DNA from: Betaproteobacteria bacterium
Lineage (GTDB): Bacteria > Pseudomonadota > Gammaproteobacteria > Burkholderiales > SG8-41
Assembly: GCA_900299145.1 (NCBI GenBank)
Contig: OMIN01000125.1
Coordinates: 1 to 43,036 of the forward strand
DNA length: 43,036 bases
Reading direction: 5' to 3'
Shown: piece after piece, positions 1-43,036 of the stretch
Position numbering within the stretch: position 1 is the stretch's first letter
How the letters are laid out: every line of letters starts with the position of its first letter
Notes under the pieces: model-generated
The model's database searches: none
The model's input: the letters and a program-made list of their open reading frames with translations, nothing else
What the model was told of the DNA's origin: nothing
Made by a program: the position numbers and the translations under genes

Positions 1-2
1 CG

Positions 3-650
3 CCGCTGGCGATTTTGCTGCGCGAATATCCGGTGTTTGTCACGCGGCCCGACTCGCCGATCCGCGATGCGCGCGATCTCGCCGACCGGCTGCGCAAGGA
101 CGCCACGTCGGTGAGTTTTGCCTATGCCACCGCGCGCGGCAATCATAACCACGTGATCATCGGCATGCTGATGAAAGCGGCGGGCGCCGACCCGCGCCGC
201 GCGAGAGCCATTGTCTACAACGCCGGCAGCGAGGCCACTACCGCCGCGCTGGGTGGACACGTGGATGTCGGTGTGGTGGCGCCGGCCAACGTCATTCCGC
301 TGCTCGCCGCCGGCAAGATACGCGTGCTGGGCGTGGCGGCGCCGCAGCGTCAGGGCGGCGCGTTCGCCACCGTGCCCACGTTGCGCGAGCAGGGTGTCAA
401 CGCGATGTATTTCAGTTGGCGCGGCTTCATGGGGCCGAAGGGTTTGACGCCGGCGCAACTCGCGTTCTGGGATCGCAGCTTCGCGCAGCTGGTGAAAGCG
501 CCCGAGTGGAAACAGGATGTCGAGCGCAATGCGTGGTCGGAGGTGTTTATGAACAGCGCGCAGACCGTGCGCCACCTTGAGCACGAGACCGATACTCTGC
601 AAAAATTGCTGACCGAACTGGGCGTGGCGGTGCGCGGCACCTCCACCTAA
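3..650 (+). CDS. Bug/TctC-family periplasmic binding protein, 5' end cut off by window
   Basis: This is the C-terminal part of a tripartite-tricarboxylate-transporter-type solute receptor that binds small molecules, usually carboxylates, in the periplasm. The frame is open to the left edge, so the signal peptide and first lobe lie outside the window. Visible family features are the RPDSPIRDARDL helix, the inter-lobe stretch around GHVDVGVVAPANVIP, the AAGKIRVLGVAAPQR strand-turn and VPTLREQGVN. Its C-terminus (HLEHETDTLQKLLTELGVAV) is more like classical TctC than the other Bug proteins of this window, most of which end in a shorter tail. The amidase gene follows after 29 bp, suggesting co-transcription and a receptor for an amide or its acid product (inference). 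Confidence 0.85.
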   Translation, partial: PLAILLREYPVFVTRPDSPIRDARDLADRLRKDATSVSFAYATARGNHNHVIIGMLMKAAGADPRRARAIVYNAGSEATTAALGGHVDVGVVAPANVIPLLAAGKIRVLGVAAPQRQGGAFATVPTLREQGVNAMYFSWRGFMGPKGLTPAQLAFWDRSFAQLVKAPEWKQDVERNAWSEVFMNSAQTVRHLEHETDTLQKLLTELGVAVRGTST

Positions 651-656
651 AACCTG

Positions 657-673
657 TATAAAACAAATAGTTA
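657..673 (+). repeat. Dispersed AT-rich motif, copy 1 (exact core, G variant)
   Basis: Core AAACAAATAGTTA at 661-673, preceded by TATA and followed by AGAGAA, then the amidase ATG at 680. It fills most of the short gap between the Bug stop and the amidase start. Its 18-bp extension AAACAAATAGTTAAGAGA is identical in copy 8 (30412-30429). Confidence 0.8.
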
Positions 674-679
674 AGAGAA

Positions 680-2317
680 ATGAGCGATTTACATTACCTG
701 ACACTCGCCGAATCCGCGGACCTGGTCCGCACCAAAAAACTTTCTCCGGTGGAACTCACCGATGCGCTGCTCAAACGCATCGAAACCTTCAACCCGCAAT
801 TGTCGGCCTTTATCACCATCACCGGCGATCTTGCGCGTGCACAGGCCAAACAGGCCGAGCAGGAGATCGCGCAAGGCAAATACCGAGGCCCGCTGCACGG
901 CGTGCCATTCGCGCTGAAAGACATTTACAACACGGCGGGCATTCTCACCTCTGGTGGCTCGAAGGTGTGCATCGACAACGTCCCCGCCAGTAACGCCACC
1001 ACCACGCAAAAGTTGCTGGATGCCGGAGCGGTACTGCTCGGCAAACTGCAAACGCATGAGTTCGCCCACGGCGGGCCGTCGTTTGATTTGCCGTGGCCGC
1101 CCGCGCGCAACCCGTGGAACCTCGCGCATTTCACCGGCGGTTCGTCGAGCGGGTCGGGTGCGGCACTTGCGGCGGGTTTGACGGCTGTGGCGCTAGGCTC
1201 TGACACCGGCGGCTCGATTCGCGGCCCGTCGTCGCACTGCGGCACCACCGGGTTGATGCCGACCTACGGGCTGGTGAGCCGTGCTGGCGTGATCCCCAAT
1301 TCGTTCACGTTTGATCACTGCGGCCCGATGGCGCGCACCGCTGAAGACTGCGCGATACTGCTGCAAGTACTCGCGGGTTACGACCCGCAGGATGGCGGCA
1401 GCACCGAACAGGCGATTCCCGATTACCGCGCGGCGCTGAAAAATTTTTCGGTCAAGGGTCTCAAAATCGGCGTGCTGCGCCACTATTGGGAAGAAGACCT
1501 GCCCGCGCACGAAGACCTGCGCGCGGCGATGGAAGAATCCATCGCCACTTTCAAGCGCATGGGCGCACAGGTTGAAGACTGCCGCGCACGGCCCATGATG
1601 GACGGCCTCGACATCAAGGTCATCATCGGTGAGTGTGAAATTTATTCGATCAATCAACACGATCTGCAAGCGCGCCCCGGCGATTTTGGCCGTGATTTTC
1701 TGGGCCGCGCGCTGCCGGCGTGCCTGTTTCAGGCGAGCGACTACGTGCAGGCACTGCGCGAGCACAAGCGTTACATGGCCGACATGCAGCCGCTGCTCGC
1801 AAAATACGACATTCTGCTGACCGCAGGCTTCGGCCCCGCGCCGCGTTTTGAGGATTACCGCGTCACCAATTTCTGGCGCAAGTCGAATGCGTTCACGCCT
1901 TCGAATGCCGCGCGCACGCCCTCCCTTGTGCTGTGCGGCGGCCTGTCGAAAGCGGGTTTACCGCTGGGCCTGCAACTCATCACGCGGCCCTTCAACGATG
2001 CGCAGCTGCTGGCCGCGGGCCACGCCTTTCAGCGTGAAACCGATTGGCACACGCGCCGCCCGCCGCTTGATCCGTCGGCAAAAGCGCCCGTGGTCGATAC
2101 GTCGGTGTTTGAGCCGAAGCCCGACGCCGATGCCGCCACGCGCGCTCTGGCCGAAACCATGGCGCGCCGCGCCGGGCTTAAACTGAACGAGCGGCAAATG
2201 GCGATCCTGCTCGAAAACGCCCCAGCCGCGCTCGACATGGCCAACCGCTTGCGCAAACCGCGCGCGCGGCTGGATGAACCATCGTCGACGTTCCGGTTTG
2301 CGGGAAGTCAAAAATAA
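680..2317 (+). CDS. Amidase-signature family hydrolase
   Basis: A cytoplasmic amidohydrolase of the amidase signature family, which cleaves C-N bonds of amides with a Ser-cisSer-Lys triad. At 545 residues it is of normal to slightly long size. The Lys lies in GVPFALKDIYN (K80), the cis-Ser in FTGGSSSGSG (about S155) and the nucleophile in GSDTGGSIRGPS (S179). The 24-residue spacing between the two serines is the family standard. There is no signal peptide. The ATG at 680 follows a weak purine stretch (AAGAGAA), inside the tail of the dispersed motif. It sits between a Bug receptor gene (29 bp upstream) and a small exported protein that begins at its stop codon, which suggests a transport-plus-hydrolysis unit. 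Substrate unknown; GatA is unlikely because gatB and gatC are absent nearby. Confidence 0.9.
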   Translation: MSDLHYLTLAESADLVRTKKLSPVELTDALLKRIETFNPQLSAFITITGDLARAQAKQAEQEIAQGKYRGPLHGVPFALKDIYNTAGILTSGGSKVCIDNVPASNATTTQKLLDAGAVLLGKLQTHEFAHGGPSFDLPWPPARNPWNLAHFTGGSSSGSGAALAAGLTAVALGSDTGGSIRGPSSHCGTTGLMPTYGLVSRAGVIPNSFTFDHCGPMARTAEDCAILLQVLAGYDPQDGGSTEQAIPDYRAALKNFSVKGLKIGVLRHYWEEDLPAHEDLRAAMEESIATFKRMGAQVEDCRARPMMDGLDIKVIIGECEIYSINQHDLQARPGDFGRDFLGRALPACLFQASDYVQALREHKRYMADMQPLLAKYDILLTAGFGPAPRFEDYRVTNFWRKSNAFTPSNAARTPSLVLCGGLSKAGLPLGLQLITRPFNDAQLLAAGHAFQRETDWHTRRPPLDPSAKAPVVDTSVFEPKPDADAATRALAETMARRAGLKLNERQMAILLENAPAALDMANRLRKPRARLDEPSSTFRFAGSQK

Positions 2318-2320
2318 TTG

Positions 2321-2341
2321 AATAAAAACAAATACTTACAA
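2321..2341 (+). repeat. Dispersed AT-rich motif, copy 2 (exact core, C variant)
   Basis: Core AAACAAATACTTA at 2326-2338 within AATAAAAACAAATACTTAC. It begins 4 bp after the amidase stop and ends next to the ATG at 2342. If translation began at the TTG at 2318, this copy would be read as codons for N-K-N-K-Y-L. Confidence 0.8.
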
Positions 2342-2731
2342 ATGCTTTCCGTCAGAGCATCTCGCGCCGCCGCGCTCGCTGGCGTGCTAATGCTGCCGCT
2401 GGGCGCACCGCCCTGGGCGCAAACGCCCGAGTCAACGCGCCTCGCCATCCTGCGCGACATCAACGCCGACGGCGCGCTGATTGCACTGGCGCTGCACTGC
2501 AAGCACGCGCCCGATGACGTCAATCGCCTTGGCGACAAACTCGAAACGCTGACCCTGGCGCGCGCGAAGGAACAGGCCGTCGCGCTCGACGCCAACACCT
2601 ATCACGAAGCCGCGCGCGACGGCTTCATGCACATGCGCGAAGTGCTGGCCGTGGCAATGCCCGCCGAAGATACCTATCGCACGCAGTGCGCGGAGGTGGC
2701 GGAGCGGGTTGGCAAGGCGATGGCACGCTGA
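2342..2731 (+). CDS. Small exported protein of unknown function
   Basis: I do not recognise a family. The 129-residue product starts with a plausible Sec signal peptide (MLSVRASRAAALAGVLMLPL, likely cleavage near PPWAQ), so it is probably periplasmic. The mature part is mostly helical by composition and has two cysteines, one in ALHCKHAP and one in YRTQCAEV, that could pair in the periplasm. The frame extends upstream to a TTG at 2318. I prefer the ATG at 2342 because the TTG start would place the charged motif-derived residues NKNKYLQ before the signal peptide. Neither start has a good Shine-Dalgarno. The gene abuts the amidase and may be translated by coupling to it. Confidence 0.55.
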   Translation: MLSVRASRAAALAGVLMLPLGAPPWAQTPESTRLAILRDINADGALIALALHCKHAPDDVNRLGDKLETLTLARAKEQAVALDANTYHEAARDGFMHMREVLAVAMPAEDTYRTQCAEVAERVGKAMAR

Positions 2732-2791
2732 GTGCGGGTTAGCCACGCACCGGGATCGCGGTAGTTCTGTCCGCAAGGACGCGCCGCAGTT

Positions 2792-2870
2792 GTAGCCCGT
2801 AAGAAGCGCAGCGTATTACGGGTCAATGACTATCGCTGCCCCGTAATACGCTGCGCTCCTTACGGGCTAC
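2792..2870. repeat. REP-like imperfect inverted repeat
   Basis: Arms 2792-2822 and 2840-2870 are 31 bp each and pair with one mismatch around a 17-bp loop. The outer part of the left arm reads GTAGCCCGTAAG and the centre carries AAGCGCAGCGT. The organisation (GTAG, arm, AGCGNAGCG, reverse arm) is that of the abundant intergenic REP-like hairpins of proteobacteria. It lies at the 3' side of the minus-strand deacetylase gene that ends at 2892, so it could also act as its transcript-end structure. No T-tract follows. Confidence 0.8.
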
Positions 2871-2891
2871 GGGCTTCCCGTGAATAGCCTC

Positions 2892-3893
2892 TCAACACTG
2901 AATCGCCGCCACCGGAAACGGCGCGGGCTTCGATCCGGGCAGGTGTTGAGCAATGCTGGCGTACTGCCGCGCGCGAATTTCTGCCGCGCTGCCACCGGGG
3001 ATCGGATTCAGCTTTTCGATTTCCTCGAGTATCGGCGGCGGGCGGTCATCCACTGGCACGCCGTGCACCAGCGCCCACTTTTCGACCTGATGAATGAACT
3101 CCGGCGACACGCGCGGGGGTATTTCCGCGTTCATCGGGTCGGCCATGGCTTCTGCTAGTGACACAAATTGCACGCCGGCGGCTTCGAATTGATCGAGGAT
3201 TTCGTCGAGGCAATCACCGCCCAGCGGCGTGCCGTGAATCAGCCAGATATGCACCGGATCGCGCCCGTACACCGCGCGCGCGTTGGCCGCGTGCAGGCGC
3301 ATTTCGTGCATGGCGGTTTCAACGAAGGCACGGCGCAGATATTGGATGCCTTCACGGTCGTCTTTTTCCAGCGTGCGCCAGTACGCCGCCTGAAACCGTG
3401 AATCACGAAAGCCCACGCTCACCGGTACCGGCGTGTAGCCGTGCTTCGCCAGATACGCGCCGACGGCGGCCTGTTTATCGGCGGTGTCGCCCCACATATC
3501 GTTGCAGTAACGGAAATAGCGCTTGGGCGCACGTGCCGCCCAGCGCGCAATGATTTCCTCGGTGCGCTCGATGTCGCCGATGTAGGTTTGCGCATCCACC
3601 CAGTTGATGCTGGCGTGGTGATGCGTGTGATTGGCGACATGATGTCCGGCATCGCACCAGTGATCGAACACGCGCAACAGCTCCGGGTCGTCCTCGGCGG
3701 GCGCGGTGTTGGAAAAGGCAAAGGTGTCAGTGGCACGATGGCGTGCCAGCGCCTGCGTCATCGCGCGCGTGATACCGAGCGAAGTGTAGTTCTTCGGCAC
3801 CGGCACGCCGCGCCACAGCAGCATGTCGTCCATGGTGATGGCGAGTTTGACCGGGCCGAGGGGGGAGATAGGGTGGGTTGTTTGGGTGGTCAA
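2892..3893 (-). CDS. Polysaccharide deacetylase (CE4/NodB) family protein
   Basis: A metal-dependent deacetylase/amidohydrolase-fold protein of 333 residues without a signal peptide, so probably cytoplasmic and acting on a small substrate, not the wall. Motif 1 is LAITMDDM (D22/D23). Motif 2 is NHTHHHAS, giving the HTxxH metal pair H89/H93. Motif 3 is around YFRYCNDMWGD, and a late LIHGTPLGGD resembles motif 5. The start is a TTG at 3893 with an AGGA Shine-Dalgarno about 8 nt upstream on the minus strand; the next ATG would remove the strand carrying the catalytic Asp. It stands alone, flanked at 2792-2870 and 3941-4015 by two different REP-like hairpins. PuuE-like allantoinase or another NodB-domain hydrolase is possible. 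Confidence 0.8.
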   Translation of the reverse strand: MTTQTTHPISPLGPVKLAITMDDMLLWRGVPVPKNYTSLGITRAMTQALARHRATDTFAFSNTAPAEDDPELLRVFDHWCDAGHHVANHTHHHASINWVDAQTYIGDIERTEEIIARWAARAPKRYFRYCNDMWGDTADKQAAVGAYLAKHGYTPVPVSVGFRDSRFQAAYWRTLEKDDREGIQYLRRAFVETAMHEMRLHAANARAVYGRDPVHIWLIHGTPLGGDCLDEILDQFEAAGVQFVSLAEAMADPMNAEIPPRVSPEFIHQVEKWALVHGVPVDDRPPPILEEIEKLNPIPGGSAAEIRARQYASIAQHLPGSKPAPFPVAAIQC

Positions 3894-3940
3894 GGTGAAA
3901 TCCTGCGATGGGTTGGCGTAATCGAAAGGACTCCAATTTT

Positions 3941-4015
3941 CGTAGGGTGGGCAAAGCGTAGCGTGCCCACCGTCTGTGGCTTCCGCGTGGGCACAAGCAA
4001 CGCGCCCACCCTACG
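3941..4015. repeat. REP-like imperfect inverted repeat (GTAGGGTGGGC type)
   Basis: The left half, 3941-3970, starts CGTAGGGTGGGCAAAGCGT and the right half, 3987-4015, ends in its complement (GCCCACCCTACG). The outer 12 bp match perfectly and an inner GTGCCCAC/GTGGGCAC block also pairs. The centre AAAGCGTAGCGT resembles that of the 2792-2870 element, so both belong to the same structural type but have different arms. It lies between the deacetylase start and the end of the DUF4019-like gene. Confidence 0.75.
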
Positions 4016-4030
4016 CCTGCTTGTGCAAGT

Positions 4031-4501
4031 TCATGGCTGACGCGGGCCAATACTGTGGTGGTGCACTCTCCATGCGCCGCCGTCATCGACCACAATCACC
4101 CCTTGCAACACAGTACGATTGGCGAAGGTCGTCCGATAAGTAAATACCTGAAAATCGCCTGTCATCCCGCTCGGGAGTACTGTTGTCGACCGCACACTTT
4201 CAACAATCCGGTTCACGGGAGCGCCCAATGGGCGCATCTGAAATCCCATCAGATCTACAAACGTTTTCGAATCGTACATCGACTTGGTGGCCTTTGAGCT
4301 GCTGCTCCATGCCCGCGAAAAATCTCCTCGGTCTATCAGATCCAGCCATTCACGCGCCGCCATTTCCGCCCCTCTGCGGTCAGGTGGAGGCCATTGCTGT
4401 GTGCGCGGCTTCAACCACCAAATAACCGCACCGGCCAGCACGCATGCAGCGCCCAGTACCCACAAAATCATATTGCGTCGCTTATTCAAATCGAGGGGCA
4501 T
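4031..4501 (-). CDS. DUF4019-like membrane-anchored protein
   Basis: A 156-residue protein with one N-terminal membrane helix (about residues 10-31, NMILWVLGAACVLAGAVIWW) and a soluble, probably periplasmic domain. The domain opens with AAREWLDLIDRGDFSRAW and ends TVLQGVIVVDDGGAWRV. The AAxxWLxLxDxGDxxxxW opening is characteristic of the DUF4019 family (recalled, not searched), whose function is unknown. It starts at the ATG at 4501 without a convincing Shine-Dalgarno. It is co-oriented with the deacetylase, but a REP-like element separates them, so co-transcription is uncertain. Confidence 0.65.
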   Translation of the reverse strand: MPLDLNKRRNMILWVLGAACVLAGAVIWWLKPRTQQWPPPDRRGAEMAAREWLDLIDRGDFSRAWSSSSKATKSMYDSKTFVDLMGFQMRPLGAPVNRIVESVRSTTVLPSGMTGDFQVFTYRTTFANRTVLQGVIVVDDGGAWRVHHHSIGPRQP

Positions 4502-4569
4502 GACACTTTGTAGATACTGGCATTGGTAAACTGCATGATACCCCTCACCACTTAAGATTAAACGCTCCT

Positions 4570-6219
4570 TTACGTCGCCGTCTTGGTAAACCGAACAGTA
4601 ACCGCCCGCGCAGCGTCATCCGTAACCACATTCACCAGCGCCGGTTTGCCATTTTTAATGGCTTCCTTAGCGCGTTCTAAAGCTGGACGAATATCTTCCG
4701 GCTTGGTGACATGCTCACCATGACAACCTAAAGACTGCGCGAACTGGTCAAAGCGTGTGTAGCCGAGGTTGCGGCCCGGTTTTTCGCCTTTGGGGTCGGC
4801 CGTCCAGCCGCCGTTGAGACTGATGACGACGATGATGGGCAGCTTGTGGCGTGCTGCCGTGTCCAGCTCCATGCAGTTCAGGCCAAACGAGCCGTCGCCG
4901 TGCAGCACGACCACTTGTTTGTCCGGGAATGCAGTTTTGGCGCCGACGCCGAAGGGCATGCCCACGCCCATGGTGCCGAAGGTGCCGGAGTTAATGCGGT
5001 GGCGCGGCAGAAAAGTCGGGATGGACTGGCGGCCGAAGTTAAGAATTTCCTGTCCGTCAACCACCAGGATACCGTCACGGTCGATGAATTCCTTGATTTC
5101 CTTGCACAGGCGCAGCGGGTGGATGGGCGTGTTGCTGGTCGCCATGGCCTTTTCGGATTCCGGCGCTTTGAGATTTTCGATCTCCGAAAGCCGCCCGCGC
5201 CAACCGGCATAAAGCGCGGGTTTGAGGCGCGTGGCGCCCAGATCGAGCATTTGCCGCAGCACCATTTTGGCGTCGCCAAGGATGGCCACGTCCGCGCGTG
5301 GCGTGTTGCTGATTTCACCCGAATCGACATCGATGCGGATGATCTTGGCGTTGGCGGAAATGCGTGGCGGCTTGATGTGGCCGAACACGTAATTGAGACG
5401 TGTGCCGACGATGACCACGCAATCGGTTTCTTTCATTGCCGAGGAGCGCGCATTGAGGAAGGCCTGCGGATGGTCTTCTTCGAGCACGCCGCGGCCTTGC
5501 GGCGTGGTGTAGATGGGGATGCCCTTGCTCACGACTAACTCGCGCAGCTCGGCTTCCGCGCCCGACCACAGCACGCCGCTGCCGGAGAGGATCACCGGCT
5601 TTTGCGCCTTTTCCAATAGTTTCAATGCTTCTTCGATCAACGCCGGGTCGCCCTGCGGGCGCGCGCGCACGAGGGTTTTGTTGAAGTCGGGCCATACCAC
5701 TGTCGAGTCATCAATGGTGTTGTTGATGACGTCGGACGGCAGGTCAAGGTACACCGGGCCGGGCTTGCCGCTGATCGAGGCGCGGAAAGCCATGTCGATC
5801 AACTCGGGAATGCGCCGCGTTTCGTAAATGCGATTGGCCCATTTAGTGACGGGCTTCATGATGGCAAGCTGGTCGATCTCCTGAAACGCGCCGTTGTGAT
5901 ACTCGCCAATGGGGCTGGAGCCGCCAAAGGCCACCACAGGCACGCCGTCGATCAGCGCATTGGCAAGGCCGGTGGTGAGGTTGATCGCGCCCGGGCCGGA
6001 CGCGCCCAGGCACACACCGGGGAAATTTTTTGCGCGTGCATACGCCTGCGCCGCAAACGCCGCTGCCTGCTCGTGGCGCACGTCGATGGGCCGCACGCCA
6101 CGCTTGATGGCGGCGAGCAACGTATCGTTGATCGGCCCGCCCATGATGAAAAACATGTCCTTGACGCCGATGCGTTTGAGGGATTCGCCGACGAGATCGT
6201 TACCGGTGATGTTTGCCAT
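4570..6219 (-). CDS. Thiamine-diphosphate-dependent enzyme, acetolactate synthase / 2-hydroxyacyl-CoA lyase-like
   Basis: A 549-residue three-domain enzyme (Pyr, central, PP) that makes or breaks C-C bonds next to a carbonyl using thiamine diphosphate. The N-terminal catalytic Glu is in VRHEQAAAFAAQ (E50), and FLGASGPGAINLTTGLANA-type residues line the Pyr domain. The Mg-ThDP motif is LHGDGSFGLN through VVISLNGGW. The gene lies downstream of a CaiB/BaiF CoA-transferase on the same strand (214-bp gap), the arrangement expected for an acyl-CoA lyase or oxalyl-CoA decarboxylase. The region after GDG does not look like Oxalobacter Oxc, so 2-hydroxyacyl-CoA lyase-like is my preferred reading. Biosynthetic IlvB is less likely because no ilvN/ilvC follows. 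The ATG at 6219 has GGAAA upstream. Confidence 0.75.
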   Translation of the reverse strand: MANITGNDLVGESLKRIGVKDMFFIMGGPINDTLLAAIKRGVRPIDVRHEQAAAFAAQAYARAKNFPGVCLGASGPGAINLTTGLANALIDGVPVVAFGGSSPIGEYHNGAFQEIDQLAIMKPVTKWANRIYETRRIPELIDMAFRASISGKPGPVYLDLPSDVINNTIDDSTVVWPDFNKTLVRARPQGDPALIEEALKLLEKAQKPVILSGSGVLWSGAEAELRELVVSKGIPIYTTPQGRGVLEEDHPQAFLNARSSAMKETDCVVIVGTRLNYVFGHIKPPRISANAKIIRIDVDSGEISNTPRADVAILGDAKMVLRQMLDLGATRLKPALYAGWRGRLSEIENLKAPESEKAMATSNTPIHPLRLCKEIKEFIDRDGILVVDGQEILNFGRQSIPTFLPRHRINSGTFGTMGVGMPFGVGAKTAFPDKQVVVLHGDGSFGLNCMELDTAARHKLPIIVVISLNGGWTADPKGEKPGRNLGYTRFDQFAQSLGCHGEHVTKPEDIRPALERAKEAIKNGKPALVNVVTDDAARAVTVRFTKTAT

Positions 6220-6230
6220 TTTAAATTTCC

Positions 6231-6249
6231 TATTAAAAACAAATAGTTA
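6231..6249 (+). repeat. Dispersed AT-rich motif, copy 3 (exact core, G variant)
   Basis: Core AAACAAATAGTTA at 6237-6249 in TATTAAAAACAAATAGTTA, followed by TGATAG as in copy 4. It lies 18-30 bp upstream of the minus-strand ThDP-enzyme start but on the opposite strand, so it is inverted relative to that gene and would not be read as a leader in this orientation. Confidence 0.8.
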
Positions 6250-6279
6250 TGATAGTTTTACGATGCTGATCCACCAGCT

Positions 6280-6391
6280 CGTCATGCCAGCGAAAGCTGG
6301 CATCCAGTGCGTAAACCGCGGCGCGTAGCATCGCGTTCTTGCGACTGCGGCAAGGACTACAAACCGGGTTCCAGCTTCCGCTGGAACGACG
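6280..6391. repeat. Dispersed element with palindromic inverted ends
   Basis: The left unit 6280-6306 (CGTCATGCCAGCGAAAGCTGG) and right unit 6368-6391 (complement beginning CGTCGTTCCAGCGGAAGCTGG) are near-identical and face each other around a roughly 60-bp centre. Each unit is itself a small palindrome (CCAGC...GCTGG). This resembles the CGTCATTCCxGCGAAxGC intergenic repeats of many proteobacteria; a relative starts at 11326. It sits in the gap between the CoA-transferase and the ThDP enzyme. Confidence 0.65.
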
Positions 6392-6433
6392 GTGTTGGTA
6401 TGCGGCGTGCTCCGTGCTTAATACGATTTACGA

Positions 6434-7672
6434 TTACTTCTTCTTCAAAATCACCGGCGTTTCCTTCACATACTCGGCGATTTCATCCTTGCTCATTTTG
6501 CACCACTCGGCAAGCACCTGCTCGGTGTGTTCGCCCAACAGCGGACCGCACGTCACCGGCACCTTGCTTTCGGACATGTGCACCGGCCAGCCCGGCACCA
6601 CGACTTCGCCGCGCTTGGGGTGGTTGACGGTGGCGAACATGCCGCGCTTTCTGAGATGCGGGTCGCTCGACAACTCGGCCGTGTCCAGCACCGCGCCCGC
6701 CGGCACACCGGCGTTTTGTAGTTTCTCCATGGCTTCGATCTTGGTCTGGCCCTTGCACCAGTTGGCGATCAGTGCATCTACTTCGGTGGAGTTTTGCACG
6801 CGCGCCGCGGGTGAAGAAAAACGCGGGTCTTCCTTCAGATCATCACGGCCGATCACCGACAAGAGGCGCAGCCAGTGCCAGTTGCCCGCGCGCGAGGTGT
6901 AGACCATTACGTAATCGTTTTCGCCGAACGGTTTGCAGTGGTAAATCTCCGAGGGCGATGCCGCGCCGATGGAACTTTGATTGCCGGTGCGCGTCACGGG
7001 CTTGCCGAACATCAGCTGCCCCGCAAAGCAGATGCGGTTGAAGTTGATCACGGCGTCCTGCATCGATACTTCGACGCGCTGGCCCTTGTTGGTGAACTGG
7101 CGCTGATAGAGTGCCGCAAGGATGCCCACCAGACAATGGATGCCAGCACCGGTGTCGCCCACGTGCGGGCCGGGGCGCAGCGGCTTGCCGCCGGCTTCAC
7201 CGGTGATGGCAAACGCGCCGCCCACCGCCTGCGCGATCATGTCAAAGGAGAGGTAATTCGCGTACGGGCCATCCGGGTTGAAGCCCTTGATCTGCGCCAT
7301 GATGAGGCGCGGGTTGATCTTGCTCACCACGTCCCAGCCGAAGCCGAGCTTTTCGATGCGGCCCGGCGACATGTTTTCAATCAGCACGTCGGCCTCTTTC
7401 ACCATCTTGAGGATGGTGTTGCGGCCACGCTCGGATTTCAGATCGCACACCATGCCGCGCTTGTTCGAGTTCATCATGATGAAGTAGAACGAATCGACAT
7501 CGCCGCTGTTGGTGGAGGCAAAGCGGCCGTTCTCGCCGGTTTGCTGCTCGACCTTCACCACGTCCGCGCCGAGCCAGCCCAGCGCCTGCGTGCACGAGGT
7601 GCCCGCTTCGTATTGCGTGAGGTCGAGAATTTTTACGCCCGCGAGGGCGGTCGAGCCAGGGGTATTGTTCAT
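6434..7672 (-). CDS. CaiB/BaiF (class III) CoA-transferase
   Basis: A 412-residue cytoplasmic enzyme that moves CoA between an acyl-CoA donor and a carboxylate through an aspartyl-CoA mixed anhydride. The N-terminal GVKILDLTQYEAGTSCTQALG followed by ADVVKVEQ is the family signature. The catalytic Asp is in GPHVGDTGAGIHC (D173, equivalent to Asp169 of formyl-CoA transferase). LRKRGMF and GPLLGEHTEQVL near the end are also typical. The ATG at 7672 follows AAAGGAA on the minus strand. It lies upstream of the ThDP enzyme on the same strand, which suggests it activates the acid that the lyase or decarboxylase then uses. Formyl-CoA:oxalate transferase is one possibility, but the donor and acceptor cannot be assigned. 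Confidence 0.88.
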   Translation of the reverse strand: MNNTPGSTALAGVKILDLTQYEAGTSCTQALGWLGADVVKVEQQTGENGRFASTNSGDVDSFYFIMMNSNKRGMVCDLKSERGRNTILKMVKEADVLIENMSPGRIEKLGFGWDVVSKINPRLIMAQIKGFNPDGPYANYLSFDMIAQAVGGAFAITGEAGGKPLRPGPHVGDTGAGIHCLVGILAALYQRQFTNKGQRVEVSMQDAVINFNRICFAGQLMFGKPVTRTGNQSSIGAASPSEIYHCKPFGENDYVMVYTSRAGNWHWLRLLSVIGRDDLKEDPRFSSPAARVQNSTEVDALIANWCKGQTKIEAMEKLQNAGVPAGAVLDTAELSSDPHLRKRGMFATVNHPKRGEVVVPGWPVHMSESKVPVTCGPLLGEHTEQVLAEWCKMSKDEIAEYVKETPVILKKK

Positions 7673-7997
7673 GCGATTCCTTTCGGTCGAAAAATCAAAT
7701 CAGCTGCGGACAGGCCACTCGCATGGCACTGCCCGCACTAAGAAATTAAAACGGCGAAATGGCTATGGTTGAAGCAACAACAGGACGACGTGACGGTGAC
7801 GGTGAAGACCCTTTGCACAGCAACGGTGCGGGGCACCGGGGCTTCTGTTTCAATTCTTAATTCACTACCGCCCCTCATTCGAGTTTCATGATACTGCCAG
7901 ACGACTGGCGTGACAATGCGCGCGAGCCGCCAGCAAAATGACCTGGCCGAGTCGCAGTTTAAAATAGTATGCACACACGGCTTATCGGGATCTGACC
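7673..7997. other. Intergenic region between divergent genes
   Basis: A 325-bp divergent region separating the CoA-transferase start from a Bug gene start. It should contain promoters in both directions. I see a short GTGACG tandem (near 7790-7803) and an AT-rich stretch with TTTAAAATAGTATG at about 7959-7972 that could hold a -10 element for the Bug gene. There is no convincing -35, operator dyad or small ORF. Confidence 0.4.
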
Positions 7998-8990
7998 ATG
8001 CGGGTGATAAAGGGCAAACTCGAACAACGCATTGCACTGGTGCTCGCGCTAAGCGCGTCCGCCATGGCTCAGGCGCAGGGCGGCACAGGCGATTACCCCA
8101 CCAAGCCCGTGCGCTGGCTGGTGGGTTTTGCGCCGGGCGCTTCCAACGACATCATTGCGCGGCTGATCGCGGCACGGCTCACCGATGCCTTTGGCCAGCA
8201 AGTGCTAGTGGATAACCGGGGCGGCGCGGGCGGCGTAATCGCCGGAGAAATCGTCACCAAGTCCGCGCCCGACGGCCACACGCTACTGATGTCCACCACC
8301 GGCCCCAGCGTGACCGGGCCGCTGCTGGGTAAGCGCGTGCCGTATCGGGTTGAGGATTTCACGCAAGTCGTCACCATAGGCTACTCGCCGCTGATTATCG
8401 TGGCGCATCCGTCGTTTCCGCCGCGCAACCCGCGCGAGCTGGTGGATTACGCCCGCGCCAACCCCGGCAAAATTACCTGGGGCTCCAGTGGCGTCGGCGG
8501 CTCGCCGCATTTCGCGCTGCTGATATTTCAGGCGGCCACCGGCATTGATGTCACCCATGTGCCATACAAAGGCACCGCACCTGCGCTCACCGATATCGCG
8601 GCCGGGCACATTCAGGCGATGCATTCGTCGGTGATTTCCGCCGAGGCACATCTGGTTTCCAAGCGGCTGAAAATCATCGGCGTGGGCAGTCAAAAGCGGC
8701 TCGCCGGCCTTCCCGATGTACCGACGTTCACCGAAAGCGGCATCGTCAATGGCGACTCGCAGGTATGGTTTGGCGTAGCGCTGCCATTGGGTGCGCCACG
8801 CGCCATTGTGATGAAATTGAATGGCGCCGTGAACAAGGTGCTGCAAAGCCCCGAGGCGATCAAGCGCATGCAGGACCTCGGCCTCGAAGTGGTGGGCGGC
8901 ACACCGGAAGCCGCCGAAACGTTCGTGAAGCGCGAGGCGGCTGCGGTGCGGCAGTTGATCAAGCTGGGGAAAATTCGGCCGGAGCAGTGA
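7998..8990 (+). CDS. Bug-family periplasmic solute-binding protein
   Basis: A 330-residue TctC-like receptor. A Sec signal peptide covers about residues 1-27 (IALVLALSASAMAQAQ). Lobe 1 begins YPTKPVRWLVGFAPGASNDIIAR, with VDNRGGAGGVIAG and SAPDGHTLLM. The hinge and lobe 2 show SSGVGGSPHFA and THVPYKGTAPALTD, which line the ligand pocket in Bug structures. LVGFAPGAS replaces the commoner VPFPAGG, so the loop that grips the ligand carboxylate differs from its neighbours. It is divergent from the CoA-transferase gene and convergent with the esterase gene, so it is probably monocistronic. The start has only a weak Shine-Dalgarno. Confidence 0.9.
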   Translation: MRVIKGKLEQRIALVLALSASAMAQAQGGTGDYPTKPVRWLVGFAPGASNDIIARLIAARLTDAFGQQVLVDNRGGAGGVIAGEIVTKSAPDGHTLLMSTTGPSVTGPLLGKRVPYRVEDFTQVVTIGYSPLIIVAHPSFPPRNPRELVDYARANPGKITWGSSGVGGSPHFALLIFQAATGIDVTHVPYKGTAPALTDIAAGHIQAMHSSVISAEAHLVSKRLKIIGVGSQKRLAGLPDVPTFTESGIVNGDSQVWFGVALPLGAPRAIVMKLNGAVNKVLQSPEAIKRMQDLGLEVVGGTPEAAETFVKREAAAVRQLIKLGKIRPEQ

Positions 8991-9049
8991 TCAGAGGGCT
9001 CAGCCGGATCAGCGGCGTTGGTTACCCCCTTGGTACCCTCCTTAGCACC

Positions 9050-10093
9050 CTACTTCCCGGCGTTCTCCATTATCCACTTCTGAATCACGTCCGCCACCTG
9101 CAGGTTGTTCTTGTCCATCATCATCATATGACTGTTGCCGGCGATGCCCATTTCCGGCAGCAGCGCAAATGTGGCCTTGCCGCCGCCCTTGTTGATGAGA
9201 TTGACGGCTTGCTGGCAGCCATCCCGGCGCTTGTCGCCATTCACGCCCCACGCACCCTTGCTGTTGTCGCCCCACACCGACACCATCGGCACCTTGACGA
9301 AGGGGGTTTCAATGTCCTTTGGCGTCACGGTTTCGCAACCCCCTTCGACACTCACCAGCGCGCGCACGAGATTCGGGCGCAGGCGTACGACGTCAAGCCC
9401 GTACACACCGGATTGCGAATGCACCATGATCACCGCCGGGCCGATCTTATCGAGCAGTGCGGCCAAGGCTTCCACCGTATTGCGCCCCACACCGGCGAGC
9501 GTGACTTCCGTGTTGGGCACCAGTTGCGCGAGATACTGCTCCATCTGCGGAATCGGAAACTGCACGTTGGGAAACGTCTTCGGATATTCCGGCCCAAAGC
9601 GGAAATTGGCCCACGAACGTTCGATGGTGCCGAGAAACAGTGAAGGCATTTTCTCCGGCGGCGCGGCCTTGTCACCGACGGCGTTGACGGGCGTGGGATC
9701 AAATCCCGAGCGCCCGCGTCCGGCGTGATCAACCACGTAGACGGGGTGCCCCTTGCGCACAAAGTAAGTGGCCCAACCCTCACGCCCGTCGGGCGTCGTT
9801 TCGTAGGTCATGCCGGTGTGGCCGGAGCCATGCACCATCACCACCGGCACGCCTTTCCTGTCGGCGGGGATGCGGTAATGCACATACATCTGGTTGACGA
9901 TAATGCTGCCCGGCGGCTGGCGGCCAGTGACGAGCGACGCGCCCGGATGTTCGGATTGAATCTTGCGCCCATTGACGAAAAAGCTGCCTTCGTCGTCGAG
10001 CACGAGACGCCCGCCTAGGGTGGATGCGGCCATGGTGTTTCCTGTAATCAAGAGTGAAAGTAACGCGAGGCTGACAAGTGCAAGGCGCTTCAT
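9050..10093 (-). CDS. Secreted alpha/beta-hydrolase, esterase 713-like
   Basis: A 347-residue hydrolase with a Sec signal peptide (MKRLALVSLALLSLLITG, cleavage near TMAAS), so probably periplasmic. VVMVHGSGHTGMTYE is the oxyanion-hole strand-turn, VHSQSGVYG carries the nucleophile (S228) and AGNSHMMMMD the histidine (H322). The acid appears to be Glu in LVSVEGGCE (E250), as in the Ser-Glu-His triad of Alcaligenes esterase 713, in place of the usual Asp (family recall). A longer frame starts at 10120, but the ATG at 10093 has an AGGAGG Shine-Dalgarno 7 nt upstream and begins the signal peptide. It is divergent from the Bug gene at 10213. It may release a carboxylate for that receptor (inference). 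Confidence 0.85.
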   Translation of the reverse strand: MKRLALVSLALLSLLITGNTMAASTLGGRLVLDDEGSFFVNGRKIQSEHPGASLVTGRQPPGSIIVNQMYVHYRIPADRKGVPVVMVHGSGHTGMTYETTPDGREGWATYFVRKGHPVYVVDHAGRGRSGFDPTPVNAVGDKAAPPEKMPSLFLGTIERSWANFRFGPEYPKTFPNVQFPIPQMEQYLAQLVPNTEVTLAGVGRNTVEALAALLDKIGPAVIMVHSQSGVYGLDVVRLRPNLVRALVSVEGGCETVTPKDIETPFVKVPMVSVWGDNSKGAWGVNGDKRRDGCQQAVNLINKGGGKATFALLPEMGIAGNSHMMMMDKNNLQVADVIQKWIMENAGK

Positions 10094-10212
10094 GGTGTCC
10101 TCCTGGAACGGGCGGGGCATTGTGGCAGCGTGATGGCGGAAAGTCCATCAACCCCCGGCATGGGCCTATGCAATAATCGGTACATCAAAATCGGCAAATC
10201 AAGAATCAGCCC

Positions 10213-11205
10213 ATGAAATCAAGAAAGCTCGCAGTGGCGGTCATTGCATTCACAGCAAATAGCGGCGCATTGGCGGCGGCCGCAGCAGACCCGGCAAGCG
10301 TCAAAGGCTTTCCCACCAAGCCGGTGCGCATCATCGTCGGCTACGCAGCCGGCGGTGGCGTGGACATGGCCGCCAGGCTGGTCGGGCAAGGCATGGGGGA
10401 ACTGTGGGGCAGCACCGTGGTAATCGACAACCGGCCCGGCGCTGCCGGCGCCATTGGCACCGAGTTGACGGCGCGCGCGGCGCCCGATGGGTACACCATG
10501 ACCCTGTGCAACATCGGTACGCACGGCATTGGGCCGGCACGCACGCGCAAATTGCCCTACGATCCGATTAACGACTTTTCGTTTTTGTCGCGTATCGGCG
10601 GCAACCCGAACGTGCTGATGGCGCATCCGTCGTTTGGCGCGCGCACGTTGCAGGAAATGGTGGCACTGGCAAAAGCCAATCCCGGAAAGTTCAGCTATGG
10701 CTCGTCGGGCGTGGGCGGCTCGCCGCATTTGTCGGTGGAGTTGCTGAAAATGATGACGGGCATCAATCTCATCCACGTGCCTTACAAGGGCGCTGCGCCC
10801 GCGCTGGCGGATGCCATCGGCGGGCAAATACCGCTGTCGGTGGGCAATCTGCCCGGCGGCCCATTGTCGGCTGTCAAGTCGGGCAAGGTCCGCGCACTGG
10901 CCGTGACGACGCTAAAGCGCAGCACCAAGGTTCCGGACGTGCCAACCATCGCGGAAAGCGGCGTGCCCGGATACGACGTGAATGGCTGGTATGGCTTGTG
11001 CGCGCCCACGCTGCCCAGGGCGCTGGAAGCGAAAATCAATGCCGATCTGGTAAAAGTGCTGGCTACGCCAGCGATGCGGCAACGACTCGATGATCAAGGT
11101 ATCGATGTGCAATCCTCGACGCCGGAAGAATTGAAAGCTCACGCACGCGCTGAGATAGCGAAGTGGACGAAAGTGGTGAAAGAAGCGAATTTGCCGCCGG
11201 AATGA
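10213..11205 (+). CDS. Bug-family periplasmic solute-binding protein
   Basis: A 330-residue TctC-like receptor. The signal peptide spans about residues 1-25 (MKSRKLAVAVIAFTANSGAL). FPTKPVRIIVGYAAGGGVDMAARL and DNRPGAAGAIGTE form lobe 1, with AAPDGYTMTLC. SSGVGGSPHLSVELLKMMTG and IHVPYKGAAPALADAIGGQ lie in lobe 2. The C-terminus is KWTKVVKEANLPPE, a family-typical ending. It is divergent from the secreted esterase with 119 bp between the starts, so the two may share a control region. A dispersed-motif copy starts shortly after its stop. Confidence 0.92.
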   Translation: MKSRKLAVAVIAFTANSGALAAAAADPASVKGFPTKPVRIIVGYAAGGGVDMAARLVGQGMGELWGSTVVIDNRPGAAGAIGTELTARAAPDGYTMTLCNIGTHGIGPARTRKLPYDPINDFSFLSRIGGNPNVLMAHPSFGARTLQEMVALAKANPGKFSYGSSGVGGSPHLSVELLKMMTGINLIHVPYKGAAPALADAIGGQIPLSVGNLPGGPLSAVKSGKVRALAVTTLKRSTKVPDVPTIAESGVPGYDVNGWYGLCAPTLPRALEAKINADLVKVLATPAMRQRLDDQGIDVQSSTPEELKAHARAEIAKWTKVVKEANLPPE

Positions 11206-11221
11206 GTCTCCATAAAAAATT

Positions 11222-11240
11222 AAATAAAAACAAATACTTA
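11222..11240 (+). repeat. Dispersed AT-rich motif, copy 4 (exact core, C variant)
   Basis: Core AAACAAATACTTA at 11228-11240 in AAATAAAAACAAATACTTA, followed by TGATAT. It begins about 17 bp after the Bug stop codon and about 205 bp before the next gene, so it is a 3'-side copy and not a leader. Confidence 0.8.
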
Positions 11241-11325
11241 TGATATTCCCCTGAAGGCTCTGCCATGGGCTCGATGATCTTGGTGACACCGAAGGCGCTG
11301 ACATCAGTACGGATTAACTCCACCC

Positions 11326-11388
11326 CGTCATTCCGGCGAAAACTGGAATTCAGGGCATGCCCGCGCGTAGCGAAAATCAGATTCCAGT
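11326..11388. repeat. Second copy of CGTCATTCCxGCGAA-type dispersed element (degenerate)
   Basis: CGTCATTCCGGCGAAAACTGG at 11326-11346 matches the left unit of the 6280-6391 element. A centre containing GCGCGTAGCG (also near 6321 as GCGCGTAGCA) and a degenerate right end (AGATTCCAGTAACGAG, from about 11379) follow. The two units no longer pair well. Confidence 0.5.
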
Positions 11389-11445
11389 AACGAGTAACCA
11401 CCCAGCTTCCGGCCTGCGCCGCCATAACCGATGAGTAACGCCTGA

Positions 11446-12198
11446 GTGTCCGCCCTTTCTCCGCTCGAGTTGGCCTGGTGTGTTTTGGTGCTGCTGCTTG
11501 CCTACGGCCTGCGTGGCAGCACGGGGTTTGGCGGGTCGGTCGGGATGCCGCTGCTGGCGCTGGTAGTGCCGATCAAAATTCTCGTGCCGGCTTGGACATT
11601 GCTGGGGCTGGTGTCATCGCTCGCGATACTCGGCAAGGATAGACAGCACGTCGAAGTGAAAAAGTTTCTCGTGTTTATTCCCTGGTGCGCGCTTGGCGTA
11701 GCGGTGGGTTTGTATTTCTTTGCGACGCTCGATTCACGCACGCTGCTACGCGCGCTTGGCGTGATGGTGCTGGGCTACGCGGCGTATTTTTTCTGGACGA
11801 CCTTGCGGCCTTCCGTCGAATCACAGCCGCCCCGGCCGTCACCGCGTTTTTTGAGTCCGCTCGCGGCATGGCTCGCGGGCGTGGTCGGCGCCCTGTTCGG
11901 TGCAATGGCCACCGTGTTTTTTGCGATGTATCTGGATGTGAAAACCATGCCGAAAGCGGCGTTTCGCGCCACGGTGTCGGCCATGCTGCTGGCACTGTGC
12001 GTGGGGCGCGGGATTGGTTACTGGACGGTGGGCGAATTCACGCGCGAAGTATGGATTGCGTTTGCAATGGCGTTTCCCGTGATGATGTTCGGCATATGGG
12101 TGGGGGACCGCATCCACGTCAAATTATCGGAGCTCGCTTTCAAGCGGCTGATTTGCGCAGTGTTATTTGTGTGCAGCGTGCCGCTGCTGCTGCGGTAG
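11446..12198 (+). CDS. TauE/SafE-family (DUF81) membrane permease
   Basis: A 250-residue polytopic inner-membrane protein of the sulfite exporter TauE/SafE family, which moves sulfonates, sulfite or organic anions. It has about eight hydrophobic segments. The first repeat begins AYGLRGSTGFGGSVGMPLLALV and the second AWLAGVVGALFGAMATVFFAMYL, the two-fold signature of the family. The GTG at 11446 is the first in-frame start; an ATG at 11431 runs into a stop after four codons. There is no strong Shine-Dalgarno. It precedes a Bug gene by 51 bp and may head the operon that runs to 19084. The substrate is not deducible. Confidence 0.8.
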   Translation: MSALSPLELAWCVLVLLLAYGLRGSTGFGGSVGMPLLALVVPIKILVPAWTLLGLVSSLAILGKDRQHVEVKKFLVFIPWCALGVAVGLYFFATLDSRTLLRALGVMVLGYAAYFFWTTLRPSVESQPPRPSPRFLSPLAAWLAGVVGALFGAMATVFFAMYLDVKTMPKAAFRATVSAMLLALCVGRGIGYWTVGEFTREVWIAFAMAFPVMMFGIWVGDRIHVKLSELAFKRLICAVLFVCSVPLLLR

Positions 12199-12237
12199 CG
12201 CCGCCAGCCCTGGTATAAAATGAAACGCGCGTTGAAC

Positions 12238-12245
12238 GGGAGGAG
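12238..12245 (+). promoter_or_regulatory. Strong ribosome-binding site deciding the 12250 start
   Basis: GGGAGGAG lies four bases before the GTG at 12250 (six from GGAGG). The ATG at 12220 in the same frame has no Shine-Dalgarno. This favours the GTG start for the following Bug gene. Confidence 0.6.
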
Positions 12246-12249
12246 TGGC

Positions 12250-13227
12250 GTGCGACAGTTTTGCTGGATGTGGATGTTGCTGAATGTGTTGTGCGTTCCT
12301 GCGGTTCGTGCGCAGACGACGGATGGGGCTTACCCTTCGCGCCCGATTCGCATGATCGCGCCTTTTACCGCTGGCAGCACGGTCGATGTCATGGCACGCG
12401 TTACGCAGGAGCAACTGGCCAGCCGTCTCGGACAGAATCTGGTAATCGATAACCGGCCCGGGGCCAATGGCATCATAGCCACTGAGATGGTGGCGAAATC
12501 GCGTCCGGATGGTTACACCATGCTGATTTCCACCGGGTCATTCACCGGCAATGTGATTGCCACCAAGAAATTGCCTTACGACACGGTACGCGACTTCGCG
12601 CAGATTACACAGATCGCGCGTTCGTATGGCTTGTTGCTGGTGGTACATCCCGGTGTGGCAGCAAACTCAATCAAGGAGCTTGTGGCTTTTGCCAAAGCCA
12701 ATCCGCGCAAGATGAGTTATGCCTCCAGCGGTGTGGGCAACATGACGCATCTGGTCGGCGAATTGCTGAACGTGCTGGGCGGCGTGGAAATCAATCATGT
12801 GCCGTACAAGGGTAGCGCGCCGGCTTTGACCGATGTGATGGGGCGACAGTTCGACATGACATTTATTTCCACGGTGTCGGTGATGCCCTTCATCAAGGCG
12901 GGCCGCGTAAGAGCGCTGGCGCTGACCGGCGGCGATCGAACGCCGGTGATGCCGCAGGTGCCGACTTTCAAGGAAATCGGTTATCCCGATTTTGAAATGA
13001 CCGGCTGGTACGGTTTGTGGTTTCCCGCAAAAACGCCCGAGGCAATCGTCAATCGCGTGCAATCGGAAATCAAACGGGCAACGGCTTCGCCTGAAATGAA
13101 AGCGAAGCTGGACGAACTGGGTTTGATCGCGGTAGCGTCTACCCCCGCAGAGTTCGCGAAATTTCTGCGTGAGGATCTGGCACTGCAACAGCGGATCGCG
13201 AAAAAGGCCGGTATCGAGCCCCAATAA
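12250..13227 (+). CDS. Bug-family periplasmic solute-binding protein
   Basis: A 325-residue TctC-like receptor starting at GTG 12250. The signal peptide is MRQFCWMWMLLNVLCVPAV with cleavage near RAQ. The alternative ATG at 12220 adds ten residues (MKRALNGRSG) but lacks a Shine-Dalgarno. YPSRPIRMIAPFTAGSTVDVMAR and VIDNRPGANGIIATEM form lobe 1. ASSGVGNMTHLVGELL and NHVPYKGSAPALTDVMG lie in lobe 2. APFTAGSTVD, shared in part with the 17143 gene (APFTAGGSVD), differs from the PFPAGG form. The following hydrolase gene is 37 bp away, so the two are likely co-transcribed. Confidence 0.9.
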   Translation: MRQFCWMWMLLNVLCVPAVRAQTTDGAYPSRPIRMIAPFTAGSTVDVMARVTQEQLASRLGQNLVIDNRPGANGIIATEMVAKSRPDGYTMLISTGSFTGNVIATKKLPYDTVRDFAQITQIARSYGLLLVVHPGVAANSIKELVAFAKANPRKMSYASSGVGNMTHLVGELLNVLGGVEINHVPYKGSAPALTDVMGRQFDMTFISTVSVMPFIKAGRVRALALTGGDRTPVMPQVPTFKEIGYPDFEMTGWYGLWFPAKTPEAIVNRVQSEIKRATASPEMKAKLDELGLIAVASTPAEFAKFLREDLALQQRIAKKAGIEPQ

Positions 13228-13244
13228 AGACAACGATAAAGATT

Positions 13245-13262
13245 AATAAAAACAAGGAGTTA
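13245..13262 (+). repeat. Dispersed AT-rich motif, copy 5 (two mismatches; contains Shine-Dalgarno)
   Basis: AATAAAAACAAGGAGTTA ends 2 bp before the ATG at 13265. Compared with the G-variant core, AT has become GG, which makes an AAGGAG ribosome-binding site at 13254-13259 with good spacing. Everything else matches the longer consensus, including the AATAAAA prefix. Confidence 0.65.
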
Positions 13263-13264
13263 TC

Positions 13265-14446
13265 ATGTTCGAGTATTTTCCGAATAATTACACGTGGAGC
13301 CTCGCGGTGATGTCCGCGCTGAATCGCGGCGGACAGATGTCGGAGATCGACGAGGCGTGCCGGCCTTTGAAAGAAATTGCCGGGATCAAGGCGCTTGCCG
13401 GCGACCCGACGCAGCAGCGTGCATGGTTCGAAAGCTGGATGAAAGTTGCCGAGCGCGTGCAGCGGCTGGGCGAGGCGGACGAAGCCGCTGGACACCCGCT
13501 GTCGGCGGGCCGTAAATATTTGCGTGCGGGGCTTTACTACCTGCTCGCCGAGCGCATGCCCAGCCACAAGGATCCGCGCCGGCTGGATGCTTACAAACGC
13601 GGCATCGAACTTTACAAGCGCGGGTTGATCTGCCGCAAGGAGCCGGTGGAGTTTGTCGATGTGCCTTATACCGACAGCCGCGGCACGCACAAGCTGCCCG
13701 CGTTTTTCATGAAAGCGCCGGGCTCCGGCAAGGCACCGTGCGTGGTGCACTTTGACGGCCTCGATGTCACCAAGGAAATCATTTACGCGGCGGTGGGCGA
13801 TGAATTCCGCCGGCGCGGTGTGTCGCTGCTGATTGTCGATCATCCGGGCGTGGGTGCGGCGCTACGGCTGCTGCATTTACCCAGCGGACCGGATACCGAG
13901 AAGCCCGCAGGCGCAGCCATCGATTATCTCGAAACGCGTTCCGACGTAGACGCGAAGCGCATCGGCATCATGGCGCTGTCGCTGGGTGGCTACTACGCGC
14001 CGCGCGCGGCGGCCTTCGAGAAACGCTTTGCCTGCGCCGTGGCGTGGGGTGCGATTTACGACTACCACGCCTGCGTGAATGACCGTATCGGCGGGCGCGG
14101 CGAGCCGTCGGTGCCGGGCTATGCCGAGCATGTGAACTGGGTATTCGGCTGTGAAAAAATCGAGGACACCCTTAAAATTGTCAAGCAGATGACGCTGGAA
14201 GGCGTGGCGGAAAAAATCACCTGCCCGCTGCTGATTGTGCACGGCGAAAACGACCGCCAGGTGCCGTTGTGGCACGCGCAGAAAACCTACGACGCAGCGG
14301 TAAACAGCCCCGGCCGCGAGCTTAAAATCTGTTATCTTGCCGATGGCGGCGCGGAACATTGCGGCGCCGACAATGGCCCGCTGGTGGTGGATTACATGAC
14401 CGATTGGGTGGCGGAGAAGCTGGGCGGGCATGTGGATGGGGTTTGA
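13265..14446 (+). CDS. Alpha/beta-hydrolase with N-terminal helical cap (FrsA / DHPON hydrolase-like)
   Basis: A 393-residue cytoplasmic hydrolase. Residues 1-125 are a helical N-terminal domain, then FVDVPYTDSRGTHKLPAFF starts an alpha/beta-hydrolase core. The nucleophile is S239 in IMALSLGGYYAP, the acid D330 in VHGENDRQVP and the histidine H365 in GGAEHCGADN. This layout matches 2,6-dihydroxypseudooxynicotine hydrolase-type C-C bond hydrolases and FrsA-like esterases (family recall). It has a strong AAGGAG site derived from the dispersed motif. It lies between a Bug gene and a class II aldolase-like gene. C-C hydrolysis of a 1,3-diketone is an attractive but unproven role. Confidence 0.8.
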   Translation: MFEYFPNNYTWSLAVMSALNRGGQMSEIDEACRPLKEIAGIKALAGDPTQQRAWFESWMKVAERVQRLGEADEAAGHPLSAGRKYLRAGLYYLLAERMPSHKDPRRLDAYKRGIELYKRGLICRKEPVEFVDVPYTDSRGTHKLPAFFMKAPGSGKAPCVVHFDGLDVTKEIIYAAVGDEFRRRGVSLLIVDHPGVGAALRLLHLPSGPDTEKPAGAAIDYLETRSDVDAKRIGIMALSLGGYYAPRAAAFEKRFACAVAWGAIYDYHACVNDRIGGRGEPSVPGYAEHVNWVFGCEKIEDTLKIVKQMTLEGVAEKITCPLLIVHGENDRQVPLWHAQKTYDAAVNSPGRELKICYLADGGAEHCGADNGPLVVDYMTDWVAEKLGGHVDGV

Positions 14447-14561
14447 AGTTCAAGGACCTTTTTTGACGATGGATAAACACTGATGAACCCCGACAAAACT
14501 CAAATGCGGGCATTGATTTGCATTCATCTGTGGTTGAATTTTTTGTAATGAGGGCTTGCCA

Positions 14562-15329
14562 ATGAATCATCCACAAGCAGCATCCGTGCGCGAACGCGTG
14601 AGCGCCGGGGAATGGGAGGCACGCGTCAATCTCGCGGCGTGTTACCGATTTGCGGCATATTTCCGCATGACGGATCTGATATACACCCACATCTCGGCTC
14701 GCGTGCCGGGGCCGGAGCATCACTTTTTGCTGAATGCGTTTGGTTTGATGTGGGACGAGGTTACCGCATCAAATCTGGTGAAAATCACGCTGGATGGCGA
14801 TATCGTTGATGATCCAACGGGTTTGGGATTCAATCAGGCAGGCTTTGTGATTCACAGTGCGATCCACGCCGCGCGACCCGAGATCAACTGCGTCATGCAC
14901 ACCCACACGGCGGCGGGCATTGCCGTGTCGGCGCAGGAGCAGGGCTTGCTGCCAATCTCGCAGCACGCCATGCGCCTCACCGGCAATGTCGGTTACCACA
15001 AGTATGAAGGTGTGGCGCTAAACCTCGAGGAACGCGAGCGGCTGGTGGCGGATATCGGCAACAAGATGACGTTAATATTGCACAACCACGGCCTTCTGTC
15101 GTGCGGCAAGAGCGTGCGCGAGGCGCTGGACTATATGTACTATCTGGAGCGTGCCTGCCAGGCGCAGGTGGCGGCATTGGCGGGCGGCTGCAAGCTGATT
15201 ATTCCGTCGCAGGAAATTGCGGAAGGTGTTGCTCGCAGTTTTGAGCGGCCGGGCTATCAGGAGCGCAAGGGCGAGTGGAGGGCGTTGATACGCATGCTCG
15301 ACAAAACTGATCCTTCTTACAAGACCTGA
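14562..15329 (+). CDS. Class II aldolase/adducin family protein
   Basis: A 255-residue zinc-dependent aldolase-fold protein. FRMTDLIYTHISARVPG is the N-terminal family motif. CVMHTHTAAGIAVS supplies two zinc-ligand histidines (H113 and H115). LILHNHGLLSCGKSVREALDYMYYLERACQ is the C-terminal motif with the third histidine. A TTG at 14556 in frame is possible, but the ATG at 14562 has GAGGG about 8 nt upstream and is preferred. It sits between the C-C-hydrolase-like gene (115 bp upstream) and the CocE-type hydrolase. Members act as fuculose-phosphate-type aldolases, decarboxylases or epimerases; this one lies in the soluble adducin-like branch, where substrates are mostly unknown. Confidence 0.88.
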   Translation: MNHPQAASVRERVSAGEWEARVNLAACYRFAAYFRMTDLIYTHISARVPGPEHHFLLNAFGLMWDEVTASNLVKITLDGDIVDDPTGLGFNQAGFVIHSAIHAARPEINCVMHTHTAAGIAVSAQEQGLLPISQHAMRLTGNVGYHKYEGVALNLEERERLVADIGNKMTLILHNHGLLSCGKSVREALDYMYYLERACQAQVAALAGGCKLIIPSQEIAEGVARSFERPGYQERKGEWRALIRMLDKTDPSYKT

Positions 15330-15339
15330 CGAAAGTCTC

Positions 15340-15358
15340 TTCCCCTGCCTACGGGGAA
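15340..15358 (+). other. Short hairpin after the aldolase-like gene
   Basis: TTCCCC and GGGGAA pair around a 7-nt loop, followed by AA instead of a T-tract. It resembles a degenerate intergenic repeat more than an intrinsic terminator. It lies in the 146-bp gap before the CocE-type gene and could attenuate transcription. Confidence 0.3.
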
Positions 15359-15475
15359 AATTGGAGGGATGTTCGACTGTAGGCTCACTCCCCAGCCCGT
15401 CCCGGCATGTCGCGCGCAGGGGCGGGACTCTCAGAGCAACTTACCTAGCAAATTCTGTCAATCAGGGAACCCAAA

Positions 15476-17134
15476 ATGACCCAAGGTGAAATGTCCCAAC
15501 CCAAAGACTACAAAATGATCGTTGAGAAGGACGTGTGGATTCCGCTGCGTGACGGCACGCGTATCTGCGCGGACATTTTCCGTCCGGAAAGCACAACAGA
15601 AAAATTTCCGGTGATCATGTCGCTGGGGCCTTACATGAAGGACAAGCTATGGGTGCCGCCGCCCGACCTTGAAGAAAAGCCCAATCCCTACATGAACTGG
15701 GAGACGGTTAACCCGCTGTGGTGGTGCCCACGCGGTTACGCCATGCTGCGCGTGGATACGCGCGGCTCCGGCAAGTCGCCGGGCAAATCCGAACCGAGTT
15801 CGTATCAGGAATCGCTTGATGCCTACGACTGCATTGAATGGGTGGCAAAGCAGCCGTGGTGCAGCGGCAGCGTGGGCACCTGCGGCATTTCATATCTGGC
15901 GGCTTTTCAGTGGAAGGTCGCCGGGCTTCAGCCGCCGTCGCTGAAGTGCATTATTCCGTGGGAAGGCCGCGCGGATCAGTATCGTGATCAGGGATATCAC
16001 GGCGGGATTTTCGCCTTCGGCTTTATTTCAAGCTGGGCCAACCGCAACACCGCGTGGAACCTGCTCGACAAGCCACGCAGCTACAACCCGGATGCGTTCG
16101 ACAACAATCTCTTATGGCACTTCATGCGCAACGACATGGATTCGGAGTACTGGCGCATGTGCTGCGCGCGCTGGGACAAGATTGAAGTACCGCTGATGAG
16201 TGCGGGCAACTGGAGTGGCTTCGGCATGCACCTGCGCGGCAACACCGAGGCTTACCTGTGCGCGAAGTCCAAGCACAAGAAACTCAGAATCCACAGCGGC
16301 ACGCACTTTCACGCGTTTTATTCGGAGGAAGGACGCATCGATCAACTGCGCTTTATGGATTACTGGTTGAAGGGCATTGACACCGGTATCATGGATGAAC
16401 CGCCGGTGAAGCTGGAAATCCGCACGGGCGGTACCGAGCGCTCCGCCTTCCGCTTCGAGGATGACTGGCCAATTCCGCGCACGCAGTGGACCAAAATGTA
16501 TTTGCGCATCGACCGTCAGCCGGACAGCAATCCGAAAGGTTCCGAAGGCGAACTGGTGAAGGAGCTACCCGTCAGCGACTCCAAAGTAAGCTACGGTGCT
16601 TCAGCGCCGTCGCGCCCCGGCAAGATGCCGCGCGGTGTGTCGTTTGAAACGCCGCCGATGGCCGAAGACACTGAAGTCACCGGCCACATCGTGCTCAATG
16701 TGTGGGTGTCGAGCACGAATGACGACATGGATATTTTCGCCACCATCCGCAACATCGGCCCTGACGGCAACGATGTCATGGAAATGGGGCAAATGGGCGA
16801 GCCGCTGCAATGCGTCACCAAGGGCTGGCTGCGCGCGTCACACCGCAAGCTCGACAGGAACAAATCGCTGCCGTACCGGCCGTATCACGCGCACGATGAG
16901 CGCTGGCTGCTGACGCCTGGTGAGCCGGTCGAATGCCAGGTGGAGATCATCGCCACCAGCATGGTGTTCAAAAAAGGCCACAAGCTGCGTCTGGATATTT
17001 CCCCGGCCGACGGCGTGGGCACGCAGCATTTCACGCACCATCACTCCGATTACAATCAGGGCGGCACCAGCACCATTCATTCAGGCGGCGACAAGCAAAC
17101 CTATTTGCTGTTGCCGATAATTCCGCCGAAGTAA
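15476..17134 (+). CDS. CocE/NonD family serine hydrolase (S15-like)
   Basis: A 552-residue hydrolase of the cocaine esterase / X-Pro dipeptidyl-peptidase type, acting on esters or amides. The N-terminal domain begins VWIPLRDGTRICADIFRP, followed by YAMLRVDTRGSGKSPG. The nucleophile is S139 in GTCGISYLAAFQ. The C-terminal jelly-roll domain includes VSFETPPMAEDTEVTGHIVL and HKLRLDISPADGVG, typical of the family. There is no signal peptide, so it is probably cytoplasmic. The ATG at 15476 has AGGGAA upstream; an internal ATG at 15491 is possible. Two Bug genes follow, the first after only 8 bp, so uptake and hydrolysis are probably linked. Confidence 0.9.
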   Translation: MTQGEMSQPKDYKMIVEKDVWIPLRDGTRICADIFRPESTTEKFPVIMSLGPYMKDKLWVPPPDLEEKPNPYMNWETVNPLWWCPRGYAMLRVDTRGSGKSPGKSEPSSYQESLDAYDCIEWVAKQPWCSGSVGTCGISYLAAFQWKVAGLQPPSLKCIIPWEGRADQYRDQGYHGGIFAFGFISSWANRNTAWNLLDKPRSYNPDAFDNNLLWHFMRNDMDSEYWRMCCARWDKIEVPLMSAGNWSGFGMHLRGNTEAYLCAKSKHKKLRIHSGTHFHAFYSEEGRIDQLRFMDYWLKGIDTGIMDEPPVKLEIRTGGTERSAFRFEDDWPIPRTQWTKMYLRIDRQPDSNPKGSEGELVKELPVSDSKVSYGASAPSRPGKMPRGVSFETPPMAEDTEVTGHIVLNVWVSSTNDDMDIFATIRNIGPDGNDVMEMGQMGEPLQCVTKGWLRASHRKLDRNKSLPYRPYHAHDERWLLTPGEPVECQVEIIATSMVFKKGHKLRLDISPADGVGTQHFTHHHSDYNQGGTSTIHSGGDKQTYLLLPIIPPK

Positions 17135-17142
17135 GGTTGTCC

Positions 17143-18102
17143 ATGCGGGTTCGGCTTGCCACGTGTGCAGTGTGCTGTCTCGCTGCGTTCGCGGCCTGTG
17201 CGCAGACGTTTCCCGAAAAAGCCGTCACGCTGATCGCGCCCTTTACCGCCGGCGGTTCGGTTGATCTGGTGGCGCGCACTGTGGCGCAGCAGATGGGCGA
17301 CTTATGGAAGCAGCCGGTGATTGTGTCCAACCGCCCCGGCGCCAGCGGCAATATCGGTGTTGAAGCAGTGGTGCGCGCGCCGCCGGACGGTTACACACTG
17401 CTGATCGGCACCACGGCACTTTCCAGCAGCCCGGCGCTGTTTCCGAAACTGCCGTTTGATCCACCGCGTGATCTTGCGCCTGTCGGTCTGGTGGTGACCA
17501 TGCCGAACGTGCTGGTGGTGCATCCATCGCTACCCGCGCGCTCGGTGAGGGAATTGCTGGCGCTGGCCAGGGCCCATCCGAATACGTTGAATTCCGGCTC
17601 GGCGGGCATAGGCAGTTCCAATCATCTGGCGCTGGTGCTGTTCAACATGCTGTCGAACGCGGGCATCAGCCACGTGCCGTACAAGGGTGCGGCGCCTGCC
17701 GTGGCCGATGTGATGGGTGGGCATGTGTCAATGACGTTCGCGCCGATTGCCGCCGTGGTGCCAATGATCAAGGCGCAACGCCTGCGCGCGCTGGGTGTCA
17801 CGGCTGCCGCGCGCACCGCGCTTTTCCCGGAAATTCCCACCATTACCGAAGGCGGCGTCGCGGGTTACAGCGCGGCGGGCTGGAACGGACTGTTCCTGCC
17901 GCGTGCTGCGCCGCGCGAGCTGGTGATGCGCGTCAACACCACGCTGAAAGAAAGTCTCGCCTCGCCTCGTTTGAAAGACGTGCTGGTCAATGCGGGCGCG
18001 GACGCCGCTGGCGGATCGCCGGAAGAGTTCACCCGTTTTTTCCAGAATGAAATCGTGAAGTGGGGTAATGAGGTTAAAGCCGCAGGCATAACTGGAGGAT
18101 AG
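17143..18102 (+). CDS. Bug-family periplasmic solute-binding protein
   Basis: A 319-residue TctC-like receptor. The frame is open far upstream inside the CocE gene, but the ATG at 17143 begins a clear signal peptide (MRVRLATCAVCCLAAFAACA, cleavage near AQT) and has TAAGG upstream. FPEKAVTLIAPFTAGGSVDLVAR, SNRPGASGNIGVEAV and PPDGYTLLIG are lobe 1. GSAGIGSSNHLALVL and SHVPYKGAAPAVADVMG are lobe 2. It starts 8 bp after the CocE stop and ends 4 bp before the next Bug gene, so the three are almost certainly one transcript. Confidence 0.92.
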   Translation: MRVRLATCAVCCLAAFAACAQTFPEKAVTLIAPFTAGGSVDLVARTVAQQMGDLWKQPVIVSNRPGASGNIGVEAVVRAPPDGYTLLIGTTALSSSPALFPKLPFDPPRDLAPVGLVVTMPNVLVVHPSLPARSVRELLALARAHPNTLNSGSAGIGSSNHLALVLFNMLSNAGISHVPYKGAAPAVADVMGGHVSMTFAPIAAVVPMIKAQRLRALGVTAAARTALFPEIPTITEGGVAGYSAAGWNGLFLPRAAPRELVMRVNTTLKESLASPRLKDVLVNAGADAAGGSPEEFTRFFQNEIVKWGNEVKAAGITGG

Positions 18103-18106
18103 CATC

Positions 18107-19084
18107 ATGAAAAATATTCAATTAAAACAAATACTTACAACGATCCTGCTGGGCATGACCAACGCATTGCCATTGGCAGTGCTGGCGCAGACGTATCCCG
18201 CCAAGCCCGTACGCATGGTGGTGCCGTTCCCCGCCGGCGGTGGCGTGGATGTCACCGCGCGCATCCTCGCGCAGCGCCTTACCGATCGTGTTGGGCAATC
18301 GTTCATTGTTGAAAATCGCGCGGGGGCCTCCGGCATCATCGGCACGGAATTTGTCGCCAAGGCCGCGCCAGATGGCTACACGCTGCTCGTCGGCTCGCAA
18401 ACCACGCAGTGCGTGGTGCCTGCGATTTACAAGGCGAACTACAACCCGGCGCGCGATTTCGCGCCGATTACCGAAATCGCCAAATCGCCGATGCTGCTGC
18501 TGGTGCATCCCACACTGCCGGTGAAAACGGCGGGGGATCTGGTGAAGCTCGCCAAATCCAAACCCGGCGAACTCACCTTCGGTGCCGCGCCCGGCGCAAC
18601 CATCCACATGGCCGCCGAGCTCTTCAAAATCATGGCAAAAATCGACATGCGGCTGATCCCCTACAAGGGCGAAGGCCCGGCAATCGTCGATGTGATGGGC
18701 GGACAGGTGCTGCTGATGTTCTCAAACATCCCGGTGTCGCTGCCGCAAGTCAAAACAGGGCGGCTGCGCGTGGTGGCGGTAACCAGTGCGCAGCGCGTTG
18801 CAACCCTGCCGGAGGTGCCGACCATCGCTGAATCGGGTTTGCCCGGCTATGAAGCGGCGACGTGGTTCGGCTTCTTTGGCCCCGCCGCATTGCCGCGCGA
18901 CATCGTCAACAAACTCAATGCCGACGCCGTGGCGGGCCTGACACCGCCGGAAGTGAAAGAACGGCTCGCGGGTCAGGGCTACTTTGTGGTGGCAAGCGCG
19001 GTGGAGCCATTTACCGCGTTCGTCAACGCCGAAATTCCACGTTGGGCGAAGGTGGTCAAGGAAGCGAACGTCAAGCCGGAGTAA
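18107..19084 (+). CDS. Bug-family periplasmic solute-binding protein
   Basis: A 325-residue TctC-like receptor, second of a tandem pair. GGAGG at 18094-18098 inside the previous gene positions the ATG at 18107. The signal peptide (MKNIQLKQILTTILLGMTNA, cleavage near LAQ) is partly encoded by a dispersed-motif copy. YPAKPVRMVVPFPAGGGVDVTAR, VENRAGASGIIGTEF and AAPDGYTLLVG are the canonical lobe 1 set. Lobe 2 has FGAAPGATIHMAAELF in place of the usual SSGxG and IPYKGEGPAIVDVMGG. It is more canonical in lobe 1 than its neighbour, so the pair probably differs in ligand. It converges with the minus-strand Bug gene at 19169. Confidence 0.93.
   Translation: MKNIQLKQILTTILLGMTNALPLAVLAQTYPAKPVRMVVPFPAGGGVDVTARILAQRLTDRVGQSFIVENRAGASGIIGTEFVAKAAPDGYTLLVGSQTTQCVVPAIYKANYNPARDFAPITEIAKSPMLLLVHPTLPVKTAGDLVKLAKSKPGELTFGAAPGATIHMAAELFKIMAKIDMRLIPYKGEGPAIVDVMGGQVLLMFSNIPVSLPQVKTGRLRVVAVTSAQRVATLPEVPTIAESGLPGYEAATWFGFFGPAALPRDIVNKLNADAVAGLTPPEVKERLAGQGYFVVASAVEPFTAFVNAEIPRWAKVVKEANVKPE
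18122..18140 (+). repeat. Dispersed AT-rich motif, copy 6 (exact core, C variant, in coding sequence)
   Basis: Core AAACAAATACTTA at 18125-18137 followed by CAA. It is read as AAA CAA ATA CTT A, codons for K-Q-I-L-T in the signal peptide. The reading frame differs from that of copies 2 and 10. Confidence 0.75.
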
Positions 19085-19168
19085 TACTGCGCTGCCGCCG
19101 CCACAGGTGCAATACGATTTGGACGATTTGAAATCGTAAAGCTTCGCTTGTCATCGCGATGATGGTAT

Positions 19169-20173
19169 CTAGTCCACCGTCGCCCCCGCCGCGCGAATCA
19201 CGCGCGCCAGCGTTTCCACTTCGCCACGAAAATACTTGTCGAATTCCGCTGGCGTGTTGCCGGCGGGTTCGAGTCCCTGCGCGGCCAGTTGCTGTCTGAC
19301 TTCCACCGAGGCCAGCAGCGTTTTCACCGTGGCGTTGAGCCGCAACACGATATCGGCGGGCGTTGCCGCCGGCGCGAATAAACCATACCAGGTGTCGAAT
19401 TCGCCGCCTTTGATGCCCGCCTCCGCGAGGGTTGGAATATCCGGCACGGTGGGCGCGCGTTTGGCGCTGGTCAACGCCAGTGCGCGCAGGCGCTTTTCCT
19501 TTACGAACGGAATCGCGCCGGGCAATGCGGCAACCATCGCCTGCGCTTCACCCGCGAGTATCGCGGTCAGCGCGGGGCCTGTGCCCTTGTACGGCACGTG
19601 GGTCATGCGCGTGGCGGTTGCAAGCTTGAACACTTCCGCCGCGAGATACGCCGCCGAGCCGTTGCCCGAGGAAGCGTAAGCGATCTCGCCGGGCCGCGCT
19701 TTCGCCAGCGCAATGAACTCGCGCACATTGGCGGCGGGCAGCGACGGGTGCGCTACCAGTATGTTCGGTGTCGATGCCGCCAGTATCACCGCCGAGAAAT
19801 CGCGCAACGTGTTGTACGGCAGCTTCTTGTAAAGCGTGTGATTCGCCGCCAATGCATTGATCGCGAGCAGCAGCGTGTGACCATCAGGCGCGGCCTTGGC
19901 CACAAGATCGGCGGCAATCACGGTGCCCGCGCCCGGCCGGTTTTCGACGACGAACTGTTGACCGAAAACGTCGGCGAGGCGCCGCGCCAGCACGCGCGCG
20001 AGTATGTCGGTGCCGCCACCCGGCGGCACACCCACCAGGATGCGCACCGGCTTCGCGGGATAGCCCTGCGCGACTGCCCCCTCAGGCGCCAGCAGCACGG
20101 CGCAAAAGACCGTCAGCGCCGGCGCGGCGGCCAGCCGAGATGGCAAAGTTCCGCGAAAAAAGGGCCGCCACAT
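19169..20173 (-). CDS. Bug-family periplasmic solute-binding protein
   Basis: A 334-residue TctC-like receptor. The signal peptide is arginine-containing (MWRPFFRGTLPSRLAAAPAL, hydrophobic core VFCAVLLAPEGAVAQ). YPAKPVRILVGVPPGGGTDILAR, VENRPGAGTVIAADLV and AAPDGHTLLLA are lobe 1. ASSGNGSAAYLAAEVF and THVPYKGTGPALTAILAGE are lobe 2. LVGVPPGG replaces VPFPAGG. The ATG at 20173 has no strong Shine-Dalgarno. Its upstream region of about 55 bp is shared with the divergent diguanylate cyclase gene and contains a dispersed-motif copy. Confidence 0.92.
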   Translation of the reverse strand: MWRPFFRGTLPSRLAAAPALTVFCAVLLAPEGAVAQGYPAKPVRILVGVPPGGGTDILARVLARRLADVFGQQFVVENRPGAGTVIAADLVAKAAPDGHTLLLAINALAANHTLYKKLPYNTLRDFSAVILAASTPNILVAHPSLPAANVREFIALAKARPGEIAYASSGNGSAAYLAAEVFKLATATRMTHVPYKGTGPALTAILAGEAQAMVAALPGAIPFVKEKRLRALALTSAKRAPTVPDIPTLAEAGIKGGEFDTWYGLFAPAATPADIVLRLNATVKTLLASVEVRQQLAAQGLEPAGNTPAEFDKYFRGEVETLARVIRAAGATVD

Positions 20174-20198
20174 TATGTCAGCTATCCAATAATAATGA

Positions 20199-20217
20199 TA
20201 TAAAACAGATACTTACG
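20199..20217 (+). repeat. Dispersed AT-rich motif, copy 7 (one mismatch, C variant)
   Basis: TATAAAACAGATACTTA, core AAACAGATACTTA at 20203-20215, with G for A at core position 6. It lies in the short region between the divergent Bug and diguanylate cyclase genes, in the same orientation as the cyclase. Confidence 0.65.
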
Positions 20218-20228
20218 AAAAACCTGCT

Positions 20229-21338
20229 TTGCCGGGTCACAATATCCCTTCCCCTTGGCGATCAGCGTGCATAGCACTTTCCAGCGACATTAGCAAGGAA
20301 CCACGCCCTACTAGCGACGACAAAGCCTATGCTACAAACGCTAATGACTTTACGGTAGCCACCCGGCTCCAGCGACGCACCTACTTTATCGTGACCAACC
20401 GCAGCAAAGACTCGGCCGTGGACACCGACAGCGCCATTTACAAGACGCTGCTGGAATCCACCAAAGCCATCCCGTGGAAATTCGATTGGGCGAGCGGCCA
20501 GTTTACCTACATTGGCCCGCAGATCGAAAATCTGCTCGGCTGGTCGCCGTCAAACTGGAAAAGCGCCGACGACTGGCTAAGCCGCGTGCACCCGGAGGAC
20601 CGCGGCGTGGCGGTGAATTTCGGCATTGCGCAGGCCAATGCCGGCGTCGATCATGAAGTCGATTACCGTCTGCTCGACAAGTTCGGCAACTACGTATGGA
20701 TACGCGGCGTGGTGCACGTGGTACGCAGCGCCAGTGGTGAAATCGAATCGCTGATCGGGTTCATGATCGACATCAGCGAGCGCAAAAAAAACGAGGAAGA
20801 ACTCGCACGGCTTTCCAAAAATCTGGAAGCGCTGTCATTCAAGGACGATCTCACGGGTGTCGCCAATCGTCGCCAGTTCAATCTGACCTTCGACAAGGAA
20901 TGGGCGCGCGCGCGGCGCAGCCAGATGCCGCTGTCGCTGATCATGCTCGACATCGATTTTTTCAAGCAATACAACGATCACTACGGCCATGTGCAGGGCG
21001 ACGAATGCCTGCGGCGCGTGGGCCTTGCGCTGGGGACAGCGCCGGTGCGTTCCAGCGACTTGATCGCGCGCTACGGTGGCGAAGAATTCGCCCTGCTGCT
21101 GCCCGACACCAACCTGGAATCCGCGCGGCAAGTGGCTGAAAAGTGCCGCCAGTTGATCCTGCGCCAGCAGATTCCCCACGAAAAATCCTCGATCAGCGGC
21201 ATCGTTACCGTCAGCCTCGGCGTCGGCACGGTGATTCCAACCTCCGATGGCTTGCCGCTCGGCTTTATCGATCAGGTGGACAAGCTGCTGTATCAGGCCA
21301 AGCAAAACGGCCGCGACCGCGTCGAATCGATGCAGTAA
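20229..21338 (+). CDS. PAS-GGDEF diguanylate cyclase
   Basis: A predicted soluble diguanylate cyclase making c-di-GMP from two GTP. A PAS_3-type sensor domain covers about residues 75-185 (FTYIGPQIENLLGWSP, HPEDRGVAV, YVWIRGVVHVVR, GFMIDISERKK). A GGDEF domain covers about 202-365, with the intact active site RYGGEEFALLLP (GGEEF 283-287). A likely inhibitory RxxD site is R274-D277, five residues before it. DDLTGVANRRQF and FIDQVDKLLYQAKQNGRDRV are also typical. There is no membrane helix. The start is uncertain: the first in-frame candidate is TTG 20229, the next GTG 20391, and neither has a Shine-Dalgarno. Residues before about 60 are low in recognisable content, so GTG 20391 may be the true start. 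Confidence 0.85.
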   Translation: MPGHNIPSPWRSACIALSSDISKEPRPTSDDKAYATNANDFTVATRLQRRTYFIVTNRSKDSAVDTDSAIYKTLLESTKAIPWKFDWASGQFTYIGPQIENLLGWSPSNWKSADDWLSRVHPEDRGVAVNFGIAQANAGVDHEVDYRLLDKFGNYVWIRGVVHVVRSASGEIESLIGFMIDISERKKNEEELARLSKNLEALSFKDDLTGVANRRQFNLTFDKEWARARRSQMPLSLIMLDIDFFKQYNDHYGHVQGDECLRRVGLALGTAPVRSSDLIARYGGEEFALLLPDTNLESARQVAEKCRQLILRQQIPHEKSSISGIVTVSLGVGTVIPTSDGLPLGFIDQVDKLLYQAKQNGRDRVESMQ

Positions 21339-21388
21339 TTGCCGGCACGCGGCGCAGCCTGGATCTGCACCGCGCCTTTCCTGCGCCT

Positions 21389-22360
21389 TTACTTCTTCAG
21401 CAACGCGCCCCAGCGGGCAATTTCCGATTGCAGGAATTTGCCAAAGGCTTCGGGCGAACTGTGTTTGGCCTCCAAACCCATGTCACCAAAGCGCTTGCGA
21501 ATATCGGGGGCCGCGAGCGCAGCGCTGATTTCAGCGTTGAGTTTTTGCACCACCGCGCGCGGTGTGCCGGCGGGCGCAAACACGCCGCCCCAACTGGCGA
21601 AATCATAACCCGCCACGCCAGCTTCAGCGGCAGTAGGCAGATCGGGGAAAGCGGGATTGCGCTGCGGCGTGGTCACCGCCAGCGCGCGCAGGAGCCCGGC
21701 GCGGATATGCGGCGCGCCGGCGGCCAGCGGATCGATCATGTAGCTGATGCGATTGGCAATCAGATCCGGGTGAGCGGCGGAACTGCCCTTGTAGGGCACT
21801 TCGGTCATGTTCGCCAAGCCGCCCGCGGTTTGTGCGAACAGCAGCGTCGCCAGTTGCTGCGGACTGCCCAGGCCCGTGGTGCCGTAAGTCACCTTGCCGG
21901 TATTGCCGCGGATGAATTTCAGCAACTCGCCCAGCGTTTTGACCGGCGACTGCCCACTCACCACAAACACATACGGCGTCAGATGCGTCAACGATACCGG
22001 CGCGAAATCTTTCACCGGATCGAACGGCAAATCCGTCATCAGAATTTGTATCGTCGCCATGTTTGCCGCCGCCTGCAGCAGCGTGTAGCCGTCAGGCTCG
22101 GCCTTTGCCACAAGCGCCGCGCCCAGCGTGTTGGATGCACCGGGCCGGTTGTCGATGACGATCTGTTTGCCCATCGAAGCGGAAAGTCGTTCGCCCAGCA
22201 GCCGCGCCACGATATCGCTCGGCCCGCCGGTGGTGACGGGCACGACAAAGCGAATGCTCTTGGTGGGATACGCCTGCGCCAGTGCGGCTTGCGACATGAC
22301 AACCGGCGCCGCAGCCATCGCCGCCAGCATCCAAGCACTCATAAGTTTCTTGCGATACAT
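21389..22360 (-). CDS. Bug-family periplasmic solute-binding protein (tandem paralogue A)
   Basis: A 323-residue TctC-like receptor. Two ATGs lie six bases apart (22366 and 22360). The second is eight bases from AAGG and is preferred. The signal peptide is YRKKLMSAWMLAAMAAAPVV with cleavage near ALAQ. YPTKSIRFVVPVTTGGPSDIVAR, DNRPGASNTLGAALVA and PDGYTLLQAAAN are lobe 1. GTTGLGSPQQLATLL and TEVPYKGSSAAHPDLIAN are lobe 2. It is closely related to the gene 23 bp upstream: both share GGPSDIVARLLG, YGTTG/YGATG forms and GGVFAPAGTPRAVVQKLN. It is probably the second gene of a two-gene operon. Confidence 0.92.
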   Translation of the reverse strand: MYRKKLMSAWMLAAMAAAPVVMSQAALAQAYPTKSIRFVVPVTTGGPSDIVARLLGERLSASMGKQIVIDNRPGASNTLGAALVAKAEPDGYTLLQAAANMATIQILMTDLPFDPVKDFAPVSLTHLTPYVFVVSGQSPVKTLGELLKFIRGNTGKVTYGTTGLGSPQQLATLLFAQTAGGLANMTEVPYKGSSAAHPDLIANRISYMIDPLAAGAPHIRAGLLRALAVTTPQRNPAFPDLPTAAEAGVAGYDFASWGGVFAPAGTPRAVVQKLNAEISAALAAPDIRKRFGDMGLEAKHSSPEAFGKFLQSEIARWGALLKK

Positions 22361-22389
22361 ATCCATAACCTTTTGATTTAATTGAGTTT

Positions 22390-23364
22390 TTATGCCGGCT
22401 TTTTCAGCAGCGCACGCCAGCGGTTAATTTCCGATTGCAGAAACTTGCCGAATTCTTCAGGTGTACTGTGCCGGGTCACCAAACCCATGTCGGCGAAGCG
22501 CTTACGAATGTCCGGCAGCGCCAGCGCCGTGCCAATTTCCGAATTGAGCTTTTGCACCACCGCGCGCGGCGTGCCGGCGGGCGCGAATACGCCGCCCCAG
22601 CTCGCGAAATCGTAACCGGGCAGTACTTCCGCCGCAGCGGGCACATCGGGGAATGACGCATTACGCTGCGGTGTGCTCACTGCCAGCGCACGCAGCAACC
22701 CGCTGCGTATGTGCGGCGAGGCCGCTGCCAGCGGATCAATCATGAATGTAATGCGGTTGGCGATGAGATCAGGATGCGCGGGCGTGCTGCCCTTGTACTG
22801 CACCTCGGTCATGCCCGGCAAACCACCCGCACCCTGTATCAAGAGCAGCGTCGCCAGCTGGTGCGGGCTGCCGGTGCCGGTGGCGCCATAAGTAACTTTG
22901 CCGGGATTGGCCTTGATGAACTTGATCAACTCCGGCAGCGTTTTCACCGGCGATTGCGCGCTGACGGCAAACACATACGGCGTGATGTGCGTCATCGACA
23001 CCGCCGCAAAATCCTTTACCGCGTCAAACGGCATGTCCGGCAGCGTGACCGGATTGATCGACATGTTCGCCGCCGCCTGCAGCAACGTGTAGCCGTCAGG
23101 GTCGGCCTTCGCCACGATGTGCGAGCCGATGATTTGCGAAGCGCCGACGCGATTATCCACCACCACCTGTTTGCCCAACGCCTGCGTGAGTTTGTCGCCG
23201 AGGAGCCGCGCCACGATATCGCTCGGCCCGCCGGTGGGCGAAGGCACGATGACGCGAATATTCTTTACGGGATAAGCAGTCTGGCTGCTCGCCGTCTGCG
23301 GCAGCATCGCGGCACCGGCGGCACACGCAGCGATCAAGAACGGCCAATTCAACAAACGGCGCAT
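22390..23364 (-). CDS. Bug-family periplasmic solute-binding protein (tandem paralogue B)
   Basis: A 324-residue TctC-like receptor. The open frame extends to 23601 but the N-terminal extension has no receptor character. ATG 23364 is 8 nt from GAGGAG and begins a signal peptide (MRRLLNWPFLIAACAAGAAM). An ATG six bases upstream lies too close to the Shine-Dalgarno. YPVKNIRVIVPSPTGGPSDIVAR, DNRVGASQIIGSHIVA and PDGYTLLQAAANM are lobe 1. TEVQYKGSTPAHPDLIAN replaces the common HVPYKG. It is a tandem duplicate of the gene downstream, with the same gene length, start architecture and C-terminal block. It is divergent from the Bug gene at 23487. Confidence 0.92.
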   Translation of the reverse strand: MRRLLNWPFLIAACAAGAAMLPQTASSQTAYPVKNIRVIVPSPTGGPSDIVARLLGDKLTQALGKQVVVDNRVGASQIIGSHIVAKADPDGYTLLQAAANMSINPVTLPDMPFDAVKDFAAVSMTHITPYVFAVSAQSPVKTLPELIKFIKANPGKVTYGATGTGSPHQLATLLLIQGAGGLPGMTEVQYKGSTPAHPDLIANRITFMIDPLAAASPHIRSGLLRALAVSTPQRNASFPDVPAAAEVLPGYDFASWGGVFAPAGTPRAVVQKLNSEIGTALALPDIRKRFADMGLVTRHSTPEEFGKFLQSEINRWRALLKKPA

Positions 23365-23486
23365 GGGCATTGCTCCTCGTGTACTCGTATAAGTGTCCTC
23401 CGCTAGAATACAGGCGAACGGCGGCTGCAACAATGGCGGTGCGCCAATCATCCCTGCCCTATTTCCTACTACCACGAGGAATCTGT

Positions 23487-24524
23487 ATGCCTGCCATCGC
23501 AGCCGTCCGTCTGAACATGCGTGCACCGTCCGTGGTCCGCATCGGGCGCGCCATTGCGGTAACGTGTTGCGCCCTGCTGGCAGGGCAAGCGGGGCCAGCA
23601 CTGTCCGCTGCTGCCGCCGACGCTGCGGTCGCCTACCCCAACCGCCCCATCCGCATCATCACGCCCGCGCAGCCCGGTGGGACTACCGACTACCTCGCGC
23701 GGCTGCTTGCCACGCGCTTTACCGAAGCGTGGAAGCAGCAGGCCATTGTCGACAATCGCGGCAGCGCATCCGGCGTGAACGGCGCCGAAATCACCAAGAA
23801 CGCCGCACCCGACGGTTATACGCTGATCCTGCTGTATCACCAGCACGTGGTGAACGCCGCCATTATTCCGAATCTGCCGTACCACGCGGTCAACGATTTC
23901 ACGCCCATTTCGCAAATGACAGCGGCGGGCACGCTGCTGGTGGTCAACGCCTCGCACCCGTCGAAAACGCTGGCGGAATTCGTCGACTGGTGCAGGACCA
24001 CCAAAGAAGCCGTTAACTTTGGCTCGGCCGGTATTGGCAGCGGCGGCCATCTTGCCGGGGAATTGTTGAAGGTAATGACTGGCGCCAGGGCACAGCATAT
24101 CCCGTACAAAGGTACCGGCCCGGCGTTAATCGACCTCATCGCCGGCCACTACCACTTCAGCTTTTCCGCACCTTCCACGGCGCAGGCGCAGGTACGTGCC
24201 GGAAAACTGCGCGCCATTGCCGTGTCAGCGCCCAAACGTCTGACCGCACTGCCCGACATACCCGCCATGAACGAAGCGTTGCCAGGCTTTGAGTTTGTGG
24301 GATGGTACGGCGTGGTCGGCCCCGCGCGCATGCCACAGCCGGTGGTGGCGAAAATTCACGCGGAAACCGCCGCCTATGTCAAAACACCAGAATTCATGAA
24401 GCGCGCCATTGCCGACGGCGCGGAAGCCGTCGGCAGCGACCCGGAATCGTTTCGCCAGATGATGCTGGCGGACATGAAAAAACTGGCGGAACTGGTAAAG
24501 CGCAGCGGTGCAAAGTTCAACTAA
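23487..24524 (+). CDS. Bug-family periplasmic solute-binding protein
   Basis: A 345-residue TctC-like receptor. The frame runs upstream to 23370, but the ATG at 23487 has GAGGA six bases upstream. The N-terminal 45 residues form a long signal peptide (AIAVTCCALLAGQAGPALSA core). YPNRPIRIITPAQPGGTTDYLAR and VDNRGSASGVNGAEI form lobe 1. GSAGIGSGGHLAGELLKVMTG and QHIPYKGTGPALIDLIAG form lobe 2. TPAQPGGTTD is unlike the tandem pair next door. It diverges from that pair with 122 bp between starts and converges with the flavoprotein gene. Confidence 0.92.
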   Translation: MPAIAAVRLNMRAPSVVRIGRAIAVTCCALLAGQAGPALSAAAADAAVAYPNRPIRIITPAQPGGTTDYLARLLATRFTEAWKQQAIVDNRGSASGVNGAEITKNAAPDGYTLILLYHQHVVNAAIIPNLPYHAVNDFTPISQMTAAGTLLVVNASHPSKTLAEFVDWCRTTKEAVNFGSAGIGSGGHLAGELLKVMTGARAQHIPYKGTGPALIDLIAGHYHFSFSAPSTAQAQVRAGKLRAIAVSAPKRLTALPDIPAMNEALPGFEFVGWYGVVGPARMPQPVVAKIHAETAAYVKTPEFMKRAIADGAEAVGSDPESFRQMMLADMKKLAELVKRSGAKFN

Positions 24525-24576
24525 TACCGTACAAACACGCGCCCACTGCTCACTACCCTGCTACCCAACTTTCCCG

Positions 24577-25947
24577 CTAACCCGTTGCAAAGTCCTTGTA
24601 CATGATGTCCACCCAGCGCAGGTCTTCCTTCCACAGCTCCTCGCGCCGCTCGCTGTCGTCGATTTGCGTCTGGCGCAACAGGCCGTCCTCGCCGATCTTG
24701 TAATCAAACTGCACGGCAATCGCCTCGCGCGGGTTGTTGTTCACCAGCATGTAGCAAAGGTTGTCGATGATGATGGGCTTTAACGCCTCGCCCTTCGCCT
24801 GCATGGCAATGTAACGCGCGACGGAACGCCCTTGCCGGTTGGCCACATGGCCGGCCTTGGGGTAATGGCCAAAGTGCGGCGACACCGCCCCCATCGAATC
24901 GCCGATCACAAACACCTGCGGGTCGTTTGGCGCGTTGTAGTACAGCGGATGCACGCCGGCCCAGCCCGTGGGGCGGCCTTCGGGTGTCTTGCCGATGAGG
25001 TCGGCCTTCCACACCGGATCGGCTGCCTGATGCGGGCTCATCAGCAGCGCATCATCAAACTTGAAATCACCCGCCGCGGTCTTCACCACCTTGTTGAACG
25101 GATCAACCTCCTTGATGACGGCTTTCGGCACATGCGTGATGGTGTCCGGATACAACTCCTTGAACGCCTGCGCATAGCCGGCGGTGATAGGCGCGATGTT
25201 CGGCTTGGGGTCGAGGATGATGATCTTGGCGTTGATCTTGCGCGTTTGATAGAGCCACGCCATCAGGCACGCGCGCTCGTACGGCGACGGCGGGCAGCGG
25301 TGCGGCGGCGGCGGCAGCGTCATCACGAAGGTGCCGCCCTTGAAGTTGTGGATTTTTTGCTTGACCAGCGCATGCTCGGCGCTGGGGATGTACGCCGTCG
25401 CATAGTTCGTGCGCGTGTACTCGATGGCCTTGCGGTCGTTGCCAAACCACGCCTCGAAGCCGTAGCGGATACCGGCCGAGATCACCAGCCAGTCGTAATC
25501 GACATGCCCCTGCGTGGTGTGCACGCGGCGCTTGGCGCGATCAACCTCGGTGATTTCCGCCTGCACAAAGGTGTAGCCAAAGCGCCTGGCGGGCGCCATG
25601 TAGGAATGCACCAGAAAGTTCGTGTCCACCACATCGATCAACCACTTGTTCGACAGTGGGCACGACCAGAAAACCGGGTTGCGCTCGATCAACACCACTT
25701 CCAGGTCAGGCGCCTGCTCACGCACATGGCGCGCGGTGGTCATGCCGCCCCAGCCGCCGCCGAGGATGACCACGCGGCGCTTGCCGGAGCGCGGCATCAG
25801 CTCCGACGACGAGTTCATGATGATGGGTTGTGCGCCCGGTTGAACGACAGAGGCAGCCGCCAGTGTCATGGCGGCGCCGGCTTGCAGCAGGGCTCTGCGG
25901 CGCGGTTGCAGGGAGGGATTTTCTTCGCGGGTCGGTTTAGCGCTCAC
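24577..25947 (-). CDS. FAD-dependent sulfide dehydrogenase-like flavoprotein (FccB/SQR superfamily), Tat-exported
   Basis: A 456-residue flavoprotein resembling the flavin subunit of flavocytochrome c sulfide dehydrogenase. A Tat-type signal (PRRRALLQAGAAMTLAAASVV) predicts export of the folded protein to the periplasm. RVVILGGGWGGMTTARHVRE is the FAD-binding motif. WSCPLSNKWL, the HRCPPSPYERACLMAWL segment and NLCYMLVNNNPREAIAV match conserved FccB regions and keep cysteines at the expected places. VFVIGDSMGAVSPHFGHYPKAGHVAN is the second FAD motif. GTG 25947 follows AGGGG; a longer frame from 26001 has no such site. No cytochrome subunit gene is adjacent. Sulfide is the family substrate, but other electron donors are possible. 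Confidence 0.82.
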   Translation of the reverse strand: MSAKPTREENPSLQPRRRALLQAGAAMTLAAASVVQPGAQPIIMNSSSELMPRSGKRRVVILGGGWGGMTTARHVREQAPDLEVVLIERNPVFWSCPLSNKWLIDVVDTNFLVHSYMAPARRFGYTFVQAEITEVDRAKRRVHTTQGHVDYDWLVISAGIRYGFEAWFGNDRKAIEYTRTNYATAYIPSAEHALVKQKIHNFKGGTFVMTLPPPPHRCPPSPYERACLMAWLYQTRKINAKIIILDPKPNIAPITAGYAQAFKELYPDTITHVPKAVIKEVDPFNKVVKTAAGDFKFDDALLMSPHQAADPVWKADLIGKTPEGRPTGWAGVHPLYYNAPNDPQVFVIGDSMGAVSPHFGHYPKAGHVANRQGRSVARYIAMQAKGEALKPIIIDNLCYMLVNNNPREAIAVQFDYKIGEDGLLRQTQIDDSERREELWKEDLRWVDIMYKDFATG

Positions 25948-26044
25948 GGTTGTTCCCCTTAGAAGACAGGGCCAGCGACTTCGCCATATTGGCGCAGCCA
26001 TTGCAGATGACCCGGCGTGTACGAGAACGGCTTGGTATTAACAT
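25937..26044 (-). other. Short ORF with strong Shine-Dalgarno upstream of the flavoprotein gene
   Basis: An ATG at 26044 lies seven bases from AAGGAG, the best ribosome site in this region. Its frame encodes 35 residues of low-complexity character (MLIPSRSRTRRVICNGC and onward) and ends overlapping the flavoprotein GTG. A neighbouring frame of the same DNA encodes PFSYTPGHLQWLRQYGEVAG before a TAA, which looks more protein-like but lacks a start. This may be a real small peptide gene with a frameshift, or a leader coupling translation to the flavoprotein. Confidence 0.3.
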
Positions 26045-26224
26045 GGTGTCACTCCTTGGTAAAAAACTATCGATGGAATATTCTGGTTGAAAAATTTCGC
26101 TGTGTCGATACGCAGCAGGGCGTAGAAAGCCAATCACCGCTTGCTCGACGGTTCCGAACACCGCGCCCTGTGTGAAGCAGGAAGCTATGCTATAAGACGC
26201 GCCCGCCCTCGCGAAGCCCCCCCA

Positions 26225-27736
26225 ATGCCAGCACCAGCCCCAGCTTCTACCTCAAAGGAACACCACGCCACGCTGATGTGGTTCCGCCGCGACTTGCGCA
26301 TCGCCGACAACGCAGCACTGCATGCAGCGCTGACGGCAGGCACGCGCGTGCACTGCGTGTTTGTGTTCGACAAGGCCATCCTCAGCGCGCTGGACCCGCA
26401 CAGCAACCGGCGAGTGGAGTTTTTGCGCGAGTGCGTGGTGGACCTGCGCACGCGCCTGCGCGAGCATGGTGGGGAACTGATCGTGCGGCATGGTGCGGTG
26501 CCGGACGAAATTGCCACGCTGGCGGCGGCGCTGAAGGTGACGGCCGTGTATGCCAACCGCGACTACGAGCCCGCCGCCAAGGCGCGCGATGCCGCCATCG
26601 CCCAGCGGCTGGAGGCGGGAGGCATCGCCTTCAACCTGCGCAAAGACCAAACCATCTTCGACCACGATGAGGTACTCACCGGCGCGGGCAAGCCGTTCAC
26701 CGTGTTCACGCCGTACAAGAACGCGTGGTTGAAGCACCTGGCCACCAACGAAGCGTTCTTTCTCAAGCCCTACCCGGTGGAGAAATACCTCGCAAGGCTC
26801 ACACCGCCGCCAACCCACATCGACAGCGGCAACGTGCCCACGCTCGAACAACTGGGCTTCCAGCCGAGCAACCTCAAGCAACTGGCCATACCCACGGGTG
26901 CGGGCGGCGCGCAGCAATTGTTTGACGACTTCAAGCGCCGCGTGGCGCGCTACCGCGAGGCGCGTGACTACCCGGCGGTGAAAGGCACCTCGTATCTTTC
27001 CGCGCACCTGCGCTTTGGCGCCATCTCCATCCGCATGCTGGCGGCCGCCGCGCGGAAAGCAGCCAATGAAGGCGCGGCCGATGGTGCAAACACCTGGCTG
27101 TCGGAACTGATCTGGCGTGATTTTTATTTCATGGTGCTGCACCACAACCCGCATGTGGTGGGCCACGCCTTCAAGCGCGAATACGAGCACATTGCCTTCC
27201 CCAATGACAAAGCGCTGTTTGCCGCGTGGTGCGAGGGGCGTACCGGCTACCCGATTGTAGATGCCGGCATGCGGCAGTTGAACCATAGCGGCTACATGCA
27301 CAACCGGCTGCGCATGATCGTCGCTTCGTTCCTCGTGAAAGACCTGCACTGCGACTGGCGCTGGGGGGAACGCTACTTCGCCACGCACCTGACCGACCAC
27401 GACCTTGCCGCCAACAACGGCGGCTGGCAATGGGCCGCCTCTACCGGCTGCGACGCGCAACCGTACTTCCGCATCTTCAACCCGGTGACGCAATCAGAGC
27501 GCTTTGACGCGGAGGGCAAATTCATCCGCCGCTACGTGCCGGAACTCACCCATGTGAACACCAAACACATTCACGCGCCGTGGCTGATGAGCACCGATGA
27601 ACAGCAGCGCGCGGGTTGCGTGATCGGGCGCGACTACCCCGCGCCAGTAGTGGAGCACGCGAATGCGCGGGAGGTTGCGTTAGCGCTATTCAAGAAAGAC
27701 AAATCAGCTTCGATGATGGCGCCGCCCGGCGCATGA
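26225..27736 (+). CDS. phrB: Deoxyribodipyrimidine photolyase (class I CPD type)
   Basis: A 503-residue flavoenzyme that splits UV-induced pyrimidine dimers using blue light. The N-terminal antenna domain begins LMWFRRDLRIADNAALHAA. The FAD domain contains WLSELIWRDFYFMVLHH, GRTGYPIVDAGMRQL, GYMHNRLRMIVASFLVKDL and DWRWGERYFATHLTDHD. GGWQWAASTGCDAQPYFRIF holds the tryptophans used in electron transfer. The ATG at 26225 is preferred because the upstream extension (from 26141) lacks homology. It ends with a tail KDKSASMMAPPGA that goes beyond the usual KDK ending. About 220 bp of its 3' end is duplicated at 30182-30403, beyond the TonB receptor gene, so this tail may be a recombination product. 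Confidence 0.95.
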   Translation: MPAPAPASTSKEHHATLMWFRRDLRIADNAALHAALTAGTRVHCVFVFDKAILSALDPHSNRRVEFLRECVVDLRTRLREHGGELIVRHGAVPDEIATLAAALKVTAVYANRDYEPAAKARDAAIAQRLEAGGIAFNLRKDQTIFDHDEVLTGAGKPFTVFTPYKNAWLKHLATNEAFFLKPYPVEKYLARLTPPPTHIDSGNVPTLEQLGFQPSNLKQLAIPTGAGGAQQLFDDFKRRVARYREARDYPAVKGTSYLSAHLRFGAISIRMLAAAARKAANEGAADGANTWLSELIWRDFYFMVLHHNPHVVGHAFKREYEHIAFPNDKALFAAWCEGRTGYPIVDAGMRQLNHSGYMHNRLRMIVASFLVKDLHCDWRWGERYFATHLTDHDLAANNGGWQWAASTGCDAQPYFRIFNPVTQSERFDAEGKFIRRYVPELTHVNTKHIHAPWLMSTDEQQRAGCVIGRDYPAPVVEHANAREVALALFKKDKSASMMAPPGA

Positions 27737-27967
27737 CTGCATCACTGTATTGCCCAATCACAGGCACACCAGCACAGTTCACGTAGCGCTTTCGTGTACC
27801 CCATTCGCCGAATGCAATCGCAAGTTCGTCGTCCATCGAAATAGTCAGTCAGTTCACGGCCGACTCCTGTGGCGTCATCTGGCGGAATCAAAGCCGACTT
27901 CTAGCGACCCCGGGAAATAGCCGGGCAGGTTACTGAGCCAATTGCGCATGAATAGTGTTGTTGCTAT

Positions 27968-27995
27968 CGTGTGAGGAATTAAAATCATTCACACG
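27968..27995. promoter_or_regulatory. Candidate operator dyad upstream of TonB receptor gene
   Basis: CGTGTGA (27968-27974) and TCACACG (27989-27995) are perfect inverted 7-mers around an AT-rich 14-bp centre, ending 31 bp before the receptor ATG at 28027. Position and symmetry fit a repressor site or a leader hairpin. It does not match the Fur consensus. The rest of 27737-28026 (290 bp) shows no gene and no recognisable riboswitch. Confidence 0.35.
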
Positions 27996-28026
27996 TCGCG
28001 GCGGCGTGCGTGCCAGTCCCGAGTCA

Positions 28027-30078
28027 ATGGCGAAATCTCATTTACATCACGTGTGGCTGGTCGCCATTCTGCAGTGGGCCGGTGCGGCCACCGCCGCGGA
28101 TGTATCAGAGCTGCCGCCGGTCGAGGTGAGGGGTAGTTACGACAACGCCGTCGGCTCATCCGATGCCGCCAGTCAGGGCGCTGTCAACCGGGAAGTCATC
28201 CTGAATCGGCCATTGCTGAGGCCGGCGGAGTTGCTGGAGAACGTGCCGGGCCTGATCGTGACCCAGCACTCCGGCGACGGCAAGGCCAATCAGTATTTCC
28301 TGCGGGGCTACAACCTCGATCACGGCACGGACTTTGCCACCTGGGTGGCGGGCATGCCGGTCAACATGCCCACGCACGTCCATGGGCAGGGGTATACCGA
28401 TCTCAACTTCATCATTCCGGAACTGGTTTCGCGGGTGCTCTATACCAAAGGCCCGTACTTTGCGGAGGATGGTGACTTTGCTGCCGCCGGCACAGCACGC
28501 ATCTCCTACGCGGAGATACTGCCCGGCCACATTGCGACGGTGACCACCGGGCAACTGGGCTACCGCCGCTCGGTGCTCGCAGGCTCACCGGAACTGGCAG
28601 CGGGGCGCATGGTTTACGGGCTGGAGTATCAACATGCCGATGGACCGTGGGTCAATCCCAGCGGTTTTCACAAGCTCAGTGGCGTGCTGCGTTACGCACA
28701 AGGCTCGAGCGCCAACGGCTTCAACATCACCGCCATGACGTACCGCGCAGGATGGAACGCGACTGATCAGATTCCGCTGCGGGCAGTCAATGATGGCACG
28801 GTCAGCCGCTACGGCGCTATTGATCCCACAGACGGCGGGCAGTCCTCGCGCCACAGTCTGTCGGGTGAATGGCGCTTTGCTGAAGGCAACGTCACGCGCG
28901 CCGCCAGCGTTTATGCGATTCGATCCAGCCTCAACTTGTTTTCGAACTTTACGTATTTTCTCAACAACCCGCTCAACGGTGACCAATTCGAGCAGGCGGA
29001 AAAACGGCTGGTGCTCGGGGCGGCGGCCCATCAGACCTGGTATTCGAAGCTGGATGGCCGGCAAATGTGGAACACCCTAGGCCTGCAAATCCGCCGTGAC
29101 CGCCTGTCACCCGTGGCGCTCTACAACACCCGCGCGCAGCAGTTTCTGTCAGCGACGCGCGAAGACAGCGTGAATATCACCAGTGTTGCCCCCTATTTTT
29201 CCAATACGGTCATGTGGACCGGCTGGCTTCGCAGCATTTCGGGGCTGCGAGCCGACTCTTACGGGTTTGATGTCAGCAGCAATCGCGCAGCCAATTCCGG
29301 CAAAGCGCGGGATGCCATGATCTCACCCAAGCTGTCGCTGATTGCCGGGCCCTGGGCAAACACCGAGTACTTCATCAACTATGGGCGGGGCTTTCACAGC
29401 AACGACGCGCGCGGCACAACCATCACGGTGGACCCTGTCAGTGGCGCGCCTGCGCAACGCGTGGCCCCGCTGGTGCGCACCATCGGCTATGAAGCGGGTG
29501 TGCGTAGTGAAATGTCCAGAGGCCTTACCCTGTCGGCCTCGGCATGGCAACTGGCGCAGGGATCGGAATTGCTTTTTGTGGGTGATGCGGGGACAACGGA
29601 ACCCAGCCGGCCATCAAAACGCACCGGCCTAGAAGTGCTCGTGCAGTATCTGCCCAGGCCGGGGATTGCAATGGATGGCTCATTGGCACTGACCCGCGCA
29701 CGTTTTCGCGACATTGATCCGGCCGGGAACTACATCCCGGGCTCCCCCAACCGGGTCGCCTCCGTGGGCATTACCGCAGACGCTCATCATGGCTGGTCGG
29801 GTGCGCTGCGCTGGCGCTATTTTGGGCAACGGCCACTGACTGAAAATAACGGCGTACGGTCAGCATCCACCGCAATGGTGAACGCGCGGCTGGGGTATGC
29901 ATTCACCAAGTCGTTGAAGCTGCAACTGGACGCCTTCAATCTGCTCAACCGCAAGAACAACGATATCGATTACTTCTACCCGTCACAGTTGGCAGGCGAG
30001 GCAGCGCCGGTGGCAGACGTGCATTTGCATCCCGTGGAGAAGCGGGCCTTTCGGTTGTCAATGACAGCCAGCTACTGA
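28027..30078 (+). CDS. TonB-dependent outer-membrane receptor
   Basis: A 683-residue outer-membrane transporter powered by TonB-ExbBD. The signal peptide is HHVWLVAILQWAGAATA with cleavage near AAD. The plug domain (about 30-170) has PPVEVRGSY, RPAELLENVPGLIVTQHSG and NQYFLRGYNLDHGTDFA, plus a distinctive MPTHVHGQGYTDLNFIIPEL. The rest is beta-barrel, ending with LRRKN-like DAFNLLNRKNNDIDYFYPSQ and a terminal aromatic (MTASY). The frame is open from 27955, but the ATG at 28027 starts the signal peptide. The Shine-Dalgarno is poor. It is inserted between the photolyase and a duplicated fragment of the photolyase 3' end. The ligand is unknown. Confidence 0.9.
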   Translation: MAKSHLHHVWLVAILQWAGAATAADVSELPPVEVRGSYDNAVGSSDAASQGAVNREVILNRPLLRPAELLENVPGLIVTQHSGDGKANQYFLRGYNLDHGTDFATWVAGMPVNMPTHVHGQGYTDLNFIIPELVSRVLYTKGPYFAEDGDFAAAGTARISYAEILPGHIATVTTGQLGYRRSVLAGSPELAAGRMVYGLEYQHADGPWVNPSGFHKLSGVLRYAQGSSANGFNITAMTYRAGWNATDQIPLRAVNDGTVSRYGAIDPTDGGQSSRHSLSGEWRFAEGNVTRAASVYAIRSSLNLFSNFTYFLNNPLNGDQFEQAEKRLVLGAAAHQTWYSKLDGRQMWNTLGLQIRRDRLSPVALYNTRAQQFLSATREDSVNITSVAPYFSNTVMWTGWLRSISGLRADSYGFDVSSNRAANSGKARDAMISPKLSLIAGPWANTEYFINYGRGFHSNDARGTTITVDPVSGAPAQRVAPLVRTIGYEAGVRSEMSRGLTLSASAWQLAQGSELLFVGDAGTTEPSRPSKRTGLEVLVQYLPRPGIAMDGSLALTRARFRDIDPAGNYIPGSPNRVASVGITADAHHGWSGALRWRYFGQRPLTENNGVRSASTAMVNARLGYAFTKSLKLQLDAFNLLNRKNNDIDYFYPSQLAGEAAPVADVHLHPVEKRAFRLSMTASY

Positions 30079-30181
30079 CGCACCTCGGACAATGGGTTGA
30101 ATAGCTCCGCTTCGCTGGCAACCTCTCGCGAGTCGCGCACCGGACGCGGCACACCACCATAAGCCCAGTGAATTCACCCCC

Positions 30182-30403
30182 GTGACGCAATCCGAGCGCT
30201 TTGATGCAGAGGGCAAATTCATCCGCTGCTACGTGCCGGAACTCACCCATGTGAACGCCAAACACATCCACGCGCCGTGGTTGATGAGCGCTGATGAACA
30301 GCAGCGCTCGGGTTGCGTGATGGGGCGCGACTACCCTGGGTCGGTGGTGGAGCACGCGAAAGCGCGGGAGGTTGCGCTGGCGCTGTTCAAGAAAGACAAA
30401 TAA
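30182..30403 (+). pseudogene. Duplicated 3' fragment of the photolyase gene
   Basis: From GTGACGCAATC at 30182 to the TAA at 30403 this matches 27485-27704 of the photolyase at about 91% by my hand alignment, with no gaps. It encodes the last 73 residues (TQSERFDAEGKFIRCYVPEL through ALALFKKDK). The upstream 430 codons are missing. The differences include several third-position changes, so the copy comes from a diverged photolyase allele and not from a recent tandem duplication. It ends directly after KDK, which is probably the native end. Homology begins near 30171. It is not expected to make a functional protein. Confidence 0.88.
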
Positions 30404-30716
30404 TCATTTGCAAACAAATAGTTAAGAGACCCCAATCATTGGCGCCACTCGCTCGGGTTAGTCCTGCATGCGTGCGCTTTCATAGGGTACCCACAGGCGT
30501 ACCACTTTTACGTACTACGCTGCCAAGCACCCGCTGACGATTCGAAAAAGACTGCTAGTCGGCCGTTGCTGCCGTTGGGCATCGGCACATTGAGAGTCCG
30601 CCTTGCTCCGCATTGCCAACCGCCGTGCCCTGCAACTTTAGATCGGTTCAATTCTGCGGCGCCGGATGGCGTAACATGCTCCTCTGAAATTCACTACCGT
30701 GCCCAGGAACGCCACC
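30404..30716. other. Intergenic region
   Basis: 313 bp between the photolyase remnant and the dioxygenase start. It holds dispersed-motif copy 8 at its left end. The rest shows a short GGGTACCCACAGGCGTACC imperfect dyad at about 30486-30504 and no gene. A dioxygenase promoter must lie here, but I cannot place it. Confidence 0.4.
30412..30429 (+). repeat. Dispersed AT-rich motif, copy 8 (exact core, G variant)
   Basis: AAACAAATAGTTAAGAGA starts 9 bp after the stop of the photolyase remnant and is identical over 18 bp to copy 1 in front of the amidase gene, 29.7 kb away. Confidence 0.8.
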
Positions 30717-31799
30717 ATGAACAACATTGCAACTGCCACCCGCATGACTGCGCTTAAACCGCTTACAGGCCCGCAAGTATGGTACGGCTCCGAGATGAGC
30801 AAGCGTATCGACTGGATTCGCCCGCTGAAGCCCGCCGAGATCGCCGAGTTTGAAGTTGCGGTAAAGCGGCTGGATGCAAGCGGCATCGATATCGCGGCAA
30901 TCGGACCGAAGGACCTGAATGCGCCGGGGCTGCAGGGGTTGGTCGATGAAATCCGCGCCTTCGTCCTGCATGGCCGCGGTTTCCACCTGGTGCGTGGCAT
31001 TCCGCTGGAGCGCTGGAGCGTGCGGCAATGTGCGATCGCGTATTTCGGGCTCGGCACCCTGCTCGGTGAACCGGTGTCGCAGAACGCGATGGGGCATATC
31101 CTCGGCCACGTGAAGGACATCGGCGCCGATTACGCGCGACCCGAGCACCGCGGCTACCAGACGGCGGCGCGCCTGCCGTATCACTGTGATTCCTCCGACA
31201 TTGTCGGACTTTTGTGTTTGAAGCCGGCAAAGGCTGGCGGCAAGTCCAGCATCGTGTCCAGTTGGACCCTGTTCAACGAGATGCTGCGCCGGCACCCCGA
31301 CCTGCTGCCCGAATTGCTGAAGCCGGTTTATCGCGACCGCCGCGGCGAGGTGCCGGACGGCGCCGAGCCCTGGTATGCCGTGCCGGTGTTCAGCCCGATG
31401 CCGGACGGCGGACTGGTTGCAACCTATGTTCGCAGCGCTATGCTGAAAGCCCAGCGTTTCCCCGAGGTGCCGAGGCTGACGCCGCAACTGATCGCCGCCT
31501 GCGATGCGATGGATGCGCTGGCCAACGACCCGGCGATCCATCTCGACATGGATTTCCAGCCCGGCGACATGCAATTCGTCTCCAACCACTGGATAATGCA
31601 TTCGCGCACAGCGTATGAAGACTTTGCCGAGCCCGAGCAGCGCCGCCACCTGTTCCGGCTGTGGCTCGCCTGCAACGATGGCCCCGCCCTTCCCGAGGTC
31701 TATACGCGCGTGTGGCAAGGCGCCACCGCCAACGGCCGCCCGGCGGGCATTCGCGTTCCGGGGGTGCCGCTTACCGCGCCGCTCGACGCCAGCTGGTGA
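30717..31799 (+). CDS. TauD/TfdA-like Fe(II)/2-oxoglutarate dioxygenase
   Basis: A 360-residue cytoplasmic oxygenase of the TauD/TfdA superfamily, which hydroxylates small organic substrates using 2-oxoglutarate and oxygen. The HxD iron motif is in LPYHCDSSDIVG (H156, D158). The distal histidine is in NHWIMHSRTAYED (H295), and the 2-oxoglutarate-binding arginine is probably in RRHLFRLWLA (about R314). FVLHGRGFHLVRGIPLERW is the N-terminal core strand. The frame also opens at GTG 30699, but the ATG at 30717 has AGGAA upstream. It appears monocistronic, with the Bug gene at 32018 facing it on the other strand. Taurine and 2,4-D are the best known substrates, but this branch is not assigned. Confidence 0.85.
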   Translation: MNNIATATRMTALKPLTGPQVWYGSEMSKRIDWIRPLKPAEIAEFEVAVKRLDASGIDIAAIGPKDLNAPGLQGLVDEIRAFVLHGRGFHLVRGIPLERWSVRQCAIAYFGLGTLLGEPVSQNAMGHILGHVKDIGADYARPEHRGYQTAARLPYHCDSSDIVGLLCLKPAKAGGKSSIVSSWTLFNEMLRRHPDLLPELLKPVYRDRRGEVPDGAEPWYAVPVFSPMPDGGLVATYVRSAMLKAQRFPEVPRLTPQLIAACDAMDALANDPAIHLDMDFQPGDMQFVSNHWIMHSRTAYEDFAEPEQRRHLFRLWLACNDGPALPEVYTRVWQGATANGRPAGIRVPGVPLTAPLDASW

Positions 31800-32017
31800 T
31801 GCTCGCGAAAACTAACTTCCGGCCATGGCAGCAGCACGTCGGGCAACCGGCACGATCAAAACGGCCGGCTTGAATTTTTCGATTGCCGTTTGAGCAGCTT
31901 TCCTGCTACCACGGCGGCGAAAGCCGAACGACCGACCGCAGGATTTGTTGCACGAAAAATCCAATCTGAATGCGGCAAGCCTGCTATGGTGCGCATGCAC
32001 TGCCATTGCTTACGTGT

Positions 32018-33028
32018 TTAATCCACCCGCGCCCCTGACACCTTAACCACCTTCTCCCATTTCGCCAGTTCCGCGCGAATAAACTCCACAAATTGTTCCG
32101 GCGTGGTAGTCGCCACCTCAGCGCCCATGCCGGAAACGCGACTGCGGATATCCTCCAGCGCAAGAATGCGCCGCACTTCAGTGTTCAGCTTGTTGACGAT
32201 GGCCGGGTTCACGCCCGCCGGGAAAAACAGCCCCTGCCACGAGCCGACTTCAAAGCCGGGCACGCCTGCCTCGGCGATGGGCGGCACATCGGGCAATGCG
32301 CGGGCGCGGGTGGTCGTGGTCACACCCAGCGCCTTCAACCGTTTGGCCAACACATGCGGCACGCAGTTGGGGCCGTTTTCAAAGGCCAGCTCGATCTGCC
32401 CGCCGATCAGGTCGGTCATGGCGAAGTTGCCGCCCTTGTAGGGGATGTGCGTCATCTTCACGCCGGTCAGCATGTTGAAGAGCTCGCCCGACAAATGCTG
32501 CGAGGTGCCCGCGCCCGCCGAGGCAAAGCGCAGTTGATTGGGCCGCGCGCGCGCCAGTGCAATAAAGTCCTTTACATTCTGCACTGGCAGCGAGGGGTGC
32601 ACCACCAGCACGTTGGGCACGGTAGCCAGCCGCGTTACGGGGGCAAAGTCTTTCAACGGGTGATAAGGCATCTTGCTGTAGACGTGCGTGTTGATGGCGT
32701 GCGAGCTGATGGTCGCGCCCAGCATGGTGTAGCCATCGGGCGGCGATTTCGCGGCGACATCCGAGCCCACGGTGCCCGCCGCGCCCGCGCGGTTGTCGAC
32801 CACGACTTGCTGGCCCCAAGCCTCGGTGAGCTTCTGGCCGATCATGCGCGCCAGCAGGTCGGTGGTGCCGCCAGCGGGAAAAGCAACGACATAACGCAGT
32901 GTCTTTGATGGATAGTTCGTGGCGCCCGCGACCCCCTGCGCTGGTTGTGCCTGTGCATCAGGCAGTGCTATGCCGACCGCCAATGCGCAAACACCTGCGT
33001 ATGCTCGTGCCAGTTGTGATGATTTCAT
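32018..33028 (-). CDS. Bug-family periplasmic solute-binding protein
   Basis: A 336-residue TctC-like receptor. The frame is open to 33127, but the ATG at 33028 has GGGGAG nine bases upstream and begins the signal peptide (MKSSQLARAYAGVCALAVGI, cleavage near DAQAQ). YPSKTLRYVVAFPAGGTTDLLAR, VVDNRAGAAGTVGSDVA and PPDGYTMLGATI form lobe 1. ASAGAGTSQHLSGELFNMLTG and THIPYKGGNFAMTDLIGGQ form lobe 2. KGGNFAMTD is unusual, since most family members have KGxxPAxxD, so the pocket wall differs. It is downstream of the FAD oxidoreductase on the same strand but 576 bp away. Confidence 0.92.
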   Translation of the reverse strand: MKSSQLARAYAGVCALAVGIALPDAQAQPAQGVAGATNYPSKTLRYVVAFPAGGTTDLLARMIGQKLTEAWGQQVVVDNRAGAAGTVGSDVAAKSPPDGYTMLGATISSHAINTHVYSKMPYHPLKDFAPVTRLATVPNVLVVHPSLPVQNVKDFIALARARPNQLRFASAGAGTSQHLSGELFNMLTGVKMTHIPYKGGNFAMTDLIGGQIELAFENGPNCVPHVLAKRLKALGVTTTTRARALPDVPPIAEAGVPGFEVGSWQGLFFPAGVNPAIVNKLNTEVRRILALEDIRSRVSGMGAEVATTTPEQFVEFIRAELAKWEKVVKVSGARVD

Positions 33029-33096
33029 TGGTGCATTCTCCCCAAAAAATTGTTGAGCAGTCTGGTAGTTTGGGCGCGGCGTAAGGACTCGGGACT

Positions 33097-33120
33097 CAGG
33101 CACCCAGGCACCCAGGCACT
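33097..33120. repeat. Tandem 8-bp repeat, three units
   Basis: CAGGCACC, CAGGCACC and CAGGCACT in direct succession, 69 bp upstream of the Bug ATG at 33028. Slippage here could change promoter spacing, but no promoter elements are clear. Confidence 0.6.
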
Positions 33121-33267
33121 CAGCCAAGCCAGTCTATCGCGCCGATCAATCTAGATACGCGCCGCGGCGCGGCCTGCGAGGCGAACATCTACGGCGCCAT
33201 CCAACCTTGCGAACTCAGCCACCATTGCCCACACTGAAAACACTTACCAAAAATCCAATCATTTTTT

Positions 33268-33411
33268 TCAGCAGCGGTCGCAGGGCAATTTGGGTTTGCC
33301 ATCCGCCGCTGCGCGCTGCTCGCGCATCGCCAGCACATAAAACCCGCAGTACGCCGCCAGCACCACCATCACGGCCAGTCAGCCCCAATGACTTGCAATC
33401 CACGCCAGCAT
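33268..33411 (-). pseudogene. Small membrane-protein-like ORF interrupted by in-frame TGA
   Basis: From the ATG at 33411 the frame reads MLAWIASHWG, then TGA at codon 11, then LAVMVVLAAYCGFYVLAMRE and a short charged tail ending LPCDRC before a second TGA at 33270-33268. The segment after the stop is a good membrane helix with positive residues following it. A single change of TGA to TGG would give a 47-residue membrane protein. I do not recognise it. It may be a decayed small gene, or chance hydrophobicity. Confidence 0.3.
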
Positions 33412-33544
33412 TTGCGATATCCCGGTTTAACGACGGCCTGCCGATAAGAGCCTGTTGTCAGAGCCTGCATCTGGTGCGACTGCGCATGCAACTTCACTGC
33501 CAATGCGCGCGCTGCCGCACAAGAAACCGACTGCGTAACACCTG

Positions 33545-33562
33545 TAACTATTTGGTTTTATT
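33545..33562 (-). repeat. Dispersed AT-rich motif, copy 9 (one mismatch, G variant)
   Basis: On the minus strand the DNA reads AATAAAACCAAATAGTTA, with C for A at core position 3 (core 33557-33545). It lies about 48 bp after the stop of the FAD oxidoreductase, in the same orientation as that gene. Confidence 0.65.
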
Positions 33563-33604
33563 ATATTTTTATGAGCCACTCAAAAACACTCACAAGCACA
33601 CGGG

Positions 33605-35203
33605 TTAGTCCAATGGCTGCTCCGCCGCCGCGTTCCCACCCGCGACTCGCCCAAACACGATGCACTCGGCGAGGTTGCCACCGCCCTGATACACAAACTG
33701 AAAGGCGGAGTTGATTTCGCCCGCCGCGTAAAGCCGCGGGATCGGCCGGTCGTCCCAATCGAGCACCTGCCGGCGCCCATTGGAACGCAAGCCGCCCTTG
33801 GTGTTGGGGCCGCCCGGATACAGCGGCAGCGCGTAGAACGGTGGCTTGCGCAGTTCACCCATGGTGGCGGGTTCTGCGTCGAAATCGGCATCGCGCTTCG
33901 CGTCGCAATATTGATTCCACACCGCCACCTGCTGCTCCAGCGTCTTTGCGTCCATTTCCCCGCGATTTTCGGGATGCGCGCGGATTTTCTCCGCCAATTC
34001 CGCGAGCGTTGCGCCCTGCAATATCCAGCCGTTGCGCAGCGCATTCTGGTTGCCCTTGTCCCAGTCGATGTCGTTGTAAGCCGCCGCCGAGGCACTGACC
34101 AGCGCGCCGCTGCCCATCAGCTTCGAATCAAAAATCATCCACGACGGGATGCGTGGGTAAGTCAGCGTTACCGTGTCGAACTGCAACGCCTCCTTGTAAA
34201 AGATATAGCGGCTGGGGTCTTTGGTAATGCGCCGCTCGGCGGCATAACGCCGGCCGTGATTATCGACAACGATTTCATGCGGCTTGCCGACGCTCGAAGT
34301 ATTCATGCCGATTTTCAGACCGTGACGGCGCTCGGGAATCGCGCAAATCACGCGCCCAGCCACGCTGCCCACTTTGGCCAGTGCGGCGCCTATTTTCAGC
34401 GCCATGCGGATGCCGTCGCCGGTGTTGGCAGGGGAACCGTAAAACGCCCAGCCTTCCTTGCCGGGGCCATCCAGAAACGCCTTGCGCATGCGAATGTTGT
34501 ACTCGAAGCCGCCAGTGGTGATGATCACCGCGCGACGCGCGTGGTAGATGATCCGCTCGCCGTTACGCACCGCCACCACGCCCGTCACTTCCCCGTCGTC
34601 ATTCACACGAAGGCTTTCCGCCACAGTTTCGTAATGCACGGGGATGTTGCGCGACTTGACGCCATTCAGCATGCACGCGTGAAAGGCCTCGCCGGCTTCC
34701 TTCTTGGATTTATCCGCGAGTGCGGTATTGTCATTTTCGCCAATGGCGTATTCGCCGGTGTAGGTGCCGCGCAGGCACGCGTACCGGGCGCGATCCGCGC
34801 CGGGGAAATCCGGAAACGCCGCGCCCGCACTGCTGAAGGTCTTGAACTGCGGATCGAGCGCGCGCATGAACGCCTCGTTCTGGGGCGCGTAGGTTGCCCA
34901 TGCATGCGCCAGCTCATCGGAAAACTCCGGCTGCTCGCCTTCCAGTTTGTGCGGCAGATTTTCACCACTGAACATGGCCTTAGCGTAAGCCTTGATCGAC
35001 TCAAAATCGCCTTCCGGACTGGGGCTGTGAAACCCGCCGCCGCTCATGCGCGAATTGGAATAGTGCTTGTTCTCCGGCTGCTTTTCGAGAATCACCGTGG
35101 TGACACCCGCGTCGTGCGCGGTAATCGCGGCACAACCGCCCGCCGCGCCAAAGCCGATGAGCACGATATCGGCGTGATGTTCTTTTGCTGGTATTGTAGT
35201 CAT
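33605..35203 (-). CDS. FAD-dependent oxidoreductase of the fumarate reductase/3-ketosteroid dehydrogenase type
   Basis: A 532-residue flavoprotein with an N-terminal FAD motif ADIVLIGFGAAGGCAAITAHDAG (GFGAAGG 17-23) and E40 in VILEKQ binding the ribose. RAVIITTGGFEYN and RLYAAGEINSAF, then YQGGGNLAECIVFGRVAGGNAA, are typical of fumarate reductase, tricarballylate dehydrogenase and KstD relatives. It has no signal peptide, so it is probably cytoplasmic. It lies 73 bp downstream of the purB-ybbN pair on the same strand. The membrane partners seen with succinate dehydrogenase are absent, so a soluble dehydrogenase or reductase for a small acid is likely. A tricarballylate-like substrate would fit the Bug/PrpD surroundings, but this is inference. 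Confidence 0.85.
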   Translation of the reverse strand: MTTIPAKEHHADIVLIGFGAAGGCAAITAHDAGVTTVILEKQPENKHYSNSRMSGGGFHSPSPEGDFESIKAYAKAMFSGENLPHKLEGEQPEFSDELAHAWATYAPQNEAFMRALDPQFKTFSSAGAAFPDFPGADRARYACLRGTYTGEYAIGENDNTALADKSKKEAGEAFHACMLNGVKSRNIPVHYETVAESLRVNDDGEVTGVVAVRNGERIIYHARRAVIITTGGFEYNIRMRKAFLDGPGKEGWAFYGSPANTGDGIRMALKIGAALAKVGSVAGRVICAIPERRHGLKIGMNTSSVGKPHEIVVDNHGRRYAAERRITKDPSRYIFYKEALQFDTVTLTYPRIPSWMIFDSKLMGSGALVSASAAAYNDIDWDKGNQNALRNGWILQGATLAELAEKIRAHPENRGEMDAKTLEQQVAVWNQYCDAKRDADFDAEPATMGELRKPPFYALPLYPGGPNTKGGLRSNGRRQVLDWDDRPIPRLYAAGEINSAFQFVYQGGGNLAECIVFGRVAGGNAAAEQPLD

Positions 35204-35276
35204 GAGAATAGGTGCTAGTTAAAAGAAGGCGCCACACTTGCGGCACCACGGAATTCAAAAGGGTTTACCTGGCGGC

Positions 35277-36154
35277 CTAATTCAGGGCGCCAGCCAGTTT
35301 GCGCCGGTATTCGCCCACCAGCAGGTGATCACTGCCGAGCACGCTGAACACCTGCAGCATGGTTTTACGCGCGACGTCGTCCTCGAACTTGCGGTCGCGG
35401 CGCACGATTTCCAGCAGTTGGTCGAATGCCTCGGCGTGCTGGTGTTGCGCGATTTTGAGACGCGCGAGTTGCAGGCGCGCCGCCAGATCAGCCGGATTGT
35501 CGGCGACCTTCCGCGCGAGGTCATCGGCATCTGCACCGCTGCCCGCGTGCGCGGCGAGCGACAGCCGCGCTTCGAGTGTTTTCACCCGGTCATCCATGTG
35601 CGCCAGCGGCGACATTGAGTTGATCAACTGGCGTGCTTCGTCCATTTCGCCGAGGGCAATCAGAACTTGCGCACAGTCGATACGCACATTTTCATTTTGC
35701 GGATCAAGCCGCGAGGCCTCGACAAGCATCGCCAGCGCCTGCTTTGCATCCCCCGTTGCGGCGTAATGCGCCATGGCCTGCAGCCGCTTTTCTTCGGCAG
35801 GCGATGGGATGAGGCGCTCGAGAAACTCGCGCACCTGGGCTTCGGGCAACGCGCCCGAGAACTCATCAACCAGTTCGCCGTTCACGAAAGCCTTGACGTT
35901 GGGAATGCCACGAACGCCGAATTGCTGTGCCAGCGCCTGGTTTTCGTCGGAGTTGACCTTGGCGAGCTTGAACTTGCCACCGTACTCTGCGGCGAGCTTT
36001 TCCAGTACCGGCTTCAATGCGCGGCATGGCCCGCACCATTCAGCCCAGAAATCCACCAGCACCGGCGCTGACTTTGACCCTTCAATGACCACCTGCGCGA
36101 AATCGGCGGTGGATACATCCACGCTGTGAAGCGATGCTGCAGACGCGACTGCCA

Positions 36155-36155
<1 letters not shown>
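35277..36155 (-). CDS. ybbN: Thioredoxin-TPR chaperone YbbN/CnoX
   Basis: A 292-residue cytoplasmic protein with an N-terminal thioredoxin domain (about 1-110) and C-terminal TPR repeats (about 120-290). It keeps a complete redox motif FWAEWCGPCRALKP (C41/C44), unlike E. coli YbbN, which has lost the first cysteine. RGIPNVKAFVNGELVDEFSGALPE is the cis-Pro region. The open frame extends to 36452 inside purB. The ATG at 36155 overlaps the purB stop by one base (TGATG), indicating translational coupling. YbbN/CnoX proteins protect clients from oxidation and aggregation and pass them to GroEL (established for the family). Confidence 0.92.
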
Positions 36156-37582
<1,427 letters not shown>

Positions 37583-37659
37583 TTAGCATACGCCTTGATG
37601 GGCTAATGGCGTGGAAGGAACTTCGTGCCCATCGAAAGCGAAGTGGACAGCCCCCCCTA

Positions 37660-39045
37660 TCAAGCCGCTGCCACCGCGCGCACCGGGCTCGCAGATATCA
37701 ACGAAGTCACCGCCCGCACATCCCCCAGTTTCTCAAACCCCTGTATCGCGGCATACAAGGGCGCCAGATTGGCGTCGTGGATAATGCCTTGCACGCAGCC
37801 GTCGAACTTGGCTTTCATGCGCTCGGCGGATAGCGGGTTGGCGGAGGTGCGCCCGTAGGGTTGATCGAGTTTTTTGCCGACGACGCGGCCGTCGGTGAGG
37901 GTGATTTTCACTTCGGCGGCGAAGTGGTTGTCCGCGGGGAACTGCTCGGTGGTGTAGGTGGCGGATTGCACGCGCTTGAGCAGCGACTGGATACGCGGTT
38001 CGTTGTAAGCGTTGTTTTCAAAGTGTTTGTCTAATACGCAGCGGTCGGCCAGCGCGCGTGAGGCCACGTATTGCACCCTGAAACGCGCGTCGACATCGCT
38101 TTTCGGGTCGGGCCGGTTGGTGTGTTCGAGGCGGCGCGGGTGGGTCCAGGTTTGCAGCTGCGCGACCATTTCTGGACGCAGGTTGTGCTCCTTGGTGAGA
38201 TCAAGCACGGCGTCCACCACCGGATGCGTGCTGCCGCAGCAGGTGTATTGCTTGATGGCGATTCCGGGTGTGACGATGTCCCACGGCGCGCCCCATGCCG
38301 GGAAAATTTTCGACACGTCGTAATTGCCTTCGCCATTGAACACGTTGAGGTAGCCCTGTTTGTGCTCGAACGCGCCTGGGCTGGCGGTGCAGCCTTCACG
38401 CGCCAGCACAGTGGCAAAGAGCGCGCTGCGCGAAATGTTACCGACGTGCAGCGGCTTGGTATCGGTGCCGAAGTTGGATTTCACGCCTGCCGCCATCGAC
38501 GCCGCCATCGCCAGCGCGATCGCAGTTTTTTCTTCGTTGAGGCCGGCGAGATAACACGCCGCCGCCGTGCCGCCGAAAATGCCGATGCTCGCCGTCGGAT
38601 GCCAGCCCTTGGTGTATTGATGGAAATTCAGGCACAGCGAGAGCTTGCATTCGGTCTCGAAGCCGGTGACGTAGGCCGCGATGAATTGTTCACCGCTGGC
38701 GCCGATTTCATCTGCCAGCGCGAACAACGCCGGCAACACCGCCGCCGACGGATGCCCGCCCAGCGTGTTGCTGCAATCATCCAGATCCAGCGCGTGCGCG
38801 GCGGTGCCGTTGATTTGCGCGGCATCGAGCGCGGCCACACGGCGGTCCTGCCCAAACAACAGGCTCGGCCCGGACGAGCCCGTGGTGACGCGTGTGACAA
38901 TTTGCGTGCTCTTGTCGCGGCTGCCCGCGATCATGCAACCGATGGTGTCGAGCAGGCCGACCTTCGCCCAGTGGATGGCCTCCGGCGGCAGATCAACATA
39001 ACGTGTTTGCAGAATGCGGCGGGCGAGATCGGTGGCAAGTGTCAT
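37660..39045 (-). CDS. MmgE/PrpD family protein (2-methylcitrate dehydratase-like)
   Basis: A 461-residue member of the MmgE/PrpD fold, which contains 2-methylcitrate dehydratase and cis-aconitate decarboxylase. AALDAAQINGTAAHALDLDD is the helical-domain signature that carries the active-site Asp-rich loop. HPSAAVLPALFALAD, KGWHPTASIGIFGGTAAA and YTCCGSTHPVVDAVLDL (CGSTHP conserved) follow. The frame extends to 39105, but the ATG at 39045 has ACGGAA upstream. A Bug receptor gene lies 56 bp upstream on the same strand, a pairing repeated in many betaproteobacteria. prpB and prpC are absent, so a true methylcitrate cycle role is unlikely. A dehydratase or decarboxylase for another tricarboxylate or lactone is plausible. 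Confidence 0.9.
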   Translation of the reverse strand: MTLATDLARRILQTRYVDLPPEAIHWAKVGLLDTIGCMIAGSRDKSTQIVTRVTTGSSGPSLLFGQDRRVAALDAAQINGTAAHALDLDDCSNTLGGHPSAAVLPALFALADEIGASGEQFIAAYVTGFETECKLSLCLNFHQYTKGWHPTASIGIFGGTAAACYLAGLNEEKTAIALAMAASMAAGVKSNFGTDTKPLHVGNISRSALFATVLAREGCTASPGAFEHKQGYLNVFNGEGNYDVSKIFPAWGAPWDIVTPGIAIKQYTCCGSTHPVVDAVLDLTKEHNLRPEMVAQLQTWTHPRRLEHTNRPDPKSDVDARFRVQYVASRALADRCVLDKHFENNAYNEPRIQSLLKRVQSATYTTEQFPADNHFAAEVKITLTDGRVVGKKLDQPYGRTSANPLSAERMKAKFDGCVQGIIHDANLAPLYAAIQGFEKLGDVRAVTSLISASPVRAVAAA

Positions 39046-39101
39046 GGCAATTCCGTTGGGTAGCGTTGCTGATGAAGACCGCGGCGGGCATCGGTCGGGA
39101 T

Positions 39102-40076
39102 TCAATCGAGTTTCAGACCCGCATCCTTGGCGACTTTGGCGTATTTCGCAATTTCGCGCTTGATATGCGCGGCAAAATCCTCGGACAGGCTGCCGACGGG
39201 TTCGGAGCCGTCGAGAGCAAAGCGCGGGCCGACATCGGGCGCTTTAAGTGCGTCGAGCACGGCACGATTAAGTTTGGCGAGCACAGGTTTGGGCAGCGCC
39301 GCCGGGGCGAGCATGCCATACCAGCCGTTAATGTCGAAACCTGGCAGCGCCGCCTCGGACAGCGTGGGCAGATCAGGCACGGCGCTGGAACGCTTCAACG
39401 TGCTCACCGCCAGCCAGCGCAACTTGCCGGCTTTCACGTGGGCGCTGGTGCTGATGATGGTGGCGAATTGCGAATGGATTTGCCCGCCGAGCATGTCGGT
39501 AATGCCAGGCGCGCCACCCTTGTAAGGCACGTGTATCCAGTTGACTTTGGCCATGGTCGCCAGCAGCGCACCGGATAAATGCGACAGCCCGGCGGTACCC
39601 GACGAACCGTAAGTATAAAAATTCGGCCTGGCACGGATGAGTTCAATAAAGTCGCGGGCACTCTTGGCGGGAATGCCAGCGTTGATGGTCAGGCAATACG
39701 GCTGCGAGGTCATTTGCGCCACGGGCGTGAAATCGCGCACGAGGTCGAAGGGCATTTTCTGCACGGCGGCGCTGACCGACACCGTGGCTGACATCAACAC
39801 CAGGGTATAGCCGTCAGGCGCCGCACGCTGGGTGATTTCAAGGCCAATGTTGCCGGAAGCGCCGGGGCGGTTGTCCACCACAACTTGCTGGCCGAGCAGT
39901 TCGCCCATTTTGCCGGCGACCGTGCGTGCGGTAATGTCGCTGCCCGCGCCGGGCTGGAACGGCACGATGAAGCGTATCGGGCGCGTGGGATAGTTTTGCG
40001 CGTTCGCCCCATGCGCCAGCGGCAAAGCCGCCAAGAAGAATGGAATTAAGTATTTGAATTTATTCATTTTTTTCAT
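39102..40076 (-). CDS. Bug-family periplasmic solute-binding protein
   Basis: A 324-residue TctC-like receptor. The signal peptide starts MKKMNKFKYLIPFFLAALPL with cleavage near NAQN. The ATG at 40067 is an alternative, and neither has a good Shine-Dalgarno. YPTRPIRFIVPFQPGAGSDITAR, VDNRPGASGNIGLEI and AAPDGYTLVLMSA form lobe 1. GSSGTAGLSHLSGALL and IHVPYKGGAPGITDMLGGQ form lobe 2. It heads an apparent unit with the MmgE/PrpD gene, so its ligand may be that enzyme's substrate. A TATAAT-like box lies at 40154-40149 on the minus strand, but without a clear -35. Confidence 0.92.
   Translation of the reverse strand: MKKMNKFKYLIPFFLAALPLAHGANAQNYPTRPIRFIVPFQPGAGSDITARTVAGKMGELLGQQVVVDNRPGASGNIGLEITQRAAPDGYTLVLMSATVSVSAAVQKMPFDLVRDFTPVAQMTSQPYCLTINAGIPAKSARDFIELIRARPNFYTYGSSGTAGLSHLSGALLATMAKVNWIHVPYKGGAPGITDMLGGQIHSQFATIISTSAHVKAGKLRWLAVSTLKRSSAVPDLPTLSEAALPGFDINGWYGMLAPAALPKPVLAKLNRAVLDALKAPDVGPRFALDGSEPVGSLSEDFAAHIKREIAKYAKVAKDAGLKLD
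40047..40064 (-). repeat. Dispersed AT-rich motif, degenerate copy in Bug signal peptide (two mismatches)
   Basis: On the minus strand AATAAATTCAAATACTTA aligns with the consensus AATAAAAACAAATACTTA, differing at two bases. It is read as N-K-F-K-Y-L in the N-terminal region of the Bug protein, the same frame as in copy 2. It may be a true copy, or only an AT-rich lysine-tyrosine stretch. Confidence 0.45.
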
Positions 40077-40276
40077 AAGGTGCCGCACTGAAACGCCGGC
40101 AACCCTGCGGACGAATTGCAAACCACACAGCGCGGAATAGTGCGGCGAATTATAGCGCCGCTGTCAACGTGCCCGTTGTGTCCGCCGGACGTGCGCGGTT
40201 TAATCGGCGGAAGCTCTGGGGGCATATAAATGTGCCGTGATAAATGAATTGAAATGGATTGAACGAGGGCAATCGG

Positions 40277-41314
40277 ATGGGACGGCGTAAAGTGAGAAGT
40301 ACACGCAAGAATCACGCGGTGCGTGTTATTCGTGTAACGCGTGCATTGCGCGTGTTTGCCGTGCTGGTGACCGTGACGGCCATGGCTACGCTTGCACCGG
40401 GCCGGGTTGCCGCACAAGCGTATCCGGCCAAGACCGTGCGTATCCTGGTGGGCTTTGTGCCTGGCGGATCAACCGATCTTGCCGGGCGTTTCATCGCGCA
40501 AAAAATGAGCGAGCATTTTGGTCAGCAGGTCATCGTCGAGAACCGCCCGGGCGCGGGCACAGCCATCGCCAACGAACGCGGCGCGACCGCCCCGCCCGAT
40601 GGCTACACGCTGCTGCTGATGACAGCCTCCGGCGCCGCGTTGTCCGCCGCGCGCAGTGATTTGCCCTATGACATCAACCGCGATCTTGCGCCCATCGCGC
40701 GCGGCACGTCGACCACCTACGTGGTGATGATTCACCCGTCGGTGCCGGTGCGCAGCGTGAAGGACTTGATTGCACTCGCGCGTAAAAACCCCGGCAAAAT
40801 GAGTTACGCCTCGGAAGGCGTAGCAGCCTCTGCGCATATCAATGGCGAACTTTTCAAATCGATGGCAAAGCTCGACATGCTGCATGTTCCGTTCAAGGGC
40901 GGCACCGAAAGCTCGACCGCCGTCGCGGCGGGCCATGTCGATGTGGGCTTTCCAACACTGACTGCCTCGTTGTCGATGGCCGAGGCCGGCAAAATCCGCT
41001 TGCTGGCTGTCACCAGCGCCAAACGTTCCGCGTTAAAGCCCGAACTGCCAACAGTGGGCGAATCGGGGTTGCCCGGCTATGAGCGCTCAAGCTGGAACGG
41101 GCTTATGGGGCCCGCGGCGATGTCGAAGGACATCATCGGCCAACTGCAAGCGGCAACAGAAAAAATCCTGAGCCACCCGCAGGCGCGCGAGCAGCTTTTG
41201 AAAATCGGGCTGGAACCAAATTATCAGCCGGCGGAAGCCTTTGGTGCGTATCTGCGTAATGAAGTCGCGCAGATTTCGCGGCTGATGAAAGCGATTGCGT
41301 TCGTGGGCAAATAG
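40277..41314 (+). CDS. Bug-family periplasmic solute-binding protein
   Basis: A 345-residue TctC-like receptor. The ATG at 40277 has GAGGG seven bases upstream; a TTG at 40259 in frame is less likely. The N-terminus is long and arginine-rich (GRRKVRSTRKNHAVRVIRVT) before the hydrophobic core and cleavage near RVAAQ. YPAKTVRILVGFVPGGSTDLAGR, VENRPGAGTAIANE and PPDGYTLLLMTA are lobe 1. ASEGVAASAHINGELFKSMAK and HVPFKGGTESSTAVAAG are lobe 2. FKGGTESST replaces YKGxxPAxxD, so the ligand contact loop is unusual. The ogt-like gene begins directly after its stop. Confidence 0.92.
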   Translation: MGRRKVRSTRKNHAVRVIRVTRALRVFAVLVTVTAMATLAPGRVAAQAYPAKTVRILVGFVPGGSTDLAGRFIAQKMSEHFGQQVIVENRPGAGTAIANERGATAPPDGYTLLLMTASGAALSAARSDLPYDINRDLAPIARGTSTTYVVMIHPSVPVRSVKDLIALARKNPGKMSYASEGVAASAHINGELFKSMAKLDMLHVPFKGGTESSTAVAAGHVDVGFPTLTASLSMAEAGKIRLLAVTSAKRSALKPELPTVGESGLPGYERSSWNGLMGPAAMSKDIIGQLQAATEKILSHPQAREQLLKIGLEPNYQPAEAFGAYLRNEVAQISRLMKAIAFVGK

Positions 41315-41315
41315 C

Positions 41316-41834
41316 GTGCGTCCGGGAATCGCCTTACGCGCGGCTGCGTGCTCGACGCCGCCACTCGAATCCCATCACGCGCGTATCGCCACGCCGTTCG
41401 CCGTGCTGGGCATACGCACGGTAGGCGAACTGGTGACGGACATCACCTACCTGCCGCGCGGCGCGGCGACGCTAGCGCCGTTGAATAAACTTGCGGCAAA
41501 AGCCTGCCGGCAAATCGAACGCTATCTCGACGATCCGTGCTATCGCTTCACGCTGCCATTCGACTATCGCGGCAGCGAATTTCAGTGCCGGGTGTGGCGC
41601 GAGATCGCAAAAATTTCCGCAGGAAAAACAAACACTTACAAAGAAGTCGCGCTGCGCTTGCACAGTGCGCCACGGCCGGTCGGCGGCGCTTGCGGCAAAA
41701 ACCGGCTGCCGTTGCTGATTCCGTGCCACCGCGTGCTCGCGGCCAACGGCATTGGCGGTTTCATGCACGCACGCGCTGGCGATCCGATCAGCATCAAGCG
41801 CTGGCTGCTGGCGCACGAGGGTGTGCATGTCTGA
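41316..41834 (+). CDS. ogt: Methylated-DNA--protein-cysteine methyltransferase
   Basis: A 172-residue suicide repair protein that removes alkyl groups from O6-guanine in DNA. The active site is LLIPCHRVLAANG (C137). FQCRVWREIAKISAGKTNTYKEVA is the DNA-binding helix region, and GGACGKNRLPL precedes the active site, with NR where NP is usual. DPISIKRWLLAHEG is the typical C-terminus. GTG 41316 is one base after the Bug stop; a TTG at 41295 would overlap that gene. The GKTNTYKEV segment coincides with a dispersed-motif copy in the DNA. It overlaps the xerD start by 8 bp, so the two are probably co-translated. Confidence 0.88.
   Translation: MRPGIALRAAACSTPPLESHHARIATPFAVLGIRTVGELVTDITYLPRGAATLAPLNKLAAKACRQIERYLDDPCYRFTLPFDYRGSEFQCRVWREIAKISAGKTNTYKEVALRLHSAPRPVGGACGKNRLPLLIPCHRVLAANGIGGFMHARAGDPISIKRWLLAHEGVHV
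41624..41641 (+). repeat. Dispersed AT-rich motif, copy 10 (one mismatch, inside ogt)
   Basis: Core AAACAAACACTTA at 41626-41638 followed by CAAAG. It is read as AA ACA AAC ACT TA, a third reading frame compared with copies 2 and 6. It lies within the DNA-binding region of the methyltransferase. Confidence 0.5.
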
Positions 41835-42753
41835 CGCCGCCGCTGCATCTGGCTTAGTGTCTGAAACGGCAGCGCTGATCGATGAATTTTGTGACGCACT
41901 GTGGCTGGAGGACGGCCTTGCGCGCAACACACTGGATGCCTATCGCCGGGATCTCGCGCAATTTGCGCAGTGGTTGCACGCGCAGCGCGGGCGCGAAATG
42001 CTGGCGGCGGATCATGGCGATCTGCAAAGTTACCTCGCGCACCAGTTTCGCAAGAAGACGCGCGCGACCAGTGCGGCGCGGCTGCTGTCGAGCCTGAAGC
42101 GGCTCTACCGCTGGCTGATCCGGCAAAATCGCATCAAAACCGATCCGACGCTCAATATCGACGCGCCCAAACTGCCGCGTACGCTGCCGAAAAGCCTCAC
42201 CGAGGCTGATGTTGAAAATCTGCTCGCAGCGCCCGACGTTGAAACGCCACGCGGTGAACGTGACCGCGCCATGCTTGAAGTGCTGTATGCCAGCGGCCTC
42301 AGAGTCTCCGAACTGGTGACGCTGAAGCTGCCGCAGGTGAGTCAGGACATGGGCGTGGTGCGCGTATTGGGCAAAGGCTCGAAGGAGCGGCTGGTGCCGC
42401 TGGGCGAGGAGGCGCTGGCGCGGGTAAAGGGCTATATTGCCAGCGCACGCCCGGCTTTACTGGCGGGGCAGAACAGCGATGATCTTTTTGTCACGGCGCG
42501 AGGCGGCGCGATGACGCGGCAGGCGTTCTGGCAGATCATCAAGCGTTACGCCATGCAGGCCGGCCTTAAAAGCACGATATCGCCGCACGTGTTGCGCCAC
42601 GCATTCGCCACGCACCTGCTGAACCATGGCGCGGATTTGCGCGTGGTGCAGTTACTGTTGGGTCACTCGGATATTTCAACCACGCAGATCTACACGCATG
42701 TCGCGCGCGAGCGGCTAAAGCAGTTGCACGCGCAGCATCATCCGCGCGGTTGA
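41827..42753 (+). CDS. xerD: Tyrosine recombinase XerD
   Basis: A 308-residue tyrosine recombinase that with XerC resolves chromosome dimers at dif. The N-terminal SAM-like domain covers about 15-105 (EFCDALWLEDGLARNTLDAY). The catalytic set is complete: R159 in SGLRVSEL, K183 in GKGSKERLVP, H254 and R257 in PHVLRHAFATH, H280 in LLLGHSDIS and Y289 in TQIYTHV. The frame extends to 41752, but the ATG at 41827 overlaps the ogt end by 8 bp and gives normal XerD length. A phage integrase is unlikely, because there is no attachment site or phage gene nearby and it sits next to ogt. Confidence 0.93.
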   Translation: MSDAAAASGLVSETAALIDEFCDALWLEDGLARNTLDAYRRDLAQFAQWLHAQRGREMLAADHGDLQSYLAHQFRKKTRATSAARLLSSLKRLYRWLIRQNRIKTDPTLNIDAPKLPRTLPKSLTEADVENLLAAPDVETPRGERDRAMLEVLYASGLRVSELVTLKLPQVSQDMGVVRVLGKGSKERLVPLGEEALARVKGYIASARPALLAGQNSDDLFVTARGGAMTRQAFWQIIKRYAMQAGLKSTISPHVLRHAFATHLLNHGADLRVVQLLLGHSDISTTQIYTHVARERLKQLHAQHHPRG

Positions 42754-42826
42754 TCCGCAAGACACGTTTAGCGTTGCACGCTGCGCGCCGTGAAATATCA
42801 CCGTATCAATTGCGTCCTGCCGCCAG

Positions 42827-42894
42827 CGCATTGTCAGCGCAATGCGGGCTTGCGCGTTATTGGACGCGCCGGGGCTGCTCTCGGTGAGCAGTCC
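42827..42894 (+). other. Two hairpins in the xerD downstream region
   Basis: CGCATTG/CAATGCG (42827-42846, 6-nt loop) and GGGCTGCTC/GAGCAGTCC (42872-42894, 5-nt loop) lie between xerD and the next gene. The second is followed, after 16 bases, by GTTTTTAAAC and not by an immediate T-tract, so it is at best a weak terminator. It may instead be a 5' leader structure of the next gene. Confidence 0.35.
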
Positions 42895-42938
42895 AACCTT
42901 ACAACTTATTGTTTTTAAACAAATATTCGGAGATATTC

Positions 42939-43036
42939 ATGAAGAAACTGATCGCCGTGCTGTGCTCATCCGCGTGCTTCATGCTGGCGGCATCGCCGCT
43001 GGCGCTGGCGCAGGACAAGGCTGCACCTGCTGCGCC
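42939..43036 (+). CDS. Exported protein, truncated by window end
   Basis: ATG 42939 follows GGAGATATTC, a good ribosome site, and a partial dispersed motif (AAACAAATATT at 42917-42927). The first 32 residues are a Sec signal peptide (MKKLIAVLCSSACFMLAASP, cleavage near LALAQ) and then DKAAPAA. Such an Ala-Pro-rich start occurs in betaproteobacterial ammonium transporters and in small repeat proteins, but the fragment is too short to choose. Confidence 0.6.
   Translation, partial: MKKLIAVLCSSACFMLAASPLALAQDKAAPAA

Follow-up and report, generated by a model that had tools for sequence, protein, structure and literature searches.

A genome-wide array of predicted IHF sites in a betaproteobacterial lineage without detected HU

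REP/BIME elements contain IHF sites and are repeated in intergenic DNA, and even spacing has reportedly been found for uptake sequences by Karlin et al., as cited in another paper. Integration host factor (IHF), the IhfA-IhfB heterodimer, is a protein that bends DNA sharply. Its binding sites have been characterized by a 35-bp extent, the pattern WATCARNNNNTTR, and, for most of the strongest among them, an A-tract upstream (PMC8421141, PMC9519438, PMC9820253), and IHF of E. coli is stated to act at around 300 consensus sites (PMC8421141). For the uptake sequences of Pasteurellaceae (USS) and Neisseriaceae (DUS), a further paper describes hundreds to thousands of copies, a preference for non-coding DNA, both orientations without bias, and significant even spacing (PMC1939737).

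In this article, a 13-bp AT-rich motif is analyzed in a stretch of 43,036 nucleotides (the window; contig OMIN01000125.1) and in the 5.51-Mb Burkholderiales genome from which it comes (G000), together with relatives of the same genus and family. The copies are probably IHF sites that form an array of bends organizing the nucleoid.

Copies in the window and across the source genome

All eleven copies listed in the preliminary description, which allowed up to two mismatches, are present in the window where and as described, as are the 18-bp identity between copies 1 and 8 and the usual flanks, WATAAAA on the left and YRA on the right. A 37-bp profile at a threshold of at least 14 bits yields 13 distinct sites, namely these eleven and two further ones; the reported copies are the best-spelled subset of a broader site class. 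The predicted sites are as follows, with spans from -14 to +19 of the IHF-type site and bits from the G000 profile.

647..680, forward strand: IHF-type site, core AAACAAATAGTTA at 661-673, 29.4 bits; flanked by an ORF truncated at the contig start (15-650, by eye presumably TctC-like) and by an amidase gene
2312..2345, forward strand: IHF-type site, core AAACAAATACTTA at 2326-2338, 53.3 bits; directly 3' of the amidase stop codon
6223..6256, forward strand: IHF-type site, core AAACAAATAGTTA at 6237-6249, 44.8 bits; antisense to, and just upstream of, a TPP-enzyme gene (4570-6219, reverse strand)
11214..11247, forward strand: IHF-type site, core AAACAAATACTTA at 11228-11240, 55.4 bits; 3' of a TctC stop codon
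13236..13269, forward strand: IHF-type site, core AAACAAGGAGTTA at 13250-13262, 31.0 bits; the GGAG at its N4 may serve the following gene (start 13265) as Shine-Dalgarno sequence
18111..18144, forward strand: IHF-type site, core AAACAAATACTTA at 18125-18137, 51.8 bits; within the initial codons of a TctC gene (18107-19084), by eye presumably a signal peptide
20189..20222, forward strand: IHF-type site, core AAACAGATACTTA at 20203-20215 with G at the R position, 43.5 bits; divergent gap according to a simple gene caller
22359..22392, reverse strand: IHF-type site absent from the preliminary list, core AATCAAAAGGTTA, 38.6 bits
30398..30431, forward strand: IHF-type site, core AAACAAATAGTTA at 30412-30424, 28.6 bits; about 14 bp 3' of a called stop codon (small, uncertain ORF)
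33538..33571, reverse strand: IHF-type site, core AACCAAATAGTTA at 33545-33557, 40.1 bits; 3' of the stop codon of a FAD-binding gene (33605-35203, reverse strand)
40040..40073, reverse strand: IHF-type site, core ATTCAAATACTTA at 40047-40059, 40.1 bits; within the initial codons of a TctC gene (39102-40121, reverse strand; called start 40076)
41612..41645, forward strand: weaker IHF-type site, core AAACAAACACTTA at 41626-41638, 23.2 bits; within a called ORF
42895..42928, reverse strand: IHF-type site absent from the preliminary list, core AAACAATAAGTTG with G at the last R position, 25.7 bits
42903-42936, forward strand: weaker profile call overlapping the preceding site

A word with A or T at 11 of 13 positions, lying within AT-rich flanks, might be a compositional artefact of AT-rich intergenic DNA, a reading to which next to no probability is assigned and which the counts refute: shuffles of the window contain 0.32 sites on average and three at most, so that none of 100 reaches eleven at up to two mismatches; the genome-wide count, proposed in the preliminary description along with a comparison of orthologous loci, gives 491 exact copies (260 + 231) vs none of the reversed word in 5.51 Mb; and the G000 profile at 20 bits or more finds 120 sites in 420 kb vs 0 in the reversed DNA control. 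The left part of the motif, AATAAAAACAAATA, is the top 14-mer in 844 kb of G000 with 42 copies, and the first unrelated 14-mer in the same ranking has 17. Genome-wide over-representation of this kind is expected of an uptake sequence and fits the IHF reading equally.

The two 13-mers in forward orientation do not occur in the open-licence literature searched, and their reverse complements occur in two open-licence papers of unrelated title. The preliminary description knew of no element with this sequence; the site type, WATCARNNNNTTR with an A-tract, has however been described. The 18-mer AATAAAAACAAATASTTA is found in 117 IMG/VR stretches; viral carriage was set aside as a reading, a sequence so AT-rich being taken to be common by chance in AT-rich viral DNA. 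A scan of genome collections returned, among the matches listed, many MAGs of uncultured Burkholderiales and Betaproteobacteria and scattered others; MAG titles naming Bordetella parapertussis also stand among the matches listed, and this naming is doubtful.

Site anatomy and its correspondence to IHF

The full motif, for which a flank consensus was built from 79 sites, extends over about 35 bp and consists of an A-tract at -14 to -9, eight AT-rich nucleotides, A(A/T)CA(A/G)-N4-TT(A/G), and YR, beyond which conservation fades into unrelated flanks. The offset of the A-tract is identical in logos seeded only on the right half in G000 (n=43), G006 (n=61), and G019 (n=18), and we take it to be exactly that of the lambda H' site. 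The core pattern, the free N4, A or G at the R positions, the upstream A-tract, and the length of about 35 bp are all shared with the IHF sites known from E. coli and phage lambda, and the identification of the copies as predicted IHF sites is well supported at the level of sequence. Two candidates of the preliminary description, a signal for chromosome organization and a site bound by a regulator or other protein, pointed in the right direction, the motif matching an IHF site; its very short mobile element is not supported.

The spelling of the sites was compared at 12 bits or more, with profiles fitted on the DNA that they scanned. The 126 sites of G000 (control 6) comprise AAACAAn4TTA (58), AATCAAn4TTA (19), AAACAGn4TTA (12), AATCAGn4TTA (9), TTG forms (7), AWCATn4TTA (5), and 16 others; the 109 sites of the congener G006 (control 2) comprise AATCAAn4TTA (66), AATCAGn4TTA (10), AATCAAn4TTG (6), and 27 others. 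When the profiles were swapped between the two genomes, 115 sites vs 4 in the control and 121 vs 2 were obtained. The third core base, T in the published consensus, is preferentially A in G000 (83 A, 42 T, and 1 C), so that only about a third of its sites match strictly at this base, the other core positions agreeing, and some G000 sites carry T at an R position. In the window, AATCAAAAGGTTA (22359..22392) fits the published consensus at all specified positions and scores 40.6 bits with a generic profile. In G006, the same array takes the form AATCAAATACTTA, which agrees perfectly with the IHF consensus and is the top-scoring spaced word pair of that genome. The original word occurs there in 12 copies, but the relaxed IHF pattern has 447 matches vs 5 in reversed DNA. 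Unbiased dyad counts place AATC-n5-CTTA and ATCA-n4-CTTA at the top in G006; by the same counts, the motif ranks seventh in G000, after coding words, and is not leading in G019 or G009.

The generic profile at 20 bits gives 246 sites vs 6 in the control in 844 kb of G000, and 7 vs 4 in 250 kb of E. coli K-12; in those 250 kb, the combination of A-tract and consensus words shows no excess (0 vs 1 reversed). The roughly 300 IHF sites of E. coli contrast with about 1,600 near-consensus, evenly spaced predicted sites in G000, approximately one per 3.1 to 3.6 kb.

Placement, spacing, and persistence at orthologous loci

The G000 sites are chiefly intergenic, often 3' of stop codons, and occur in both orientations, with 37 of 122 lying within called genes. 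Gene-regulatory sites, at which IHF or a dedicated regulator would act at promoters or gene starts, are an improbable explanation, for which one site class speaks: of the 13 in-gene G000 sites that lie no more than 30 bp from a called start, 11 are in sense orientation, the start-overlapping sites including start codons and apparent signal-peptide codons. The site also ends in an AT-rich tail, YRAWWWWT, that could be similar to a -10 element. Divergent gaps are, however, the poorest intergenic class, with 0.92 sites per kb in G000 vs 2.28 in tandem and 2.01 in convergent gaps, a contrast that is smaller in G006 (1.21, 1.85, and 1.69). Where a tandem gap measures 120 bp or more, the site is nearer to the upstream stop codon in 17 of 25 cases (G000) and 24 of 32 (G006). 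Orientation is mixed, tandem gaps holding 38 sites in the same and 18 in the opposite orientation in G000 and 28 and 25 in G006, and sites also occur in convergent gaps and between apparently co-transcribed genes. In addition, 1,600 sites would be very many for a regulon. A promoter-only reading was rejected on the poverty of divergent gaps and the many sites 3' of stop codons. A sigma-70 consensus scan of positions 1-20000 of the window found 8 sites vs 6.0 in shuffles.

The coefficient of variation (CV) of the spacing is 0.59 in G000 vs 0.86 in an intergenic null and 0.49 in G006 vs 0.82, with none of 1000 nulls as even in either genome. Even spacing is not found in a third genome, G010, where 45 sites on one long contig give a CV of 1.17 vs 0.96 for a uniform null, a value that is high in part because of a 40-kb lower-GC stretch without sites; other gaps there also exceed 9 kb, and gaps below 1 kb number 1 of 42 on this contig (contig 1) vs 14% in the null. 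Short stretches pooled from eight relatives give a CV of 0.75 vs 0.90 for a uniform null, and 41 of 1000 simulations are as low.

Even spacing alone does not show an architectural role because it has also been reported for DNA uptake sequences, and a molecular drive of the uptake type is the chief rival for the number and evenness of the sites, although an unlikely one. A competence receptor would favor DNA with a 35-bp bendable sequence, copies would accumulate through transformation in DNA that tolerates them, and the likeness to IHF sites would be a coincidence or reflect a shared need for bendable DNA. In copy number, non-coding preference, use of both orientations, and, for G000 and G006, even spacing, the array resembles USS and DUS as described (PMC1939737), and exact copies range widely in number across the genus, from 0 to 491. 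Unlike that of USS and DUS, the variation of the motif follows IHF rules, N4 being free, base 3 W, and bases 6 and 13 R; the A-tract offset is constant in the three genomes compared, and the drive is further opposed by the persistence of orthologous sites and by the HU distribution described below. To our knowledge, the motif is unrelated in sequence to the USS and DUS cores.

Junctions were compared across the genus at a 16-bit cut-off; a 12-bit profile gives 17 reversed vs 119 real hits in 514 kb, at which level single weak sites are uncertain. Conservation at orthologous loci was borne out at a junction that we take to be aroA-cmk: a predicted site is present in 11 of 11 genomes of the genus for which this junction was available, and also in G018. 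Orthologous sites retain a locus-specific N4 and do not converge on the commonest spelling, and sites at one locus are spelled differently between species.

A mobile element of very small size, a REP-like element, or remnants of either would be a very improbable source of the copies. The aroA-cmk-like junction has gaps of 33-55 bp with the site vs 8, 13, 20, and 252 bp in four genomes that lack it, and at another junction the gap is 117-165 bp in three site-bearing genus genomes vs less than 30 bp in eight without a site, inverted arrays of short repeats flanking the site there. At other junctions, however, the gap is no longer where the site is present; none of 264 sites has another high-copy 14-mer (at least 12 copies) within 120 bp, and inverted repeats in the flanks occur at about the rate of shifted controls (12-mers in G000, 2 of 261 vs 0.7%). 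The fading of conservation into unrelated flanks and the species-specific spelling at a given place also oppose such an element, and it was rejected, defined ends, inverted repeats, and a shared repeat context being absent apart from the inverted short-repeat arrays of a few exceptional loci. IHF-type sites repeated between genes are common to REP/BIME and this array, which, unlike REP/BIME, has no excess of flanking inverted or high-copy repeats, the site itself being the repeat.

IHF, HU, and nucleoid organization

Both IHF subunits are present in G000, with IhfB at 155.9 bits (cut-off 115) and IhfA at 159.3 bits (cut-off 111); they are its sole two PF00216 matches, and their best solved relatives are IHF structures, namely the single-chain 2IIF and 2IIE and chains B (3.1e-32) and A (2.1e-38) of 1IHF. 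HU gave no hit in G000. Within the family, HU was detected in 0 of 39 array-rich vs 22 of 35 other genomes. Absence of HU does not suffice for an array: thirteen of these 35 array-poor genomes also lack an HU hit, including the congener G009, whose third DNABII protein is by eye presumably IhfB-like rather than HU. The link between HU absence and the array is a one-way association with few lineages behind it, and the strict proposal that HU loss causes the array is weakened by G009 and by two groups, g9 (4 of 4 genomes) and g4 (4 of 5), in which both the HU hit and the array are missing. PF00216 counts alone are misleading, since extra matches can be IHF paralogs, and the zero matches obtained with PF00216 in G010 and G049 are taken as draft or first-look misses.

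From these observations we infer IHF binding in the cell and an architectural role of the array. Each site would be bound by IHF and folded by about 160 degrees, and evenly placed bends would pin the tips of plectonemes or delimit small topological domains, the sites acting as a DNA-encoded nucleoid scaffold rather than as promoter switches in a lineage without detected HU. An evenly spaced IHF array in an HU-less lineage is unreported in the titles and abstract openings of open-licence PMC papers among the matches listed. A more tentative and rather doubtful extension is that, in a clade without HU, IHF has become the main DNABII architectural protein, and a sequence-encoded lattice of about 1,600 sharp, evenly spaced IHF bends (approximately 3 kb apart) has evolved that fixes the positions of plectonemes.

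If this were true, a chromosome-wide folding map would be legible from sequence, with species dialects (AAACAA in G000 and AATCAA in G006), and newly gained DNA would be marked by the absence of the lattice. The extent to which the folding of a bacterial chromosome is written in its sequence would become directly testable in such a lineage, with the two IHF subunits as the only DNABII proteins detected and about 1,600 strong, evenly spaced predicted sites. The site may also be useful as a simple marker for DNA that these genomes have acquired recently. The one-way association of the array with missing HU points to a natural experiment in which a sequence-directed architectural protein replaces a largely non-specific one.

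Identity of the dispersed word

The preliminary description listed 11 copies of a 13-bp AT-rich word in the window, all of which lay at the stated positions in a search allowing up to two mismatches (11 sites, against a mean of 0.32 in shuffled sequence; the count of 11 was not reached in any of 100 shuffles). The genome-wide count it suggested yielded 491 exact copies in the 5.51-Mb draft genome (G000; 158 contigs, 99.69% complete), of which the window forms contig C125 with its 43,036 bases, split by strand into 260 and 231, against none of the word read backwards. Exact copies range from 0 to 433 in 13 congeneric genomes, number 249 in G018 (genus g6) and 90 in G019 (genus g7), range from 0 to 11 in the remaining nine non-congeneric genomes of the family, and amount to 0 or 1 in each of 16 genomes from other families.

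When 79 copies carrying no more than one mismatch were taken from 420 kb of G000 and aligned, they showed a conserved span of about -14 to +20 around the core, comprising an A-rich stretch (-14 to -9), nTcAATwA (-8 to -1), AAACAAATASTTA (0 to 12), YR (13-14) and AT-rich sequence beyond. The A-tract offset is the same as in the lambda H' site. The core can be aligned with the published consensus of integration host factor (IHF), WATCARNNNNTTR, with A rather than T at base 3 in most G000 copies; the sources for this consensus describe a 35-bp site and an upstream A-tract in most of the strongest sites (PMC8421141, PMC9519438, PMC9820253).

A relaxed pattern built from the IHF consensus, AAA-N10-AWCAA-N4-TTR, matched 437 times in G000 (8 for the reversed pattern) and 447 times in the congener G006 (5 reversed), where the original word has only 12 copies. 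In a motif-free enumeration of spaced 4-mer pairs, the list from 391 kb of G006 was headed by AATC-n5-CTTA (64 observed, 3.5 expected, 2 reversed) and ATCA-n4-CTTA (67 observed, 4.3 expected, 0 reversed); the best motif pair of G000 ranked seventh, after coding words, and first of the AT-rich pairs, and in G019 and the congener G009 motif pairs were not at the top. Logos seeded on the right half alone recovered the A-tract and TCAAT block in G000, G006 and G019.

Profiles of 37 bp, fitted on the same DNA that was later scanned and applied with a cut-off of 20 bits, identified 120 sites in the 420 kb of G000 (about 1,570 when scaled to the genome). For G006 the yield was 97 sites in 391 kb, and reversed DNA gave none in either genome. 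When the profiles were swapped at 12 bits, that of G006 found 121 sites in G000 (control 2) and that of G000 found 115 in G006 (control 4). The 126 sites of G000 at 12 bits (control 6) were spelled AAACAA (58), AATCAA (19), AAACAG (12) and AATCAG (9), all with TTA, besides TTG (7), AWCAT (5) and 16 remaining; their third core base was A in 83, T in 42 and C in 1, and that of the 109 G006 sites (control 2) was T in 101, A in 7 and G in 1. A generic profile was applied across genomes at 20 bits. In 844 kb of G000 it gave 246 matches versus 6 for the reversed control; the figures were 100 versus 0 in G006, 29 versus 0 in 200 kb of G019, 7 versus 4 in 250 kb of E. coli K-12, and 1 versus 0 in 84 kb of relatives bearing the DNABII protein HU (G015, G017, G022).

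Placement, conservation and spacing of the sites

With genes called by a simple script, whose starts are uncertain, 122 G000 sites were assigned to tandem gaps (56), convergent gaps (14), divergent gaps (12), called genes (37) and contig edges (3), at densities per kb of 2.28 (tandem), 2.01 (convergent), 0.92 (divergent) and 0.10 (called genes); the corresponding densities for 98 G006 sites were 1.85, 1.69, 1.21 and 0.05. Within tandem gaps of at least 120 bp, sites lay closer to the upstream stop in 17/25 cases (G000) and 24/32 (G006), and orientation in tandem gaps was the same in 38 and opposite in 18 (G000), or 28 and 25 (G006).

The window also holds a very dense paralog cluster, with at least 11 TctC-type solute receptors within 43 kb, and a long imperfect inverted repeat at about 2790-2880 (gtagcccgtaagaagcgcagcgtattacggg and its complement) that is REP-like by eye.

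TctC-type (PF03401) genes in the window
7998-8990
10213-11205
12220-13227
16933-18102
18107-19084, IHF-type site across first codons
19169-20173
21389-22366
22390-23601
32018-33127
39102-40121, IHF-type site across first codons
40259-41314

In the ihfB region, one junction, whose genes are putatively aroA and cmk to judge by their size and position, carries a site in all 11 genus genomes for which it was available (cores AATCATATACTTA, AAACATAAGGTTA, AAACAAATAGTTA, AAACAATAGGTTA, AAACAATAAATTA, AAACAATAACTTA, AATCAGATACTTA, AAACAAGTAGTTA, AAACAACAACTTA, AAACAATAGTTTA and AAACAATTATTTA). G018, which belongs to a different genus, likewise has a site adjoining the same gene (AAACATATACTTA). Across all these cores, changes are confined to base 3, N4 and the first R position, where three have T. 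None was found at this junction in HU-bearing G015, G017 and G022 or HU-less G019. Elsewhere, sites are gained or lost between species; one junction measures 117-165 bp in three genus genomes with the site versus under 30 bp in eight without, and at other junctions the presence of a site goes with no greater gap length.

Some sites are flanked on both sides by short units arrayed in inverted orientation. The units are GTGAGGC-like in G000 (L331 15217-15336, contig C97) and G006 (L349 727-857) and GTGAACG-like in the congener G007 (L357 7844-8013 and 6619-6789), and the gaps that hold them are much longer than in congeners without the site. Such a combination looks like a small hairpin element, a setting atypical of the sites generally.

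The sites are spaced more evenly than positions drawn at random from intergenic DNA, both in G000 (CV 0.59 versus 0.86, sd 0.05; 232 gaps averaging 3,143 bp over 844 kb) and in G006 (0.49 versus 0.82, sd 0.07; 80 gaps averaging 3,342 bp), with none of 1000 intergenic nulls as even in either genome at three thresholds. Short stretches pooled from eight relatives (66 sites, 50 gaps) gave a CV of 0.75 versus 0.90 for a uniform null (41/1000 as low), with 6 gaps under 1 kb versus 12.8 (8/1000 as few). Contig 1 of G010 (300 kb, 45 sites) counts against even spacing (CV 1.17 versus uniform null 0.96), although only 1/42 gaps is under 1 kb versus 14% in the null. Its largest gap, 40 kb at about 56-96 kb (L412-L414; GC 0.548, no sites at 20 bits), is possibly recently gained DNA; in the remaining gaps longer than 9 kb, GC is 0.575-0.617.

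The strongest rival explanation is an uptake-type drive, since uptake sequences are likewise reported (PMC1939737) as evenly spaced and biased towards non-coding DNA, as the G000 sites are. The variation pattern, however, is IHF-like, and N4 is locus-specific, both of which would make such a drive less probable.

IHF and HU proteins across the family

G000 has two matches to the DNABII family (PF00216), identified by NCBIfam equivalog models as IhfB (155.9 bits, cut-off 115) and IhfA (159.3, cut-off 111) and named likewise by the closest solved chains. A search with the G022 HU protein found HU in 22/74 family genomes (E up to 1e-22, one partial). When array-rich genomes were defined as having at least 50 relaxed-pattern matches and five times the reversed control, a threshold chosen after the counts had been inspected, 39/74 qualified, and HU was found in 0/39 of these versus 22/35 of the others. 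Neither array nor HU was found in thirteen genomes, several of them incomplete drafts (G009, four of genus g4, four of genus g9, G071, G078, G083 and G084); among these, G009 had 57 relaxed-pattern matches versus 15 reversed and G083 21 versus 0. The association between the array and HU absence holds in one direction only, and few lineages contribute to it. By eye, G009 (48% GC, few profile sites) has a second IhfB-like protein (L333, contig C113, about 578-844), and G021 has two extra IhfA-like proteins (L342, L343) with no HU match.

Among 250 genomes of the order, the threshold was, by our reading of the counts, reached by none of the 243 outside the family, the nearest being G234 (126 versus 29 reversed) and G115 (63 versus 14). 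DNABII genes were counted in 22 genomes that belong to the order but not to the family, and each had at least three matches. G234 (family f45) shows its 126 matches in 1.8 Mb despite three DNABII genes.

Novelty and proposed role of the array

The preliminary description knew of no described element with this sequence; the IHF site type is in fact already known, but a genome-wide, near-consensus, evenly spaced IHF array in an HU-less clade appeared in none of the matches listed from the open-licence PMC literature. According to PMC8421141 and PMC9519438, IHF introduces a bend of about 160 degrees at its sites and, in simulations, pins plectonemes and splits DNA into topological domains. We infer that the evenly spaced strong sites, predicted to be bound by IHF, would most likely act as an architectural array rather than a regulon, because they are evenly spaced, strong and sparsest in divergent gaps, because they lie behind stop codons and also between adjacent co-oriented genes, and because they occur in genomes without detected HU.
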